Below, piece after piece: positions 1-64,000 of a stretch of 64,000 nt of DNA. How positions within the stretch are numbered: position 1 is the stretch's first letter; each line of letters starts with the position of its first letter. The notes under the pieces are model-generated. The model did not search any database and was not told the origin of the DNA. It was given only the letters and a program-made list of their open reading frames with translations. Position numbers and translations under genes: made by a program. Origin of the DNA: a virus; IMG/VR virus record IMGVR_UViG_3300018424_003353, positions 1 to 64,000 of that record. One strand, written 5' to 3'.

Positions 1-2
1 CA

Positions 3-3000
3 AAATATGCTGAAGGTAACTGGTACGTAGAAGGTGTTGGCAAAGAAATTGTTCTTGTTAGCGAACAAGAATTAGAAACAACATATCCGGGACAGGTACT
101 AGAAGAACTACAGTTTGACGATGTAGCATTTGATATTGTACCTTTTGACCAAAACTCAGAAAAAGACAAAGATTACATTACAATTAACCGTGCAGCATAT
201 GACGGTAATCACTGGAGCCGTGCTAACCGTTGGTTCCATAAAGATGTAATCGAAAAAAGTTTTGAAATTGTTGGTCTAACACCAGTTATTGATCAAACTG
301 CAAGAGCAAACAGACCTATTCTTGAATTTATTCCTGGCATACAATTATACAACAATGGCTGGAATAGAATAGGCGATGTTGATCTAGTTGATACAACTAC
401 AACAAATATAATGAGCGAAATTGAAGGCTCTATTGGTTATTATGTTGATAACATAAATCTTGTTGAAGGCATGAGAGTTATCTTTACAGCAGACACTGAT
501 CTTTTAATTCGCGATAAGATTTTTACTGTTAAATTTATACGATTTGAAAATGAAAGATTGATCACTCTTATTCCTGACAACGACATAGAAATTGCAACTG
601 GCGACACTGTTATAGTAAAATCAGGTAAAGTAAATCAAGGTAAACAATTCTGGTTCAATGGAACACAATGGACTGAAGCACAACAAAAAACAGCTTCTAA
701 CCAGCCACCATTGTTTGACCTTTTTGACGGTAATGGTGTTAGCCTTAGTGATTCATCTGTTTACGGTGCAACTTCTTTTGTTGGAAACAAAGTATTTTCC
801 TTTGCAGTTGGCAACGGAACTGCTGACAGTGTATTAGGGTTTCCATTAAAATATCTAAGTATTTCAAACATTGGTGATATTTTATTTGAATGTAACTTGC
901 TAAGTGACACTTACGAATATGTTAAAAACGAAAAGAAATTTTCAATCAATGCAGACGACACTTACATTAAAGTTTGGAGACGAGCTACAAAAACATTTGG
1001 GTATCACAGTGCATGGGAACGAGCAGTTACCGAAAGCAAACAAGAAGTAATTAGACATTATATTGCAGATCTTACACGTAATAGTTTTGAAATAGATGTT
1101 TATGACAGTCCTGCAGAACTTAGCGATCTTAAAGTTAAAGTTTTTGTAAACAATAAACTTAGAAGAGATTACACACTAACAACTGGTGCTAATGGATCTT
1201 TATATGTAACCTTTGATGCTGACCTTAATGAAAATGATGGTATTATAATTAAAACAACGTCATTAGAAAACAAGAATGACAACGGCTATTACGAGTTTCC
1301 ATTAAACTTACAAAACAATCCTAACAATGATAATCCGGTTAATATCACACTTGGTGAAATAACAGATCACGTTGAGTCTATTGCAAATGCTCATCCTGAC
1401 TTTGAAGGATCATTTCCCGGCGTAACAAATTTAAGAGATATTGCAACACTAAGCGGTTATGGAACACGTTTTGTAAAACATTCTGGTCCATTAAATATTG
1501 CTCTTTATCACCTAACAAACAAAGATACAAATGTTATTAAGGCAATTGAGTATGCAGCAAAATCATATGATACTTTCCAAAAAACATTTTTAGATCAAAT
1601 TACAACATTTAATATTACAAACGATCCTAATATAGATGTTGATAATATTTTAGAAAATATAACAAAAACAAACAAAGTTGGAGATAGTTTCTATAACAGT
1701 GGCATGGTGCCTTTTAGAGCATTTAATAAAATTGTTCATACTGTTGTTGATCCTAGTTTTGAACTTTACGGCATTTCAGAAATATACGAACCGTACAAAC
1801 ATCAAGACAAAGCACTGTTAGTTTATTTGAATAACGAACAATTATTACTAGGTTCAGAGTACGAGTTTATTGACGATAACTTTGTTAAGATATTAAAAAC
1901 ACTAGCAGTAGATGATACTATAGAAATTAGAGAATATTCTACACTAGTAGGTAACTACATTCCACCAACTCCTTCAAAGTTAGGTATGTTACCTAAATAT
2001 GAACCTAAAAAATATTTAGACACTACACTAAGAATACCTGTAAATGTAATACAAGGACACGACGGCAGCATTATTCGTGCTTTTGATGATTACAGAGATG
2101 AATTAATATTAGAATTAGAACGTAGAATTTATAATAATATTAAAATTCAATATACTAATGATCTTATAGATATCTATAATTTTTACCCTGGCGGCTTTAG
2201 AACAACAGATTATTCTCTAACAGAAACTAATAATATTTTGCGTCCAATGTTCTTAAAGTGGCACAAAAATTTAACAACTTCTTATACTGACAATACCTTC
2301 TATGCCGAAGGTGAACCATTTACATATAATTACAGTTCGGGTTCATTTAATGGGAAACAACTTCCAGGTTTCTGGAGAGGAATATACCTATACTGGTATG
2401 ATACTGATCGCCCACATTTAACTCCTTGGGAAATGCTAGGATACAGCATTCAACCTACATGGTGGGAGGACACATATGGTCCTGCTCCGTATACTAGTGA
2501 AAACTTAATTCTATGGAGAGACTTACAAGAAGGTCGTATAAAAGAACCTGGAAATCAGCGTGTAGACAATGACTTTAGTCGTCCAGGTTTATTAGATATT
2601 ATTCCTGTTGACGAAAACGGAAGACTCAAAGATCCTATCTTTACAAACATTGCACAAAATTATGAAGCAACATTGTTTGGCAGTGAGTATAAGTTTGGTG
2701 ACTTTGCACCGGTTGAAAATGCATGGAGACGTTCTAGCACCTATAGATTCTCTCAACTAGCAGCATGGTTCTTAAGCAAACCATCACAAGTATTTGGTGT
2801 TTATCTTGATAGAGCACATACTGCTCGTGATGTATCCGGTATTGTAAAATACGCAGGTGAATATGTGAGCCTAGCAGGGCTTTCTGATAAAGTTTCTAAC
2901 ACTGCTCTTGCAAGCGGCCTTATTGATTATGTTAACAATTGGCTTTACCAAACAAGTTCTTCTTTTGTTGAAAATTACAAATTTGATCTAGCAAATGCAA

Positions 3001-6000
3001 CCAACCAGTTGGGTGCTAAACTTGCAGGTTATACTGAAAAGTCTAAATTTAGATTAATACTAGACAGTCGTACTCCTTTAAATGAAGGCAATGTTTTCAT
3101 TCCATCTGAGAACTATGAAATTTTCTTAAACAAAAGTTCTCCAGTTGACGTACTTGCTTACAGTGGTGTAATTATTGAAAAACGTACTAATGGATTTTTA
3201 ATTAGAGGCTATGATCAAAAATTCCCTTATTTTACATATAGACCTGTACTTACTTCTCAAAACGACACATTAATAACAATAGGTGCAATTAGTGAAAGTT
3301 TTATTAACTGGGCAGAAGAGAAAAACTACATTGAAGGTAAAACTGTACAGTATGCAGGAAACTTTTATAGATGTAAAGAATCACATACCAGTGACGAAAA
3401 CTTTGATGAAACTAAGTTTGTACGTTTGCCGTCATTACCAACTGTAGGCGGCAATAGTTACTTCTATAGAAAACTTTACGATCAAATTGGTTACAAAGTT
3501 TTAACATATGGAACAGTTTTAAAAACAGTTCAAGAAGTTGTTGATTTTATCTTTGGATATTCAAAATATCTAGAAGAACAAGGATTTATATTTGACAACT
3601 ATGATAACGAAAATCAAATACTACAAGATTGGGAGACATCTATTAAAGAATATGTTTTCTGGACAACACAAAACTGGGCAGAAGGAACAGTTATTGCATT
3701 AAGTCCAGGTGCCCAAACATTCTCACTTGATGTTGAATATACAAACGTAGACAGTTTGAATAACGATTTTTATGATTATGAAATTTATAACAGCTCAGGC
3801 ACAAGAGTACCTATACAAAATCTTGAAGTAACAAGAGCCAACAACAAGTTTACTGTTGAAAGTTTAGGCGAAGAAGGTATTTACTTTGCTAGATTACATC
3901 TAGTTCAAACTGAACATGTTGTATTGCTTGATAATACAACAGTGTTTAATGACACAATTTACGAAAAGAGTGCAGGATATAGACAAGAACGTATCAAAGT
4001 TCTTGGTTATAAAACTATTCTCTGGGACGGTGGTCTAACAACTCCAGGATTTATATTTGACAATGTTGTTATTAACGACTGGCAACCATTCCAAACTTAC
4101 AAAATTGGTGACATTGTTAAACACAAAGAATATCTTTACAGTGCAACTTCAAAAGTTGTTGCTGGAGAATACTTTGACACTAAAAATTGGCAAAAAATTG
4201 ACAACCAACAAACAAGCGTTCTTTTACCAAACTGGGATTATAGAGCAGAACAGTTTACAGATTTCTTTGATTTAGATACAGATAACTTTGATACTGAACA
4301 ACAGCGTTTAGCACAACATACTATTGGTTATCAGAAACGCCGTTATTTAGAAAATATTATTAATGATGACGTGAGTCAGTACAAGTTTTATCAAGGTATG
4401 ATACTTGACAAAGGTACTAAAAACGTATTGTCTAAAATGTTTGATAAACTAGGTGCTGCTGATAAAGAAAGCCTAGAGTTTTATGAAGAATGGGCAATTA
4501 AATCAGGAGACTACGGTGCTGTTGATAGTTTTGTTGAAGTTGAATATTTAATTGACGAATCACTAGTAAGATTAGAACCTCAACCATTTGAACTTGTTGA
4601 TGCTATTAATTCATCGTCAACTGACCTAGTATATCGTCTAAGCAAAGAAGACGTATATTCAAAATTTGACGGTTATAATCATAAACCGTTTATGCAAACT
4701 AACAAACTGCCAGACTTTATTAGAACCGCAGGAAACGTTGACGAAAACGATGTTACAGCAAACGTAAAAACTATAGACGATATTCTTAAACTTAACATTG
4801 ACGAATTTAAAGTTGGTTCTACAGTTTGGGTTAGTTTTTATAATTCAACTTGGAATATCCTTAGATTACAAAATTCTAAAATTAATGTTTTGTCAGCAGC
4901 AGCGTCTGGAACTGATGTAAGAGTAAAACTTACACAACCAAATGCAGTAAGTGTTGGCGACATTATTGGTATTAAAAATATTTCTGCAGAAGTTGATAAG
5001 TTTTATAAAGTCAAATCTGTAGACAGTTATACAGTTATACTTGCAGCAGACAAAAAACTTGATGAAGATGTTCAAGTTGATGATAGTAGCCAAGGGCTTC
5101 TATTTACTTTTGTTGATGCACGTATTCCAGACATGTCTAGTATCAATGACATTACACCTATTGAAGGCTTCCAACAAGGCGAATACATTTGGGTTGATGG
5201 AGAAAAAGGTAACTGGCAAGTACTTGAGAAAAATAAAGTATATGAACTAGCTGCTATTAACAACAACACTTCAACAACTAGATCGTTTGGCAGTGCAATA
5301 GCAGTTGACGAATACAATAGAGACTTTATTGTTGCTGATCCAGCACATACTGTTACTGAGACACTACAGCGTGATTCAAATGACGTTGTAACAAAAGTAA
5401 TTAAAACATCAGACGCAAAGGTTAATGTTTATGCTAGACCAAACGATGTAACACAGCATAGACTAATACAAACAATTACATTACCAGAGTCATTATACGA
5501 ATCTGGATTTAATACACAATATAGTGTAGAAGAGAAACGTCCGCTGTTTACAGGGTTTGGATCTGTAATAGCACTATCTCCTGACACTAAGTTTCTTGCT
5601 GTTGGTTTACCAGATGCAGGAAATGTACCTTCATATTTCTTAGGGGACTGGAATTCAGCACTAACATATAATACTGAAGATGTTGTGTTATATAATGGAA
5701 AGTTTTATAAAGCATTATCAGACGGACTAATTGCAACTTCACCTGATCTAGTAGCAGACTGGGAAGAAGTTGGTTACAATCCAGTCGATAGTAAATCAAC
5801 TTCTAACAGTGGCGTAGATGGACAAGGTATTGTTGTTGTTTACGGAAGAACCGGAAGCGGAAGTTTTAGTATTCTCTTTATAATGCAATCACCTGAAATA
5901 GAAGCATATCAAAAGTTTGGTGAAAAGATTACTATTGCTAAAGTAGGTGAAGAAAGTTATAGAATGTTTGTAAGTGCAGTACGCCAAGGTAGCGTTGGTG

Positions 6001-9000
6001 CTGTATTTGTATTTGACAGAAACATTGATACAGGCGGCTTATGGAAATACCGTCCAGATTTATACCTACCACTAGCAGCAAATCCAGACGGTACTAGCGA
6101 TGTTGAAATCAGTACAATTTCTATGGACTTTGGTCAAAGTGTTGCACATTCAAGAGATGGTAAAATATTAGCAGTTAGTGCTCCAAACGCAAACAGCGTT
6201 TATTATGAAAACTACAAAGGTCAGTATAGTCCGAGTCTTACATATGCTGTAGATACAGTTGTAGAATACAACGGTGCATACTGGAAAAAACTTACCACAG
6301 CAGGTGCAGGAACATTGCCGGCACTTGGAATCAACTGGGAAGAATTAACACAAGATACTAGTGGAAGTTTTGGTAAGGTATTTGTTTACAAGTATGAAAA
6401 TAACAAATACAACCTTGTACAAACAATAAATGAAAGAACACTAGACAATCTAGACTTTGGGCAAGGAGACAAGTTTGGTTACAGTATTGCATTTACTAAA
6501 GATGCTGCAACTCTTGTAATTGGATCGCCTGCTTATGATACTAATTTAACTGACACAGGAAAAGTTGTAATTCTTGAAAATGATTTTGCTACAACTTCAT
6601 CAAATGTAAATTACAGTTTAGTACAAACACTGCAAGTTAGATCGCAAGTTAATCAACAGTTTGGTGTTGGAGTAAGCATTAGTGACGATGTTATTGTAGT
6701 TGGATCTCGCCGAGGCGATCAAATACAACCAATAATGATTGACAACGGCGAAACAACATTTGACTCTGATTCAACATATATTTCAAATGTATTTGAAAAC
6801 ACAGGAAAAATTGATGTTTACCGTAAGTACAAAGGTCAATACACATACGAAGATAGTTTAGTTGTTCCAGACGAAAATGCAAGCAACCTAGGCGAAAACG
6901 TAATAGCTAACAAGAATCACGTTATTACAGGCGTTAATGCTTATAATGATCTTCAAGGTGCAGTGCTTGATTTCCATAGACCACAAAATGAATCAGTTTG
7001 GAAAGTACACAGACAAGCAATATTCCCTGCAGATGTAACTAAGATCAAAAGTGCGTTCTTGTATGACACAAGAAAAAATATTGTCTTAAAAGAATTAGAT
7101 GTTATCGATCCATTGCAAGGAAAAATTGTAGGAGCAGTAGAACAAGAATTAAAATATAAAACATTTTGGGATCCAGCAGTTTATACTGTTGGCAATGAAA
7201 CACTAAATGTTGATGAAGTTGGTTCTTGGGACGGTACACATTTAGGCGAAGTATGGTGGGATTTAACTACAGCTCGTTTTGTAAACTATCATCAAAATTC
7301 AGCACTCTATAGAGGTAATAACTGGAGTAAATTAAATGAGTATGGTAGTATTGATGTATATGAATGGATAAGTTCAAAATTCAAACCTAGTGAATACGAT
7401 GCTCTATCTGATACTGAAGAAGCGTTGGCATTAGGTATTTCAGGAAAATCCAAATATGGTGATGCAGCATATTCTATAGCAAGAGAATACGATCCTGTTG
7501 CTAAAATATTTACTAGCAAATATATGTTCTGGGTAAAAGGTAAAACAACAATACCGTATGTTGAAGGCCGCAGCATGGATGTGTCTTCTATGGCAACATT
7601 GATTGCAGATCCTAAAGCAGCTGGATATACACACATTGCTATAACAAGTAATGACAGTTTTGTGTTATATAATGCAAAACAATATCTAAACGATAAAGAT
7701 ACAGCATTGAATATTAGATTCTGGACAACAGACAAAATTGATACAAATATTCATAGACAGTATCAAATAGTTTCTGAAGGATTAGATATTAGTGTTCCTA
7801 ATGACACTATTGTTGACAAATGGTTTGACAGTTTAGTAGGATTTACACCTACAGGGCTACCAGTTCCTAATATTAATATTAATGAAAAACAACGTTATGG
7901 AATTTTAAACAAGCCAAGACAAAGCATGTTTAAAAATAGAATAGAAGCATTAAAACAAGCAGTAGAATACTGTAATTATATTTTCTCTAAAAACGTTCTT
8001 GTAGATGATTTTGATTTAACTCCTTTGTTTGAAAAAGAAGCAGTGCCTGATGAATTTTCAAGATTATATGACCTTGAAATTACAGACGACCTTGAACTTA
8101 CTTTTATTGCAACAGGTAAATTAACAACTGCTGAGTTAGAAATAGTTGTTGATGACGGACAAGTAAAAGATGTAATTGTTGTTAACGAAGGTAGAGGTTA
8201 TATTAAACCTCCAAAACTTGAAGTAGTTGGTCAAGGCAAGAACGCAGAAATTGAAGCTGAAGTTGATAAGTTTGGTAGAATATCAAATATTATTATTAAA
8301 AATCCTGGTACAGGATATTTAGATGATACTTATATTTCTGTAAGACAATACACAGTATTAAGCACAAACGTTGACAATACAGGTAAATGGGGTCTATACA
8401 CTTATGACTCTAGAAACAAAAAGTGGCAATTAACTAGAGTACAATCTTATGATGTAACAAATTATTGGTCATATATTGATTGGTATGCAACTGGGTTTAA
8501 TGAAAAAACTCCAGTAGACTTTTTGCTAGAAGGATCATATCAATTACAAGACATTAATCCAAGACCAGGACAAGTAGTTAAGATTTCTAATATTGGTAGT
8601 AGCGGAACTTGGTTATTACTGCAAAGAAACAACGAAGTTAACGAAAATGATATTAACTTAAATTATAATGTTGTTGGTAGGCAAAATGCTACAATTCAAT
8701 TGAGTGACGAACTTTATAACTTTGATGCAAATGTATTGGGGTATGACGGTATTAGTTATGAAGAAATTAACTATGATAGTATTCCTACCCAAGAAGTAAG
8801 AGCAATACTGGAAACAATTAGAAATAATATTTTTGTTGATAATTTACAGGTAGAATTTAACAACTTATTCTTCAACTCAATTCGTTACATAATGGTTGAA
8901 CAGCCAGCAGTTGATTGGATATTCAAAACAAGTTTTGTAAAAGCAAAACACAATGTTGGTTCTCTTGAACAACGTTCTACATATAAAAATGATAATCTTA

Positions 9001-12000
9001 TTTCGTATGAAGATTATGTTAACGAAGTTAAACCATACAAAACTAAAATTCGTGAATTTGTAAGCAGTTATACTAATGTTGAAACTGTTAATACTCTTAC
9101 TACAGATTTTGATCTAAAATCAAACAACAATATTAAAGTAAGAGACAACAGACTTGAACTTGTAGACAACAATTCTACACTAAGCATTTATCCAGACAAG
9201 AGTTGGAAAGACAATCACTCATATGGCATAACTGAAATTGCAATACAAAATGCAGGAAGCGGATATCAAACAGCACCTGAATTAACAATCCAAGGCGGTG
9301 GCGGCACTGGAGCAACTGCTCGTGCATTTATTGGACGCAATGGTATTATTACTAATGTTGTGGTTACTAACCCTGGAACAGGCTATTATTCAAGACCAGA
9401 AGTTATTATAAACGGCTCAGTTGACGACACAGGCGAGGACGCAGTTCTTATTGCTGTACTTGGCAATGACACTGTAAGAAAAAATAATCTTACTGTTAAG
9501 TTTGATAGAATTGTTGGCACACAAGAAATTTCTACACTAGATGTTACAGAAACATTTACAGGTACTGGACTAATAACAACTTTTGCACTAAAATGGCCAG
9601 TTGATTTGAGAAAAGGTCTTACAACTGTTACAGTAAATGGTACTGAACTTTTAGAAAGTGAATTTACATTAGGAAATGCATCAACGTTCCATGAAACATT
9701 TACAAAATCATACGGTCATTTAGAAATTCCTAATCCACCCGATGCAACAAATGAAATTGTGGTATCATATAAAAAAGACATTTCGTTCTTAAGAGCATAC
9801 GATAGAGTCAAATACTATTACATGCCAATTGCTGGTCAACTTGCAAACGATCCAGGAGCACTAATGACTGGTATTGACTACGGCGGTGTTAATGTAACTG
9901 GATTTGGATTTGAACCTTCCGGTGGTTGGGGAACAGATGGTACTTCTTGGGATAATGTAACTTGGGAAGGTGCAGACGAAACTTTTACAGATGTTACAAT
10001 TTACAGTGATAGCAATATAGCAACATATACATTTGAACTTCCACCTCCAAGTGGAGAAAGTTGGAACGTATATGTAAACGGTGTAAGAATTGATGATCCT
10101 AATTTTGGAACAACAACTCCTGTAACAAATACAAATGCAGTAATGAAAACAATACATGGTGACGATTCAACTGTTGCATTTGATATTCCTTTACAAGATG
10201 TGTCATCTTTAATATTAGGTGATGGAAATTCAGAACAAATTATTCTAAGAAAAACAACCAGCGATGGTAGTTATATTCCTGTAGGCGTAGACATTGACAG
10301 TGTTGTAAATGGTGGTGATTTAGGTTATACAGTTTCAACTGGATATAACCCAGAAGATATTACTATGGACGGTGATGGGTTTGTTACTGAAACAACCAGC
10401 GGCGGCTTAGAAGAACAATTACCAGGACACGTATCAGAAGCAATAGACATGTTTGTTTATAACCTATCTAAGAGTGGTGGCCCACAAATTAACAGCATAA
10501 GTTATATTGCTGACGGCAATACTAAGAGCTTTGCATATATTGCAGATCCGCAAAGTAAAGATGCACTAATTGTTAAAGTTAATGACCGTATATTGCGTCC
10601 AACAGAGTACAAGTATACTCCAAACTTTGCAGCATACAGTGATTTCTTAAACGCATATCAAAGTAATTTAGATATTAGACAGACTAGACTTCCTGTAGTA
10701 ACTGCTGAAATTGCAGATATTGATAGTCAACTTACAACTCTTAATACTCAGCTTGATGCAGCACTAGATGATATTACAAATGCCAGCCAGGCTATTAGTT
10801 TTTGGACTAGTGAAAGAGATTTTTATGAAACTCAAATATTGTTTATACAATCACAGCTATCAGGATTAGATCCGTCAAATCCACTATTTGGTCAACTGCA
10901 ATCACAGCTTGGTGCAGCTCAAGCAGCTCTAACTAATGCAGAAAACAACTTGTCAGATGCACAAGATGATCTAGCAACAGCAGAATCTACTAGAGATGCT
11001 GTTAGTGCAGAAATAGCAACACTTGAAAGTGACAAGACATCACTTGAAAGCGAGCAAACAGTTTTAGAGTCTGAAATTAGAGATTTAGAAATTGATATTC
11101 AATCATTGAATGACTACTTAATAAATCCAGGAAAAACTATTATTCTTAATACGGAACCAAATGCTAATGATATTGTTACTATAATGACATTTGGTACTAA
11201 CGGTAATGACATTATTTTGATTGACGAGTTTAAAGGTGATGGCAGTACTAATGAATTTGTTACTCCACTTAAATTTACAGACAACTTAAGAGTGTTTGCA
11301 ACAGTTAACGGTAAACGAGTAAATCCAAGATTGTTTGTTACAACAGAAGATTATGAACAATCAAACAGATTGGGACTTGACTTTAATCCAACACCTGATG
11401 CAAATGCAGATATCAAGTATACTGTTTATAATAGTGATGCTCCAGATTACAGTTATATACAAAGACAGATATTTACAACTGATGGAAGTACAACAACTTA
11501 TGATCTAGATCCTACACCTTATGGTGCAATACCTAGTGCAAACTTCCTAGTAGTATTTGCAGATAACAAAATGCTTAACGGTGGATACACACAGGTTTAT
11601 ACAGCAACAGACTCAGACGTTTATCAAGTTGATTTAAGCGATTTTAGTGATGGCGAATTTAGTGCAGATCATACAGAAGTTTATGTTGACGGAGAACTAA
11701 GAAGTCTTGGTATAGACTATCAGATTGACTTTGGTAATAACGAAATTAATTTTACACCTGGTAAAATCAGTGCTGGACAAGAAATTAAGATATTCATTAT
11801 GACGCTAGGCGAATATTATGTAATGAACGGCAAGTTGGTATTCCCAACAGCACCTGCTTCTGGTACAGATATTATGATAATGAGTTTCTATAACACAGAC
11901 CTGTTTGATACAAAACACAGATCTAAAACAGTACTAAGCAGAAGAACACTTACACCTGATAGTCAATGGTACAGAAGCAGTGTTGCAGCTAATGCTGGTA

Positions 12001-12980
12001 TTATTTTACTTGATACAAAAGTTTCAAATGCAAACTATGTACTAGTTGCAGTCAACGGACAAATGCTAACACCTCACAGAGATTATACTATTATTGAAGG
12101 CGGTGCAGCAATACAAGTTGACATTGCTCGTAATATTAATAAAACAGACAAGTTTAGTATAGTTGTGTTTGATTACGATCCTGTTGAAAAGAGTTTTGCG
12201 TTTAGACAGTTTACTGATAATCTAAATAGAACGCATTATAAAGCAATCAACACAGATAAATCAACAAAACTTGCTGCTGAATTAAATTGGTATGATAATA
12301 CTATTATAGTTGAAGATTCAAGCATACTTGATACACCAAATGCACAACAAAATGTTCCAGGAATTATTTTTATAGGTTCTGAGCGTGTTGAATTTATGAA
12401 GAAAGACGGTAACGTACTAAGTCAACTAAGAAGAGGAACACTTGGCACAGCAACTAAAGAAAATTATGCAATAGGTGAAGAAGTACTAAACCAAGGTAAA
12501 AGTTTAACTGTTGATTATTTAGACACAGAAATAACAGAAATATTCTACGGAGATGGTGTAACACAAGAATTTGCACTGCCATACACTCCGAGGTTAAATA
12601 CATCAACAATTGGTGCCGGTAATACTTGGAATAGACAACATGAAACTGATTCAAGCGTTACTCCAGTTCCAGAAACATATGGACAAGCAGATGATATTGA
12701 AGTTTTTGTTGAAGGCAAGCGTTTGTTAAAAGCTCCTTGCACAGCATATAATCCAGATAAAAACCAAGCAAGTCCAGCAGGTGATAGTAATTTACCTGCA
12801 GATTTTAGCGTTGACGGTACAGCAAAAGTACGCTTAACAGTGCCGCCAAAGGTTGGAGCAAAGATAATTGTTAAGCGTAAACAAGGAGTATTGTGGACAG
12901 AGCGTGGAGTTAGCCTAGCAGATACAGAAAATGCCATAGGTAAGTTCTTACGTGCTCAAACAGTTTCGTTTCCAAAATAA
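3..12980 (+). CDS. Giant tail-associated virion structural protein (5' end outside window)
   Basis: The frame is open from base 3, so the gene begins before the window; the ATG at 411 is internal, giving more than 4,320 visible codons. Visible modules in order: a conserved block with motif AYDGNHWSRANRWFHKDVIE near nt 200-260; four short W..Y..GD.V.Y.G.-Y.A modules resembling CBM5/12 chitin-binding domains (about 3310, 4070, 5635 and 6210); seven FG-GAP-like repeats between 5280 and 6990; paired G.GY..PP repeats at 8060-8335 and 9220-9470; a coiled coil at about 10650-11120; then repeated beta domains with GDGxTxxF motifs to the end. No enzyme motif was recognised. The parts resemble, from memory, giant structural proteins of marine T4-like phages. 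A tail or baseplate-periphery role is inferred from the modules and from the fibre genes that follow. Confidence 0.85.
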   Translation, partial: KYAEGNWYVEGVGKEIVLVSEQELETTYPGQVLEELQFDDVAFDIVPFDQNSEKDKDYITINRAAYDGNHWSRANRWFHKDVIEKSFEIVGLTPVIDQTARANRPILEFIPGIQLYNNGWNRIGDVDLVDTTTTNIMSEIEGSIGYYVDNINLVEGMRVIFTADTDLLIRDKIFTVKFIRFENERLITLIPDNDIEIATGDTVIVKSGKVNQGKQFWFNGTQWTEAQQKTASNQPPLFDLFDGNGVSLSDSSVYGATSFVGNKVFSFAVGNGTADSVLGFPLKYLSISNIGDILFECNLLSDTYEYVKNEKKFSINADDTYIKVWRRATKTFGYHSAWERAVTESKQEVIRHYIADLTRNSFEIDVYDSPAELSDLKVKVFVNNKLRRDYTLTTGANGSLYVTFDADLNENDGIIIKTTSLENKNDNGYYEFPLNLQNNPNNDNPVNITLGEITDHVESIANAHPDFEGSFPGVTNLRDIATLSGYGTRFVKHSGPLNIALYHLTNKDTNVIKAIEYAAKSYDTFQKTFLDQITTFNITNDPNIDVDNILENITKTNKVGDSFYNSGMVPFRAFNKIVHTVVDPSFELYGISEIYEPYKHQDKALLVYLNNEQLLLGSEYEFIDDNFVKILKTLAVDDTIEIREYSTLVGNYIPPTPSKLGMLPKYEPKKYLDTTLRIPVNVIQGHDGSIIRAFDDYRDELILELERRIYNNIKIQYTNDLIDIYNFYPGGFRTTDYSLTETNNILRPMFLKWHKNLTTSYTDNTFYAEGEPFTYNYSSGSFNGKQLPGFWRGIYLYWYDTDRPHLTPWEMLGYSIQPTWWEDTYGPAPYTSENLILWRDLQEGRIKEPGNQRVDNDFSRPGLLDIIPVDENGRLKDPIFTNIAQNYEATLFGSEYKFGDFAPVENAWRRSSTYRFSQLAAWFLSKPSQVFGVYLDRAHTARDVSGIVKYAGEYVSLAGLSDKVSNTALASGLIDYVNNWLYQTSSSFVENYKFDLANATNQLGAKLAGYTEKSKFRLILDSRTPLNEGNVFIPSENYEIFLNKSSPVDVLAYSGVIIEKRTNGFLIRGYDQKFPYFTYRPVLTSQNDTLITIGAISESFINWAEEKNYIEGKTVQYAGNFYRCKESHTSDENFDETKFVRLPSLPTVGGNSYFYRKLYDQIGYKVLTYGTVLKTVQEVVDFIFGYSKYLEEQGFIFDNYDNENQILQDWETSIKEYVFWTTQNWAEGTVIALSPGAQTFSLDVEYTNVDSLNNDFYDYEIYNSSGTRVPIQNLEVTRANNKFTVESLGEEGIYFARLHLVQTEHVVLLDNTTVFNDTIYEKSAGYRQERIKVLGYKTILWDGGLTTPGFIFDNVVINDWQPFQTYKIGDIVKHKEYLYSATSKVVAGEYFDTKNWQKIDNQQTSVLLPNWDYRAEQFTDFFDLDTDNFDTEQQRLAQHTIGYQKRRYLENIINDDVSQYKFYQGMILDKGTKNVLSKMFDKLGAADKESLEFYEEWAIKSGDYGAVDSFVEVEYLIDESLVRLEPQPFELVDAINSSSTDLVYRLSKEDVYSKFDGYNHKPFMQTNKLPDFIRTAGNVDENDVTANVKTIDDILKLNIDEFKVGSTVWVSFYNSTWNILRLQNSKINVLSAAASGTDVRVKLTQPNAVSVGDIIGIKNISAEVDKFYKVKSVDSYTVILAADKKLDEDVQVDDSSQGLLFTFVDARIPDMSSINDITPIEGFQQGEYIWVDGEKGNWQVLEKNKVYELAAINNNTSTTRSFGSAIAVDEYNRDFIVADPAHTVTETLQRDSNDVVTKVIKTSDAKVNVYARPNDVTQHRLIQTITLPESLYESGFNTQYSVEEKRPLFTGFGSVIALSPDTKFLAVGLPDAGNVPSYFLGDWNSALTYNTEDVVLYNGKFYKALSDGLIATSPDLVADWEEVGYNPVDSKSTSNSGVDGQGIVVVYGRTGSGSFSILFIMQSPEIEAYQKFGEKITIAKVGEESYRMFVSAVRQGSVGAVFVFDRNIDTGGLWKYRPDLYLPLAANPDGTSDVEISTISMDFGQSVAHSRDGKILAVSAPNANSVYYENYKGQYSPSLTYAVDTVVEYNGAYWKKLTTAGAGTLPALGINWEELTQDTSGSFGKVFVYKYENNKYNLVQTINERTLDNLDFGQGDKFGYSIAFTKDAATLVIGSPAYDTNLTDTGKVVILENDFATTSSNVNYSLVQTLQVRSQVNQQFGVGVSISDDVIVVGSRRGDQIQPIMIDNGETTFDSDSTYISNVFENTGKIDVYRKYKGQYTYEDSLVVPDENASNLGENVIANKNHVITGVNAYNDLQGAVLDFHRPQNESVWKVHRQAIFPADVTKIKSAFLYDTRKNIVLKELDVIDPLQGKIVGAVEQELKYKTFWDPAVYTVGNETLNVDEVGSWDGTHLGEVWWDLTTARFVNYHQNSALYRGNNWSKLNEYGSIDVYEWISSKFKPSEYDALSDTEEALALGISGKSKYGDAAYSIAREYDPVAKIFTSKYMFWVKGKTTIPYVEGRSMDVSSMATLIADPKAAGYTHIAITSNDSFVLYNAKQYLNDKDTALNIRFWTTDKIDTNIHRQYQIVSEGLDISVPNDTIVDKWFDSLVGFTPTGLPVPNININEKQRYGILNKPRQSMFKNRIEALKQAVEYCNYIFSKNVLVDDFDLTPLFEKEAVPDEFSRLYDLEITDDLELTFIATGKLTTAELEIVVDDGQVKDVIVVNEGRGYIKPPKLEVVGQGKNAEIEAEVDKFGRISNIIIKNPGTGYLDDTYISVRQYTVLSTNVDNTGKWGLYTYDSRNKKWQLTRVQSYDVTNYWSYIDWYATGFNEKTPVDFLLEGSYQLQDINPRPGQVVKISNIGSSGTWLLLQRNNEVNENDINLNYNVVGRQNATIQLSDELYNFDANVLGYDGISYEEINYDSIPTQEVRAILETIRNNIFVDNLQVEFNNLFFNSIRYIMVEQPAVDWIFKTSFVKAKHNVGSLEQRSTYKNDNLISYEDYVNEVKPYKTKIREFVSSYTNVETVNTLTTDFDLKSNNNIKVRDNRLELVDNNSTLSIYPDKSWKDNHSYGITEIAIQNAGSGYQTAPELTIQGGGGTGATARAFIGRNGIITNVVVTNPGTGYYSRPEVIINGSVDDTGEDAVLIAVLGNDTVRKNNLTVKFDRIVGTQEISTLDVTETFTGTGLITTFALKWPVDLRKGLTTVTVNGTELLESEFTLGNASTFHETFTKSYGHLEIPNPPDATNEIVVSYKKDISFLRAYDRVKYYYMPIAGQLANDPGALMTGIDYGGVNVTGFGFEPSGGWGTDGTSWDNVTWEGADETFTDVTIYSDSNIATYTFELPPPSGESWNVYVNGVRIDDPNFGTTTPVTNTNAVMKTIHGDDSTVAFDIPLQDVSSLILGDGNSEQIILRKTTSDGSYIPVGVDIDSVVNGGDLGYTVSTGYNPEDITMDGDGFVTETTSGGLEEQLPGHVSEAIDMFVYNLSKSGGPQINSISYIADGNTKSFAYIADPQSKDALIVKVNDRILRPTEYKYTPNFAAYSDFLNAYQSNLDIRQTRLPVVTAEIADIDSQLTTLNTQLDAALDDITNASQAISFWTSERDFYETQILFIQSQLSGLDPSNPLFGQLQSQLGAAQAALTNAENNLSDAQDDLATAESTRDAVSAEIATLESDKTSLESEQTVLESEIRDLEIDIQSLNDYLINPGKTIILNTEPNANDIVTIMTFGTNGNDIILIDEFKGDGSTNEFVTPLKFTDNLRVFATVNGKRVNPRLFVTTEDYEQSNRLGLDFNPTPDANADIKYTVYNSDAPDYSYIQRQIFTTDGSTTTYDLDPTPYGAIPSANFLVVFADNKMLNGGYTQVYTATDSDVYQVDLSDFSDGEFSADHTEVYVDGELRSLGIDYQIDFGNNEINFTPGKISAGQEIKIFIMTLGEYYVMNGKLVFPTAPASGTDIMIMSFYNTDLFDTKHRSKTVLSRRTLTPDSQWYRSSVAANAGIILLDTKVSNANYVLVAVNGQMLTPHRDYTIIEGGAAIQVDIARNINKTDKFSIVVFDYDPVEKSFAFRQFTDNLNRTHYKAINTDKSTKLAAELNWYDNTIIVEDSSILDTPNAQQNVPGIIFIGSERVEFMKKDGNVLSQLRRGTLGTATKENYAIGEEVLNQGKSLTVDYLDTEITEIFYGDGVTQEFALPYTPRLNTSTIGAGNTWNRQHETDSSVTPVPETYGQADDIEVFVEGKRLLKAPCTAYNPDKNQASPAGDSNLPADFSVDGTAKVRLTVPPKVGAKIIVKRKQGVLWTERGVSLADTENAIGKFLRAQTVSFPK

Positions 12981-12983
12981 ATA
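12976..12983 (+). promoter_or_regulatory. Candidate T4-type late promoter AATAAATA
   Basis: The octamer AATAAATA differs by one base from the T4 late consensus TATAAATA. It overlaps the stop codon of the giant gene and ends 21 bases before the next ATG. The same arrangement recurs at 21668. Such octamers occur by chance in AT-rich DNA, so the support is position and recurrence only. Confidence 0.4.
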
Positions 12984-13004
12984 CAGTATGGTAGAGAGAA
13001 AAAA

Positions 13005-13616
13005 ATGACAGCTATAAAAGAACCAAGTGGAATACACGTAGAAGGACATATTAAAATATATGATCCTGAAACACAAGAAGTTTACGTTAACAAGCGTAAT
13101 GCTATTCATTATGAGAACATGAGTATTGCTTTAGCAGAAAGTATTGCTAATGCAGGTCAAGGTAACATATATGAAATGAGCTTTGGCAACGGCGGTACAG
13201 CAGTTGATCCAACAGGCATTATTACTTACTTAACACCTAACTCAACCGGTACTAATGCAAGTTTGTATAACCAAACTTTTAGTAAAGTTGTTGATGACCG
13301 TAGCACAGAAAATACTGATCCGCTACGAAACAGAATTGAAACAAGACACGTCACTGGCGTCAACTACACTGATATAGTCGTTAGCTGTCTACTAGACTAT
13401 GGTGAGCCAGAAGGACAAGATGCTTTTGATAACTCTACCGATACAGAAGCATTGTTTGTATTTGACGAACTTGGTCTAAAAGCAAAACGCACTACAGGTG
13501 ATAACTTGTTAGTAACACACGTTATTTTCCACCCTGTGCAAAAATCATTAAACAGACTTATACAGATTGACTATACAGTTAGAATCCAAAGTCTGTCAGG
13601 AGGCAGTGAGGTTTAA
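13005..13616 (+). CDS. Small virion structural protein candidate (203 aa)
   Basis: This 203-residue protein lies between the giant structural gene and the first fibre, two bases upstream of the latter. It starts at an ATG after a purine-rich leader (gagagaaaaaa). The N-terminal half contains GHIKIYDPETQEVY and later EMSFGNGGTAVDPTG, and the C-terminal half looks beta-rich (HVIFHPVQKSLNRLIQIDYTVRI). There is no signal peptide, membrane segment or catalytic motif. Its position and composition suggest a tail or fibre connector protein. I recognise the type only as a conserved hypothetical of marine myoviruses, so the structural role is inference. Confidence 0.65.
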   Translation: MTAIKEPSGIHVEGHIKIYDPETQEVYVNKRNAIHYENMSIALAESIANAGQGNIYEMSFGNGGTAVDPTGIITYLTPNSTGTNASLYNQTFSKVVDDRSTENTDPLRNRIETRHVTGVNYTDIVVSCLLDYGEPEGQDAFDNSTDTEALFVFDELGLKAKRTTGDNLLVTHVIFHPVQKSLNRLIQIDYTVRIQSLSGGSEV

Positions 13617-13618
13617 CG

Positions 13619-15718
13619 ATGGCATATACTATTAACTTTAGTGATACTACAAAAGAACCAATCGTTGTAGACGATCTCACTATTAACGAGCAAACTGATC
13701 TTAAATTTATTGGTAAAAACACCGCAGGTTATGCAGTAGCAACAGGCGAAAACTTCTTGCACTTGCTAGAAAATTTTGCTAACATTGATGCACCTAATAA
13801 CCCAGTTGAAGGTCAGATGTGGTATAACACTACATCAAACGTGATGTATGTGTTTGATAGTACACAATGGGTTGAAGTAGGCGGTCTTAAAAAATCAAAT
13901 TCAAAACCAACAGCAGCAGAAAGCCAAGAAGGCGACTTATGGGTTGATGCTGGAACAAAGCAATTATATTTGTTTGCTAACGGTGCTTGGATTCTTGTAG
14001 GTCCGCAGTTTAGCGAAGGTAACAAGACAGGTATTATTGCTGAAGAAGTTATTGATGTTAACAGTAACGCATATCAGGTAATTAAATTATTCATATCAAA
14101 TGAACTTGTAGCAGTGTTTAGTTCAGCTGAAGAATCATCAGGTGTTCCGTATATACGTCCAAGAACACAGATTCCAGGCTTTGAAGTATTATACAAAGGT
14201 TTAACACTTAAAAATGCTACAAGTGGCGAAGCATTTAAATATTACGGCACAGCAGAACGTGCAGAATCATTAAGTATTGCAGGAAGCACAGTTGCAGCAG
14301 CAAACTTTTTAAGAAATGACATCAGCGGTGCTATACAAGGTAACTTGCGTGTAAAAGCAGATGCTGGTATATTCTTAGGTGAAGAAGGTACATTTAATCT
14401 GCGTGTTGCAGGCGGTGAGGGTATCCTTACTAACACTGTTGACGGTGCAGATATCAAAGTACAGGTTAATAATGCAGGTGTAACACTAACACCTATAACA
14501 GTTTCTAACACAGGTAATATTACATTTACAAATGAATTAACAGTAGATGGAATTGAAACAAGTAGTCCGATTGTAGTTACAGATAATTCTACAAGTACAA
14601 ATACTCAAACAGGTTCAATAAGAACTGCCGGCGGCATTGGTGTTACAGGAACTTCATACTTTAATGATGTTGTAAAAGTTGCAGGAAATTTAACAACTAC
14701 AAACCTTGTTACAGAAGGTCAAGGCATACACGATATTGGTAGCAGCACAAACAAATATAGAAATGTGTATGCAACCAATGTTAATACAACTGTACTAAAC
14801 GTAGAAACTATTACAGGTAACAACCTAACAATTGAAGGTAACGTTGAAAGTGCTACGTCATTAGCAAACACAACTACATTTAGAATAACTGGTGATGTTA
14901 TTAGTAATGACATTACATTTGATGGCACAGCAAACCTTCAAGGTCAGTTTTTACAAGAATTTGAAGCATCACTTGGTCCTGATCTAATTGCTAATAAATC
15001 GCTATTGCCACAAGGTGATATTGACAAAGAGGCTGACGAAGTTCTTATTAACGATGTTGGTGATAGTTTAAAGAAAACAACCGTACAAAATTTATTAAGT
15101 CTAGTATTAGGAACTGTTCCTGTAGGTACAATTTTACCATGGGCTGGTGACTTTTCTAACACTGCTACAAGACCTAGCGAAAACTGGTTACTATGTGATG
15201 GTAGCCAAGTTAGCCAAACCAAATATAACGAACTTTTTAATGTACTTGGTGGAGCAAACAATTTATATCCGCAGGTAACTCCAGCGGATCCAGGTAACTT
15301 TTATCTTCCAGACTTAAGAGGAAGAATGGTACTTGGTGTAGATACAATGAACAATGTTAGTGGAACAGGAGGCGGTGCCGCTAACAGAATTACAAATAAC
15401 GCAGCAGCCGCAGTTGGTAGAACAGGTGGTGCTGAATCAAGAGTCTTGAGCGTTACTAATCTACCAGACCACTCACACAACATGGAAAGTACAACAGGGC
15501 AACCTTTCTATGCTTACAGAGACTATAACGACGGTACAACAGGTGACGGTGTGTCAACAACAGCGTCAGGAACTATAACAGACGGAGCTCAGCTATCGTC
15601 TAATGCAGGTGGTGTTGTAGCAACAGATGGTAGTGATGTAACTACAGGAAATCCGCTAAACGTGCTTAACCCATACATGGCTCTTAACTACATAATTTAC
15701 GCTGGGGAAGTTACATAA
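13619..15718 (+). CDS. Tail fibre protein with C-terminal phage collar domain
   Basis: This 699-aa fibre begins with the MAYTINF domain (residues 1 to about 125, with NFLHLLENFAN and GQMWYNTT) that is shared with the next two fibres. A beta-repeat shaft follows. From about residue 495 it carries a phage tail collar domain: PVGTILPWAGD, NWLLCDGSQVS, FYLPDLRGRMVLG and LPDHSHNM are the typical family motifs. The last residues, LNPYMALNYII, also match collar-domain ends. The start follows an AGGAGG ribosome site inside the end of the upstream gene. The stop overlaps the next ATG (TAATG), suggesting coupled translation. A role as a virion fibre for host attachment is inferred from the family. Confidence 0.85.
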   Translation: MAYTINFSDTTKEPIVVDDLTINEQTDLKFIGKNTAGYAVATGENFLHLLENFANIDAPNNPVEGQMWYNTTSNVMYVFDSTQWVEVGGLKKSNSKPTAAESQEGDLWVDAGTKQLYLFANGAWILVGPQFSEGNKTGIIAEEVIDVNSNAYQVIKLFISNELVAVFSSAEESSGVPYIRPRTQIPGFEVLYKGLTLKNATSGEAFKYYGTAERAESLSIAGSTVAAANFLRNDISGAIQGNLRVKADAGIFLGEEGTFNLRVAGGEGILTNTVDGADIKVQVNNAGVTLTPITVSNTGNITFTNELTVDGIETSSPIVVTDNSTSTNTQTGSIRTAGGIGVTGTSYFNDVVKVAGNLTTTNLVTEGQGIHDIGSSTNKYRNVYATNVNTTVLNVETITGNNLTIEGNVESATSLANTTTFRITGDVISNDITFDGTANLQGQFLQEFEASLGPDLIANKSLLPQGDIDKEADEVLINDVGDSLKKTTVQNLLSLVLGTVPVGTILPWAGDFSNTATRPSENWLLCDGSQVSQTKYNELFNVLGGANNLYPQVTPADPGNFYLPDLRGRMVLGVDTMNNVSGTGGGAANRITNNAAAAVGRTGGAESRVLSVTNLPDHSHNMESTTGQPFYAYRDYNDGTTGDGVSTTASGTITDGAQLSSNAGGVVATDGSDVTTGNPLNVLNPYMALNYIIYAGEVT

Positions 15719-18700
15719 TGGCATATAGAATTAATAGAACAGATGGCACATTAATTACTGAAGTAATTGACGGTACTATTGATAGCAACAGTATTGACAT
15801 AACACTTATTGGTAGAAACTATGCCGGATTTGGTGAAATACTAAACGAAAACTTTGTAAAACTACTTGAAAACTTTGCAAGTTCAACTAGTCCAAGAAAT
15901 CCATTGCAAGGTCAACTTTGGTATGACAAAAATGAAAACCGTTTAAAAATTTATGACGGTAGCACATTTAGAGCAGGTGCTGGACCAATTGTTTCAGAAT
16001 CACAACCAGGCGGACTTGTTGCTGGCGACATTTGGATGGACAGTGCAGAAAACCAAATGTGGTTCTATGATGGATCTGATCTTACACTAGCTGGTCCAGT
16101 TTATAAAAGAACACAAGGTTTAAGTGGATTTCTTGTAAGAACTATCCGTGATGATCAGTTACAGCCAGTAACTATTACTGAAGTTTGGGCAGGCGGCACT
16201 TTCTTAGGTGCATACTCTCCTAAAAACTTTGTTCCTCTAGCAAATGAAAGATCTGAGCTTGGTGATAACATATATGCCGGTTTTAACGCAAGCACAGTAC
16301 AAACATTTACAAACAACAATGTAACAGTTGACACAGCTAAATTTTTATTAGATGCACAAGGAATTAAACGTGATGCAAGTCAATTCCTACCAACATACAG
16401 AGATGGTACTATCAATGGTAGACTAACAGTAGCAGACAACAACGGTATTGTTATTGGTTCACAAGGACAAGTAACACACAGTATGTCAAGTGAACGTTAC
16501 TCAATTGTTAACAATAGAAGTAACCAATCAATGGCAGTTAGTGTTAGTGTTAATGGTATTAGAGAAAATGCTATTACTATAGATACTCCTAACAGAGCAC
16601 TTGGTGTATTTGAATCATCTCCTCAACACACACTTGATGTTGGCGGTGATGCAAGAATTCAAGGTAACCTAACAGTTGAAGGTGCAACAACTACAATTAG
16701 TTCAGTTGAACTAGTAGTTCAAGATGCTAACATTGTACTTGGTCAAGGTGCAATTACACCAGCAGACGTTAATGGCGGCGGTATTACACTATCAGCAGCA
16801 AATGCACAAATTACTTATGATTCTTCAGACTCAGGTTATTGGCACAGTAACATAGATTGGGATCTTGCTTCAGGCAAGTCTTATTATATCAATGGCATAA
16901 AAGTTTTAGATAGCACATCTTTAGGTGCTGGTGTTTTAACATCTAATCTACAGCAAGTTGGTACACTAGCTGATCTACATATTACAGATGCAAATGGTTT
17001 ATATTTAAACAACAGTACAATATCATCTGTAAACAATGTTGTTATTGATAGCACATCTGGAGCAATTATCTTAGGTCAATTAGGATTAAGAGAATTGCAA
17101 ATTAAAAACATGGCTAATCCAACAGCCGCTCAAGATGCAACAACTAAACAATATGTTGATACACTTGTTGCAGCAAACGCTGGTGTTAACACTGTTAACG
17201 GATTAGGCGGCCAAGCATTGCTAGACTCAAACAGAATGCCAGAAGGTACACAAGGCGATGCACTGTTTTGGAATGGTGTTGAATGGACAACAGCAGTTTA
17301 TACTAACGGACTTGATGGTATAAGTCAAGACCTAAACAGAAAATATTACACAGATGAGCGTGTACAACAGTATCTAACTACAAACAATTATACAACCACA
17401 ACATATGTTAATACAATACGTGATAATATTCTTGGATTACCTACTCCTCCAAGCAATATGAATACTCTTGCAGAAATTTCTGCAAGTATTAATGACGATC
17501 CAGATTTTAAAGGCTACGTTGATGCACAAGTTGCAACACGTATTAGTGCTGGTGTAAACGTTTTTGCTGGTGTTGGACTTGTTGATGCAGGTAATACACA
17601 GTTAACTGGCGACATTACAATTAACGTTGGTGCTGGCAATGGTATTATTGCTACTGCTAATGAAATCCGTGTTGACATGACAGTGTTTGATACTGACGAT
17701 CTAACAGAAGGTACACTAAATCAATACTTTACAGCACTTCGTGCTAGACAAGCACTTTCAGGTGCAACAGGTGTTACTTACAGCAGTACAACTGGTACCA
17801 TTGCTATTGGACAAGACGTTGCTACATCAGCAACACCAACATTTAATGGTATAACAACTACTGGTAATACTATCTTAGGTGGTACTACAACACAAATTAA
17901 CTCAGCAAACGTTAGACTTGCTGGTACAACAATATTAATGAACTCCGATGAAACGGCAGCACCAACAGCAAACGTTGACTTTACAATTGAACGTGGTACT
18001 GCTAACAACGTAGCAATACGTTGGAACGAAGCAAGCGATCAGTGGGAGTTCTCAAACAACGGTATTACATATACACCACTAGGTAGTGCTAGTGTGTTTA
18101 CTGGCGACACTGATGGTGTTCCTGAAGGTATAGGTAACCTATACTACACTGATGCAAGAGCAAGAGCTGCATTAAGCGGTGGCACTGGCGTAACATACAA
18201 CAACACAACAGGTGTTATTGCAATTGGACAAGATGTTGCTACAAATGCTACAGTAAGTTTTGGTGGAGTAAACGTATTAGGCGGCCTTGTAGATACAGAT
18301 ACTTTAGTAGTTTCTACAAGTGCAGAAATAAACAGTTTGCTTATCTCTAGCAACGAAATAACACACAAACTAGCAACAGGTAATGTTGTTATTAAAGGTG
18401 CCGGTGGCGGCGTAGTAGATTTCCAAAGTCCAACAGTTGGACTAGATACATTTAGCTCAAGATTTACTACTGACGCAATTGAAATCAACGGCAATAAAAT
18501 ACAAACAACAGTTTCTAGTGCAGACCTTGAATTTGATGCTAACGGCGGCGGACGAGTTAGAGTATTAACTAGTTTTGTAGTTGACGGAGATCTTATAGTA
18601 AATGGAACAACTACAACTGTAGACTCTACAACAGTTAGTATTGCAGATAATATTATTACACTTAATAGTAATGCTACAGGTGCTCCGGTTCTAAATGCAG

Positions 18701-21672
18701 GTATTGAAGTTAACAGAGGTAACTCATTAACTACAGCACTACGTTGGAATGAAGCAAGCGACAAATGGGAAGCTACTGAAGACGGAACTAGTTACTTTAC
18801 TATTCCTTCAACTTCAACTGATCTAGTAGAAGGTACAAATCTATACTATACTCAAACACGTTTTGATAATGCATTTGCAAATAAAACCACAGACAACTTA
18901 GGCGAAGGTCTAACTAATCTTTACTACACAACTACAAGATTCCAAGCAGACTTTGCAGGATCAAATACTAACCAATTGCCAGAAGGCACTACAAGTCTTT
19001 ACTTTACAGACGCTAGAGCAAGAGCTGCTATTAGTGTAACTGGCGACGGTAGTTATGATCCAAACACAGGTATTATCACTATTGATTCACCTGTTGACAG
19101 TGTAAATGGACTAACTGGTGTTGTTACACTAACATCAAATGATGTTTCAGAAGGCAACGTTAATAGATACTTTACAGAAGCTAGAGCAAGATTAAGTCTT
19201 GCAGGTGGTACTGGTGTTACTTACAATAACGCAACTGGTAACATAGCAATTGGGCAAGCAGTTGAAACAACTTCAAATGTAGTATTTGGCGGTGTAACTT
19301 CAACAGGTAATGTAGATGTTGGGTCACAAGCAGGTGGCGGTGGTGCTGGTGGTGCTAAGATAGACATACACAAAGACAATAGTACACTAGACTTTGTTGG
19401 AACCGGTCATCTTACACTGCATGGTTATACAGATCCTAACTTTAAACTAACACTTGGTTATGAAACTAACTCAGACTTTGCATACATACAGGCAGGTTAT
19501 AACAGTACTGCAACAAATAACTGGAAAACACTAGTTATTAACCCTAATGGTGATAATAATTCAGGTAGAGTTGCAATTGGTAAAACTACAGCACAAGCAT
19601 TGCTTGATGTAAACGGTACTGTAAAAGCACTGGCAATTGATACAAATTCACTTAACGTTTCTGAATTAGAAATTTCTGGAACACTAAACTTTAAAGATAA
19701 CATTATTTCAACAGTCAGTACCAACGCTGATATTGAACTAAGACCTGCAGGAACTGGTAATGTTTACTTACCAACTTCTAAATTAGGTATTGGTTATGAT
19801 CCTATTATTTCAGGTGCTACACCTAGACCATTAAGTTATGCACTAGACGTTGATGGCGGCTCAGATGATGTTGTAGGTAGAATTAAAAATACTATTTCAA
19901 CAACAGACCCTGGTCCTTATTTTAACATTTATAGAGATTCACCTAACCCGGCTGACGGAGACTTTATTGGCGGTGTACAACTTACAGGTAACGATAACTT
20001 AGGTACTGAAGTTGCATTTGTTAAATTAAGATCTCAAATTGCAGACTTTACAAGTTCAACCAAAGCATCTACTTTTATAATTGAAAACTATAAAAACAAT
20101 GCTTATGTACAACATGTATTTGGCAACGATGAAATTGTTTTCAACGAAACAGGTGCCGATCTTAACTTCCGTGTAGAAGGAAACGGTGCACCAGATGCAT
20201 TATTTGTACAAGGTTCAGATGGTAACGTAGGTTTTGGTACACAGAGTCCAGTACAACGTGTTGACATTAACGGTAACTTAGGTATTGGTAGCGTTGAAGT
20301 TATTACTTCTGGTAGAAGTTTAACTAATATTGTTGACTATAGTGCAACTGGACAACTACAAATTAGTGGTTCAGCTACACTTGGTGACCTAACATATGCA
20401 TCAAACCATGCTATGAATGGTAGTGTTACATTTAGTGATAATACAAGTTCAATGGTTATTGATGGTTCAGAAATGCGTTCACAGGGTGGCATTACTGTAA
20501 GACTTGACACTGACGTTTCAGGCGGTGCTAACGAATACTTTAAAGTTATTAACAACGGTGGAACAGAACTATTCAGTGTTAATTCAAGTACAGGTGTTAG
20601 TAAATTTGCTAATGCATTTAGCATTCCAGCAGTAGATGGTGCATCTAACCAGGCACTTATTACTAATGGATTGGGTGCAGTTACTTGGCAAACTATTAGT
20701 TCAACTATTGTTGCAGAAGGTACCAACCTATACTGGACACAAAACAGATTTGATACAGCTCTATCTAACAAAACAACTACAAACCTAGGTGAAGGTTTGA
20801 ACTTGTACTATACTGATGCAAGAGTCCAATCAAAACTTGCAGCTATTACTGGTTCATTAGCACCAAGTTCAAATGCTACATATGATATAGGTTCACAGAT
20901 CAACAACTTCCGTACTATGTACCTTAGTACTGGACTTGGAATTGGTCTAAACACTGCTCTTTCCGCAGAAATACATGTTAGCGGTACAGGCGATCAAGAA
21001 ATTAGAGCTCAAAGCACTAGTGCAGGCGATGCTATCTTCCAAGGTATTGGTAGTGGAGCAGGCAAAGGCGGACGCTTTAAAGGTAATCCAGACACTTATA
21101 TAGGCGGTGCCAACTCAGGTAGCATTTATTTTGAAAGCGGATTAACTGAAATTATGCGTATGAACTCAAGTCAGTTCATTGTAGGTGGCGGTGCATTTAG
21201 TGATACACAAAACCGTGTAATGATTTCAACCAGTGGCGACATGCAGTTTGGTACAAACACCACTGCACTCCGCACAGTACAGAGCTTTAGAAATGCTAAT
21301 GGTGAAATAGGTAGTATTACTACTAACGGATCAACCACAGCGTTTAACACAACATCGGATTATCGTTTAAAAGACGAAATAGGTTCTATTGACGATGCTG
21401 TTGAACGTGTAAAAGCACTAAGACCAATCAAGTTTACATATCTAGCTGATACTGAAGAGCTAGTACATGATGGTTTTATAGCACATGAAGTACAAGAAAT
21501 TGTACCAAATGCAGTATATGGTGAAAAAGATGCTGTTGAAGAAGACGGCCGTGTTAAAGCACAGCAGTTAGATCACAGTAAACTTGTGCCTGTACTAACT
21601 AGTGCATTGCAAGAAGCGTTAAATAAGATAGACGAGCTCGAAGCTCGCCTAGCAAAGTTGGAAAACAAATAA
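15718..21672 (+). CDS. Long tail fibre with C-terminal S74-type intramolecular chaperone
   Basis: This 1,984-aa protein starts with the same attachment-type N-terminal domain as its neighbours (MAYRINRTDG, then NFVKLLENFAS and GQLWYDKNENRL). The long shaft is made of repeated units such as LYYTDARARAALSGGTGVTY and AIRWNEASDQWEFS. The end is a Peptidase_S74 chaperone domain: TTSDYRLKDEIGSIDDAVER, IKFTY, DGFIAHEVQEIVP and LDHSKLVPVLTSALQEA, followed by a short coiled coil (KIDELEARLAKLE). In this family the domain helps trimer folding and then cleaves itself off. S and K of the cleavage site were not located with certainty. This is probably the main distal host-recognition fibre. Confidence 0.9.
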   Translation: MAYRINRTDGTLITEVIDGTIDSNSIDITLIGRNYAGFGEILNENFVKLLENFASSTSPRNPLQGQLWYDKNENRLKIYDGSTFRAGAGPIVSESQPGGLVAGDIWMDSAENQMWFYDGSDLTLAGPVYKRTQGLSGFLVRTIRDDQLQPVTITEVWAGGTFLGAYSPKNFVPLANERSELGDNIYAGFNASTVQTFTNNNVTVDTAKFLLDAQGIKRDASQFLPTYRDGTINGRLTVADNNGIVIGSQGQVTHSMSSERYSIVNNRSNQSMAVSVSVNGIRENAITIDTPNRALGVFESSPQHTLDVGGDARIQGNLTVEGATTTISSVELVVQDANIVLGQGAITPADVNGGGITLSAANAQITYDSSDSGYWHSNIDWDLASGKSYYINGIKVLDSTSLGAGVLTSNLQQVGTLADLHITDANGLYLNNSTISSVNNVVIDSTSGAIILGQLGLRELQIKNMANPTAAQDATTKQYVDTLVAANAGVNTVNGLGGQALLDSNRMPEGTQGDALFWNGVEWTTAVYTNGLDGISQDLNRKYYTDERVQQYLTTNNYTTTTYVNTIRDNILGLPTPPSNMNTLAEISASINDDPDFKGYVDAQVATRISAGVNVFAGVGLVDAGNTQLTGDITINVGAGNGIIATANEIRVDMTVFDTDDLTEGTLNQYFTALRARQALSGATGVTYSSTTGTIAIGQDVATSATPTFNGITTTGNTILGGTTTQINSANVRLAGTTILMNSDETAAPTANVDFTIERGTANNVAIRWNEASDQWEFSNNGITYTPLGSASVFTGDTDGVPEGIGNLYYTDARARAALSGGTGVTYNNTTGVIAIGQDVATNATVSFGGVNVLGGLVDTDTLVVSTSAEINSLLISSNEITHKLATGNVVIKGAGGGVVDFQSPTVGLDTFSSRFTTDAIEINGNKIQTTVSSADLEFDANGGGRVRVLTSFVVDGDLIVNGTTTTVDSTTVSIADNIITLNSNATGAPVLNAGIEVNRGNSLTTALRWNEASDKWEATEDGTSYFTIPSTSTDLVEGTNLYYTQTRFDNAFANKTTDNLGEGLTNLYYTTTRFQADFAGSNTNQLPEGTTSLYFTDARARAAISVTGDGSYDPNTGIITIDSPVDSVNGLTGVVTLTSNDVSEGNVNRYFTEARARLSLAGGTGVTYNNATGNIAIGQAVETTSNVVFGGVTSTGNVDVGSQAGGGGAGGAKIDIHKDNSTLDFVGTGHLTLHGYTDPNFKLTLGYETNSDFAYIQAGYNSTATNNWKTLVINPNGDNNSGRVAIGKTTAQALLDVNGTVKALAIDTNSLNVSELEISGTLNFKDNIISTVSTNADIELRPAGTGNVYLPTSKLGIGYDPIISGATPRPLSYALDVDGGSDDVVGRIKNTISTTDPGPYFNIYRDSPNPADGDFIGGVQLTGNDNLGTEVAFVKLRSQIADFTSSTKASTFIIENYKNNAYVQHVFGNDEIVFNETGADLNFRVEGNGAPDALFVQGSDGNVGFGTQSPVQRVDINGNLGIGSVEVITSGRSLTNIVDYSATGQLQISGSATLGDLTYASNHAMNGSVTFSDNTSSMVIDGSEMRSQGGITVRLDTDVSGGANEYFKVINNGGTELFSVNSSTGVSKFANAFSIPAVDGASNQALITNGLGAVTWQTISSTIVAEGTNLYWTQNRFDTALSNKTTTNLGEGLNLYYTDARVQSKLAAITGSLAPSSNATYDIGSQINNFRTMYLSTGLGIGLNTALSAEIHVSGTGDQEIRAQSTSAGDAIFQGIGSGAGKGGRFKGNPDTYIGGANSGSIYFESGLTEIMRMNSSQFIVGGGAFSDTQNRVMISTSGDMQFGTNTTALRTVQSFRNANGEIGSITTNGSTTAFNTTSDYRLKDEIGSIDDAVERVKALRPIKFTYLADTEELVHDGFIAHEVQEIVPNAVYGEKDAVEEDGRVKAQQLDHSKLVPVLTSALQEALNKIDELEARLAKLENK
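17730..19280 (+). repeat. Diverged tandem shaft repeats inside the long fibre gene
   Basis: At least four copies of a unit encoding YFT(D/E)ARAR-x-(A/S)LSGGTGVTYN-xTG-x-IAIGQ occur, near 17735, 18150, 19005 and 19170, interleaved with a second unit (TT-x-I-x-LNS....RWNEASD). Copies are diverged at DNA level, consistent with old internal duplication and selection on shaft length rather than recent expansion. Confidence 0.75.
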
Positions 21673-21675
21673 ATA
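21668..21675 (+). promoter_or_regulatory. Candidate T4-type late promoter AATAAATA
   Basis: AATAAATA overlaps the TAA stop of the long fibre gene and lies 33 bases before the next ATG, which has an AGGGG-type ribosome site (ttaggggtcc). It matches the arrangement at 12976. The one mismatch to TATAAATA and the AT-rich background keep the call tentative. Confidence 0.4.
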
Positions 21676-21708
21676 CAATAGAACAAACACATTAGGGGTC
21701 CAAAAGAA

Positions 21709-23202
21709 ATGGCGTACACAATAAACAGTTTTACCGGTGTTAACAATGATATTACCATTGAAGACGGTACAGTAAATCAAGCAACTTCCCTAAAAATGAT
21801 CGGCAAAAACTATGCTGGTTATGGCGAGTTGCAAAATGAAAATTTTTACCACCTGCTAGAAAACTTTGCAGGAACAGGAGAACCTGCTCGCAAAGTTACT
21901 GGTATGATTTGGTATGATGCAACAGAAAACAGAATTAGATTTTATGACGGACAAAGATTCCGCCCTGCTTCAGGTGCAGAAGTTAGTACTTCGCAACCAG
22001 AAGGACAAACAGCAGGCGATTTTTGGTTTGACAGTGCAAACGATCAAGTATTTGTTTACACAGGAAACCAATATGTACTCGTAGGTCCACAAACAACTTC
22101 ACAAGGTCAAGTTACACAGCTAGAAACAGGATTTGCAAAATCATCTTACGACGGATCCCTAAAACCAATAGTAAGAGCATTTGTAAACGGTGATGTAATT
22201 TTTACTATTTCACAAGAGTCATTTCCAATTAACACAGCTGAAACTGAAAACCTTGACTTGTTAAACTTTACTGAAGTTAAATCAGGTATTACACTAAGAA
22301 CAACAGGATCAACAGGCTTTACATCAGGACCTACACGTTTTTGGGGTACTGCAAGTGCTGCTGAAAAACTTGTTGTTAACGGTGCTATTTTTGACTCATC
22401 AGAGTTTGTTCAAAAAAATAATCCGGAAATGCTTGCACAAACACGTATTCGTGCAGAAGGCAGCAGCGGCGGCCTAACAATTGGTAGTGCTGACACATTT
22501 AAGATTTACAACAATGGCAACGTTGCAGTTATTAACAACAATGGCGGTACTGACATTGCATTTGCAGACAGTAGTGCTACACGTTTTAGAGTAAGTGCTA
22601 ATATTTTCAAACCAGAAACTAATGGTACACACGATTTAGGTGAATCAGGCACTAGATTTAGAGCAATTTATGCAAATACTATTGATGGTACAGTTACACA
22701 AGCACAAACATTAGAATATGATGGATTAGGATCAGGAAATTATGCACAAGCACAAGTTGCTGATAGTCCTTTAACTATTCCTGTACGTGATGGAAGTGGT
22801 ACTGTATTTGCTACAACATTTAATGGTGTTTCAACTTCAGCACAATATGCTGACTTGGCAGAAAAATATACAACAAGCGGAGACTTACCAGTCGGAACAG
22901 CAGTTGCAGTATGTGGACATGACGATCATGAAGTAGATCCTGCAAACGCAGGCGATATTTGTATTGGTGTTGTATCAGCAGAACCAGCATATTTGATGAA
23001 CAGCGAAGCAGAAGGTCAAGCAATTGGTCTTAAAGGTCGTGTTCCTGTAAGGGTAAAAGGACCTGTGAAAAAAGGTCAACCAATATATGCTTGGGAAAAT
23101 GGTGTATGCGGAACAACAGCCGCTACAGCTTTGGTAGGTATTGCACTTGAATCTAACAGTGAAGAAGGTGAGAAGCTAGTTGAATGCGTACTAAAGGTGT
23201 AA
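21709..23202 (+). CDS. Third tail fibre, shared N-terminal domain and distinct C-terminal domain
   Basis: This 497-aa protein repeats the N-terminal domain of the two preceding fibres (MAYTINSFTG, NFYHLLENFAG, GMIWYDATENRIRFYDG). The middle has beta segments with HDLGESGTRFRAIYANT, a form often seen before fibre-end domains. The C-terminal 130 residues begin at AQYADLAEKYTTSGDLPVGT and end in GIALESNSEEGEKLVECVLKV. This resembles autoprocessing fibre ends of the peptidase G2 type, but I cannot identify a catalytic pair. It may be a shorter fibre or an alternative receptor-binding protein using the same virion socket. Confidence 0.8.
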   Translation: MAYTINSFTGVNNDITIEDGTVNQATSLKMIGKNYAGYGELQNENFYHLLENFAGTGEPARKVTGMIWYDATENRIRFYDGQRFRPASGAEVSTSQPEGQTAGDFWFDSANDQVFVYTGNQYVLVGPQTTSQGQVTQLETGFAKSSYDGSLKPIVRAFVNGDVIFTISQESFPINTAETENLDLLNFTEVKSGITLRTTGSTGFTSGPTRFWGTASAAEKLVVNGAIFDSSEFVQKNNPEMLAQTRIRAEGSSGGLTIGSADTFKIYNNGNVAVINNNGGTDIAFADSSATRFRVSANIFKPETNGTHDLGESGTRFRAIYANTIDGTVTQAQTLEYDGLGSGNYAQAQVADSPLTIPVRDGSGTVFATTFNGVSTSAQYADLAEKYTTSGDLPVGTAVAVCGHDDHEVDPANAGDICIGVVSAEPAYLMNSEAEGQAIGLKGRVPVRVKGPVKKGQPIYAWENGVCGTTAATALVGIALESNSEEGEKLVECVLKV

Positions 23203-23205
23203 ACA

Positions 23206-24207
23206 ATGGCAAAAATAACAGCAGAAGCGTTTAATAGACTAAGAACACAGATATTAAACATTGTTAACAACAACGATTTTAATAGTAACCCTGAATTAAA
23301 TGTTAATTACGGCGGATATGGGCAGAATTATACTATTAATGCTGCACAAAGCGGTTCTGTTATTGGCTACGAAGAACACAAACAACTCTACGATGCAATC
23401 GTAGCAGCAAGAGTACACCAAACTGGTGCTATTCCTACAACACTTTCAGCAGTTGATCCACTTGATATTATTGGCGATGACGCTACATATAAACTAGATC
23501 CAGTAACTAAACAGATTGTTGTTGATGATAGCCTTGCAGGTTATGATGATATTGAACTAGAAATACAAAGAGCTAAAAACGGTCTTAACAACGGACTGCA
23601 TGCACTAGGTTCAAGATCAGAATTTGACAAACTAAGTACTTCTCGTGCAGACCCATGGGGCAATGATGCTACTACACAAAGTATTGATTGTGAATTTTCA
23701 ATAGACTTTGGTACTTTTGAATCAGCAAGACGCTTTTGGAATACCGGAGGCGAAATTAGAATTACTGGTCAACATGCAAACGCATCAGATGCAAAAAACC
23801 AATCATGGATTGACCTATTCAGTAACTTTAGTTATTACATGAAAGCAAGAAGTTCTGCAGGTACAGCAGGCTCAATTAACGAAGGTTGGTCAGGACTAAC
23901 TAACACTTATCAGCAAGTAGGTTTTTGGTCTGTTTCAACTAATTCACTTTATGCAGAAAACTATGTAAAAATAGAAGCAAAAACAGAACAAGCACTAAAC
24001 ACTAACGGAACAGCAAGATTTTTATACATTAAAGTAACATGCGTTGATGCTGACGTGGGCGACGGCGATGCATTTACACCACCAATTCCAGTAGACGAAC
24101 CTGTACAACCTGGAACAACTATAACACTATCAGAATTTAGGGCAAACACAGTTTATATTACAGCAGTATCACCAGTCGTGACATTCGCTGGCGGCAATAC
24201 ATTATAA
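23206..24207 (+). CDS. Fibre-like structural protein (333 aa), paralogue of the next gene
   Basis: The gene starts three bases after the third fibre. The N-terminus, AEAFNRLRTQILNIVNN, and later motifs VAARVHQTGAIP, GYDDIELEIQRAKNGL and FSIDFGTFESARRFWNTGGE line up in order with the next gene (YNDLRTRMLAVCSD, YWCRVHQSN, GYNDLEEAVQLCEE, FDIVFTNSTTRDKFFAMGGE). A proline-rich linker (FTPPIPVDEPVQPGTT) precedes a short C-terminal beta domain. Co-location with fibres supports a minor virion component such as a fibre tip or decoration. No enzymatic motif is visible. Confidence 0.65.
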   Translation: MAKITAEAFNRLRTQILNIVNNNDFNSNPELNVNYGGYGQNYTINAAQSGSVIGYEEHKQLYDAIVAARVHQTGAIPTTLSAVDPLDIIGDDATYKLDPVTKQIVVDDSLAGYDDIELEIQRAKNGLNNGLHALGSRSEFDKLSTSRADPWGNDATTQSIDCEFSIDFGTFESARRFWNTGGEIRITGQHANASDAKNQSWIDLFSNFSYYMKARSSAGTAGSINEGWSGLTNTYQQVGFWSVSTNSLYAENYVKIEAKTEQALNTNGTARFLYIKVTCVDADVGDGDAFTPPIPVDEPVQPGTTITLSEFRANTVYITAVSPVVTFAGGNTL

Positions 24208-24216
24208 GGTGACCTA

Positions 24217-25761
24217 ATGGCAGAAGTAACACTAGGACAAGGTATTACAGCAGCACAGTATAATGATCTAAGAACTAGAATGTTAGCTGTATGCAGTGAT
24301 TACGGACTTACTCAAACAGTTATTGAATCCTATCTAGGAACTACATGGCCTGCTAAAACAGCAGGTTCTACAATTTCAAACACAGACTGGGATAAACTAT
24401 TCCTTGTAATTTACTGGTGTCGTGTTCATCAATCTAACGCTCCTGATGTTGGAATACCACAAACAGCAGATTTTAATCAATTTACCAATGCAACACCTAT
24501 ACAAGCTGGTGACGGCTATGAATACAATACTACTACAGGTGAACCAATTGGTCCTGGTCCAGACGGTCTAGATCGAGGTTATAACGATCTAGAAGAAGCA
24601 GTTCAACTTTGTGAAGAATTTTCATTAACACACGCAGCAGGACAATTTACTGACGGTGCTAGTCAAGCTACTAGTGCAGACACAAGTTCAACAGCTTGGG
24701 GCGGAGGCGTCAACGATAGTAACCTTGGCGGATCACCAGGTTTTGAACTTGTTGGTGACAACAGTTTAGGTCAAATTAGAAGAGAATTTGATATTGTGTT
24801 TACTAATAGTACTACTCGTGATAAATTTTTTGCTATGGGCGGCGAAGTAACAATGTACGCAAGACTTACAAATTCAAATGGCGTTCCTTTTACAAGCAAT
24901 CCCGGCGGAGCAAAAGCAAACTGGTGGTACAATCATTTGAACGTTGCAAATCCTGTCAACTTTGTAATAAACAAACAACTTTTTGATATACTAACAACAT
25001 CATATCAAACAGTAATTCAAAAGTTTGATAGTGATGACAACACTTATCAGTTAAACACAACTAAAATTGAAATGAAACGCAACGCTAATAATAGTGTTAT
25101 TAGTGTAAAAATAGTATGTGCTGATAACGATAGATCTTCAAAACAATGGCCAGATGAGCCACGTGATGAAAATGTAGGTCAACGTGTCGCTACCTGGTGT
25201 TCAATTAAAACTATTACAGGTGCAACCAATCCATTATTTAATACTGTTGGATCACTACCTTCAGTTTCTATAACACAAGCCTGGGTAGTAGAAGCAATTA
25301 CAGGTCAAGCACCTCCGTCTGCACCTCCAACTCCTCCAGGTCCTTTTACTCTTAGTGTTTCACAAAAAGGTGATATAACAGGTGCTGGTACAACTTCTTA
25401 CACACTAGGTACATTTACTATTCCAGCAGAATACTGGAAGGTTAATGTAAATTTCTCTACTTTTGCCGACGGTAATACCACTTATATCTTTGGAATATTT
25501 AAAGATAGGTCTTACTATGGCGGAGACAATCGATTAAGAATTTACGAAGGTACTACTAGTGGTACTGTTGTGTACGACAGTGGACTTGTTTTAGGCAGAG
25601 TTACTGGTTATACATCTAGAAATATTCAAGCACAGTTTTTAAAAACTATGAACGGCAGCCAGTTATATACTGCACAATTTACCAGTTACGAAGCCAGTGC
25701 TGCCCAATGTAATACAGGTTGTACAGTAACAATAACAGCAGACTTTACTGGCTTCGAATAA
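24217..25761 (+). CDS. Fibre-like structural protein (514 aa) with extra C-terminal beta domain
   Basis: The first 370 residues or so are paralogous to the preceding gene, with the same order of motifs. This copy adds about 135 residues after a proline-rich hinge (APPSAPPTPPGPFTL), ending in a probable beta-sandwich (LRIYEGTTSGTVVYDSG). Such hinge-plus-sandwich tails are common in receptor-binding or decoration proteins, which is inference. It is the last gene of the structural run; only nine bases separate its stop from a sigma70-like promoter for the next block. Confidence 0.65.
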   Translation: MAEVTLGQGITAAQYNDLRTRMLAVCSDYGLTQTVIESYLGTTWPAKTAGSTISNTDWDKLFLVIYWCRVHQSNAPDVGIPQTADFNQFTNATPIQAGDGYEYNTTTGEPIGPGPDGLDRGYNDLEEAVQLCEEFSLTHAAGQFTDGASQATSADTSSTAWGGGVNDSNLGGSPGFELVGDNSLGQIRREFDIVFTNSTTRDKFFAMGGEVTMYARLTNSNGVPFTSNPGGAKANWWYNHLNVANPVNFVINKQLFDILTTSYQTVIQKFDSDDNTYQLNTTKIEMKRNANNSVISVKIVCADNDRSSKQWPDEPRDENVGQRVATWCSIKTITGATNPLFNTVGSLPSVSITQAWVVEAITGQAPPSAPPTPPGPFTLSVSQKGDITGAGTTSYTLGTFTIPAEYWKVNVNFSTFADGNTTYIFGIFKDRSYYGGDNRLRIYEGTTSGTVVYDSGLVLGRVTGYTSRNIQAQFLKTMNGSQLYTAQFTSYEASAAQCNTGCTVTITADFTGFE

Positions 25762-25769
25762 ATTCAGTC

Positions 25770-25798
25770 TTGACAAAATTTATCAAATAGTGTAATAT
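25770..25798 (+). promoter_or_regulatory. Sigma70-type promoter TTGACA-17-TAATAT
   Basis: A perfect -35 hexamer TTGACA at 25770-25775 and TAATAT at 25793-25798 are separated by exactly 17 bases. The start ATG at 25823 follows, with a GAGGT ribosome site. It marks the switch from structural genes to the glycosyltransferase and radical SAM block and indicates host-polymerase transcription. Confidence 0.75.
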
Positions 25799-25822
25799 AT
25801 ACTAATACACATGAGGTAAATT

Positions 25823-26167
25823 ATGGATCCAAGATTAGAAAAAGTTCTAGAAGATGTAAATCATATACATTCAATCAACAATCAAAAAAGATTGCTCAAA
25901 GAAAAGTATTACGAAGACAGGGTAGTGTTTTCTAATGGTGGAAAATTTACAGTAACAGATTCTTTTATTGCTTTTGTTAAAGAAGCATCTGCTAACGGAA
26001 TTATACATTTTATAGATGATAACGATATTCCTGTTGAGATTGAAGATGTAGACACTTTCTACAACACAATCGTTAACACATATAAAACAGCCACAACACA
26101 GTACTATCAAAAGTATAACGCTTTAGTTGAAAGTTCTAGGAATATAGAGGAATTGCTGTCAATATGA
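25823..26167 (+). CDS. Small conserved phage protein, unknown function (114 aa)
   Basis: This is an acidic 114-aa soluble protein: MDPRLEKVLEDVNHIHSINN, then a helical C-terminus. There is no membrane segment, no cysteine motif and no recognised domain. It is the first gene behind the promoter at 25770 and its stop overlaps the next ATG (ATGA), so it leads an operon with two glycosyltransferase-like genes. From memory it resembles hypothetical proteins beside fibre genes in marine myoviruses. Function is unknown. Confidence 0.6.
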   Translation: MDPRLEKVLEDVNHIHSINNQKRLLKEKYYEDRVVFSNGGKFTVTDSFIAFVKEASANGIIHFIDDNDIPVEIEDVDTFYNTIVNTYKTATTQYYQKYNALVESSRNIEELLSI

Positions 26168-27021
26168 CCACAGGCGTTTTGTTATTTGCATATAACAATA
26201 CCGCGATTGATTATGTTAAACAAGCAATATACAATGCAAAACTTGTAAAAAAGCATCTCAATCTTCCGGTAGTTATTGTTACAGATAGTGTTAACTATCT
26301 TGAAAAGGCTTTTCCTTTTTATAAGAAATATGTTGATCAAGTAATCTTTAAAGATACTGATAAAACCTTTCAAACTAGAGAGTTCTTTGGCGGCGAGCAT
26401 TTTTCAACAAAAGCAGAATGGAAAAATGTTAATCGAGGAACAGCATATGATATATCTCCATTTGATACAACAATAGTATTAGATACTGACTATCTAATTA
26501 ACAATGACAACCTTTTAAAAGTAATTGATCAGCCAGACGACTTATTCATATACAAAGATTCTTGTGATATTTCATATGCTAGACAACTCAAAGGTCTAGA
26601 AAGAATATCAGATGATACGTTAGATTTTTACTGGGCTACAGTATTAGTTTTTAAGAAAACAGAAAGAACTAAAAAGTTGTTTGATCTAGTAAATTGTATT
26701 AAACGTCACTATCACTACTTTAGAACTCTTTATAGAATAACACCTAAATTGTATAGAAATGATTATGCATTTAGTATTGCTATACACATACTAAATGGAT
26801 ATCAAAAAACAGAGTGGCCAAAACAACCTCCTGGAAAAATGATATATTCTAGTCCTGCTGATGATTTAATTAGTATAAAAGATGAAAAGTATATATTTGC
26901 ACTTGGACACGACAAACGTCCAGACAAAGTTAACATAGTTACAGTTGAAGATCTTAATTTACACGTTATGAACAAGTTACATTTAAACGATTTAATTACT
27001 TGGGAGTTTGATCTTGAGTAA
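26164..27021 (+). CDS. Putative GT-A glycosyltransferase (285 aa)
   Basis: The protein starts with a GT-A-like beta strand and loop (GVLLFAYNNTAIDYVKQA). It has VVIVTD near residue 40 and the metal-binding type D-x-D in TIVLDTDYLI (D107, D109), preceded by the NRGTAYDISPFD segment typical of sugar-nucleotide transferases of this shape. No membrane segment is seen. Overlaps by ATGA upstream and by eight bases with the next, related gene point to one operon. Donor and acceptor are unknown. The nearby fibre genes and the UDP-sugar dehydrogenase at 33.2 kb make glycan synthesis or virion glycosylation plausible. Confidence 0.65.
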   Translation: MTTGVLLFAYNNTAIDYVKQAIYNAKLVKKHLNLPVVIVTDSVNYLEKAFPFYKKYVDQVIFKDTDKTFQTREFFGGEHFSTKAEWKNVNRGTAYDISPFDTTIVLDTDYLINNDNLLKVIDQPDDLFIYKDSCDISYARQLKGLERISDDTLDFYWATVLVFKKTERTKKLFDLVNCIKRHYHYFRTLYRITPKLYRNDYAFSIAIHILNGYQKTEWPKQPPGKMIYSSPADDLISIKDEKYIFALGHDKRPDKVNIVTVEDLNLHVMNKLHLNDLITWEFDLE

Positions 27022-27787
27022 AGGATTTTTAATTTTTGCACAACCAAACGGAAAAACGGATTATGTTGCACAAGCAGAACTGCTAAAAGCAAGTATTAAA
27101 AAATACTGCAACATTAATGATGTTACTATTATTAGTGAGTTTGAAGAAGATCATGCAAAAAACAGTGAGTGGAAAATAGAAAATCGTTGGAAAGCCTACG
27201 AGCTTAGTCCTTATGATGAAACTATTGTACTAGATGCAGACATGTTGTTTTTTAGGAATGTTGACGATTGGTGGGATAAGTTTTCTAACTATGATATGTT
27301 TTTTACTACTGATGTGCTAACATATAGAAAAGAAATAGCAACTAGCGTTTATTATAGAAAAACATTTATAAAAAATAAATTGCCAAATATCTATACAGCA
27401 TTTTATTATTTTAAAAAGACACCAAAGACTGAAGCAGTGTTTAAATTGTTAAAAAGTATTACACTTAATTGGAAGACCTATTATAACATATACCTAAAGA
27501 GCATGTTTCAGTCAGGACAGAGTTTTGATTTGAACATGGCTCTTGCAATATACATACTAGGTTTAGAAAACGAAACGTCAGATAAAACATTAGTTCCTAC
27601 GTTTATACATTTAAAACCAAAAATGCAAAATTGGGATAAACCTTCAGACAGTGCTGTTGATAGAATACCAGTATATCAATTTGATGATAAACTTATGCTT
27701 GACAGTTATATGTTAAATGACATATTGCACTACGTTGAAGATAAGTTTGTCACTTCTGAAGTCAAGGAGTTTTTTAATGTTAGCTGA
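27014..27787 (+). CDS. Putative GT-A glycosyltransferase, paralogue of upstream gene
   Basis: The layout follows the preceding gene: KGFLIFAQPNGKTDYVAQA at the start, NRWKAYELSPYDETIVLDADM carrying D74-x-D76, and a conserved HLKPKMQNW segment near the end. I chose the TTG at 27014 because GGGAG lies seven bases before it; an earlier TTG at 27008 is too close to that ribosome site. Length is about 257 aa. Two adjacent related transferases may act in sequence on one acceptor, which is inference. Confidence 0.62.
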   Translation: MSKGFLIFAQPNGKTDYVAQAELLKASIKKYCNINDVTIISEFEEDHAKNSEWKIENRWKAYELSPYDETIVLDADMLFFRNVDDWWDKFSNYDMFFTTDVLTYRKEIATSVYYRKTFIKNKLPNIYTAFYYFKKTPKTEAVFKLLKSITLNWKTYYNIYLKSMFQSGQSFDLNMALAIYILGLENETSDKTLVPTFIHLKPKMQNWDKPSDSAVDRIPVYQFDDKLMLDSYMLNDILHYVEDKFVTSEVKEFFNVS

Positions 27788-28304
27788 TAGACTTAAAGAA
27801 GTTTTAGAAAATCAAAGAAAACTTGCAACGCAAAAGTTTTATGTTTCTTTTGATGAAACAGGGAGAATAACAAGTGTATTTGCAAGCTCAGATGAACCAC
27901 CGGAAAATTCTGTTGAAATAGATACTACTTTAGCAGAAGGATTTTTAAGTGGCACAGTGATGAAAACAAAATACACTGTTGCAAAAATTGGTGATAGTCA
28001 TCAACTTCAAAAAGTAGAACAGCAGTTTAATCTAACGTCTGGTTCTTCTTTTTATAAAGCACCTGTTGCTAAACAATTAGTTACTCTATTGATTAACAAA
28101 AATAAAAATATGCTAACTGTGTTAAACGGAGACAACCTTGATGGCTCAGCAGTTTTTTATATTTGTGAAAAAAATTGCTTCCATAAACTTAAACAATCTT
28201 TAGTATATGATCCTGTAACAAATGTTTATGCATTAAATGCAACTGAAAATATTGACATTTACATTCCTGCACACATAAGAAATGTAGGAGTTCAATATGA
28301 GTGA
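27777..28304 (+). CDS. Unknown protein (175 aa) between transferase-like genes
   Basis: The start is the ATG at 27777, seven bases after AAGGAG; an upstream open frame from 27717 is only the shadow of the previous gene. The sequence begins MLADRLKEVLENQRKLATQK and is rich in beta-type segments (KFYVSFDETGRITSVF, AVFYICEKNCFHKL). No domain is recognised. It overlaps its neighbours at both ends, so it is probably co-translated with the glycosyltransferase set. It could be a structural or accessory subunit. Confidence 0.55.
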   Translation: MLADRLKEVLENQRKLATQKFYVSFDETGRITSVFASSDEPPENSVEIDTTLAEGFLSGTVMKTKYTVAKIGDSHQLQKVEQQFNLTSGSSFYKAPVAKQLVTLLINKNKNMLTVLNGDNLDGSAVFYICEKNCFHKLKQSLVYDPVTNVYALNATENIDIYIPAHIRNVGVQYE

Positions 28305-29643
28305 TTTTAAATTAAGACTAACTGACTTTGATTTTTATTTTTTAGATCAAGGAAGTCCTAATGCAGAAGAAAATTTTTATGATCTAAAAAATAAAATACC
28401 TTGGGCTCAGAGGACTTCTAAACTTCCTAAAAAAGATTATTTTGTAATAACGGACGACTCAAAACTAAACGATAAGTTTTTAAATCAACCTTTAATTTTT
28501 GAAGAAGCAGTAAGAAATGCTACAATTAACTGGCACAACAAAAGTATAGTAAATCATTTGACATACGAAACATCTGGTGTGCAGTGGAAAGGCGGAACAG
28601 ATTTTAGTTTTACTATTGATCATCCAGGTGCAGAAGTATATCATGCAGATACGCCTGAACAAGCATACGAAAGTGCCTATAAAGAAATTAAAAATATTCT
28701 TGATGGAAAATCATTAGCAAATATTACAGAAGCCGAACGCAAAAGAATTTTGATATGGAACTATCTAGGTCTTGATACAGAGAACGGTGATGCTTGTATA
28801 AGAGGTGCTCGTGCTGCTTGTAAAGAAATGCTGAGTTTAACTGAGTGGGCATCTTTGCCTATTGGTTCTCCTTTAACTACATTGCAGTGTCATTTTTATA
28901 AAATGGTATACAAAAGCCCTCATAGAATCAGCGGCAACATAAAAGAAAACGAAGTTAGTCGTTATGACATTGTGTTTATAAGTTATAATGAGCCTAATGC
29001 AGAAGAAAACTGGCAATCATTAAAAGCACGTTTTCCAAGAGCTCAAAGAGTACACGGAGTAAAAGGTATACATCAAGCACACAAAAAGGCCGCAGAACTG
29101 TGTACTAGTCCAATGTTTTGGGTGGTAGACGGTGATGCAAAGATTGAAGAAGAGTTTAGGTTTACATATAAAGTACCAGATGTTGAATTAGATTTTGTAC
29201 ATGTATGGAGAAGTCGTAATCCTGTTAACGATTTAATATATGGATATGGCGGAATTAAATTATTGCCTAGAGAACTTACATTGAATATGAATATAGATAC
29301 TGCGGATATGACAACAAGTATTAGCAGCAAGTTTAAACCTATGCCTATTGTATCTAATGTTACAGCGTTTAATACTGATCCCTTTAACACTTGGAAAAGT
29401 GCATTTAGAGAATGTGTAAAACTAGCGTCACGCTCTATTGACAGACAGCATGATGAAGAAACCGAATACAGACTAACACAGTGGCAGTTTGAAGGAAATA
29501 AAAGACGTTATGGAGAATACGCACAAATGGGTGCAAAACAAGGTCAAGAATACGGTGAAGCTAATGCTGATAAACCTGAAGCACTTAAAAAGATAAACGA
29601 TTTTGATTGGCTTAAAGAGAGGTTTGAAAATGAAAATACGTGA
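28297..29643 (+). CDS. Tandem-domain DGD-motif protein, putative transferase (448 aa)
   Basis: The protein has two related halves. Residues 1-215 contain FLDQGSPNAEENFYDLK and a VITDDSKL segment (D53, D54). Residues 220-448 contain FISYNEPNAEENWQSLK, RVHGVKGIHQAHKKAAEL and VVDGDAKIEEEF with D278-G-D280. The second half matches the next gene closely. The S-Y-x-E-P-N-A opening followed by a D-G-D loop resembles nucleotide-sugar transferase folds, but the family name is not certain. The first half lacks most of the segment between the opening and the acidic loop, so it may be a non-catalytic duplicate. Confidence 0.55.
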   Translation: MSDFKLRLTDFDFYFLDQGSPNAEENFYDLKNKIPWAQRTSKLPKKDYFVITDDSKLNDKFLNQPLIFEEAVRNATINWHNKSIVNHLTYETSGVQWKGGTDFSFTIDHPGAEVYHADTPEQAYESAYKEIKNILDGKSLANITEAERKRILIWNYLGLDTENGDACIRGARAACKEMLSLTEWASLPIGSPLTTLQCHFYKMVYKSPHRISGNIKENEVSRYDIVFISYNEPNAEENWQSLKARFPRAQRVHGVKGIHQAHKKAAELCTSPMFWVVDGDAKIEEEFRFTYKVPDVELDFVHVWRSRNPVNDLIYGYGGIKLLPRELTLNMNIDTADMTTSISSKFKPMPIVSNVTAFNTDPFNTWKSAFRECVKLASRSIDRQHDEETEYRLTQWQFEGNKRRYGEYAQMGAKQGQEYGEANADKPEALKKINDFDWLKERFENENT

Positions 29644-30541
29644 TATTGATATTATCTATTTGTCATATGACGAACCTAATGCAGATGAAAACTATGCCGA
29701 TCTGCTTAAAAAAGCACCTTGGGCTAAACGTGTACACGGCGTAGAAGGATCAGATGCCGCACACAAAGCCTGTGCAGAACTTGCAGAAACAGAACGATTT
29801 ATTACTGTTGACGGTGACAATAAAATTTATGCTGACTTCTTAGAACAAGAAATAGATTTTAAACAACATCCTTATATGAAAAATGCTGTACTAAGTTGGT
29901 GCGGATATAATGTAATCAACGGACTTATGTACGGCAATGGCGGTTTAAAATGTTGGCCAAAAGATGTTGTACTAAACATGAAAACACATGAAGCAAGTGA
30001 ATCAAACGATATTGCTGCTCAAGTAGAATTTTGCTGGAACTTGGATTATATACAAATGAATAGTTGTTATTCAAAGGTATATAATAACGCTACACCTGCA
30101 CAAGCATGGAGAGCAGGCTTCCGTGAAGGTGTTAAAATGTGTTTGGACAGAGGTCGAAAGTTTAACAGTATAACATTCAAAGATGAAGTCTACTGGCAGA
30201 ATCTGCATAGACTAATGATATGGCAAATGGTAGGTGCAGATGTTGAACATGGTATGTGGGCAATATATGGAGCACGATTAGGTTGTGTAATGACTAATCT
30301 TGAAAATTGGGATTATGTACAAGTTAGAGATTTTAAGTACCTAAATAGTCTATGGGAAGAAATAACTCAAGATGTAGATGATACTAATATATTGTGGAAA
30401 GTAAGAAAGTTAGGATTTAGACTACAGCAAGAATTAGGATTGCCTGTTGACTTGCCGTTTACTAGAATTCAAAGCGAAATGTTCAAAGACAGTTATACAA
30501 ATACAGATCGCACAGGTCAAGGATTTATTGATGTTGAATAA
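29630..30541 (+). CDS. DGD-motif protein, putative transferase (303 aa)
   Basis: This is a single-domain relative of the second half of the upstream gene: DIIYLSYDEPNADENYADL, RVHGVEGSDAAHKACAEL and FITVDGDNKIYADF (D61-G-D63). Later both share W..GF.E..K and a final R...WQ type helix. The start is the ATG at 29630 inside the end of the upstream gene, with GAGAGG before it; an upstream TTG-initiated frame from 29603 is an extension without support. It sits directly before the first radical SAM gene, overlapping it by 11 bases. Sugar transfer is a guess from the motif. Confidence 0.58.
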   Translation: MKIRDIDIIYLSYDEPNADENYADLLKKAPWAKRVHGVEGSDAAHKACAELAETERFITVDGDNKIYADFLEQEIDFKQHPYMKNAVLSWCGYNVINGLMYGNGGLKCWPKDVVLNMKTHEASESNDIAAQVEFCWNLDYIQMNSCYSKVYNNATPAQAWRAGFREGVKMCLDRGRKFNSITFKDEVYWQNLHRLMIWQMVGADVEHGMWAIYGARLGCVMTNLENWDYVQVRDFKYLNSLWEEITQDVDDTNILWKVRKLGFRLQQELGLPVDLPFTRIQSEMFKDSYTNTDRTGQGFIDVE

Positions 30542-31916
30542 ACTAGTAAAAAAATTTGCTAGACAGCTAAAGATTGTAAAAGATCCTATTGACCGTATGA
30601 CTGAAGTAAAAGAAATTACGGATAAAGTTTCTCCTACATTTTGTTTGGCAAAATGGCATCACACTACAATATATTTACAAACAGGTGAAACGCATAGTTG
30701 TTATCATCCTGCACCGCATATTATTCCCTTACACGAACTTGAAAACAATCCTAGTGCCCTACACAATACAGTAGAAAAGAAATTACAGCGACGAGAAATG
30801 ATGGCAGGACTAAAACCTAAAGGGTGTCAGTACTGCTGGAATATAGAGTGCATGGGCAAAGACTATGTAAGTGACAGGCATGAAAGAAATGCTGGAATCT
30901 ATACAAAAGAACGATTAGCAGAAATTGTAGACAATGATTGGGACTTTAATATTAATCCAGAGTATATTGAAGTTTCATTTGGTAATGAGTGTAATTTAAA
31001 ATGTGGATACTGTCATCCTAAAGCAAGTAGTAGTTACTTTAAAGAAATAGAAGAATATGGCCCTTATGATATGGTTAAAAACCATTCATTTGATACCCGC
31101 CGTATGCGTATATACAAAAAGGAAGAAGAAAACCCTTATGTACAAGCATGGTGGGACTGGTGGCCCCAGGTAAGTAAAACGCTGAACATATTACGCATTA
31201 CAGGAGGTGAGCCACTTTTGCAACAGAGTACTTGGCGTTTGCTTGAGGACCTATCCGAGAATCCTCGTCCTAATCTTGAAATCAATATTAACAGTAATCT
31301 TGCTGTTAAAAATATACTTGTAAAACGTCTTGCAGAAAGGGTTAACAAGTTAATTGAAGAAAAGAAAATTAAACGGTTTAAATTGTTTACTAGTATGGAC
31401 ACTTGGGGAACACCTGCAGAATATATTAGAACTAACTTAGACTTGTCTGTTTGGGAAAAGAACTTTGATACATGGATGACACAAACAGATCAACCTATTA
31501 CATTTATGGTTACATTTAATGTGTTGTGTGTAACTACATTTAACAAACTGCTTGAAAAGTTTTTAGAGTGGAGACAGAAATATCAAACTGGTACAAGACG
31601 CATACGTTTTGATACACCTTATCTAAAAGAACCTTTGCAGTACGATATGAATATACTTCCTAAAAGTTTTATGAGTTATATGGAAAGTCATTTAGAATTT
31701 ATCAAAAGCAATCTAGATGACTATGACGTAAACAAATTTACAAAACTTGAATATGAAAAGTTTCGTCGTGTTGTAGATTACATGCGTACTACAAACTATG
31801 ACGAAGAAACCTTAGATATAGGACGAAAAGATTTTGTTGCTTGGTTTAAAGAACATGATAGACGTCGAGGAACAAATTTTGCTAAAACGTTTCCTGAATT
31901 ACATGGTATTTTTTGA
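30531..31916 (+). CDS. Radical SAM protein with N-terminal cysteine module (type 1, copy A)
   Basis: This 461-aa protein has the radical SAM 4Fe-4S motif C154-x3-C158-x2-C161 (NECNLKCGYCHP) and the SAM-binding TGGEP at about 224-228. Before it lies a module with C38, C57, C99 and C102 (FCLAKW, HSCYHP, CQYCW), spaced like a twitch or SPASM-type auxiliary cluster site. The start ATG at 30531 follows AAGGA; a longer frame from 30447 is the shadow of the upstream gene. It is paralogous to the gene at 41511. The reaction is unknown; related families modify peptides or small molecules by 5'-deoxyadenosyl radical chemistry. Confidence 0.85.
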   Translation: MLNKLVKKFARQLKIVKDPIDRMTEVKEITDKVSPTFCLAKWHHTTIYLQTGETHSCYHPAPHIIPLHELENNPSALHNTVEKKLQRREMMAGLKPKGCQYCWNIECMGKDYVSDRHERNAGIYTKERLAEIVDNDWDFNINPEYIEVSFGNECNLKCGYCHPKASSSYFKEIEEYGPYDMVKNHSFDTRRMRIYKKEEENPYVQAWWDWWPQVSKTLNILRITGGEPLLQQSTWRLLEDLSENPRPNLEININSNLAVKNILVKRLAERVNKLIEEKKIKRFKLFTSMDTWGTPAEYIRTNLDLSVWEKNFDTWMTQTDQPITFMVTFNVLCVTTFNKLLEKFLEWRQKYQTGTRRIRFDTPYLKEPLQYDMNILPKSFMSYMESHLEFIKSNLDDYDVNKFTKLEYEKFRRVVDYMRTTNYDEETLDIGRKDFVAWFKEHDRRRGTNFAKTFPELHGIF

Positions 31917-33128
31917 TGGATACGTTGGGTCGTTGATTAACTGATTACCTAAGTAATTTTGAGCAGATTCGATAAGTCTTAAAAATTCACTAATTGTGTA
32001 ATCATTATAATCAGCAAATTTATAATTGTAGTCTAATAAATCTTCATTTTTTAATGACCAATCAATTTGTTGTGAACGTGTCATTTTAGAAAGCATAGTA
32101 CACACACGAACTATTTCTTTTTCTAATTTATTCCAGCGTTTAACAATGTCTGGTTCAAAGTCAAACTCGTAGTCAAACCAATCAGTGTATAATTTATAAC
32201 CTAGTCTTTGAAGATTATAGTTTTGTCCTGTTTGTCCCCATATAAGCACAGGTGTTTTACATACGATAGGTTTAAAAGTTTTTTCGCTATAGAATAAACT
32301 AGTTTCTCCCCAATCACTTTGCATAGTTTCAGAAGTGAGATTAAACAATACTTGATTTTGTAAACCTACTCCTAAATCGTCAGCCCAGTTAGTTTCAAAG
32401 TCGGTTGTATCTGCAATAAGAGGAGTAACCCTTGTTAGAGTTTGTTCCATTTCTTTAGTAAAAAATTTGTTGGCTTTATATTCTTTTGGGTTTAATCGGT
32501 CATGACTAAGCAAACCATACTGTGCTACACCTGCTTCGTGCAGCCTCCAAGTACAATAACTACGCCAAAATCTATTACGTCTAGTTAAGTTAAGATAAAA
32601 CTTTCCTTGATAGTTTTGTTCTAAACTTTGTCTACGGCTAAATCTTCTTTTGCCTTCTGTCATCATAACTTTTTGAAAAGTATCCCAATGCATAATTTCA
32701 ATAATGTTGATAGGATAGTAATCACCGTGTGTGATATGGAAATTTTTAAAATTTGCTTTTTCTCTAAGATTTCCGCTTAAGAAAAATATAGCAGATGGAT
32801 CTATGTTATTTTTTATTGCACTATTATATAATGCTATAGCAACGCTTTGATGTTCTGGTGCCCAACCTTCGTGTGTACCATCTAATATAAAGATACATTT
32901 TCTTTGTCGTAACATATCAAGATAAAATGGTTTTATTGAGCTAAACACATCTGTATCTGTATCAAAAGGAGCATCATAGGAATAGTGTGCAAACAGGACA
33001 GTTATACTATTATAAGATCCTTTTTTAAGTAGAGGTATATGTTTTTTATAGTGATAAAAGCAGCCAATCTCACTTGGGCACTCTCTAAAATATTTGGTGT
33101 TGATAAGCCAGTCTGTTAGGTGTTGCAT
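31899..33128 (-). CDS. Glycosyltransferase-like protein (409 aa)
   Basis: The C-terminal half has a run typical of retaining or GT10-like transferases: FNLTSETMQ, then LFYSEKTFKPIVCKTPVLIW and LQRLGYKLYTDWFDYEFDFE. The SEKTFKPI element resembles the donor-binding SEK motif of fucosyltransferases. The N-terminal half contains IFILDGTHEGW and FYLNLTRRNRFWRSYCTWRL. The gene is read opposite to its neighbours and its last 18 bases overlap the end of the radical SAM gene upstream in the window. A late-promoter-like octamer sits 33 bases before its ATG. Sugar donor and acceptor are unknown. Confidence 0.6.
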   Translation of the reverse strand: MQHLTDWLINTKYFRECPSEIGCFYHYKKHIPLLKKGSYNSITVLFAHYSYDAPFDTDTDVFSSIKPFYLDMLRQRKCIFILDGTHEGWAPEHQSVAIALYNSAIKNNIDPSAIFFLSGNLREKANFKNFHITHGDYYPINIIEIMHWDTFQKVMMTEGKRRFSRRQSLEQNYQGKFYLNLTRRNRFWRSYCTWRLHEAGVAQYGLLSHDRLNPKEYKANKFFTKEMEQTLTRVTPLIADTTDFETNWADDLGVGLQNQVLFNLTSETMQSDWGETSLFYSEKTFKPIVCKTPVLIWGQTGQNYNLQRLGYKLYTDWFDYEFDFEPDIVKRWNKLEKEIVRVCTMLSKMTRSQQIDWSLKNEDLLDYNYKFADYNDYTISEFLRLIESAQNYLGNQLINDPTYPSKNTM

Positions 33129-33160
33129 TGAAAATCCATTAAATACTCAGTTAACTAAGA

Positions 33161-33168
33161 TATTTATG
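33161..33168 (-). promoter_or_regulatory. Candidate late promoter CATAAATA (minus strand)
   Basis: CATAAATA on the minus strand lies 33 bases before the ATG of the glycosyltransferase-like gene, in a 50-base divergent gap. The palindrome AGTTAACT at 33149-33156 lies between the octamer and that ATG. One mismatch to the T4 late consensus; tentative. Confidence 0.35.
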
Positions 33169-33178
33169 AAGGTACAAT

Positions 33179-34309
33179 ATGAGAATAGCATTTATTGGTT
33201 TAGGAAAACTAGGACTACCCTGTGCAGAAGAAATAGCCAAGAGCGGTCACATAGTTTCAGGATATGATATTGTTGAATGCAATACAAATAACGTCAAACA
33301 GTTGCCAACAATACAAGAAACTGTAGAAGGTCAAGAGATTGTATTTGTTGCTGTACCAACGCCACACGACCCTGCATATGACGGTAGAGCTCCTACAGCA
33401 CACCTAGAGCCAAAAGATTTCAGTTACGATATTGTTAAAGACGTTTTAACAGAATGTAACAAGCACATGAACAAAGACCAACTGCTTGTTTTAATCAGTA
33501 CAGTGTTACCTGGAACAACTCGTAGAGAATTTATTAATTTAGTACCTAATACACGATTTGTGTATAATCCGTATTTGATTGCTATGGGCACAGTTGCATG
33601 GGACATGGTAAATCCTGAAATGGTAATGATTGGAACAGATGATGGCAGTGAAACAGGTGACGCAAAACAGTTGGTAGACTTCTACAAAACTGTAATGCAA
33701 AATGATCCACGTTACGTTATTGGTACTTGGGACGAATGTGAAGCAATCAAAGTTTTTTATAATACATTTATTAGTACAAAGATTGGACTAGTAAACATGA
33801 TACAAGATGTTGCACAAAAGCAAGGCAACATCAATGTTGATGTAGTTACCAAAGCACTAGCAGAAAGTTCGCAACGTATCATGGGTCCTAGTTATATGAA
33901 GGCAGGCATGGGCGACGGTGGTGCTTGTCATCCTAGAGATAATATTGCACTACGTTACATGGCAAAAAATCTACATTTAGGATACGACATTTTTGATAGT
34001 ATTATGAACGCTAGAGAAATACAAGCACGTAACATGGCTATTGAAATACTCAAATATGGAAACAAAGTACAGTTTAGTAGTGACAGTTATAAACCAGGTG
34101 TAGAATATATAGACGGCAGTTATAGTTTACTAGTACAGCATTATGTTAAAGAATTAGGTGGCTGGATAGTAGATAAAGATCCTAGCGTATTTGTAAGAGT
34201 ACATGATACAGATGCAGTACCTGAAAATGTTACTGTTTTTGACCCTTGGCGTAATTATGAGGGCCAAAATCCTGTAGTACACTATGGAAATACTAGACAC
34301 AGCAAGTGA
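33179..34309 (+). CDS. UDP-glucose/GDP-mannose dehydrogenase family protein (376 aa)
   Basis: The N-terminal Rossmann domain begins MRIAFIGLGKLGLP with G7-x-G9-x2-G12. The family signature around the catalytic cysteine is present as MGDGGACHPRDNIAL with C250, and FVAVPTPHD and LISTVLPGTTRR match the nucleotide-binding and middle regions. At 376 aa it is slightly shorter than typical UDP-glucose 6-dehydrogenases. These enzymes oxidise the C6 of a nucleotide sugar to a uronic acid using NAD+. The exact sugar cannot be read from sequence. It would supply a precursor to the transferases encoded nearby. Confidence 0.85.
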   Translation: MRIAFIGLGKLGLPCAEEIAKSGHIVSGYDIVECNTNNVKQLPTIQETVEGQEIVFVAVPTPHDPAYDGRAPTAHLEPKDFSYDIVKDVLTECNKHMNKDQLLVLISTVLPGTTRREFINLVPNTRFVYNPYLIAMGTVAWDMVNPEMVMIGTDDGSETGDAKQLVDFYKTVMQNDPRYVIGTWDECEAIKVFYNTFISTKIGLVNMIQDVAQKQGNINVDVVTKALAESSQRIMGPSYMKAGMGDGGACHPRDNIALRYMAKNLHLGYDIFDSIMNAREIQARNMAIEILKYGNKVQFSSDSYKPGVEYIDGSYSLLVQHYVKELGGWIVDKDPSVFVRVHDTDAVPENVTVFDPWRNYEGQNPVVHYGNTRHSK

Positions 34310-34322
34310 AATATGTTATAAT
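34294..34322 (+). promoter_or_regulatory. Promoter-like TAGACA-17-TATAAT with extended -10
   Basis: TAGACA at 34294-34299 is followed after 17 bases by TATAAT at 34317-34322, with TG one base before the -10 (TGTTATAAT). The match is strong, but the predicted start of transcription falls at or just after the ATG of the next gene (34325 or 34328), so the transcript would be leaderless. It may instead serve genes further down. Confidence 0.45.
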
Positions 34323-34324
34323 TA

Positions 34325-35323
34325 ATGATGATTGATGAGAATACTTTTACTGAAATACCATTTGAAAAGATTGTTAAGTTTGGGCAACGTACCTTATTGG
34401 AACAGAACCTATTTACTGTCAGTTGGATTCTTGGTCGCTTTTGCAATTATAATTGTAGCTATTGCTGGCCCTACGCAAGATCAGACAAACCGGACCATTA
34501 TGATTTATCCGTTTACAAACAGACAATTGATAATATAAAATATCAAGCACAGTTAAATGGCTTTAAGAATTTTCATTTTAGTTTCAGTGGAGGCGAACCC
34601 ACTGCTTATAAATACTTTGGGGAACTTATAGAGTACTACTGTAGTGATACAGCACCCGAGTATCAAAGTATACATATGACCACAAATTTATCACCCGGAA
34701 GCAAATGGTGGAATAGGTGGTTAGATGCAACAAGTACTTTGCAACGTAGAAGTATAACAGCAAGTTTTCACGATGAATTTGCTAACGAGCAAGAGTTTGG
34801 AGACAAATGCTTGCAACTAATGAAAGGAGGAACCTTTGTTACGATTAATCAAGTTATGGTTCCTGAAAGGTTTGAAGAGCTTTACGAACGCCTACAACGA
34901 TTTGCCGCCAGAGGCATTAGCGTCACTCTCAAACCTCAGTCCAACAATACTGCCACCGACGTGGTACATGGATATACAAAAGAACAAATTGCAATCATGC
35001 AAGCCGGATTCCCACAAAAGTGGCAAGGCGAAAAAATCTCGCAAATTGCACTCTACGACGATAAAGGAATAGAGTACGATTTAGATCAAGCAGAACGTTT
35101 TAATGCGTTTGGCTTTAATAAGTTTGAAGGCTGGACTTGTAATGCAGGGTACCAGGGGATAGTTATTAGAGAAAATGAAGTAAAACGTTCCTATTCCTGT
35201 CATGAAGAACCTTTAGGAACAATAACCGATGGGTTCACTATACATGACGCTCCTAGAAAATGCATTACACGTTCTTGTGTAAGTTCAGCAGATTCTAAAC
35301 TTCCAAAAGTAAGAGAGATATAA
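34325..35323 (+). CDS. Radical SAM protein with C-terminal cysteine set (type 4, copy B)
   Basis: C40-x3-C44-x2-C47 (RFCNYNCSYCWP) is the radical SAM cluster motif, and FSGGEPT near residue 88 is the SAM-binding motif. The tail has C272 (GWTCNAG), C292 (SYSCHEE), C313 and C318 (KCITRSC), which could hold an auxiliary iron-sulfur cluster. The same order of tail motifs occurs in the genes at 39516 and 43765. Two ATG codons in tandem (34325, 34328) compete as start, and no good ribosome site is seen. It opens a run of eight plus-strand genes that continues to 42755. Confidence 0.82.
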   Translation: MMIDENTFTEIPFEKIVKFGQRTLLEQNLFTVSWILGRFCNYNCSYCWPYARSDKPDHYDLSVYKQTIDNIKYQAQLNGFKNFHFSFSGGEPTAYKYFGELIEYYCSDTAPEYQSIHMTTNLSPGSKWWNRWLDATSTLQRRSITASFHDEFANEQEFGDKCLQLMKGGTFVTINQVMVPERFEELYERLQRFAARGISVTLKPQSNNTATDVVHGYTKEQIAIMQAGFPQKWQGEKISQIALYDDKGIEYDLDQAERFNAFGFNKFEGWTCNAGYQGIVIRENEVKRSYSCHEEPLGTITDGFTIHDAPRKCITRSCVSSADSKLPKVREI

Positions 35324-35325
35324 AA

Positions 35326-35757
35326 ATGTTAAAACTAGTTAATGATGATTGGACATTAGGTTATGTAAAAGACGATCCAGTTCGTCCCCATTTGCCTATG
35401 CATTGGAGAATAGTAGACGGTAGAGAAGTTTACACGTTAGAAGATGACGAAGTAGGTGTTGCCAGGGCTGTTGTTTGTGTAGCATATACCAAAGGTGTTG
35501 CTATTACAGAAGAAGAACTAAACAACACAAACGATCCTGATACAGCAATGTTTTATACTGTATGGAGTTACGACAAAGGTGCTGGTAGAGAAATTATCTT
35601 CAGTACAGCAGATGTTATTAAACGTGACAAGCCATACATCAAACGTTTTTGTACACTAAGTCCATTAACTGAAATGGCAGAAAAGTTTCATTTGCGAAAT
35701 GGTGCAAAGTTATTACGTAAAGGGGACACTTGTCAAAACTTTGAGTACATAGTATGA
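35326..35757 (+). CDS. Unknown protein in radical SAM operon (143 aa)
   Basis: This 143-aa soluble protein contains HWRIVDGREVYTLEDDEVG, VVCVAYTKGVAI, GREIIFSTADVI and RFCTLSPLTEMAEKFHLRNG. I do not recognise the family with confidence. The beta-strand pattern with an ending TLSPLTEM...F helix is vaguely acyltransferase-like. It lies two bases after the radical SAM stop and overlaps the following methyltransferase-like gene by ATGA, so it probably serves the same pathway. Confidence 0.55.
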   Translation: MLKLVNDDWTLGYVKDDPVRPHLPMHWRIVDGREVYTLEDDEVGVARAVVCVAYTKGVAITEEELNNTNDPDTAMFYTVWSYDKGAGREIIFSTADVIKRDKPYIKRFCTLSPLTEMAEKFHLRNGAKLLRKGDTCQNFEYIV

Positions 35758-36359
35758 AAATTGAACTTGAAGATGTAATGTTCTGGATGGACGCTGTTCG
35801 CAACAGTGAAGACAGATATCGTACACTTGAAAGTTTTTGGAAAGGTCAAATAAGAAGTAAAATATGGTTAACTGAAGCAGTCCAAGCATTAAACTTATAC
35901 GGTGACAAACGCATTGTAATTCACGGTGGTTGGAATGGCGTGTTAGCAAGTATTATGTTTAATAGTAAAATTGGAATCAAACATATTACATCTTTAGATA
36001 TAGATCCTGTTTGTGAAGAAATAGCAAACACTGTAAACAAGCGTTATGAGATGGAAGGCAAGTTTACAGCAGTTACAGCAGACATGTGTAATTACAAATA
36101 TGATGCAGATATAGTAATTAATACCAGTTGCGAACATATTACACAAGAACAATACGAACAATGGTTAGATAATGTTCCTAAAGGAGCAACAGTAGTTTTA
36201 CAAAGTAATGATTATTTTAATCATGAAGAACATATTCGTTGTGCAATAGACTTAGATGATTTTACTCAAATGTCTAAAATAAAAGCTCTTTGGCGAGGCA
36301 CATTAGATACGCCAAAGTATAATCGGTTTATGATAATAGGAAAGAAAGACGTTGTTTAA
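35754..36359 (+). CDS. SAM-dependent methyltransferase-like protein (201 aa)
   Basis: A class I methyltransferase pattern is visible: IVIHGGWNGVLASIM in the place of motif I, ITSLDIDPVCEEIANTVN with the acidic end of strand 2, FTAVTADMCNY, and INTSCEHITQEQYEQW near motif IV. Length (201 aa) fits a core domain without a large cap. The motif I glycines are GGWNG rather than the usual GxGxG, so catalysis is not certain. It is coupled to its neighbours by overlaps and sits between two radical SAM genes. Confidence 0.65.
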   Translation: MKIELEDVMFWMDAVRNSEDRYRTLESFWKGQIRSKIWLTEAVQALNLYGDKRIVIHGGWNGVLASIMFNSKIGIKHITSLDIDPVCEEIANTVNKRYEMEGKFTAVTADMCNYKYDADIVINTSCEHITQEQYEQWLDNVPKGATVVLQSNDYFNHEEHIRCAIDLDDFTQMSKIKALWRGTLDTPKYNRFMIIGKKDVV

Positions 36360-37419
36360 GTTTGAAAGCCTAAAAAGTATACATTTAGAAATTACCAATC
36401 GGTGTCAAGCAAGTTGCCCAATGTGTAGTAGAAATGTGCATGGCGGCTTAGAAAATCCTCTTATCAAAAATCAAGACTGGACAACACAAGACTTTAAAGA
36501 TGTTTTAAACGAAGAAGTTTTACAACAAGTAGACGGATTTTATTTTTGTGGTAACTTTGGTGATCCTATTATTAATAATGACCTAATAGAAATGTGTCGT
36601 TACAGCAAACAGACTAATCCTAATTTATATATTCGTATACATACCAACGGTGGTGCTAGGTCTCCTGAATGGTGGGAAGAATTACGTTTTGCATTACCTC
36701 CTGCACATAATGTTATATTTGCTATTGATGGTTTAGAAGATACACATAGTTTATATCGTATTGGTACAAAATATGAAACAGTAATAAGAAATGCCAAAGC
36801 ATTTATAAACGCAGGCGGCACTGCTGAATGGGCTTTTATAAAATTTAAACACAACGAACATCAATTAGAAGAAGCAGAACGTAGAGCAAAAGAATTAGGC
36901 TTTGCTAGATTTACATACAAAGACAGTGCAAGATTTGTTGCTACTGAAAAGTTTGAAGTACTTGATAGGTATGGTGATGTATCTTATTATTTAGAACCAC
37001 CAACTGGAAGTAAAATTAACCTAATTACACAAGACGTTATTGACAATTACCAAGATATTGTTGATGCTAGTGAGATTGATTGTTATGTTGTACAAACAAA
37101 AGAAGTTTATATAGACGCATATAAAAAAGTTATGCCTTGTTGCTTTTTGTCAAGTATACCTTACAATTATACAAGACAAGACGATAATGTAAAGTATATT
37201 AGACAAAAAATGCACTCTCAATATCAAGACCTTATTAATGACTTAGGTAACACTAATGCATTAGAACGATCTGTTAAAGACATAATCAACTCAACACCTT
37301 GGCAGACTGTATGGAACAAATATTGGGGCGAGAAAAAACTAATTACTTGTGCAAGGACATGCGGAGTTAATAAACTCAGCAAACCTAAAGATCAGTTTAT
37401 AGAAAAGGTAGAACTATGA
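36352..37419 (+). CDS. Radical SAM protein with SPASM-like tail (type 5, copy C)
   Basis: This starts at TTG 36352, overlapping the end of the methyltransferase-like gene, as no ATG fits. The cluster motif C18-x3-C22-x2-C25 (NRCQASCPMCSR) is very close to the N-terminus. The usual GGEP is replaced by CGNFGDPII. C-terminal cysteines C244, C263, C264, C333 and C337 (KVMPCCFLSS, TCARTCGV) resemble a SPASM-type auxiliary cluster region. SPASM enzymes often modify ribosomally made peptides. No precursor peptide gene was recognised nearby. ATGA coupling to the next gene. Confidence 0.8.
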   Translation: MFKFESLKSIHLEITNRCQASCPMCSRNVHGGLENPLIKNQDWTTQDFKDVLNEEVLQQVDGFYFCGNFGDPIINNDLIEMCRYSKQTNPNLYIRIHTNGGARSPEWWEELRFALPPAHNVIFAIDGLEDTHSLYRIGTKYETVIRNAKAFINAGGTAEWAFIKFKHNEHQLEEAERRAKELGFARFTYKDSARFVATEKFEVLDRYGDVSYYLEPPTGSKINLITQDVIDNYQDIVDASEIDCYVVQTKEVYIDAYKKVMPCCFLSSIPYNYTRQDDNVKYIRQKMHSQYQDLINDLGNTNALERSVKDIINSTPWQTVWNKYWGEKKLITCARTCGVNKLSKPKDQFIEKVEL

Positions 37420-38117
37420 TACATTTTGATCCTAAATGGAAAAACATTGGTATAAGCGTAAGTGGCGGTGCTGACAGTGCATTACTAGCATACTTGGTTT
37501 GTTCTCAAGTTGAAGATGCTACTGTACATATACTAAGCCATGTGCGTATGTGGAAAACAAGACCATGGCAGCGTTATGATAGTATTAGAGTTTTTACTTG
37601 GCTTGTAAATAGATTTCCTAACATAAGATTTTTACGTCACGAAAACTTTATTCCGCCTGATTTAGAATACGGTAGCAAAGGTGCTAACATTGAAGATGAA
37701 TATGGACAACTTCGTAGTGGAGATCAAATTGCTGTAAGAGCTCATGCTGAATGGATTGCAGCAACAGAAAACTTAGATGTATGGTATGCTGCAAAAAGCA
37801 AAAACCCTAGCGATCCTACAATTACAAAAGGTATGCCCGACCGCAATATTATAGTTGAAGATCCTAATGAACTTGTTAAAGAACACAATGGTGTAACTGT
37901 GTGTCATCCGTTTTTATATACAGAAAAAGATTGGATTGTAAAACAATATATTGATAACGATATTATGGATTTGTTTAACATAACACGCAGTTGTGAAGGC
38001 GATTTTGAAAACTTAAATTATACAAACTATATAGTTGGTGAACCTGTACCAGAGTGCGGAGAATGTTTTTGGTGCCAAGAACGCAACTGGGCCAAGGAAA
38101 AGAATAATGTCAAATAA
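37416..38117 (+). CDS. QueC-like PP-loop ATPase (233 aa)
   Basis: The PP-loop S16-G-G-A-D-S21 (ISVSGGADSALL) near the N-terminus marks an ATP pyrophosphatase of the QueC/asparagine-synthetase type. The C-terminus carries four cysteines C193, C214, C217 and C220 (ECGECFWCQ), equivalent to the zinc site of 7-cyano-7-deazaguanine synthase. Length (233 aa) also fits QueC. The segment SKNPSDPTITKGMPDRN in the middle is unlike bacterial QueC as I know it, so the substrate may differ. It is embedded in the radical SAM run, 24.6 kb from queE and folE at the right end. Confidence 0.7.
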   Translation: MIHFDPKWKNIGISVSGGADSALLAYLVCSQVEDATVHILSHVRMWKTRPWQRYDSIRVFTWLVNRFPNIRFLRHENFIPPDLEYGSKGANIEDEYGQLRSGDQIAVRAHAEWIAATENLDVWYAAKSKNPSDPTITKGMPDRNIIVEDPNELVKEHNGVTVCHPFLYTEKDWIVKQYIDNDIMDLFNITRSCEGDFENLNYTNYIVGEPVPECGECFWCQERNWAKEKNNVK

Positions 38118-39519
38118 GTATTGGTATCACCCAGAAGATACACAACTAGGAAAGTATCAGCGTATCATAGAACAGCAGTCAGGTACGCCTACTTTCTGTG
38201 TACTTCCGTGGATACACTTTGCTACACGACCTAATGGTGACATGCGACTTTGCTGTAGTGCAAATGCAAGCGGTGCTGGAGAAGATCATGAAGTAGGACT
38301 TGTTAAAATGGAACACGGCAAGCCTGCAAACTTTGGTCGAGAAACACCTATGGAAGCATGGAACAATGACTACATGAAAAGTGTACGTACGACTATGCTT
38401 AAAGGTGAGATACCTGCTAGTTGCCGCAAGTGCTTTGAAGAAGAGTCTAAAGGTGTAGCAAGTAAACGTGTATGGGAAAGCGGTACATGGTACGAAGATG
38501 GTGTAGACATACCTGAACTAGTTCGCCAGACACAAGAAGACGGAACCGTTCCTGAAAACTTAAAATACTTAGACTTGCGACTAGGACATACTTGCAATAT
38601 TAAGTGTGTAATGTGTAGCCCTCATGATAGTTCAAAATGGGTAAGCGACTGGCAAAAATTATTTCCACAACTTGACAATGAATCTGTTAAGCAGCAGATG
38701 CAGTGGGACAAAAAAGAGTTTAATAACTTCTGGCATGAAAAGGATACGTTTTGGGAAGAAATGTATGCTCAGATTCCTAATCTAAGACAAGTATACTTTG
38801 CTGGCGGCGAACCTCTAATGATCAAAGAACACAAGCAGTTCATTGAAGAAATAGTACGTCAAGGATATCAAGACAAAATACTGTTACGCTACAATTCAAA
38901 TGGATTGTTGGTTGATGACGATTTGATTGAACTGTGGAGTAAGTTTAGAAAAGTTAAGTTTGCAGTAAGTATGGATGCATGTCATGAACGTGATGAGTAC
39001 ATACGTTTCCCTACAGACTTTGAAACAGTAGAACGTACATTGCATTTATTAGACAATACTCCTGATAATATACAAACTAGCCTTGCAACAGCAATACAAA
39101 TATTCAATGTAAAACACTTGCCAGACTTTATGAAGTGGAAACTAGACAGCGGCTTTAAGAAACTAAATGTAGGCACTGTTCCGGGTGGTACACAAATGGG
39201 CGGTGGTTTAGTCAACATGCATTTATTATACATTCCTACGTTTTTAAGCATACAGATTCTACCACTAGAAGATAAGCAAGAAGTGCGTGAGCGTTTTATG
39301 GACTTTAAAGATTGGCTGTGGAACAACTACAGACAAGATGATGATTTTTGGAAGCACAATCCATATGGATGGAAACGCTGGGAGGCAGTTCTTAATCACA
39401 TGGATGCACAAGACAACAGTCACTTATTACCTGGCTTCAAAGAGTACACAAACAAACTAGATGCTATTAGAGGTTTGTGTGCAGCAAAAATTTTTCCGGA
39501 GTTAGCACACTTGTTATGA
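38107..39519 (+). CDS. Radical SAM protein with N-terminal SPASM/twitch-like module (type 2, copy D)
   Basis: True start is probably the ATG at 38107 after AAGGAA (470 aa); the frame from 38035 is an upstream shadow. An N-terminal module has C31, C49, C50, C106 and C109 (FCVLPWIHF, RLCCSAN, ASCRKCF) with the W-N-N-D-Y-M and SKRVW elements typical of twitch/SPASM regions. The radical SAM site is C163-x3-C167-x2-C170 (HTCNIKCVMCSP), with YFAGGEPLM near residue 234. The auxiliary module precedes the catalytic domain, as in the gene at 45466. Substrate unknown. Confidence 0.85.
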   Translation: MSNKYWYHPEDTQLGKYQRIIEQQSGTPTFCVLPWIHFATRPNGDMRLCCSANASGAGEDHEVGLVKMEHGKPANFGRETPMEAWNNDYMKSVRTTMLKGEIPASCRKCFEEESKGVASKRVWESGTWYEDGVDIPELVRQTQEDGTVPENLKYLDLRLGHTCNIKCVMCSPHDSSKWVSDWQKLFPQLDNESVKQQMQWDKKEFNNFWHEKDTFWEEMYAQIPNLRQVYFAGGEPLMIKEHKQFIEEIVRQGYQDKILLRYNSNGLLVDDDLIELWSKFRKVKFAVSMDACHERDEYIRFPTDFETVERTLHLLDNTPDNIQTSLATAIQIFNVKHLPDFMKWKLDSGFKKLNVGTVPGGTQMGGGLVNMHLLYIPTFLSIQILPLEDKQEVRERFMDFKDWLWNNYRQDDDFWKHNPYGWKRWEAVLNHMDAQDNSHLLPGFKEYTNKLDAIRGLCAAKIFPELAHLL

Positions 39520-40487
39520 TTGTAAAACTACAAAATAATCAAGCACAAGATACACTTCGCATAGAATACATGCTGGGCAATCTCTGCAATCATAAATGCT
39601 ACTACTGTTTTCCGGGCAGTAACGAAGGCGATCAACCTTGGCCTGATATTGACATAGTCAAACAGAATCTAGGACACCTATTAGAACATTATCGCAACAA
39701 TGGCAAACCCAAAAGCGAAATATTCTTTGTTGGCGGTGAACCTACACTGTGGAAAGGCTTGCCTGAACTGTGTACATACTTGAAAGAAAAGTTTGATACA
39801 CGAATCGAAATAAGTTCAAACGGTAGTAAAAGCATAAGTTGGTGGAAACGTGAAGCACATAACTTTGATATAGTTGGCATAAGTGTACACAATGAATTTG
39901 CAAAATTAGATCATATTAGTGAAGTGTGTGATATTTTATATGAGAACAATGTTATGGTAAACGCAGATGTTCTTATGGATCCTTTAGAGTTCGACAAGTG
40001 CAAAGAAAACATTGAATATCTAAAAGATAATTCTAAATATGAATGGACTATAATTGCTAAACTTGTACATTTTTCTGGTGAACATAGATATACAGATCTA
40101 CAACTTGACTATTTTCAAGATCCAATAAAGCGTTATCCTAACAAAGAATGGTACGAAAAGAATGTTAGAAAACCGGAGACACTTATTGCAGTATACAAGC
40201 AAGGATTTAGACCGTTCATAGTAAAAGATGATAATTGGGTAATAAGAAATAAACTAAATCATTTTAAAGATTGGACCTGTAACATTGGTGTTGATTTTAT
40301 AAAAATTTTTAGTAGCGGACAAATCAGTGGTAACTGTCAGCAAATATTATACGGTGACAAAATTCACCATAACTTATACAGTAAAGATTTTATACAAAAA
40401 TACAATCCTAAGATAGTGCCTGTAAAATGTACACAGGATATTTGTGGTTGTAGTGAAGAAGCATCATGTACAAAAAGAATTTTTTAG
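39516..40487 (+). CDS. Radical SAM protein with C-terminal cysteine set (type 4, copy E)
   Basis: I place the start at the ATG of an ATGA overlap at 39516 (323 aa). The cluster motif is C24-x3-C28-x2-C31 (NLCNHKCYYCFPG), followed by FVGGEPT. The tail has DWTCNIG, SGNCQQ and then KCTQDICGC and SCTK, matching in order the cysteine-rich tails of the genes at 34325 and 43765. The region VGISVHNEF corresponds to the S-x-H strand in its relatives. It forms part of the tightly overlapping 34-43 kb run. Confidence 0.82.
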   Translation: MIVKLQNNQAQDTLRIEYMLGNLCNHKCYYCFPGSNEGDQPWPDIDIVKQNLGHLLEHYRNNGKPKSEIFFVGGEPTLWKGLPELCTYLKEKFDTRIEISSNGSKSISWWKREAHNFDIVGISVHNEFAKLDHISEVCDILYENNVMVNADVLMDPLEFDKCKENIEYLKDNSKYEWTIIAKLVHFSGEHRYTDLQLDYFQDPIKRYPNKEWYEKNVRKPETLIAVYKQGFRPFIVKDDNWVIRNKLNHFKDWTCNIGVDFIKIFSSGQISGNCQQILYGDKIHHNLYSKDFIQKYNPKIVPVKCTQDICGCSEEASCTKRIF

Positions 40488-41518
40488 ACACACTAGAACC
40501 TAATTACTTTCACATAGAATGGGAAAGCACTCTAAAGTGTAATCTTGACTGTAGTTATTGTGGCGATGGGCATAACAATAAAATACCTCACCCATCTCTT
40601 GAAGACAGTTTGCACACTCTTGATTTTATTGTAGACTATGTTAGTGTACAATTTAAAACTCGTCCTAAAGCATTACAACAAGCAAGTTTAAATATTTTAG
40701 GTGGTGAAAGTTTATTTCATCCTAATATATTAGAAATACTTGATTACGTAGATCAAAAAAAGAAACAAGTTGACTGGCAATTTTATATTGGAACTATTAC
40801 AAATGCAGTAGTTGGAAAACGTTTGTGGAAAAGTATAGTTGAAATGTTAGACTATTTTACAGTTAGTTTTCATGCAGAAGCATTACCAAAACAACGCAAA
40901 CAAGTAAAAGACAATTTATTATATCTTAAAAAACAAAATAAGAACTTTCATGTTAGCATAATGATGCATCCTAAACAATGGGACGTTTGTATTAACATGA
41001 TAGAGTTTTGTAAAAATCATGACATGCGATACGAAACTCGTCAAATCGATCACGATTGGTTTGATTGGCGATTTAATTATACACCAGAACAAGCAGAATT
41101 TATAACAGGAAAACGTCCTGCTAGTTTATTGCAAACTGCAACAGCAATAGTAACACAAGGTGTAAATCTAAGTGCAGAAGGTAGAGCCTGCTGCGGTGGA
41201 CAAACGCTATGTACAAATTCAGGTTGTACTAAATTTGTAGATAATAGATTCAAAGGTTGGAATTGCAGTGTAGATAAATTCTTTTTGTACATTAGACAAA
41301 CTACTGGAGAGATATTTACTAATAAAGACTGTAGAATGAACTTTGATGGAAAAGTTGGTCCTATAGGAAATCTTAAAAATACACAAGCATTATTAGACAG
41401 AGTAGAACAAGGCACTGACACTATTGTTTGTAAAAAGTCTAGATGTTGGTGCGGCATTTGTGCTCCTAAAGCACTAGACAAAAAAGACTATGAGAGTATA
41501 ATGACAAGATATGTTTAA
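40466..41518 (+). CDS. Radical SAM protein with zinc-finger-like cysteine tail (type 3, copy F)
   Basis: C25-x3-C29-x2-C32 (LKCNLDCSYCGDG) is the radical SAM motif and NILGGESLFHP the SAM-binding loop, with GGES in place of GGEP. The C-terminal third is unusual: ACCGGQTLC, GWNCSVDKFFLYI, KDCRMNF, then IVCKKSRCWCGICAPKA. At least eight cysteines there could carry one or two extra Fe-S clusters. The same tail occurs in the gene at 42717 on the other strand. The start overlaps the upstream gene by 22 bases. Confidence 0.82.
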   Translation: MYKKNFLDTLEPNYFHIEWESTLKCNLDCSYCGDGHNNKIPHPSLEDSLHTLDFIVDYVSVQFKTRPKALQQASLNILGGESLFHPNILEILDYVDQKKKQVDWQFYIGTITNAVVGKRLWKSIVEMLDYFTVSFHAEALPKQRKQVKDNLLYLKKQNKNFHVSIMMHPKQWDVCINMIEFCKNHDMRYETRQIDHDWFDWRFNYTPEQAEFITGKRPASLLQTATAIVTQGVNLSAEGRACCGGQTLCTNSGCTKFVDNRFKGWNCSVDKFFLYIRQTTGEIFTNKDCRMNFDGKVGPIGNLKNTQALLDRVEQGTDTIVCKKSRCWCGICAPKALDKKDYESIMTRYV

Positions 41519-42755
41519 TTGGTATGTAAAAAATAAACTAGGCGAAAGTCTATGTTTAGCAAAGTGGACTAACAGCACAATGCATTTGGGCATAGGAAAG
41601 AATCACAGTTGTCATCATCCTAATCCACATGTTGTTCCTGTTGAAGAAGTGCAAGCAGATCCTAGTGCATTGCACAATAGCTCATACAAACGTAGTGTCA
41701 GAAATCAAATGCTCAACGGAGAACGTCCTAGTGAGTGTGATTACTGTTGGCGTATAGAAGAAACAGAAAAATATAGTGATCGTGTTCTTATGAGCAAGAA
41801 GCGTGACAGTTGGCCACATCGCAAAGATATCATTGCCACTGACAGATACGATCCTACTATGCTAGAAGTTAGTTTCTCAAACGTGTGCAACTTTAAATGT
41901 GCATACTGTGGACCACAGTTTAGCAGTTTGTGGACTAGCGAAATATCTAACCTTGGTGCGTATCCTACTTCCGACAGTTACAACCAAATACACGAAAAAC
42001 AAATACTAGACAGAGAACACAATCCTTACATTGAAGCGTTCTGGGAATATTTGCCTACTATGTATGACAAATTACATACACTTCGTATTACTGGTGGTGA
42101 ACCTATGCTTAGTAGACACACTGAAAAACTGTTAGAATATATTACGCAACATCCTAACAAAAAACTTACAGTTGTAATCAACAGCAACCTAGGTGCTCCA
42201 AAACACATCATTGCTAACTTTATTGAACTGCTTGAAAAAGTGCAGAAAAATGTAAAGCGTATAGAAATAGCAACCAGTGGAGAAAGTTATGGCGGACAAG
42301 CAGAATATGTTCGTGACGGATTAAACTATCGAGAATGGTTATTGAACTGTTATTATGTACTAGCAGCATTGCCTAAACTAAGACTTAACTTGATGTGTGC
42401 ATACAACGTTTTAAGTATAACAAGTTTTGCTAGATTTCTAGATGATGTAGTTGCCCTTAAAAAAGAATATAAACGTGTTACGCTCAGTGTTAGTTATGTA
42501 AGGCATCCTAGTTTCCTACATGTATCACTAGCACCTAAAGTATGGAGACCTATACTAGAAGCAAGTTGCGAAAAAATTAAAAAGCATTTTAATAGCGAAA
42601 CAGTCAAACGTTTTAAGTTTGTACTAGCAGAGTTTGATAAGCAACCTACAGAAACACAGTTGCAAGATTTCAAACTGTTTATTTCAGAGTATGATAAACG
42701 TAGAGAGAAAAAGTTTTTAGATGTTTTTGGCGAGTATGGCTGTATAGTCGGATAG
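41511..42755 (+). CDS. Radical SAM protein with N-terminal cysteine module (type 1, copy G)
   Basis: This is the paralogue of the gene at 30531. N-terminal cysteines C15, C34, C76 and C79 (LCLAKW, HSCHHP, CDYCW) have exactly the same spacing (18, 41, 2) as copy A. The radical SAM site is C126-x3-C130-x2-C133 (NVCNFKCAYCGP) and ITGGEPML follows. Length is 414 aa against 461, mainly through a shorter N-terminus. Its last 39 bases overlap the end of the convergent gene at 42717. Function unknown. Confidence 0.85.
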   Translation: MFNWYVKNKLGESLCLAKWTNSTMHLGIGKNHSCHHPNPHVVPVEEVQADPSALHNSSYKRSVRNQMLNGERPSECDYCWRIEETEKYSDRVLMSKKRDSWPHRKDIIATDRYDPTMLEVSFSNVCNFKCAYCGPQFSSLWTSEISNLGAYPTSDSYNQIHEKQILDREHNPYIEAFWEYLPTMYDKLHTLRITGGEPMLSRHTEKLLEYITQHPNKKLTVVINSNLGAPKHIIANFIELLEKVQKNVKRIEIATSGESYGGQAEYVRDGLNYREWLLNCYYVLAALPKLRLNLMCAYNVLSITSFARFLDDVVALKKEYKRVTLSVSYVRHPSFLHVSLAPKVWRPILEASCEKIKKHFNSETVKRFKFVLAEFDKQPTETQLQDFKLFISEYDKRREKKFLDVFGEYGCIVG

Positions 42756-43778
42756 TTCTTTAGCCTTAGGCACACACATTCCACAACCACATCTTTCATT
42801 AGGGCAAACAATAGTTCGTTCTTTGTTTGCGTTTGCATAAGCAAGTATACTATCAGTGTCTTTAAGGGTGCCTACAGGGCCTCTTAGACCGTCGTGTAGT
42901 GCTTGACAGGTCTGATGGTGATACACATTGCCCGTGTGTTGATCAATGTGTAAGAAGTACTTATTGACGCTGCAAAACCATCCTTTAAAATGTGTATCGA
43001 CTAGCTCAACTGCTTGCCACTCACCGTTTACTTTGCCCTGTAAACAGCGACCGCCACAGCATTTACGTCCTAATTCTGTTCCTGCTTTAATTCCTTCGCT
43101 AGGTTTTGAAGAATTGGTATAATTGTAAAACCATTCCTGTTGTTCGTCTGTATAATCGTGTGTTGTTCTACGCAAATTACCATCTGTATCAACAAACCAA
43201 CCTTTGCGTTCAACATTGCCGTCACCAATAGGACGAGGATTGTGTTTGATACCTAATATTTTTAACTTTTCACACATTTTAACACCATCAGTCCAGTTGT
43301 CTGTGTGCAGCATTACATTAACTTGTAACCAAATACCAGCTCTGTGCAATAGTTTAATGTTATCGATTGTTTGTTTTCTTAGTCTAGCGTGACCTTCAGT
43401 ATGGTAACTTACAGTTACACCGTCAAATAACTTAGCAATACGATCTGTATTACTTGGATGCCAAGCACCATTAGTAGTTAAACTAAGTCTAAAACGTGTT
43501 TCTGTATTTTTAATATGTTCTGCTAGTTGCCAAAACGCAGGATTAATTGTAGGCTCACCGCCTGTAAAGTTTATGTTAACTAAATCTGAATATATGCTGG
43601 TATACTCTTTTATAAATTCAAAAGTTTTTAACAATTCTTCGTAACTATGCGGAGGACTTACATTGTCGTGGCGACTTGCTTCGCAGTATGAACAGTCAAA
43701 GTTACATCTACGTCCAGTATCCCAAGTAACCATTAAGCGTTCTGGTCCTGTTAAGTTTATAGCACTAGTTTGTATCAT
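42717..43778 (-). CDS. Radical SAM protein with zinc-finger-like cysteine tail (type 3, copy H)
   Basis: I chose the ATG at 43778, six bases after AAAGG; a TTG two codons earlier is possible. The cluster motif is C25-x3-C29-x2-C32 (RRCNFDCSYCEAS), then NFTGGEPTINP. The tail RKCCGGRCLQG, GWFCSVNKYFLHI, QTCQAL and IVCPNERCGCGMCVPKA matches copy F segment by segment. The gene is the last of a four-gene minus-strand run from 46734 and overlaps the end of copy G. Confidence 0.82.
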   Translation of the reverse strand: MIQTSAINLTGPERLMVTWDTGRRCNFDCSYCEASRHDNVSPPHSYEELLKTFEFIKEYTSIYSDLVNINFTGGEPTINPAFWQLAEHIKNTETRFRLSLTTNGAWHPSNTDRIAKLFDGVTVSYHTEGHARLRKQTIDNIKLLHRAGIWLQVNVMLHTDNWTDGVKMCEKLKILGIKHNPRPIGDGNVERKGWFVDTDGNLRRTTHDYTDEQQEWFYNYTNSSKPSEGIKAGTELGRKCCGGRCLQGKVNGEWQAVELVDTHFKGWFCSVNKYFLHIDQHTGNVYHHQTCQALHDGLRGPVGTLKDTDSILAYANANKERTIVCPNERCGCGMCVPKAKELSDYTAILAKNI

Positions 43779-44673
43779 TTGCAACCTTTGTTAACGGAAT
43801 GTCAGCAGCACAAGTACACCATTTGCGTGTACAAATAACTGCTTCTTCAGGCGGTTCAAATGATCCATCGTATATATTTCCCAAACTTCCGCCTACTCTG
43901 CAAGTAGCTCGATGCACATCACCATCCCAATTAATCATTAAACTCTCTAATCCTGCATTACAAGTCCAACCTTCAAACTGATTACGTTGTTCTTTAATAA
44001 TATCATTAGCGTGTGCAAGTTCTTCATCGTCAATAACGCAGTTTTCTTTGGCAGTAGACTTTTGATCTAGTATCCAACGCAGATCTTTTTCTTTATATTT
44101 CATGTCATCAAACCAATCGTGCTTTTCTGTCCAACGTATGCGTCTAACAACATAAGGAATATTGTGGCCGTCAAACATCATTGCACACTGTTTTACTCTG
44201 TCCATGTGTTCGTGATGTGCCATTAGATTAACTTGATAAGGAATATTCTTTTCAATTTCGTTTAGTTGTGACCAATGAAGTATATTGTCAGCACATCGAC
44301 GCCAATTTTTATCATCTTCTACATGCAAACTAAACACATAATGACTTACAGGAAGTCTATTATATAGTTCTGGCGGCAGTGTTGCATTGGTTGTTATGTT
44401 AACCCAGTCTAATCGTTGGCTAGCGTGTTCAACAATTTCTTCTATATCAGGATGCACACAAGGCTCACCACCTGTTAAACTTAGTCTAATAGGTTTACCT
44501 ATTTCATAGAGTGCGTCTATTACATCTAGCATAACTTTAACATTGGTATGTGGACTAAAGTTGTCGTGTATTTCAGCAGGACAATAGGTACAATCTAAAT
44601 TACAGCGTTTACCAATGTTCCATTCAACATGAATACTGTCTTGATGATCCCATCTGCTAGTTATTGAATACAT
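43765..44673 (-). CDS. Radical SAM protein with C-terminal cysteine set (type 4, copy I)
   Basis: This 302-aa protein has C24-x3-C28-x2-C31 (KRCNLDCTYCPAE) followed by LTGGEPCVHP. The C-terminal part has GWTCNAGLESLMI, HRATCRVGG, SLGNIYDG and ICTRKWCTCAAD, comparable with copies B and E. A conserved S-x-H (VFSLHVED) strand aligns with SFHDE and SVHNE in those copies. It overlaps both neighbours by 13-14 bases, so the four minus-strand genes are probably one transcript. Confidence 0.82.
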   Translation of the reverse strand: MYSITSRWDHQDSIHVEWNIGKRCNLDCTYCPAEIHDNFSPHTNVKVMLDVIDALYEIGKPIRLSLTGGEPCVHPDIEEIVEHASQRLDWVNITTNATLPPELYNRLPVSHYVFSLHVEDDKNWRRCADNILHWSQLNEIEKNIPYQVNLMAHHEHMDRVKQCAMMFDGHNIPYVVRRIRWTEKHDWFDDMKYKEKDLRWILDQKSTAKENCVIDDEELAHANDIIKEQRNQFEGWTCNAGLESLMINWDGDVHRATCRVGGSLGNIYDGSFEPPEEAVICTRKWCTCAADIPLTKVANDTN

Positions 44674-45473
44674 TCTACGCCCTTAACTTTATTAAATGAT
44701 TTTAAGTATTCTATATCTATACCATTTACAGCTAAGTCTGCAACAGGAATCATACCTAAATTTATATTCTTAAATGTAAAAGATTGTAATTTAAGCCAAA
44801 GTTTTATATATGCTTTTCTTATAGCATACAACCAATAAGGAATAGTAGGACCAAACTTAACCATAAAATCTGCACTATAATATTCTTGTGGTCTAACACC
44901 TTGTGCTATGCTGTCTTTGTCTTTAAAAACATCTAATACAGTTTTACCTACTTGACAGTAGTTAATATAAACAGTACCATGTGTCCATCTAAATGTAAAG
45001 TGCTTCATATCTTCTTCTGTTAGATTTATTATAGGTCTGTCTTTGAATGTAACAACTACAGTAGGATGATTTTTTGTTCTAAGTTCTGCTTCTAGTTTGT
45101 GTATTAGTACATTAAATCGCTCAACTGCTTCTTGTGCTTCACTAGGTGCAGTATTAAACCACTCTGTTCCTTTATCTACTTCGCCGCGTAGGTCTTCAAA
45201 GAACTTGTGTAAGTAGTTTAAATCTCCTTGCATATCAGTGCTTGCACTACTAATATATCGATCAATACAAACTCCATGTTGATTTATTTTAGTAATACAC
45301 TCATTAAGTTCTGGAATAAGATTTTGTGTACCCCAATTAGTAAATCTATCTGTTTCGTAAAGCTCGTAATTTTTCAACAGTTCCTCAAACCATTTTTTAG
45401 CAATGCTAGTATTTCTTACAGTGAAAGGTATACTAACATTTTCCTTGTCATTTGTCAATACCAAATTAAACAT
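44661..45473 (-). CDS. Unknown protein inside radical SAM operon (270 aa)
   Basis: The start is set at the ATG at 45473, overlapping the stop of the radical SAM gene before it; a longer frame from 45515 is a shadow. There is no cysteine cluster, no signal peptide and no recognised motif. Visible features are SIPFTVRNTSIAKKWFEELL at the N-terminus, a helical middle with EAVERFNVLIHKLEAEL, and HFTFRWTHGTVYINYCQVG. It overlaps radical SAM genes at both ends. A role as substrate carrier, scaffold or partner of the flanking enzymes is possible but unproven. Confidence 0.6.
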   Translation of the reverse strand: MFNLVLTNDKENVSIPFTVRNTSIAKKWFEELLKNYELYETDRFTNWGTQNLIPELNECITKINQHGVCIDRYISSASTDMQGDLNYLHKFFEDLRGEVDKGTEWFNTAPSEAQEAVERFNVLIHKLEAELRTKNHPTVVVTFKDRPIINLTEEDMKHFTFRWTHGTVYINYCQVGKTVLDVFKDKDSIAQGVRPQEYYSADFMVKFGPTIPYWLYAIRKAYIKLWLKLQSFTFKNINLGMIPVADLAVNGIDIEYLKSFNKVKGVECIQ

Positions 45474-46734
45474 ATGGAGCAAACTCCGGATTAGTAGCAA
45501 GAAAATCCTGTCCACGAGTTGCGTCTAAACGTTTATTAAATTCAATACAGTCAGCCCAGTGTGTGTCGTGCATATCTTTTGCTTCTAAGAAGTTTATGTT
45601 GTCTTGTATTTGTTGTAGAGTAACTTGTTTTACAATATCGTGTTCTTTTACAAGTTTGTATTCAAGCACCTTATGCTTCATTTGCTCAAGGCGATTAACT
45701 ATACCTGTCTTTAATAACTTTGGTAGTACTTGTGCAGAAAGTGCCATTGGATAGTTTACACGATGCGAGTAAAATATAATGCCCATTTCTTCTAAAAAGT
45801 ATTCTATTACTTTGTCAATCTGCATAATGTTATTTGCTTGTACAGTAAACGCACCAACTACACGACTTACATTAGGAAATGATTTAAAAACTTTTACGTT
45901 TTCTTCTATTTCGCTAAACTTGCCATTGCCTCTAATATATTCGTAGACATCGTGTATGCCGTCTATGCTTACATTTACAGCAATGCTTTTAAACTTAGGC
46001 CAATAGTCGTGTATAGTACGTCCGCCTTTAATGCCTAGTGTAGTTCCGTTTGTAGCATACTTTAATTCTATTTGATGACCATACTCTGCAAGTTTGTCTA
46101 GTATCTTGTAATGATATGGATCCATTAGAGGTTCGCCACCGGCAAACTCTACTCTACGGAAGTACGGTAATAGTTTTTCAAAACTTGTCCACCAATTGTC
46201 ACTATTGTCAAACAGACCAATATATTGACCTGGAACATCAACTAATTTTTGAACAGTAGGTACAAGATAGTTTTCTTCCTTTTCATAAAATTCTGTAACT
46301 TGATCCCAATCTTTCCAACTTGTGCTGTCCAAAGGATTGCACATACGACACTTCAAATTACATAAATTATTGAGTTTGATTTCCATTGTAGGAAGCTCAA
46401 ATGGCATGCTATAATCTTCGTTTAAAGCGTCTAGTGCATCAGGGTATAAGTTGACCCTTGCTTCTGGTATAACACCCGCTGTATGACGCTGTCGTAAGCT
46501 CTGTACACCCTGATCTTCAAGGTCAAAGCACGGTTTGCATACATCTGGACGCTCGTTATTGAGAACTTGTTTTCGAACAAGTTTCATTGCATCCGAATTC
46601 CATGCTTCTTCTAAACTTTGATTTTGGATCCATGCAATTGGCTGACTGCGACAGCACACTTTAATTGCACCATCTTCTCTAGTTGCCAATCCAGTAAATG
46701 GATGCATACAAAATGTACAACTATTTGATTTCAT
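45466..46734 (-). CDS. Radical SAM protein with N-terminal SPASM/twitch-like module (type 2, copy J)
   Basis: This 422-aa paralogue of the gene at 38107 has N-terminal cysteines C9, C27, C28, C66 and C69 (FCMHPFTGL, KVCCRSQ, DVCKPCF) with AWNSDAMKLVRKQVL between them. The radical SAM site is C125-x3-C129-x2-C132 (NLCNLKCRMCNP) and FAGGEPLM follows. The first interval (18 residues) and the CC pair match copy D exactly. It is the first gene of the minus-strand run; no clear ribosome site precedes its ATG. Confidence 0.84.
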   Translation of the reverse strand: MKSNSCTFCMHPFTGLATREDGAIKVCCRSQPIAWIQNQSLEEAWNSDAMKLVRKQVLNNERPDVCKPCFDLEDQGVQSLRQRHTAGVIPEARVNLYPDALDALNEDYSMPFELPTMEIKLNNLCNLKCRMCNPLDSTSWKDWDQVTEFYEKEENYLVPTVQKLVDVPGQYIGLFDNSDNWWTSFEKLLPYFRRVEFAGGEPLMDPYHYKILDKLAEYGHQIELKYATNGTTLGIKGGRTIHDYWPKFKSIAVNVSIDGIHDVYEYIRGNGKFSEIEENVKVFKSFPNVSRVVGAFTVQANNIMQIDKVIEYFLEEMGIIFYSHRVNYPMALSAQVLPKLLKTGIVNRLEQMKHKVLEYKLVKEHDIVKQVTLQQIQDNINFLEAKDMHDTHWADCIEFNKRLDATRGQDFLATNPEFAPYV

Positions 46735-46788
46735 ATCAATATTTACCGTAATTAAACTAGCAGTTTATTAGAAGCGATAAGTACTACT

Positions 46789-47454
46789 ATGTTAACAAAA
46801 ACAGGTATATTAGTAGATACAGATAAAATTATTGACTGTTTGCCAACAATGGACGTAGGCAAGCACGAGTTATCAACGCCAACTGGAGACTTCTTTTACG
46901 ATCCTTGGCAACTAAAACCAGAATATGTTGGAACAGAACTAGAAGTATTGTTTAACAGATTAGAACGTCCGGGGCAAGTTAGAGTAAATGTACTAAAAGA
47001 AGGACATTGTTATCAACAGCATTCTGATATAGATGATAGATATCATTTGTCATTAGATGGTGTAGAGTGTTACCTAATAGATCTTAGCAACGGACAAATG
47101 TTTCCAACAACCAAAGACCATCACGTATATGAAATGGATGCTGGCCGTTTACACAGTGCAGCAAACTTTGGTTATTATCCAAGATGCCAACTTGTAATAC
47201 GCAAATTATTACAGCGTAATAAATTATCCAATCCTGTTAGTGTTGCATTAAAAGCAACACCTGTACCTAGATTGCGTTACAACTTTGATCAAACATTTAG
47301 TGTATGGCTCAACAAGTCAAACAAATTAGGAACTATCAGCAACTTTAATAAACGCAGTGAAACACATATAAGTTTTGATATAGAGTCTGCTAATCTTAAT
47401 GAAGTAGAACAACTTGTTGATCAAAGTGGATTACCTATTGAGATTATTTTATGA
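46789..47454 (+). CDS. Aspartyl/asparaginyl beta-hydroxylase-like oxygenase (221 aa)
   Basis: The core shows an iron-binding set H78-x-D80 (QQHSDIDDRYHL) and H122 (GRLHSAANFG), with R132 in the place of the 2-oxoglutarate contact. The spacing and the R-Y-H-L motif fit the aspartyl/asparaginyl hydroxylase fold. Such enzymes hydroxylate protein or small-molecule substrates using Fe(II), oxygen and 2-oxoglutarate. The last 75 residues form an extra domain of unknown type. It is the first of four plus-strand genes with ATGA or TAATG overlaps or a one-base gap. Confidence 0.68.
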   Translation: MLTKTGILVDTDKIIDCLPTMDVGKHELSTPTGDFFYDPWQLKPEYVGTELEVLFNRLERPGQVRVNVLKEGHCYQQHSDIDDRYHLSLDGVECYLIDLSNGQMFPTTKDHHVYEMDAGRLHSAANFGYYPRCQLVIRKLLQRNKLSNPVSVALKATPVPRLRYNFDQTFSVWLNKSNKLGTISNFNKRSETHISFDIESANLNEVEQLVDQSGLPIEIIL

Positions 47455-47993
47455 AAACTTTAGAAAAATATCATAACGGAGTGCTTGGTCCTGTAAGTGC
47501 TTTGTATGAAGCACGATACAATGACTATTGTATGTTTATACAGTTTAAAGATAAATTTTGGTTTGACAGAGAAATGCAATATTACAATGAACTCAAAGGC
47601 AAACCTTACTGTTATAAAATGTTAGAAGTTGACAAGTCGCAGTTACTAATATCTTATGGTTATCAAAAAAATCTAAATCATTTGATTTATGAAAATGCTT
47701 CAATAGAATTTGACTACAAACAAGAAGTTAGAAAAATATTAGACGATTTAGAACAACAAGGTATAAAAAAGATTAATGTATATCCACACACATTTTTTGT
47801 AGAAGACGGCCAATTAAAAATATCAGACTTATACGGATGCACTACAAAGTTTACACTAATACCGCAAGAAATGTTAGGTAACATAATAAATGATGAACAA
47901 AGATTTAAATTTATAGACGGATATCTTGATTGTGAAGCATCGTATGATTATACAATTAAAAACAGTACAAACTATTGGCCGGAGGAGATTTAA
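47451..47993 (+). CDS. Minimal kinase-like protein (180 aa)
   Basis: The protein has EARYNDYCMFIQFKDKFWFDREMQYYNELKG-type strands and an E-containing helix followed by INVYPHTFFVEDGQLKISDLYG. This last part looks like the catalytic loop and D-F-G region of phosphotransferase/APH or LPS-kinase folds (H..N-like, then K-I-S-D). It is shorter than usual and no glycine-rich loop is seen, so it may be a pseudokinase. The gene at 50449 has a comparable YSMHPSSYFVVDGKLKSINY segment. It overlaps both neighbours. Confidence 0.5.
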   Translation: MKTLEKYHNGVLGPVSALYEARYNDYCMFIQFKDKFWFDREMQYYNELKGKPYCYKMLEVDKSQLLISYGYQKNLNHLIYENASIEFDYKQEVRKILDDLEQQGIKKINVYPHTFFVEDGQLKISDLYGCTTKFTLIPQEMLGNIINDEQRFKFIDGYLDCEASYDYTIKNSTNYWPEEI

Positions 47994-48538
47994 TGGCAGA
48001 GTTTATTGGAATATGTGACACAATAGACTGGCAAGGATTGCTAGAAAAATTAATGCAAGAAGAAGCAGGCTATGTAGGACCTAGACACGATGTAGGCATG
48101 GATGTGCCTGGCATTGAAGAAGTGGGCGGTCCTTTACGTGCAGCAGGATACAAAATGGACCACGAAGGTGGCAATATGCGTTGGGATATGCTGTTACCAG
48201 GCGAACAGTTTGACCAATCTATTGCAGATAAGTTCTGTGAGTTTGTAGGCATGGACAGTTATATTAATTGTTGGATTAGTCGTGTAAAGCCAGGCGATGT
48301 TGCACCTTGGCATTGGGACGTTACAGATGATGAAAAAACACTTGAAGCAGGTAAACCCCTGCAACGTTATCATTGTCATGTGAGCGGACCTGAAGATGGT
48401 CATACACTTATTGTAGGCGATACTTGTTTGTACAAACAACCACAAGGTGCAGTATGGAAGTGGCCTGATCGTAAAAGTTGGCATGCTGGTGCAAATGCAG
48501 GACTAGTGCCTAAGTATCTGTTTAACATTTGGGGATAA
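47993..48538 (+). CDS. Cupin-fold Fe(II) oxygenase-like protein (181 aa)
   Basis: I chose the ATG at 47993, which overlaps the preceding stop (TAATG) and follows GGAGGAG. Iron ligands are visible as H107-x-D109 (PWHWDVTDD) and H164 (SWHAGANAG). The 2-oxoglutarate arginine position has K174 in LVPKYLFNIW. The layout matches small phage oxygenases of the Fe(II)/2OG group. The K for R change means co-substrate use is unsure. Next gene follows after one base. Confidence 0.62.
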   Translation: MAEFIGICDTIDWQGLLEKLMQEEAGYVGPRHDVGMDVPGIEEVGGPLRAAGYKMDHEGGNMRWDMLLPGEQFDQSIADKFCEFVGMDSYINCWISRVKPGDVAPWHWDVTDDEKTLEAGKPLQRYHCHVSGPEDGHTLIVGDTCLYKQPQGAVWKWPDRKSWHAGANAGLVPKYLFNIWG

Positions 48539-48539
48539 T

Positions 48540-49127
48540 ATGAAAGCAATAATAACTGGAGCAAGTTCCGACATAGGAAAACTTATAGTAGATCATTTTG
48601 ATTTTGATTGGGTTCCTGTTGATAGAACACACGGTATTACTTTGCCAGATGATGCTGACATGATAAAAGAAGCAATAAGACATAGTGATTTATTTTTTAA
48701 CATTGCACAGTTTGATACAATACAATCTGATTTGTTAGCAATGGTTTGGAATGTTTGGAATATGCAAGAAAACAAAACTCCTAAAAAAATTATTAGTTTT
48801 GGTAGTATAGTTACAGAAATGTCCATGCAAACTATTTTAGATCTTAATGACTTTGATTATTTTAATAGAGCTAGAGAAAAGAGTGGATATATTGCAGAAA
48901 AACTTTTGTTAAACAAAACACACGATGAGTACAAAAATCTTCATCTTACAGGATATAACAAAGGCTACGCTTTACCTCAAAGCATACTAATTAAACTTGG
49001 AAATGTTCTTTACAAAGAACTAAGAAGTCACGAACCATACACAACAGCTGAACAACTACTTAATGCTATTGATTATGTTGTTAACAATGAAACGTATATT
49101 AGTGATTTAGAGTTACGCTGGAATTAA
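48540..49127 (+). CDS. Short-chain dehydrogenase/reductase-like protein (195 aa)
   Basis: The nucleotide-binding start is MKAIITGASSDIGKLIVDHF with T-G-A-S-S-D-I-G. A catalytic-type set is present as S89 (SFGSIVTE) and Y117-x3-K121 (SGYIAEKLL). At 195 aa it is shorter than the 250-aa family average, mostly by loss of the middle and C-terminal helices. It could reduce or oxidise a sugar or another intermediate in the pathway. Its last four bases overlap the end of the convergent oxygenase gene. Confidence 0.7.
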   Translation: MKAIITGASSDIGKLIVDHFDFDWVPVDRTHGITLPDDADMIKEAIRHSDLFFNIAQFDTIQSDLLAMVWNVWNMQENKTPKKIISFGSIVTEMSMQTILDLNDFDYFNRAREKSGYIAEKLLLNKTHDEYKNLHLTGYNKGYALPQSILIKLGNVLYKELRSHEPYTTAEQLLNAIDYVVNNETYISDLELRWN

Positions 49128-49618
49128 ACAAACTCAGTAACTTGTAAAACAAATCTTGGTGTAAATCCTATATTAGCAGCACCGTGATTATCTTGTGCAA
49201 CATCATATACAAAAACATCACCAGCACGATAGTTTGTTATTAGCTCGTCTTTGATAATAAACACATGGCCTGCTTCATAGTCCTGTAATGGCATCCAATA
49301 GCGTTTACAATTATTTTTTAGTGTTGGGGGATCTTCGTGCATAGGCATAATATCCCCAGGCATCATTTTTGTAATCCACCAATGAATTTTTCCTGTACAC
49401 CATGGAGGTGTTATTTGCATAGGAATATCTTGAGATTCAAATATGTGCCAGTAAGTTGCTGTTAAATCATATCCAGCATTTACACCATGATTGTAAGTTT
49501 CGTATTCGTCTAAAGAATGTTTGGGTATGTTATTAGGTCTTGGTTGCCCTTTGTTAGACAACAAATAATCTATTAATCCGTTAGGAATAATGTCTATGTA
49601 ATTTCCAACATAATGCAT
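49124..49618 (-). CDS. Fe(II)/2OG oxygenase-like protein (164 aa)
   Basis: A small oxygenase of the type common in marine phages: H94-E-D96 (MPMHEDPP), H145 (DNHGAANIG) and R155 (FTPRFVLQV) give the iron triad and the 2-oxoglutarate arginine, with YRAGDVFVYD before H145. The start shares a base with the stop of the upstream gene. Substrates of these phage enzymes are generally unknown; the island context suggests tailoring of the same product handled by the radical SAM proteins. Confidence 0.7.
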   Translation of the reverse strand: MHYVGNYIDIIPNGLIDYLLSNKGQPRPNNIPKHSLDEYETYNHGVNAGYDLTATYWHIFESQDIPMQITPPWCTGKIHWWITKMMPGDIMPMHEDPPTLKNNCKRYWMPLQDYEAGHVFIIKDELITNYRAGDVFVYDVAQDNHGAANIGFTPRFVLQVTEFV

Positions 49619-50427
49619 TAGTAACTCTCTAGATGACTAATACCTAGTACTTTTCTAAACTCAGGAGTAAAAGTACAGTCAACACGTAGTCCGTATTCAA
49701 CTTCATTTGAATGTTCACCACCATGCCAGTCTTGATCGTTCCAAAACGCAGCATTAGAATTTATGTAGTGTTTGTTTTGTGTTTCTGGATCCCATATATA
49801 GAATCCACGTTTTGTACGATAGCGAATGTGTATAAACTCGTTAGTGTGATTGCTGTATCCTTGATCGTTACCGTTCTTGCCATCTAAGTCTCTGTGTTCA
49901 AAAGCATGTCCATTATGGTCACAGTGAAAGAATATAACACGACCTATACGATCAATTATATTTTCAGTAACTAAGTTTTCAACCCACTTAACAACACCTG
50001 GAAAGTATTGCTGTTCTTCTGTAGGTTTACGTTCTGCATTGCGTTCATCCCAGGAACCTTCTTCCCAAAGGAAGTAATAAATGTAAGGGTCATTTGCACC
50101 CATTGCTCCTTTGAGATAGCGTGTAAATGTGTTACGTTGTTTGTAGTCTTTAAAATCTGTAGGAAATATTTCACTTCCTTGTACACGAATAGGATGATCT
50201 TCTGGAAGTGCTTGATACTCTGCAAATGCTTGATATATAGGTTTCCAGTTTAAAATGTAGCTCATGTCGTCAAATTTAAAACCCGGCGACATCCATGTTC
50301 CTTCTTTTGCATACTCACGTGCAAGTGCAAACCCTTTACATATTTCAGGGTGCAGGTCTCTAAATCCTTTTATATCTAAGTAAGGATCTAAATCTATATA
50401 GGGTTTCCCACCAATTCCTCTTATCAT
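49618..50427 (-). CDS. Larger Fe(II)/2OG oxygenase-like protein (269 aa)
   Basis: A triad H178-R-D180 (AFEHRDLDG) and H235 (QDWHGGEHS) with R248 (YGLRVDCTF) in a beta-rich C-terminal half supports an iron oxygenase fold. IHIRYRTKRGFYIWDPET lies between the ligands. The N-terminal half (about 150 residues) has no recognised motif. It is translated first in a two-gene operon with the smaller oxygenase. An inverted repeat sits directly upstream of its ATG. Confidence 0.62.
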   Translation of the reverse strand: MIRGIGGKPYIDLDPYLDIKGFRDLHPEICKGFALAREYAKEGTWMSPGFKFDDMSYILNWKPIYQAFAEYQALPEDHPIRVQGSEIFPTDFKDYKQRNTFTRYLKGAMGANDPYIYYFLWEEGSWDERNAERKPTEEQQYFPGVVKWVENLVTENIIDRIGRVIFFHCDHNGHAFEHRDLDGKNGNDQGYSNHTNEFIHIRYRTKRGFYIWDPETQNKHYINSNAAFWNDQDWHGGEHSNEVEYGLRVDCTFTPEFRKVLGISHLESY

Positions 50428-50431
50428 GTTA

Positions 50432-50450
50432 ATACTTATCAGGTAAGTAT
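50432..50450. promoter_or_regulatory. Inverted repeat in a divergent gap
   Basis: ATACTTA (50432-50438) and TAAGTAT (50444-50450) form a perfect seven-base inverted repeat with a five-base centre. It fills the 21-base gap between two divergent genes and overlaps the first two bases of the plus-strand ATG at 50449. It could be an operator or the core of paired promoters (GATAAGTA on minus, GGTAAGTA on plus). Confidence 0.4.
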
Positions 50451-51159
50451 GTATATGAACAACGAGTTTGAATACTATTATAACAATGTACCGGGCAAAG
50501 GCTTGTGCAGAAACAACTTAATCTACACAAGTCTTATGAATGATGAACAAACAGTGTTTTGTCAATGGTACCACAATGATAGCGAATACCATAAAGGTAA
50601 AAATGAAGTAGTTGATCCTGCAAAGATGGACGAGAAGTGGAGACGCGAAGTTAGCTTCTTAAAACGTATGCAAGAAAACTATCCACAACACGTACCTGAA
50701 ATACTTGATATAGATTATACTGAAAAGAAAATAATGCTTCGTGTTGAAGGTCCAGATTTTTGGGAACAGGCAGGCTGCTTAGAAGAAAACTACAACAGCG
50801 TTCTTCCAGACTGGAAAGAGCAGATGCTTGAAATAACACAGGCACACAAAGACTTAGGCATATACAAATACAGTATGCATCCTAGCAGTTACTTTGTAGT
50901 AGACGGCAAGCTCAAAAGTATTAACTATTTCTTTGCTTATGATGAGCGTGAACCAGGCATAACAGTGCGTAGTGTACTAAGCCATATAAGTGAAGATAGA
51001 CGCAAAGAGCTATTGCCTAAGATGGAATCTATGGGCATAGAACTAGATAAAATTGCTGATTTGCATATGCTACAGCACCTTTGCTTTGCTAGTTTTAGTA
51101 ATAATTACCCTGCAGACTTTATACAAAAATCCAAAGAAATATACCAAGATATGGTATAA
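50449..51159 (+). CDS. Kinase-like protein (236 aa)
   Basis: The N-terminal half shows CQWYHNDSEYHKGKNEV, EKWRREVSFLKRMQENYP and VPEILDIDY, an arrangement like the kinase N-lobe with an E in the helix. The next part has ITQAHKDLGIYKYSMHPSSYFVVDGKLKSINYFFAYDE, which parallels a catalytic loop but with N and DFG replaced. It is related in this part to the gene at 47451. Start could be 50449 or 50455. A bidirectional terminator follows the gene. Confidence 0.5.
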   Translation: MYMNNEFEYYYNNVPGKGLCRNNLIYTSLMNDEQTVFCQWYHNDSEYHKGKNEVVDPAKMDEKWRREVSFLKRMQENYPQHVPEILDIDYTEKKIMLRVEGPDFWEQAGCLEENYNSVLPDWKEQMLEITQAHKDLGIYKYSMHPSSYFVVDGKLKSINYFFAYDEREPGITVRSVLSHISEDRRKELLPKMESMGIELDKIADLHMLQHLCFASFSNNYPADFIQKSKEIYQDMV

Positions 51160-51199
51160 AAGAACCATTAAATCGTAAACCACGCTTTAACCACAAAAA

Positions 51200-51230
51200 A
51201 ACCGCATTAAAACCTAAGTTAAATGCGGTT
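51200..51230. terminator. Intrinsic terminator between convergent genes
   Basis: AACCGCATT (51200-51208) pairs perfectly with AATGCGGTT (51222-51230) around a 13-base loop. On the minus strand the stem is followed by a run of T (complement of A at 51195-51199), so it terminates the minus-strand operon ending at 51248. It may also stop plus-strand transcription after 51159. Confidence 0.8.
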
Positions 51231-51247
51231 CTTATAAAAACGTATTA

Positions 51248-51469
51248 TTATGCACTGAGCAGTGCTGTGATACCATTCCTAACTTCTCTAAACTTTTTAG
51301 ACGCTGTAACAATGTATATAGAGTCTGACTCTACATTTTTAACAAATAATGCATGTTCAGTGTCGTTAGAATATACATGAGTTAGTAGTGTTATGCCCTC
51401 TGGATTAGGGTTCATAATAGCAACGATTTCGTTGTTTTCGATGTTGTATACGCCTACATTTAAATTCAT
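51248..51469 (-). CDS. Small unknown protein (73 aa)
   Basis: This 73-aa protein (MNLNVGVYNIENNEIVAIMN, ending GITALLSA) has alternating beta-strand pattern and no known motif. A GAGGTAAAATAAA ribosome region precedes its ATG and only one base separates it from the upstream stop. It is the last gene before the terminator at 51200. Function unknown. Confidence 0.6.
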   Translation of the reverse strand: MNLNVGVYNIENNEIVAIMNPNPEGITLLTHVYSNDTEHALFVKNVESDSIYIVTASKKFREVRNGITALLSA

Positions 51470-51470
51470 T

Positions 51471-52232
51471 TTATTTTACCTCAAAAACATCAGAGTTAAG
51501 ATCGTCTGTGTATCTATTTACTAATTGTCTATCTGAATACAGTTGGGGATTTAAAATTATGTGATCACCAAATATATCTACACCATGTAAGCTATGGTTT
51601 GGCAACCAAAAACACATGTATTTTGCATAATCAGAAGCACCTGTGCCTAGCACATATCTGTTTGTATAAGATAATGGTGACTGCCAATATACTTCCATGT
51701 TGTCATTTACATAAAATGATTGATAGTTAAACTTATGATCAGGCCATACTTTCATGCCCATTGGTTGATCTGCTAAAGTATTTAAAAACTTTACAGTGTT
51801 TGCAGCATAGGTATTAAATAACGCATCATTATTTTTTGCTTGTGTGCAAATAGCACCCCATACGTTGTAACAACCTGCATAGGGTTTTGCCCATACATCA
51901 TACATCCATAGTTTGCCGTCAATTTCAACTTCTTCGTGGGTTTCATTTGTTGCAACAGTAATACCGTTTGAACGCATAACAGTTCTAAATTGATTATGCA
52001 TATCAATTGTAGTATTTAAACCTAAATCGTTTAGGGTGTAATAATGTGTAGGAGTATGGTACTCAACTATTGTACCTTCTTGATTATTTCTATAGTTTCG
52101 ACGTTCAACATTCCAGTATGTTTCACCTGGAGGGCTGAATGCTACTAGAGTATCGCGATCTACGTTATAATGTGCCGCACGATTCTTTTCTAGTTTATTT
52201 GTTATTAAATCATGTAGTTCTGTTGCTTGCAT
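51471..52232 (-). CDS. Unknown protein (253 aa), probably late-expressed
   Basis: The protein has MQATELHDLITNKLEKNRAA, then many aromatic residues (WNVERRNYRNN, YHTPTHYYTLNDLG, MYDVWAKPYAGCYNVWG, FWLPNHSLHGVDIFGDH). No catalytic or membrane motif is recognised. A GATAAATA octamer 24 bases before the ATG suggests late transcription, in line with a virion or assembly role, but that is inference. Confidence 0.6.
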   Translation of the reverse strand: MQATELHDLITNKLEKNRAAHYNVDRDTLVAFSPPGETYWNVERRNYRNNQEGTIVEYHTPTHYYTLNDLGLNTTIDMHNQFRTVMRSNGITVATNETHEEVEIDGKLWMYDVWAKPYAGCYNVWGAICTQAKNNDALFNTYAANTVKFLNTLADQPMGMKVWPDHKFNYQSFYVNDNMEVYWQSPLSYTNRYVLGTGASDYAKYMCFWLPNHSLHGVDIFGDHIILNPQLYSDRQLVNRYTDDLNSDVFEVK

Positions 52233-52256
52233 GAATATTTCCCATCCTATATAGTA

Positions 52257-52264
52257 TATTTATC
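52257..52264 (-). promoter_or_regulatory. Candidate late promoter GATAAATA (minus strand)
   Basis: GATAAATA, one mismatch from the T4 late consensus, lies in the short gap upstream of the 253-aa gene, 24 bases before its ATG. An identical GGATAAATATA context occurs at 59818-59828, also just upstream of a gene, which strengthens both calls. Confidence 0.5.
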
Positions 52265-52269
52265 CAGAA

Positions 52270-52587
52270 CTATTTCTTTTTAAACTTACCCTTCATAAAC
52301 TTACGGGTGTTCTTAATCATGTCTCGTTTTACTCGTTGAGTATGTACTCTAAAGTCTATTGAAGCTATTTGATCTTCGTATTCTTCTAGCATTTCTGCTA
52401 CAACTTGTTCAGCCGTAGCACCGTCCTCTAAGAGTTCCTTAGAGTCCATTTGTATTTCCCATACTTCTTGATCGGTAAACGTAACACGAATAGACTGGAG
52501 GTACTCAGCGGGAATAGCTTTTATGCTAATATCGCCAAATACCTCCGGCCAGCTTGCAATCACGTCGTTAGGTAGTTTTCTTGCCAA
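52270..52587 (-). CDS. Conserved phage hypothetical (105 aa), TTG start
   Basis: I start this at TTG 52587, giving (M)ARKLPNDVIASWPEVFGDIS, a beginning I recognise from memory in proteins of cyanophage-like myoviruses. The longer ATG-initiated frame from 52659 would add 24 residues that only mirror the upstream gene. The rest has IPAEYLQSIRVTFTDQEVWE and ends in a lysine-rich helix (MKGKFKKK). The overlap with the upstream gene is 20 bases. Function unknown; a DNA- or assembly-related role is possible from the basic tail. Confidence 0.65.
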   Translation of the reverse strand: MARKLPNDVIASWPEVFGDISIKAIPAEYLQSIRVTFTDQEVWEIQMDSKELLEDGATAEQVVAEMLEEYEDQIASIDFRVHTQRVKRDMIKNTRKFMKGKFKKK

Positions 52588-53197
52588 GGCTCTTCTTCTT
52601 TGTTGGAGAAAGTGTCTCGGCTTCTTCGCGTAATCTTTTAGCTTCTTTGAACAATGCATCCGCTTGCGAACGATATTGTGCAGCCAAATCTTCGTCTGTT
52701 AGAACACCGGGATCATCTGCTGACTGGGCAGGCTGAGGAGCCTCAGTTGGTTGTGGCATTTCTGACACACTGCCAAGTTCTTGTACCTCGGCGGTATTGC
52801 GTTGCGTAGGTGAAATAGTCAAATCATCAATTGAAACACCTCTCTGTTCGGCAACCATTTTGTTAAGGTCACTTAGTAAGATAGATGATGATGCGTTTGG
52901 AATCATTTCAACTTGTGCGGTTGAAACTTTAGTTAAAATTCCTCTTCGATGGAAACTTACTAACATACTATCACTAGTTTCTGGAAGAGATGCTCTATCT
53001 AATGCTTCACCTAATTCGTATGCAGTTTGACCTGCATTAGACTCGACGACTTTCATAAGAGCATCGTGATCTGCATCAGTTAGTGACTCTGTAGGAATCA
53101 CTAGAGCTGAAGTTGCATCACCCGGAATAGTCCGAAATGCAACTGCAACTTTTCTCTTATTAGTAGTCATTCTGCCTACGTGTTTTAAATCAGGCAT
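52568..53197 (-). CDS. Conserved phage hypothetical (209 aa)
   Basis: The first 125 residues form a globular domain (HVGRMTTNKRKVAVAFRTIP, LVIPTESLTDADHDALMKVV, GQTAYELGEALDRASL). A proline-alanine linker (QPTEAPQPAQSADDP) leads to a charged helix and a lysine tail. The domain resembles, from memory, a conserved hypothetical in marine T4-like phages that sits beside the two neighbours here. It starts after AAGGATAATAG. Function unknown; conserved synteny suggests a core role. Confidence 0.65.
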   Translation of the reverse strand: MPDLKHVGRMTTNKRKVAVAFRTIPGDATSALVIPTESLTDADHDALMKVVESNAGQTAYELGEALDRASLPETSDSMLVSFHRRGILTKVSTAQVEMIPNASSSILLSDLNKMVAEQRGVSIDDLTISPTQRNTAEVQELGSVSEMPQPTEAPQPAQSADDPGVLTDEDLAAQYRSQADALFKEAKRLREEAETLSPTKKKSLGKKTT

Positions 53198-53202
53198 AAC
53201 TA

Positions 53203-53517
53203 TTATCCTTTTGGCTGAGCTTCCTGGGCAGCTTTAGCAGCTTCTGCTTGCTTTTGAACTTCTTCTAGGAACCCATTTAGTTTATCATAAAGCGTACCTA
53301 CAGTAACCATTTCGCCTGGGCGGAATGCACCACGTGCTGATGCAACATCAATTAATGTACGCATAGCGGCAAGATCTTGAATGTTTAGTTCTTTGCCTTG
53401 TGGCTCTTGTGCAGGTGCTTCACCTTTAGTAGCGTTCTGCAACTCTTCTGCTTTAGCGGCTGCTTGAGCTACTTGTGCATCATGTGCTTCTGCTACGGTC
53501 TTTGTTTCTTCAGTCAT
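53203..53517 (-). CDS. Conserved phage hypothetical (104 aa), helical
   Basis: This alanine- and glutamate-rich protein begins with a long helix (VAEAHDAQVAQAAAKAEELQ), followed by a conserved-looking core DLAAMRTLIDVASARGAFRP and GEMVTVGTLYDKLNGFLEEV, then another helix. I recall similar short proteins with RTLIDVA-x-RG-x-F in cyanophages. Ribosome site AAAGGAGAAAG lies before the ATG. Function unknown. Confidence 0.65.
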   Translation of the reverse strand: MTEETKTVAEAHDAQVAQAAAKAEELQNATKGEAPAQEPQGKELNIQDLAAMRTLIDVASARGAFRPGEMVTVGTLYDKLNGFLEEVQKQAEAAKAAQEAQPKG

Positions 53518-53535
53518 ATCTTTCTCCTTTGATTG

Positions 53536-53554
53536 AATTGTACAATTACTTATA
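53536..53554 (-). promoter_or_regulatory. TATAAGTA promoter candidate next to 12-base palindrome
   Basis: On the minus strand TATAAGTA (53554 to 53547) has one mismatch to the late consensus and lies 30 bases before the ATG at 53517. It abuts the perfect palindrome AATTGTACAATT (53536-53547), which would cover the likely transcription start. That placement fits an operator, but no regulator is known here. Confidence 0.4.
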
Positions 53555-53566
53555 ACTGTTATTATC

Positions 53567-53845
53567 TTAGTACTTTAAAAGTGGACAAGCTAATTGGAAA
53601 TAACTTGCTTCTGATGGGTTTTCAAACCCTATTCTGAGTACTGTACGCTGTTGAGCTTCTATATCTACATGTTTGTTTAGATAGTATCTACCAGATAAGT
53701 TATGTGTAATCCACGTATCAATTGCAGATTCCATATTGTATCTTAGTTTTTCTATATCAACAAAATGTAAATGTTCTGCAGGATAATGATATTTCCTGCA
53801 ATTAAAATAGTCTAAAGGATTAGGCTTTCCTTTAATTATTGGCAT
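53567..53845 (-). CDS. Small unknown protein (92 aa)
   Basis: This 92-aa basic protein (MPIIKGKPNPLDYFNCRKYH, DTWITHNLSGRYYLNKHVD, LACPLLKY) has no recognised motif. Its start shares one base with the stop of the vWA protein gene (TAATG), and GAGG precedes it, so it is translated from that gene's transcript. Function unknown. Confidence 0.6.
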   Translation of the reverse strand: MPIIKGKPNPLDYFNCRKYHYPAEHLHFVDIEKLRYNMESAIDTWITHNLSGRYYLNKHVDIEAQQRTVLRIGFENPSEASYFQLACPLLKY

Positions 53846-55077
53846 TATGCAGCCTCTTCGTAGTGTGCTGTAACACCAAACGGTGCTTGAATGTCCTTTC
53901 GACCATTACTGTGAATTACAAATACTGTATCACAGTAATCTTCTTCACCCCAGCTACCCCATGGGTAACCGTCTGTAAACATAATAAACTTCTTAGGAAC
54001 AATATCATTTTCTTTCATGTATTCCCAATTAGCCATAAACTCTGTGCCGCCACCGCCATAGATTTCATAGTCCATAATATCTTCGCCAGTATCTGAACCA
54101 AAATCTTGTTCGTTATAAACAGCAGTGTCAAAACACCACAACTTAATATTGTATTCTTTGTATTCTTCCATAATGCCTTTGATCTCGCCTAGGAAGTCTT
54201 TTGCCTGTTCATCACCAATTGAACCGCTCATATCTAGTGCAATACAAATATCAATAGTTTGATCAAAGTTCATACCTGGAAGTACTGCACCGGTGTGCCA
54301 ACCCTTACGTGAAGGACGACTAAATGTATAATCGTTACGAATAGTACTTTGAATCTGTTGACGTAGTAGTTCACGCCAATTCATCTTAGGCTCAGTAAGC
54401 TCTTTGATCATACGCTGAATTTCACCAGGTACATTACCAGCACCTGCACTCTGTGCGGCATTGATCATTGATTCTTTAATTTCGTCACGGATCTTACGAA
54501 GTTCTTCTTTAGTGTAAGAAGGACGGCTACCTTTGCCTTCGCCGTCTTGTTCTTCACCACTTTTACCTTCGCCTTTGTCCTTGTCGCCTTCGCCTTCCCA
54601 GTCAATGTGTTCGTCTAGTAGTTGGCCTAGTGCTTCGAGTTCTTCGTCATCATACTTTCCGTAGATGTCATCGTAAACAGCTTCTGAACTCCAACCTTCG
54701 TATTTGAAGTCTTGGAAAATTGGAAACTGATCTACTTTTTCACCAATGCGTTCACGCACCAAAGTATTGTTTACAATGTAATCTGCGGCAATATTATAAA
54801 TTTTAGGATCACGATCTTCACGGCGTGTTAAGTGATCATATACGCAGTGTAAAATTTCGTGTGCAATAACAAACTCAATTTGTCGAGTTGTTAGTTGTTC
54901 AAAAAACTGTCTGTTCCAATATAAGTTGCGACCATCTGTTGCCGCGGTAGGAAGCCAATCGTTATTCTCAATAATTCTGAGTCGAGTAGCCATGTTACCA
55001 AAAAACGGATGACGCATTAGCAAGCCAATACGTGCTACAATAATTTTATCTAGAATTTCATCACCAGTTTGTTGCAT
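53845..55077 (-). CDS. vWA-domain metallopeptidase-like protein (410 aa)
   Basis: The N-terminal half has H73-E-I-L-H77 (FVIAHEILHCVYDH), a zincin motif, followed by NIAADYIVNN. A charged low-complexity linker at about 155-185 (EGEGDKDKGEGK) leads to a C-terminal von Willebrand A domain with D-x-S-G-S (IALDMSGSIGDE, near residue 282). This is the layout of the putative metallopeptidase/vWA family found with MoxR ATPases. I prefer the ATG at 55077, ten bases after AAGGAA, over the ATG at 55092 because the promoter at 55104 would leave almost no leader for the latter. Confidence 0.82.
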   Translation of the reverse strand: MQQTGDEILDKIIVARIGLLMRHPFFGNMATRLRIIENNDWLPTAATDGRNLYWNRQFFEQLTTRQIEFVIAHEILHCVYDHLTRREDRDPKIYNIAADYIVNNTLVRERIGEKVDQFPIFQDFKYEGWSSEAVYDDIYGKYDDEELEALGQLLDEHIDWEGEGDKDKGEGKSGEEQDGEGKGSRPSYTKEELRKIRDEIKESMINAAQSAGAGNVPGEIQRMIKELTEPKMNWRELLRQQIQSTIRNDYTFSRPSRKGWHTGAVLPGMNFDQTIDICIALDMSGSIGDEQAKDFLGEIKGIMEEYKEYNIKLWCFDTAVYNEQDFGSDTGEDIMDYEIYGGGGTEFMANWEYMKENDIVPKKFIMFTDGYPWGSWGEEDYCDTVFVIHSNGRKDIQAPFGVTAHYEEAA

Positions 55078-55103
55078 AGCCTGTTCCTTCATTTTCTATA
55101 TAT

Positions 55104-55132
55104 AGTATAACAGTATTTAATAGGATTGTCAA
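55104..55132 (-). promoter_or_regulatory. Sigma70-type promoter TTGACA-17-TATACT (minus strand)
   Basis: TTGACA (55132 to 55127) and TATACT (55109 to 55104) are spaced by exactly 17 bases, between a terminator and the vWA protein gene. Predicted transcription start is near 55097, about 20 bases before the ATG at 55077. It gives this gene its own transcription independent of the ATPase upstream. Confidence 0.75.
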
Positions 55133-55145
55133 GAGGAATATAAAA

Positions 55146-55173
55146 TTAGGGGATCCATTTCTGAATCCCCTAA
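55146..55173 (-). terminator. Intrinsic terminator after the MoxR-type gene
   Basis: A perfect nine-base stem (TTAGGGGAT with ATCCCCTAA, 55146-55154 and 55165-55173) with a ten-base loop is followed on the minus strand by TTTTAT. It ends the ATPase transcript nine bases after its stop codon and directly before the next promoter. Confidence 0.8.
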
Positions 55174-55181
55174 AGTGGGCT

Positions 55182-56270
55182 TTAGCCCTTCTGGGCAGCC
55201 GCGATATACTTGCCGTAGTTCTCGTGGAACTCATCAAAGTTATCAAGCTCATCCGGGTCAATTGGCAAACCGTATTGTGTAATAGCAAGTTTGACACCCA
55301 TTACAATAAGCTCAGTCTCAAAGTTATCCATCGCAAAACGCAGATAGTTATCAACCATTTCGTTGAACTTGTCTGAGTTTTTATCAGATGCTTCTTTGAG
55401 TTCGTAGCAGAGTGAGACCGTTAAGGAATACATGGCACTGATTTCTTTGGTCTTAAGCTCTTTAACTTTACCAACAAGAATATCAGTTGGGTTAGGCATG
55501 CTTGCGGCAAACTTGCGGTGTGCCATAAACTTTACTGCCAAACCTTCACCTACTGCTCCAGAAACTAGATCGGTAGTTGTGTTTTCGTCATCGTCGTCTT
55601 CAAGCAACTCAGAAACAAAAGACCAACTACGTGGTGTTGCGAAAGAACGTGAAGGACTCTTAGGATCAAAGTCATACAAGTCTTTCTTAGAAAAAGTCAA
55701 GTAACCTACAACGTCTTTGTGGATTTTGTTTTCAGCGGCCCACTGGAACCAGTCTTCAAAATCAACTGCCATTTCCAAGTGAACAAAACGGTTAGCTAAC
55801 GGAGCAGGCATACGATAAGTAACACCTTTGTCTGCTTCGCGGTTACCTGCCGCAATAATAAGAACGTTGTCTGGAAGGACATACTGTCCAACTCGACGGT
55901 TAAGAATAAGTTGATATGCTGCCGCTTGTACTGCTGGAGCCGCAGAGTTCATTTCGTCTAGGAAAAGAACAATGTGGTCGTATTTTGCAGCCATTTCTGC
56001 ATCAGGCAATTCCATTGGAGGAGCCCATTTCATGCAGTTGTCATTTGCCGCATAGTACGGGATACCTTTAATGTCTGTAGGTTCCCAAAGTGAAAGTCGA
56101 ATGTCAATTAGATGACTATTGTTAAAGCCTTCGGTAATCTGCTTTACAATGTCTGATTTACCAATACCTGGAGGACCCCATAAAAAGATTGGACGCTTTT
56201 TACTAAAAGCTCGTTGAATGCTTTTCTTAGCATTGTTTGGAGTCACGGTACGAACTGCGATATTTTCCAT
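55182..56270 (-). CDS. MoxR-type AAA+ ATPase (362 aa)
   Basis: Walker A is G32-P-P-G-I-G-K-S39 (FLWGPPGIGKSD) and Walker B is VLFLDEMNSA (D105, E106). NRRVGQYVLPDNVLIIAAGN carries the sensor 1 asparagine region and MPAPLANRFVHLEM the arginine-finger region. MoxR ATPases act with vWA proteins as chaperone pairs, and the partner is the next gene downstream. The ATG at 56270 follows GAGGG at a good distance; seven extra codons from 56291 are less likely. Its role in the phage cycle is unknown. Confidence 0.85.
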   Translation of the reverse strand: MENIAVRTVTPNNAKKSIQRAFSKKRPIFLWGPPGIGKSDIVKQITEGFNNSHLIDIRLSLWEPTDIKGIPYYAANDNCMKWAPPMELPDAEMAAKYDHIVLFLDEMNSAAPAVQAAAYQLILNRRVGQYVLPDNVLIIAAGNREADKGVTYRMPAPLANRFVHLEMAVDFEDWFQWAAENKIHKDVVGYLTFSKKDLYDFDPKSPSRSFATPRSWSFVSELLEDDDDENTTTDLVSGAVGEGLAVKFMAHRKFAASMPNPTDILVGKVKELKTKEISAMYSLTVSLCYELKEASDKNSDKFNEMVDNYLRFAMDNFETELIVMGVKLAITQYGLPIDPDELDNFDEFHENYGKYIAAAQKG

Positions 56271-56321
56271 TTGTATTCCCTCTTGTGTCATTCAGTGCCA
56301 GTTATTTCTAACTATGTATAT

Positions 56322-56350
56322 ATAATAGCATCGCCCTAGGCAAAGGTCAA
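56322..56350 (-). promoter_or_regulatory. Sigma70-type promoter TTGACC-17-TATTAT (minus strand)
   Basis: TTGACC (56350 to 56345) and TATTAT (56327 to 56322) are spaced by 17 bases in the gap between DNA ligase and the MoxR-type gene. The -10 context GATGCTATTATATATA nearly repeats that at 57751-57762, suggesting a shared promoter class. Confidence 0.7.
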
Positions 56351-56368
56351 CCACTTTTTTGCTGAAAA

Positions 56369-57685
56369 TTAAATCTTTTCGCCAATTTCAAATCCGCGGA
56401 ATGTTTTAAATCGCGGAAAACGTAGACTATATGTGCCGTCTTGATTTTGGGTAACAGCGTCTGCTCTAACCTCTACTAGATTGCTGATAATAGCATCACG
56501 ATGGTTCCAAAAATCATCGCGGTTAGCATCACTAAACCCACTACCGACATTAACGCGAATATCTTTTCCATCATCGGTCCCGGAGCATACAAACGCTCCC
56601 AATCTGCCTTCATTCCTGCCAGTACCTTCTTCAACATCTACTACCTCCAATGTTACTTCAATAAATGGCTTTGCTTTGAGCCAAGCATGAGTTCGTTTGC
56701 ATTCGTATGGTGCATCAACATCCTTGATCATTACACCTTCGTAACCACCGTCTACAGCCGCTTTATTAAGCTCTACAAAGCGTTTTTGTCCTTCATCAGT
56801 GTCTAAGTCTACTGTTTCCCAGTCCAACGCTTGTACGTGCTTTAAGACGTCTTTATGCTCCTCTACCCAATGCTTGGTAATAGCACTTCTAAACGACTGA
56901 GGCTTATCCCACTTACCGTTTTTAAAGTTACCTAGCGGAATAGTATCAAAAACGTGTAGTACAGCATCGCCTGCGGCTACGTTATCCTTACGATGTACTT
57001 GCTTCATTAGATCCTGGAAGTTTGAACTCATTACCTCACCGTCTAGCACCAGCGGATACGGCACAGGATACTCTTGCACCACAGCACGAATTTCTTCAAT
57101 GATGTGATCAAAGTTATGAAACTGTTTTCCGTTGCGGCTGTACATTTCAATCTTCTTGCCGTGACGATCGTGAATAACACATAGTACACGAACGCCATCA
57201 AGTTTAACTTCGATCTGTTTCTTGCCAGTCATTTTCTTTTCGTGATTGGCTGAGTCATGTGCAAGAGCACAAGTGAATACAGGTACAGTACCAGGCACCA
57301 CTTTGTTCACGGTCTTTTCACTTACTCCGCAACGTAGGTCCTTGATAAGGATACGACGATACCAATCATTCCACTGTTCTGTAGTAGCAACACTCATTGC
57401 TAATTCAATAGCATCACGAGCTGCGTGTCCTGTCAACGCACGAGCATTTAGATCGTGTGCCAAATCAAGAAAGACATCCCATGACAAACCTTGTCCAGTT
57501 AATACATCTGAACGCACAGGAACCTGCTTTACACCAAAAGTGTACAGTGGATCTAGTGCCATACGCAATCCTTCAAAGAACTCTGGAAGTCCTTCTTCGT
57601 GTGCCGCTCGTAGAATATCTTCTTTATTGATGCGACTGTTGTGGATTTCAAGTTGTCGGATAATGCTGTCTGGTTGCGTTCTCAT
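56369..57685 (-). CDS. lig: ATP-dependent DNA ligase (438 aa)
   Basis: The nucleotidyl-transfer lysine is K161 in the motif I sequence EVKLDGVRV. LVLDGEVMSSNF (motif III/IIIa type), GGYEGVMIKDVD (motif IV) and HAWLKAKPF (motif V) follow, and the C-terminal OB-fold has GRLGAFVCSG. The N-terminal 150 residues match the helical domain found in T4-family ligases (RILIKDLRCGVSEKTVNKV). The enzyme seals nicks in phage DNA during replication and recombination. Its 5' end overlaps the small gene upstream by 38 bases. Confidence 0.92.
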   Translation of the reverse strand: MRTQPDSIIRQLEIHNSRINKEDILRAAHEEGLPEFFEGLRMALDPLYTFGVKQVPVRSDVLTGQGLSWDVFLDLAHDLNARALTGHAARDAIELAMSVATTEQWNDWYRRILIKDLRCGVSEKTVNKVVPGTVPVFTCALAHDSANHEKKMTGKKQIEVKLDGVRVLCVIHDRHGKKIEMYSRNGKQFHNFDHIIEEIRAVVQEYPVPYPLVLDGEVMSSNFQDLMKQVHRKDNVAAGDAVLHVFDTIPLGNFKNGKWDKPQSFRSAITKHWVEEHKDVLKHVQALDWETVDLDTDEGQKRFVELNKAAVDGGYEGVMIKDVDAPYECKRTHAWLKAKPFIEVTLEVVDVEEGTGRNEGRLGAFVCSGTDDGKDIRVNVGSGFSDANRDDFWNHRDAIISNLVEVRADAVTQNQDGTYSLRFPRFKTFRGFEIGEKI

Positions 57686-57845
57686 AATATTCTGGTTCCA
57701 TGCCTAATGATTTGTGAAAGTCAAATACTTCATACCCTTTTAACATATATATTATAGCATCACGAGGGGGGCAGAGCAAGAGTTTTTCTTCCGTTTTCTT
57801 GCCCTGCTCCCATTTTTCAATGCTATAAAGACGATGTTCAATCAT
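57648..57845 (-). CDS. Small unknown protein (65 aa)
   Basis: This 65-aa frame starts with an ATGA overlap on the phosphoesterase stop and has GAGAG before it. It reads MIEHRLYSIEKWEQGKKTEE, LLLCPPRDAIIYMLKGYEVF and ends in YYENATRQHYPTT. The overlap style supports a real gene, but it also covers a promoter-like element and 38 bases of the ligase start, so it could be a fortuitous frame. Confidence 0.5.
   Translation of the reverse strand: MIEHRLYSIEKWEQGKKTEEKLLLCPPRDAIIYMLKGYEVFDFHKSLGMEPEYYENATRQHYPTT
57751..57779 (-). promoter_or_regulatory. Extended -10 promoter TGCTATAAT upstream of DNA ligase
   Basis: TATAAT (57756 to 57751) has TG one base before it and a weak -35, TTGCTC (57779 to 57774), 17 bases away. 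It lies inside the 65-aa frame, 66 bases before the ligase ATG. The GATGCTATAATATATA context parallels the promoter at 56322. Confidence 0.55.
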
Positions 57846-58375
57846 CGTACTCTCAATTCCTCAATGTTAATTGGAGTGTAGTTGATTTGCTCAACACACA
57901 CGCATTTGTGGAACTCAGTTGGCGATGGATTCTGGTGAATGTGTCCGTGTACGTTTACCATACTGCCTTCGCCGAATCTGTGACTTTCCGCCAATGTACT
58001 GTTGTGTACAGGAACGTGAGTCAACAACAATCCAAACTCTGGAAACATTCTCCACATGTCGATCTTGCCCCACCAGCCGCCAGCAGCGTGGAACTTGATG
58101 TTGTCGTGGTTACCGACGATCAAACGCTTCTGTCCGTTCAAGCGAGGCATGTTAGTGTCCATCCACTCTTGTTTGCGAGTGCCAAACAACACATCGCCCA
58201 AGTGGTACACTTTGTCACCTGGCTTGACTACACTGTTCCAGTTAGCAATCATAGTCTCGTTCATTTCGTCTACGTCCGCGAAGTTACGAGTAGGTTTGCC
58301 AACCTTGTCAGTGAAGTTTAAGATGTTGGCGTGATCAAAGTGTGTGTCACTGATTACCCAAATATCTCTTGCCAT
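57842..58375 (-). CDS. Calcineurin-like metallophosphoesterase (177 aa)
   Basis: All blocks of the family are visible in order: D10-x-H12 (WVISDTHFDH), YHLGDVLFG, VGNHDN, LLTHVPVH and NVHGHIHQN. Length is short, as in phage and YfcE-like members. Such enzymes cleave phosphomono- or diesters with two metal ions; the substrate is not predictable. It begins after AGAGGG, behind the promoter at 58404, and couples to the small gene downstream. Confidence 0.85.
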   Translation of the reverse strand: MARDIWVISDTHFDHANILNFTDKVGKPTRNFADVDEMNETMIANWNSVVKPGDKVYHLGDVLFGTRKQEWMDTNMPRLNGQKRLIVGNHDNIKFHAAGGWWGKIDMWRMFPEFGLLLTHVPVHNSTLAESHRFGEGSMVNVHGHIHQNPSPTEFHKCVCVEQINYTPINIEELRVR

Positions 58376-58403
58376 AGTGTTACCCTCTTATCTAATATTT
58401 GTT

Positions 58404-58432
58404 AGTTTAATTTCATTTAACTAGTTTGTCAA
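58404..58432 (-). promoter_or_regulatory. Sigma70-type promoter TTGACA-17-TAAACT (minus strand)
   Basis: TTGACA (58432 to 58427) and TAAACT (58409 to 58404) are spaced by 17 bases. The element overlaps the last bases of the upstream gene and would start transcription about 20 bases before the phosphoesterase ATG. Confidence 0.65.
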
Positions 58433-59125
58433 GTGGTTTATAATAAATTTGGCAACTTTTTTGAATGCATAACTATTCAAATGACAACCGTCTTCTATAC
58501 TAATGTCGTTTTTTAGCATACGATCATACTTTTTAATGTAGTTTGATGTTGCTTCTAGCCAAACACTTACATCAGCGTGTTTTAAGTTACCCATAAGTTT
58601 TAAGTCACCGCTGCCATCATGTACACTGTACTTTTCTGTGTCTATTGTACTATCTAAAAAATTTAGTATACTAGGTATAACTACTTTGATGTTATGTGTT
58701 TTGTAGTTGTCTATTCTACTAAGTCCACCTAAACATAATACTTTAGTGTTGTATTGTAATTGAATAGCGTCTAATCTGTCAAGTATTTCTTTTTGTCTTG
58801 TAACTAGTATGTTTTCTAAATCTATGTGATGTGGAAGAGAATCTTCGTTTGAATCTCTTCTGTGTCGTAACAAATCACTTTGTATAAAAATAACACAAGG
58901 ATAATTATGATATTCTAATGCACATTCTATGCTATCTAGTATATCGTAATTATTGTAGCCGCCACATGAAATGTTTTGTACACTAATATGTTCGTCTAGA
59001 TGTGTAGCAAGTCCTTGATGTTCGTGCGGCACACCCCAGCTATCAGCACACAATAATACCTTACATGTCTTGTCTAGTAAATGTGTATCTCGTGGTAGTT
59101 GATGTGTATCTAAACGTTTTTTCAT
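58421..59125 (-). CDS. SGNH/GDSL-hydrolase-like protein (234 aa)
   Basis: Block I is LLCADSWGVPHE with S29 as the possible nucleophile. Block II is SCGGYNNYD with its glycine, and block V is D212-G-C-H215 (EDGCHLNSYAF), giving the D-x2-H pair. LCLGGLSRIDN may stand for block III but lacks the usual asparagine context. SGNH enzymes are esterases or acyl transferases acting on lipids and acylated sugars. No signal peptide is seen, so it would act inside the cell or as a virion part. Confidence 0.6.
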   Translation of the reverse strand: MKKRLDTHQLPRDTHLLDKTCKVLLCADSWGVPHEHQGLATHLDEHISVQNISCGGYNNYDILDSIECALEYHNYPCVIFIQSDLLRHRRDSNEDSLPHHIDLENILVTRQKEILDRLDAIQLQYNTKVLCLGGLSRIDNYKTHNIKVVIPSILNFLDSTIDTEKYSVHDGSGDLKLMGNLKHADVSVWLEATSNYIKKYDRMLKNDISIEDGCHLNSYAFKKVAKFIINHLTN

Positions 59126-59502
59126 TGTTCTTTGGATTGCCTGTTCATTGCTTTTGTAAGTCCATACTTGCGTATGTCTCCGCTGAAAAGATGCAATTCG
59201 ACTGCTTTCTTTTCATCAGTAACTACAATGCCATGACGTCCAACCCAATAAGGACAATTAATAAATCTGTCTAAAAAAATAATAACTTGGCTAGTTATTT
59301 TAAAGTCTTTTGGAAAAGGAACATCGTATGTTTGTATTTGTAGTTCCTCGGTGATGAACATCATCCCTTCATCAGTTAATCTAAGGCCACCGTTAAGTCG
59401 TGTGTTTTGCCACCATACAGGCAAGTTTTGTTTTAAAGTAACTTCGTTAACTGCTTGTCCTGATGATCTTAGAAAAACTTTTGTAAGGGATTCTTTATTC
59501 AT
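59122..59502 (-). CDS. Conserved phage hypothetical (126 aa)
   Basis: I place the start at ATG 59502 (MNKESLTKVFLRSSGQAVNE); a GTG two codons earlier is open but less likely. Later motifs are NLPVWWQNTRLNGGLRLTDE, ITSQVIIFLDRFINCPYWVG and LFSGDIRKYGLTKAMNR. From memory, these match conserved hypotheticals of cyanophage-like myoviruses. It overlaps both neighbours. Function unknown. Confidence 0.7.
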   Translation of the reverse strand: MNKESLTKVFLRSSGQAVNEVTLKQNLPVWWQNTRLNGGLRLTDEGMMFITEELQIQTYDVPFPKDFKITSQVIIFLDRFINCPYWVGRHGIVVTDEKKAVELHLFSGDIRKYGLTKAMNRQSKEQ

Positions 59503-59788
59503 TTTCACTTTCTATTGTCCCCTGAGTAAGTTTATAAACGGCAAACTCGTCGGTGTCGAATAGAGTGTTTAATTTTTTTGATAAGTTATGTGCGTGGCCT
59601 GGGTTAGAAAAACTTGTTTTCTTATATTTAGGTCCTGGATAGCTCGTTAACATATTAGAGCTTTTTAAGTTAAAAGGCTTTCCCTGGAAAAACACAGCCC
59701 AGATTGCTTCAGAGTCAAGAATTTGTTCTACTTTGTAAGTTTTCTTATTTACATGCTCTAATAGCACATTTGGTTTAGGTCTGCTCAT
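59495..59788 (-). CDS. Conserved phage hypothetical (97 aa)
   Basis: The protein reads MSRPKPNVLLEHVNKKTYKV, then IWAVFFQGKPFNLKS and LTSYPGPKYKKTSFSNPGHA. I recognise this from memory as a small protein widespread in cyanophage-like myoviruses and near replication genes there. A late-promoter-like octamer and an inverted repeat lie directly upstream, the repeat covering part of the ATG. Function unknown. Confidence 0.7.
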   Translation of the reverse strand: MSRPKPNVLLEHVNKKTYKVEQILDSEAIWAVFFQGKPFNLKSSNMLTSYPGPKYKKTSFSNPGHAHNLSKKLNTLFDTDEFAVYKLTQGTIESENE

Positions 59789-59820
59789 ATGCGTATTTCC
59801 TTAAAATAAACTACGCATAT
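59787..59820 (-). repeat. Perfect nine-base inverted repeat over a start codon
   Basis: ATATGCGTA (59787-59795) and TACGCATAT (59812-59820) flank a 16-base loop. In minus-strand RNA the ribosome-site-like AAGGAAA lies in the loop and the first two bases of the AUG (59788) in the stem. It could limit translation from read-through transcripts. RNA starting from the late promoter at 59820 would lack most of one arm. Confidence 0.55.
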
Positions 59821-59827
59821 ATTTATC
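59820..59827 (-). promoter_or_regulatory. Candidate late promoter GATAAATA (minus strand)
   Basis: GATAAATA in a GGATAAATATA context, identical to the element at 52257, lies in the 45-base gap before the ATG at 59788. It follows a T-run on the plus strand (59829-59835). Position and recurrence support it. Confidence 0.5.
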
Positions 59828-59833
59828 CTTTTT

Positions 59834-60085
59834 TTAGCTTTTGCCCCAACCTGAACCGCCATCTAATTCAACGGTAATATCTTCTGTAGATGTGTTTGAT
59901 GAAGAGTTTCTTAATAGATCTTCGTAGTTGCCTGCAAGTCTTGACATAACAATACCTAGAGTATTTGCTAGTGTACGAGCAGTTGCCATAGTAAGTTTTA
60001 CTTCTTTCTGATTGGCTTTGTCTAACTGTTCAACAGTTTTAATAAACTGCTGTATTGGCAATGTATTCAATGGTTCACTTGGCAC
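59834..60085 (-). CDS. Small conserved-type protein (83 aa), GTG start
   Basis: This starts at GTG 60085, seven bases after AGGAG inside the end of the upstream gene. It reads PSEPLNTLPIQQFIKTVEQL, then a helical core (KLTMATARTLANTLGIVMSR) and an acidic-glycine tail. No motif of known function is seen. Its place in the overlapping operon below RNase H is like that of conserved small genes in related phages. Function unknown. Confidence 0.62.
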   Translation of the reverse strand: MPSEPLNTLPIQQFIKTVEQLDKANQKEVKLTMATARTLANTLGIVMSRLAGNYEDLLRNSSSNTSTEDITVELDGGSGWGKS

Positions 60086-60542
60086 GACTCAACTCCTGAC
60101 GCATTTCAATATCTGTTTTAAAAGGTCCTTTATATTCATATCGCTCAAGTGTAATTAGCTTAGGACAATGACTTTTAACCCAACCTTTGTCAAATTTAAT
60201 AATATAGTAACCTGCACAATAAAGACTCTTTGACTTTTCACTTTTAGTAAACAGTGGAAGGTTGCGTTTCACATCATACATAGTATTGTATGGTTTTCCG
60301 CTGGTTGTGTAACCATTAATTTCTTTTACATCATCAACACTAACAATTTTAGTTTTTGCTTCAAAAAAGTCAGGACCAAATGTTTTGATAAGAGACTTTT
60401 TGCTATTGTAATTGCTTACACCTCTAGCACTACTAATCACATACTTGTTATTTTCATCTATACGTAACGTACCTACTCTAGTTCCTTGTTCTTCTAAGAT
60501 CCAGAACTTCCCGTCAAGTATAGGCTTTGCTTTTACAGTCAT
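60075..60542 (-). CDS. Conserved phage hypothetical (155 aa)
   Basis: Motifs include KPILDGKFWILEEQGTRVGT, YTTSGKPYNTMYDVKRNLPL, FTKSEKSKSLYCAGYYIIKF and DKGWVKSHCPKLITLERYEY. I recognise this from memory as a conserved hypothetical of cyanophage-like myoviruses. The start overlaps the RNase H stop by ATGA, with GAGG before it. No enzyme motif is visible; its place next to RNase H hints at DNA metabolism, which is inference. Confidence 0.7.
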   Translation of the reverse strand: MTVKAKPILDGKFWILEEQGTRVGTLRIDENNKYVISSARGVSNYNSKKSLIKTFGPDFFEAKTKIVSVDDVKEINGYTTSGKPYNTMYDVKRNLPLFTKSEKSKSLYCAGYYIIKFDKGWVKSHCPKLITLERYEYKGPFKTDIEMRQELSRAK

Positions 60543-61525
60543 ACAGGGTACCTCGCTGCCAATGGTTTAGAATATTGTTCTGCTTGGTCTGCAATACGTT
60601 GCATATCCCATTTAGCACAGAACTTCATTAAGCGTAATCCAACTTGTGCAATTTCTTTAGGTTGCACAGATGTTACGGTATTATTTATAATCTCTCTAAT
60701 CTCTGCAGGTTGTGCAGTCAAATCACAAAGAGTTACATTGCGATTGTAGTCATCTAGTACACGATGTTCATCGCCATTATGATCAACCCAACGCTGTAGC
60801 ATAAGATTATTCCAGTTAAAACCTTTCGTTGTTTTATCTTCGAACGCTTCAAGTAATCCAACTTTGTTTTTTGTGCCTTTTGTTCGTACACCTGGGTAAG
60901 CACTGAATACGTTATCACTAGTATCTCCTCGCATACATTTTTCAAACAGTAACCATTGTGGATCAGGAGCACCTTTAGGCTCACCTGTCTTTTTATCTAT
61001 AACAGGTTGCTTTTTCTTATCGTCAAAGTAACCTTCATGTGTAATAATTGTATTGCTAACACCATTGTACTGTTTTACATTAGGTGCAATAAGTTGTGCA
61101 AAGTCACCATCTGTACTAATAATAACGTGATCGTCATCTGGATGATTTTGTACCCAACCTGCAATAAGATCATCTGCTTCTAGTTGCGGATGTCGAATCA
61201 TTGTACAGTTAGTTTTAGTATCAATAAAATCTTTAAACTCATCAAAGATTTCCCAAAACACTTTATCTTCTTCTGCTTCACGCGGATTCATTGCATCGCG
61301 TGTTTCTTGTCTGTTACGTTTGTATGGCTCGTAATAATCTTTACGCCAACTACGGCCTTCTAAACAAAACACCACATGATCTGCATTAAAGTCATTCCAT
61401 GCTTTTTTAATGCTGTTAAGTGTAATGTGTAATGCCATACCTACTTTAGTATCTACATCGCCACGTACAACATGACGAGCTCTAAAGAAAGTGTTAGCAG
61501 TGTCTACTAATACATATGTACTCAT
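60539..61525 (-). CDS. rnh: T4-family RNase H / 5'-3' exonuclease (328 aa)
   Basis: The flap-endonuclease (PIN-like) acidic sites are present: LVDTANTFFRARH with D8, EADDLIAGWV, ISTDGDFAQL and GDTSDNVFSAYPGVRT in the helix-hairpin region. YEPYKRNR is the basic helical-arch element. The length is near that of T4 RNase H (about 305 aa). It removes RNA primers from lagging-strand fragments, working with the ligase. It overlaps both neighbours by ATGA. Confidence 0.88.
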   Translation of the reverse strand: MSTYVLVDTANTFFRARHVVRGDVDTKVGMALHITLNSIKKAWNDFNADHVVFCLEGRSWRKDYYEPYKRNRQETRDAMNPREAEEDKVFWEIFDEFKDFIDTKTNCTMIRHPQLEADDLIAGWVQNHPDDDHVIISTDGDFAQLIAPNVKQYNGVSNTIITHEGYFDDKKKQPVIDKKTGEPKGAPDPQWLLFEKCMRGDTSDNVFSAYPGVRTKGTKNKVGLLEAFEDKTTKGFNWNNLMLQRWVDHNGDEHRVLDDYNRNVTLCDLTAQPAEIREIINNTVTSVQPKEIAQVGLRLMKFCAKWDMQRIADQAEQYSKPLAARYPV

Positions 61526-62235
61526 TTTTCAAATATTCTCTTCATTGATCGTTTAAACAGGTTGTACATGTCTTCTAACTTTAGTCCTGGATAGTAATCT
61601 TTTAAACTAGTTGCCTTTGCTTGTTCTTGCAGTAGTAGATGTTTGCGATCAGAATCTTCAACTCTAACAAGTTTTACAGTGTCGTCTGTTCTAAATCTAA
61701 CTGCATACAAAGGATCACCTCTTTTAAATTTTACTTCTGTTACGCCAGGCTTTACAAAAAACGTAAAGTTAGTAGGTCTGCACCATTTACTAATATTAAA
61801 CTCACCTGGCATATTTGTCAAGTCTAAATTTACCAAAGGAGGCTGAACTATTTCCATTATAATGTTATCACCGTTGTTTACAAAATAGTATTGTAATCCA
61901 ACGTTTATGCAAGGTATTCCGTTCATTAGTTTGCTTTCAGGTGCATTTACATCTAAATAAGGACCAAGTGGTCTTGATTTTGATCTAGTATTGCTAATGC
62001 CCCAATGCTCGTCGCTGATTTTTCCAATTGTAAAATCAATAGGACTAGTAATATAGAATGTGTTTTTTACGTGGCTTGTAAATGCAGGACATTTAAAAAC
62101 ATCCATAGTACCATACTTGTCTTTAAGATAAGACAATACAGGAACAGGTTCGTTAATCAAAAGATCATCTTCGAACAAGTTGCTTATTTGTTGTCTGGTA
62201 CTGGACAACATTCCAAAATACTCAACAGTTTGCAT
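61522..62235 (-). CDS. Unknown phage protein (237 aa)
   Basis: This soluble protein begins MQTVEYFGMLSSTRQQISNL and has VFKCPAFTSHVKNTFYITSP, SKSRPLGPYLDVNAPESKLM and FEIN-type beta strands followed by a helical C-terminus (DYYPGLKLEDMYNLFKRSMK). I do not recognise the family. It is coupled to RNase H downstream and to the 131-aa gene upstream, so a link to DNA metabolism is possible. Confidence 0.65.
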   Translation of the reverse strand: MQTVEYFGMLSSTRQQISNLFEDDLLINEPVPVLSYLKDKYGTMDVFKCPAFTSHVKNTFYITSPIDFTIGKISDEHWGISNTRSKSRPLGPYLDVNAPESKLMNGIPCINVGLQYYFVNNGDNIIMEIVQPPLVNLDLTNMPGEFNISKWCRPTNFTFFVKPGVTEVKFKRGDPLYAVRFRTDDTVKLVRVEDSDRKHLLLQEQAKATSLKDYYPGLKLEDMYNLFKRSMKRIFEK

Positions 62236-62630
62236 TAACTAACTTCGCTTTTGTCTTTGTCAATTGGCACTACGTTAATATAACCCATTCCTCTATCAGA
62301 TGATTGACCATCTTCTTCTAGCATTTGAATAACAATAGTTCTAAACCATTTGTCAACTATCTGTTCAGGAGTTTCACCTTTGTATCCTGCATCAAGTAAC
62401 TGTTCAATAAACTCGTTGTTCCAATCAAGTTCAAAGAAACCGTTTCGAATATTATCAGGATTAATTTGTGTATCAAGTACAGCAACCCAAGGTTTGCCTT
62501 CTTTTGTTGCAGCCTGTTTTTCAGCCTCAAGAGCTTCTCGGCGAATTTCTTCCTGTGTCTTTTCTTTTACAGGTTCTTCAATCTTAGATTTGATTCCTGC
62601 ATCTCTTACTAGTTTACTCCACCATCCCAT
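62235..62630 (-). CDS. Unknown phage protein (131 aa)
   Basis: This 131-aa charged protein has MGWWSKLVRDAGIKSKIEEP, a glutamate/lysine-rich helix (EKTQEEIRREALEAEKQAAT) and a core DNIRNGFFELDWNNEFIEQL with WFRTIVIQMLEEDG. It starts within a TAATG overlap 12 bases after AAGGAG. No domain is recognised. It belongs to the same overlapping operon as queE and RNase H. Confidence 0.65.
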   Translation of the reverse strand: MGWWSKLVRDAGIKSKIEEPVKEKTQEEIRREALEAEKQAATKEGKPWVAVLDTQINPDNIRNGFFELDWNNEFIEQLLDAGYKGETPEQIVDKWFRTIVIQMLEEDGQSSDRGMGYINVVPIDKDKSEVS

Positions 62631-62746
62631 TACATATGTCTCCTTACACGTTCAACAAAAGCATCGTCAACATTGACTTTTGCTTTTGCTTGTTGTTCTT
62701 TTTCAAATTCGTCTGGGTCAAACGCATTCTCAAGTCCCCCACGCAT
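62630..62746 (-). CDS. Tiny protein (38 aa) overlapping the queE end
   Basis: The frame MRGGLENAFDPDEFEKEQQA, continuing to VERVRRHM, fills the gap between queE and the 131-aa gene. The same frame stays open for 172 codons upstream, but that part lies in another frame of queE and is a shadow. The start at 62746 has no strong ribosome site, so translation may rely on coupling. Function unknown. Confidence 0.5.
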   Translation of the reverse strand: MRGGLENAFDPDEFEKEQQAKAKVNVDDAFVERVRRHM

Positions 62747-63623
62747 TTCCGAATAAGGATATGTGTAGTCGCGGCGTAAACCGCCATCCTTTTTCCATGC
62801 AGACTTCTGCAACTTCTTTGACGTTGAGGTTGTATTCTTCACTGCGTCCGCCCAGCGGCATACAATATACCGGACATTGTACCCCGGCGTCTCTGTAAGC
62901 CTCCACAGCTCTTTCAGCTTCTTCAATGTCGTCACGATTAGCGACAACAAACTTGAGATAAAGGTCACTACCGTCAACAAGGCTATACTCACGAGCGACA
63001 GCAGGCAGTATAGCAGTATCCCAAGGTTCTCCGCTAACACTAAGTTTTGGGGAACAAGACCACGTGACTGCAAATCTGTTTTGATCTGTGAGATAGTTGA
63101 AGAAATCATCATGTAGATGTTGTGTAGTGTTTGTTTCAAATGTAACATTTTTCAAGTCCTGCATCTTTGGATGCTCAAATAAATCGATGTATAACTTTTG
63201 CCATGCAAGCAAAGGCTCTCCACCTGTCATAATTAAATGGATATCTTGTCCATTATCCTGTGTCCACTTACCATTAGGAGTAAGTGACAATAAATGTTCA
63301 ACAACTTCGTCTACTTCTTTAAGCATATTAAAGTCTTTAAACTCAGGATAGATACTTGCATATGTATCACAGCCTGTGTGAATAATAGGTAAGTCGTTAA
63401 ACTCCTTTGTAGTCTTGTGTACACCAGCATCGATAAGAGCCTTAACTTCGTCGTTATACTTCTTACCTTCTTTGTGCAGTGTCCATCTATCTTTTGTTTC
63501 GCCAGTACCAAAGTTCATGCAGCGAAAGTTACAACCAAAGGTACGTAGAAATACACTAGGTACTCCTACAAACTTACCTTCACCTTGTACGCTATAAAAT
63601 GCTTCTGAATATCTTAACTTCAT
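62730..63623 (-). CDS. queE: QueE-like 7-carboxy-7-deazaguanine synthase, atypical cluster motif
   Basis: The family opening is clear (MKLRYSEAFYSVQGEGKFVG, then VFLRTFGCNFRC), followed by IMTGGEPLLAW, ETN and a TWSCSPKLSVSG segment. The protein is 297 aa, longer than bacterial QueE. C31 and C35 fit the CxxxCxxC motif, but position 38 is F, not C. A third ligand might be C85 in IHTGCDTYAS. I recall this variant from other phage QueE-like proteins. The normal reaction converts carboxy-tetrahydropterin to carboxy-deazaguanine. Its start overlaps folE by ATGA. Confidence 0.8.
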   Translation of the reverse strand: MKLRYSEAFYSVQGEGKFVGVPSVFLRTFGCNFRCMNFGTGETKDRWTLHKEGKKYNDEVKALIDAGVHKTTKEFNDLPIIHTGCDTYASIYPEFKDFNMLKEVDEVVEHLLSLTPNGKWTQDNGQDIHLIMTGGEPLLAWQKLYIDLFEHPKMQDLKNVTFETNTTQHLHDDFFNYLTDQNRFAVTWSCSPKLSVSGEPWDTAILPAVAREYSLVDGSDLYLKFVVANRDDIEEAERAVEAYRDAGVQCPVYCMPLGGRSEEYNLNVKEVAEVCMEKGWRFTPRLHISLFGNAWGT

Positions 63624-64000
63624 CGCGGTGCAAACTCCTGTTGCAGTTTAATGTTATCAAAGAACTCTTTCTTTGTACCTGCATCATCTTTGAAACTACC
63701 TTTTAGTACAGTTGTTTGTGTAAGACTACTGTGTGCCATAATGCCACGGTTCTCACAACAACCGTGTGTTGCTTGGATATAAACACCTAAGTGTTTAGCA
63801 CCTGTTGCTTTTGCAATCTCACGTGCAATATCATTTGCAAGTTCTTCTTGCAGTGTGCCACGTCTAGCACACCACTGTGCAATACGTGTATACTTTGACA
63901 AGCCAATTAGTTTGTCTGCGGCAATAATACCAATGTATGCTACACCGCTTACTGGTTGGTGATGATGTGAACACATGCTCTTTAGTTCTGAACGAACCAC
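63620..64000 (-). CDS. folE: GTP cyclohydrolase I, C-terminal part (5' end outside window)
   Basis: The visible 126 residues carry the zinc and catalytic signature: C-S-H-H in SELKSMCSHHHQPVSGVAYI, IGLSKYTRIAQWCARRGTLQ and the second zinc cysteine region in QATHGCCENRG. GSFKDDAGTKKEFFDNI ends the fold. FolE makes dihydroneopterin triphosphate from GTP, the entry step to folate or to deazaguanine. The gene continues past base 64000. The frame is open to the edge, so the real start is not seen. ATGA coupling to queE supports a joint pathway. Confidence 0.9.
   Translation of the reverse strand: MVRSELKSMCSHHHQPVSGVAYIGIIAADKLIGLSKYTRIAQWCARRGTLQEELANDIAREIAKATGAKHLGVYIQATHGCCENRGIMAHSSLTQTTVLKGSFKDDAGTKKEFFDNIKLQQEFAPR

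Follow-up and report, generated by a model that had tools for sequence, protein, structure and literature searches.

The window analysed here is a 64,000-nt stretch of a phage record that itself covers a 94-kb part of an uncultured marine jumbo phage belonging to the Rak2/Atu_ph07/Phosso supergroup. Within it, ten genes encoding radical SAM proteins (R1 to R10) lie at positions 30531-46734, in a phage accessory region that adjoins tail-fibre genes. The upstream flank of this island consists of u25, GTa (26164..27021, plus strand), which is glycosyltransferase-like by reading with no Pfam family, and GTb (27008..27787, plus strand), a putative glycosyltransferase that matches PF11051 (Mannosyl_trans3) at E 0.009, under the cut-off. 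This flank is syntenic in the MED685 and G189 contigs, and the order u25-GTa-GTb-DGDb is kept in loci L181 and L218. The MED685 and Pelagibacter MAG contigs were ruled out as cellular hosts, because they bear the MoxR/VWA or tail genes of the source phage.

Two GT-A-fold glycosyltransferase-like genes, DGDa (28297..29643, plus strand; two diverged DGD domains) and DGDb (29630..30541, plus strand), lead into R1 (30531..31916, plus strand). There follow a minus-strand gene (31899..33128) for a possible GT-B/GT10-like glycosyltransferase, assigned by motif only, without a Pfam, PHROG or NCBIfam match and with weak homologues in other phage islands (L079, L081 and L038), and UGD (33179..34309, plus strand) of the UDP-glucose/GDP-mannose dehydrogenase family (PF00984 and PF03721 over cut-off; phrog_9148, UDP-glucose dehydrogenase, E 3.5e-92). 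The plus strand continues with R2 (34325..35323), a rare neighbour encoding a GNAT-like 143-aa protein (35326..35757; weak PF05292 match, E 1e-4, under cut-off), the SAM-methyltransferase-like MT (35754..36359; weak PrmA/Methyltransf_25 matches), R3 (36352..37419), a QueC-like PP-loop ATPase with a four-cysteine C-terminus (37416..38117; phrog_1550, E 1e-7), R4 (38107..39519), R5 (39516..40487), R6 (40466..41518) and R7 (41511..42755). On the minus strand lie R8 (42717..43784), R9 (43765..44673), u44 (44661..45515), which encodes an unknown 284-aa protein with no notable family match, and R10 (45466..46734). Beyond them are Asp1 (46789..47454, plus strand) of the Asp/Asn beta-hydroxylase family (Fe(II)/2OG type) and further accessory genes (47451..51159), namely kinase-like (47451 and 50449), hydroxylase-like (47975, 49124 and 49618) and SDR-like (48540) genes, which are assigned by motif only, without Pfam matches, and are found again next to the island in IMG/VR loci. 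Thus the methyltransferase-like, QueC-like, roughly 270-aa unknown and sugar-related genes that a first-pass annotation had placed among the radical SAM genes are all present. Its overlapping starts and stops are also seen (gaps in the island range from -95 to +50 nt), but the genes do not form a single operon, as those at 42717-46734 and 31899-33128 run on the minus strand. T4-type late promoters (TATAAATA) are not enriched, with 2 found against 8 expected.

Radical SAM enzymes are oxygen-sensitive proteins, and the reported set of ten is borne out: the CxxxCxxC motif occurs in every one, whereas shuffling the proteins of all 55 ORFs in the window gives an expectation of 0.1 such ORFs and, over 500 shuffles, a maximum of 2. 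An HMM search with PF04055 likewise matched 10 of 10 (E 6e-6 to 5e-15; R1 6e-6, R2 2e-12, R3 4e-9, R5 3e-12, R6 4e-6, R8 5e-15 and R9 4e-13). As single proteins, eight exceed the curated cut-off and R1 and R6 fall just below it; R6 passes when searched with its neighbours in frame in a genome search. By motif and profile, the ten proteins are members of the radical SAM superfamily, with cluster binding and SAM cleavage predicted. They are distinct from one another, the closest pair sharing 31% identity, and display three architectures: an N-terminal twitch in R1, R4, R7 and R10, a C-terminal cluster in R2, R5, R6, R8 and R9, and R3 apart, in which CGNFGDP replaces GGEP. The twitch proteins score 316 (R1), 390 (R4), 290 (R7) and 335 bits (R10) against N_Twi_rSAM (NF033640, NCBIfam; cut-off 170 bits), a named family to which no function is assigned; the remaining six are not members, scoring below the cut-off and at no more than 44 bits for those listed. 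None passes the viperin models NF038283/TIGR04278 (best 53 bits versus 180). Consistent with the earlier count of at least nine proteins with extra cysteine sets, such sets are invariant among 19-20 homologues in R2 (C272/292/313/318, together with motif C40/44/47), R4 (5 auxiliary cysteines, and all 8 cluster cysteines), R9 (5) and R10 (5-6), and the remaining six (R1, R3 and R5-R8) have further cysteines as read in a single sequence.

Among the companions, DGDb, a DGD homologue modelled with AF2 (pLDDT 83.7), matches GT-A enzymes and nucleotidyltransferases in Foldseek, including RmlT, SunS and TarS/TarP, at probability 0.96-1.00 and E about 1e-3; these are fold-level matches with 10-14% identity, and because the TM-scores are low the assignment stops at the fold class. 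As modelled, the DGD proteins are of the GT-A fold class, with sugar transfer predicted. In the QueC-like protein, SGGADS and C193/214/217/220 are invariant in 21 homologues; it scores 16.2 bits against PF06508 (cut-off 22), which the G004 homologue passes, so that we speak of a likeness with a predicted function. Asp1 has a conserved HxD...H...R pattern; 15 of 20 family members match PF05118 (best 3.5e-5), the window protein itself not among them, and the family profile matches the PDB beta-hydroxylase 7v4f (E 2e-14). PDB profile searches returned no match with MT and one chance match with the QueC-like family.

Comparison across loci revealed that the ten radical SAM proteins are not equal members of one pathway: R2, R3 and R4 are part of a conserved core of five genes, with DGDa and MT, and the other seven are variable or accessory. 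In 24 loci of at least 14 kb ascertained through R2, each core gene occurs in 21-24 (R4, MT and R3 in 23 each, DGDa in 21), alongside an R9-like gene in any form in 21, the QueC-like gene in 10 and UGD in 9. In 80 IMG/VR loci ascertained through R10, R9 is found in 80/80, R4 in 77/80 and MT in 72/80; R9 and R10 are thus frequent accessories, and u44 (18/80), R8 (17/80), R6 (10/80) and R7 (9/80) are variable. R10 is 79-100% identical across these loci; the idea that this conservation reflects a special substrate was dropped because two related phages show similar identity, 85%, in their DNA polymerase. The accessory enzymes differ between loci like exchangeable blocks (R9/R10/QueC-like/Asp1; R1; R5-R8; UGD). 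A 357-kb relative has 13 radical SAM genes. The five-gene core, comprising three radical SAM, a glycosyltransferase-like and a methyltransferase-like gene, is shared by hundreds of viral sequences from the ocean and by Bdellovibrionota chromosomes. For Campylobacter phages CP220/CPt10, a general boost to host metabolism when oxygen is low has been proposed (PMC2853527). Such a role is extremely improbable here, as 0/10 proteins pass the cut-off of any housekeeping radical SAM model and the core, a specific set of genes, moves with glycosyltransferase-like genes.

R2 was found in 17 of 291 sampled Bdellovibrionota genomes and in 0 of 399 sampled Pseudomonadota genomes. As in the window, the core is clustered in these bacteria: R3 adjoins R2, R4 orthologues are there too, and R2, R3 and R4 are joined with DGD in 8 loci, MT in 8 and GT2-type enzymes in 10 (two GT2s confirmed by Pfam); blastp to the window gives 46-53% for R2 and 39-48% for R4, with further matches for R3, DGD and MT. 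The one feature taken from the R4 tree, in which L003, L007, L008 and L011 carried a wrong bacterial label, is that phage and Bdellovibrionota sequences group together with 99% local support. Aligned R2 proteins from the two sources are 55-57% identical with long invariant blocks, arguing that both probably catalyse the same reaction. The common core points to a shared chemical pathway. Unlike the phage island, the bacterial arrays are chromosomal (e.g., on contigs of 0.94 and 1.6 Mb) and larger, a single genome having as many as 37 N-twitch genes, and include GT2, PLP-like, HTTM-like and B12-radical-SAM-like genes; a literature search found no description of them. Such arrays resemble secondary-metabolite loci, and together with QueC-like, PLP-like, SDR-like and B12-radical-SAM-like neighbours they would fit a free, natural-product-like small molecule or cofactor, released or used by cell or phage without surface attachment. 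We consider this unlikely, since neither a carrier protein nor an NRPS/PKS or transporter could be identified and the most regular companions are glycosyltransferases.

The chromosomal loci also bear on DNA hypermodification, in which the QueC-like and radical SAM enzymes would carry out further tailoring steps on 7-deazaguanine derivatives. The source phage does encode an eleventh radical SAM relative, QueE-like (62730-63623), and by reading FolE-, QueD- and DpdA-like genes, the last of these 78% conserved in G007 and G008; Pfam QueC is otherwise absent in the 357-kb relative. However, these deazaguanine genes lie outside the island (QueE-like at 62730, DpdA-like at 69329-70780), with no physical linkage of QueE/DpdA genes to the radical SAM core in the source phage, the core exists on Bdellovibrionota chromosomes, and the QueC-like gene is an accessory, making this explanation quite improbable.

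To our knowledge, phage radical SAM clusters have been known since 2010, without an identified product. The initial impression that no described phage pathway holds so many radical SAM enzymes is challenged by several cases. The Campylobacter phages CP220/CPt10 (Firehammervirus) are, like the source of the window, T4-superfamily phages and have 11/12 radical SAM genes; an exchangeable cluster close to their baseplate genes unites five of these with genes for nucleotide-sugar-transferase-like and amidinotransferase proteins (PMC2853527). A T4-like ocean (TARA) genome has 12 (PMC5332604), Aeromonas giant phage 332-Vera has 8 among structural and tail-fibre genes (PMC12390700), and SAR11 myophages carry glycosyltransferases and "radical SAM" cassettes in a host-recognition cluster (PMC7029224). 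Gene content nevertheless sets the window apart. The window proteins are not orthologues of the Campylobacter-phage module, to which they are about 21-27% identical with many partial matches and without an R4-type, DGD or MT match. Pelagibacter phage Mosig shares radical SAM, MT (29% identical) and Asp-hydroxylase genes in a host-recognition cluster that also includes an aminotransferase and lies between tail fibres and VrlC (PMC7029224), but its genome is 141 kb, with three MoaA-like genes, another gene set and no R2/R4/DGD match. 332-Vera and TARA-type phages likewise lack an R2/R4/DGD match in the GenBank phage collection. Among 50,697 GenBank phages there were no close relatives of R2, R4, DGD, MT or the QueC-like protein, and a near-identity search with the window returned no match; its specific gene set is not a named phage cluster. 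The new aspect appears to be the structure of core plus accessories, not the number of radical SAM genes.

The island is best explained as a modular biosynthetic cassette of uncultured marine jumbo phages. The multi-step tailoring pathway proposed at first survives as a tightly packed set in an accessory region by the tail fibres, not as ten equal members. Our preferred reading, held at rather less than even confidence, is that this exchangeable pathway builds and decorates an unusual glycoconjugate that probably alters the cell or virion surface. The core would make or rebuild one sugar-containing scaffold, with nucleotide-sugar enzymes and glycosyltransferases supplying and transferring sugar units; R2, R3 and R4 would attack unreactive C-H positions through 5'-deoxyadenosyl radicals, with oxidation, rearrangement or coupling as the outcome, MT would methylate, the QueC-like ATPase may activate a carboxylate, Asp1-type oxygenases may hydroxylate, and the variable accessory radical enzymes would diversify the product. 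The neighbouring tail fibres, and a pattern of variation in this region like that of a host-recognition island, suggest that the product would most likely be a glycoconjugate on the surface of the infected cell, where it may block rival phages, or on that of the virion. Co-occurrence of the core, the predicted GT-A fold of the DGD proteins, UGD, the Bdellovibrionota glycosyltransferases and matches of the R4 model (AF2, pLDDT 72.6) to the sugar-acting radical SAM enzymes DesII and BlsE speak for this reading, and the SAR11 myophage host-recognition cluster of glycosyltransferases and radical SAM cassettes is a published precedent (PMC7029224). No gene was identified for a surface-polysaccharide flippase, polymerase or ligase, no phage ferredoxin (PF00111) as electron donor was found in 11 phage records, and no nucleosidase (PF01048) for 5'-deoxyadenosine clearance was found in nine viral records, with one in a related phage contig.

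Against the glycoconjugate stand the top fold match of R4, the peptide maturase SkfB, the profile matches of R2 to the peptide- or protein-modifying TigE (8vpo) and a sulfatase-maturating enzyme, and the presence of Asp-hydroxylases, which usually act on proteins; a peptide or protein substrate is therefore still a serious, if doubtful, rival. The radical SAM, hydroxylase, methyltransferase and glycosyltransferase enzymes would then act on a ribosomal product, either a virion protein (the adjacent tail fibres, for instance) or a RiPP-like peptide whose gene lies elsewhere. Auxiliary clusters of the SPASM/twitch type typify radical SAM enzymes that modify peptides, Asp1 is homologous to Asp/Asn-hydroxylases, the peptide glycosyltransferase SunS is among the DGD fold matches, and several phage lineages unrelated to one another have groups of radical SAM genes close to those for tail fibres or baseplate (PMC12390700). 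Yet intergenic space in the island is almost nil, and no conserved short ORF that could be a RiPP precursor is common to 35 core loci (15 bacterial and 20 phage), save phage genes outside the island. Moreover, R2 and R4 are kept on Bdellovibrionota chromosomes with no tail-fibre homologue seen beside them, so that a phage-specific protein substrate is less favoured.

Taken together, the puzzle of phage radical SAM clusters is narrowed to five core genes that are also chromosomal in bacteria, some of which have cultivable relatives, so that their function is open to gene deletion and mass spectrometry. Returning to the glycoconjugate, we suggest as a possibility, and a speculative one, that DGDa-R2-MT-R3-R4 is the core of an undescribed radical-SAM pathway in abundant marine jumbo phages and predatory Bdellovibrionota, whose product, a radical-tailored glycoconjugate of a new chemical class, would serve at the surface when prey cells are attacked or defended and be diversified by exchange of accessory radical enzymes. 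If true, this would place new chemistry on at least 580 IMG/VR stretches and reveal a trait common to two unrelated kinds of bacterial predator.

The window (G000:C1:1-64000) is part of a 94,281-bp virus record, and its island at 30531-46734 encodes ten radical SAM proteins, numbered R1 to R10 along the window. The family assignment proposed in the first-pass annotation is directly supported: ten ORFs carry a CxxxCxxC motif, against 0.1 expected from shuffled proteins, and all ten products match PF04055 in profile searches. The closest pair shares only 31% identity. Three architectures are seen: an N-terminal twitch plus a radical SAM domain (R1, R4, R7 and R10; 290-390 bits with NF033640), a radical SAM domain with a C-terminal cysteine set (R2, R5, R6, R8 and R9), and R3, which has CGNFGDP at the usual GGEP position. 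The extra cysteine sets, also proposed earlier, are genuine, as auxiliary cysteines are invariant among homologues in all four families aligned. R4 could be modelled only with moderate confidence (pLDDT 72.6). The genes are indeed close-packed and overlapping, as had been claimed, yet they use both strands.

Among the non-radical genes, the glycosyltransferase-like DGDb (29630-30541), modelled from 16 sequences (pLDDT 83.7), matches GT-A glycosyltransferases and nucleotidyltransferases (RmlT, SunS, TarS/TarP, RmlA-like) and viral glycosyltransferases in Foldseek, all at the fold level with about 12% identity; DGDa (28297..29643) is its diverged relative. The product of 33179-34309 is UDP-glucose dehydrogenase-like, and homologues place Asp1 (46789..47454) in the Asp/Asn beta-hydroxylase family. 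The QueC-like protein (37416..38117) has a PP-loop and an invariant Cys4 site, yet falls below the Pfam QueC cut-off, and MT (35754..36359) is methyltransferase-like from weak matches only. The labels kin1, kin2, Asp2-4 and GT10-, FolE-, QueD-, DpdA-, PLP-, HTTM- and B12-radical-SAM-like derive mostly from motif reading.

With R10 as bait, 291 IMG/VR stretches were found and 80 fetched. R9 is present in all 80, R4 in 77, MT in 72, QueC-like in 67, Asp1 in 64, R3 in 62, R5 in 59 and R2 in 52. R8, R6, R7, the 284-aa protein u44 (44661..45515) and R1 each occur in at most 18; the lower counts are minima because locus lengths are unequal. Against the bias of an R10 start, R2, with relatives in at least 580 IMG/VR stretches, served as second bait. 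Among the 24 R2 loci that span 14 kb or more, R4, MT and R3 each occur in 23, DGDa and R9-like genes in 21, R10-like in 17, QueC-like in 10 and Asp1 in 7. The two sets overlap in few contigs (seven of the 80, counted by name). Together, these counts define a common core of DGDa, R2, MT, R3 and R4, surrounded by at least two alternative accessory blocks: R9/R10/QueC-like/Asp1, with an R4 about 68-88% identical to that of the window, and a different hydroxylase block, with an R4 only 42-47% identical. Gene absences are soft, owing to short windows around the baits and fragmentary contigs.

The core is shared with Bdellovibrionota. In a scan of GTDB contigs for the N-twitch family, Bdellovibrionota were commonest in the strongest matches, among the matches listed. 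One Bdellovibrionota genome has 37 N-twitch matches, and others have 17-25. R2 orthologues occur in 17/291 Bdellovibrionota genomes, a search serving as positive control, and in 0/399 Pseudomonadota genomes. Their neighbours include R3, R4, DGD, MT, GT2 and PLP-like genes, and the clusters are chromosomal, since the contigs reach 1.6 Mb. Identity between phage and Bdellovibrionota R2 is 55-57% by alignment and 46-53% by blastp, and long runs of residues outside the cluster motif are invariant; FastTree unites phage and Bdellovibrionota R4 in one group (99% local support). Arrays on Bdellovibrionota chromosomes (L170-L178; G020, G022, G023), with as many as 37 N-twitch matches in a genome, also hold QueC-like, Asp-hydroxylase, B12-type radical SAM, PLP-like, HTTM-like and SDR genes. 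In two genomes, a secreted, pilin-like protein whose conserved C-terminus is rich in cysteine (L094:10832-12466, L096:10712-12733), not seen in other Bdellovibrionota clusters, adjoins the R2-R4-R3 trio and is a possible substrate. One Bdellovibrionota-assigned contig (L218, G189:C21) has the phage-like order u25-GTa-GTb-x-DGDb-radical SAM genes, the first three resembling the island's upstream flank; this leaves two readings, an integrated phage island and a mis-binned phage contig.

Two further MAG contigs, from 'Gammaproteobacteria MED685' (G024:C3, L179-L183) and 'Pelagibacter' (G026:C33, L184), were rejected as cellular: because they carry the window phage's MoxR/VWA or tail genes, they are related phage genomes mis-binned into MAGs, as L107 ('Neisseriaceae' MAG) probably is. 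Within the MED685 phage's radical SAM array lies a nucleoside-phosphorylase-family gene (L093:13200-13757; PF01048, 52.6 bits), plausibly encoding a scavenger of 5'-deoxyadenosine or SAH.

Comparison of the family-B DNA polymerase gives 50% identity with Sinorhizobium jumbo phage Phosso and 46% with Agrobacterium phage Atu_ph07; Rak2-like jumbo phages come next. These identities make it most likely that the window is a piece of the genome of an uncultured marine jumbo phage in the T4-related Phosso/Atu_ph07/Rak2-like supergroup, and not of a SAR11 myophage. The polymerases of IMG/VR relatives G007 (357,559 bp) and G008 are 85% identical to that of the window record, and relatives with longer contigs have 13-15 radical SAM genes. 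A single 4189-aa ORF (411-12980) lies where the tail-fibre region begins. Fewer copies of the T4 late-promoter motif TATAAATA occur in window 1-64000 than shuffling predicts (2 found versus 8 expected).

The first-pass annotation knew of no described phage pathway with this many distinct radical SAM enzymes side by side. High counts of radical SAM genes in phages are not new, being reported for CP220/CPt10 (11 and 12, five within an exchangeable cluster; PMC2853527) and a TARA T4-like genome (12; PMC5332604). IBB_35 has six (PMC3322345), eight lie among the structural genes of Aeromonas 332-Vera (PMC12390700), and SAR11 myophages carry radical SAM cassettes (PMC7029224); the accessible text of these five reports assigns no product. 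Radical SAM groups are also present in Vibrio phage K566 and Phosso. The suggested search of phage genomes for the same gene set found no orthologues of the five-gene core in 50,697 GenBank phages, weak matches aside. Radical SAM-rich phages are thus already known, though unexplained, and what appears new is the core and its Bdellovibrionota counterpart; no description of either the core or the Bdellovibrionota N-twitch arrays was found in literature excluding most subscription journals.

Outside the island, a QueE-like protein (62730-63623, minus strand; weak matches to several QueE models) has CxxxCxxF (CNFRCMNF) in place of CxxxCxxC. FolE-, QueD- and DpdA/Tgt-like genes, recognized by motif reading (window 63620-64000, minus strand; L009:4054-4503; L009:5326-6780), suggest 7-deazaguanine DNA modification, and the DpdA-like gene shares 78% identity with its counterparts in G007/G008. 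A purely 7-deazaguanine role for the island is nevertheless unlikely, because the queE- and dpdA-like genes lie apart from it and bacteria, too, have the core. A substantial part of the likelihood stays with peptide tailoring, since enzymes that modify peptides or proteins are among the solved structures nearest to R2 and R4, and proteins are the substrates of Asp-hydroxylases; a search for a local RiPP precursor found none. Because R2 is conserved between phages and bacteria in which no tail fibres adjoin it, the target of the core reaction is probably one that phages and bacteria have in common, such as a sugar nucleotide, a glycan, a glycolipid or a small molecule, and less probably a phage structural protein. 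In phages and bacteria alike, the most regular non-radical companions are glycosyltransferase-like proteins, so that the single most likely product of the core would be a glycoconjugate.
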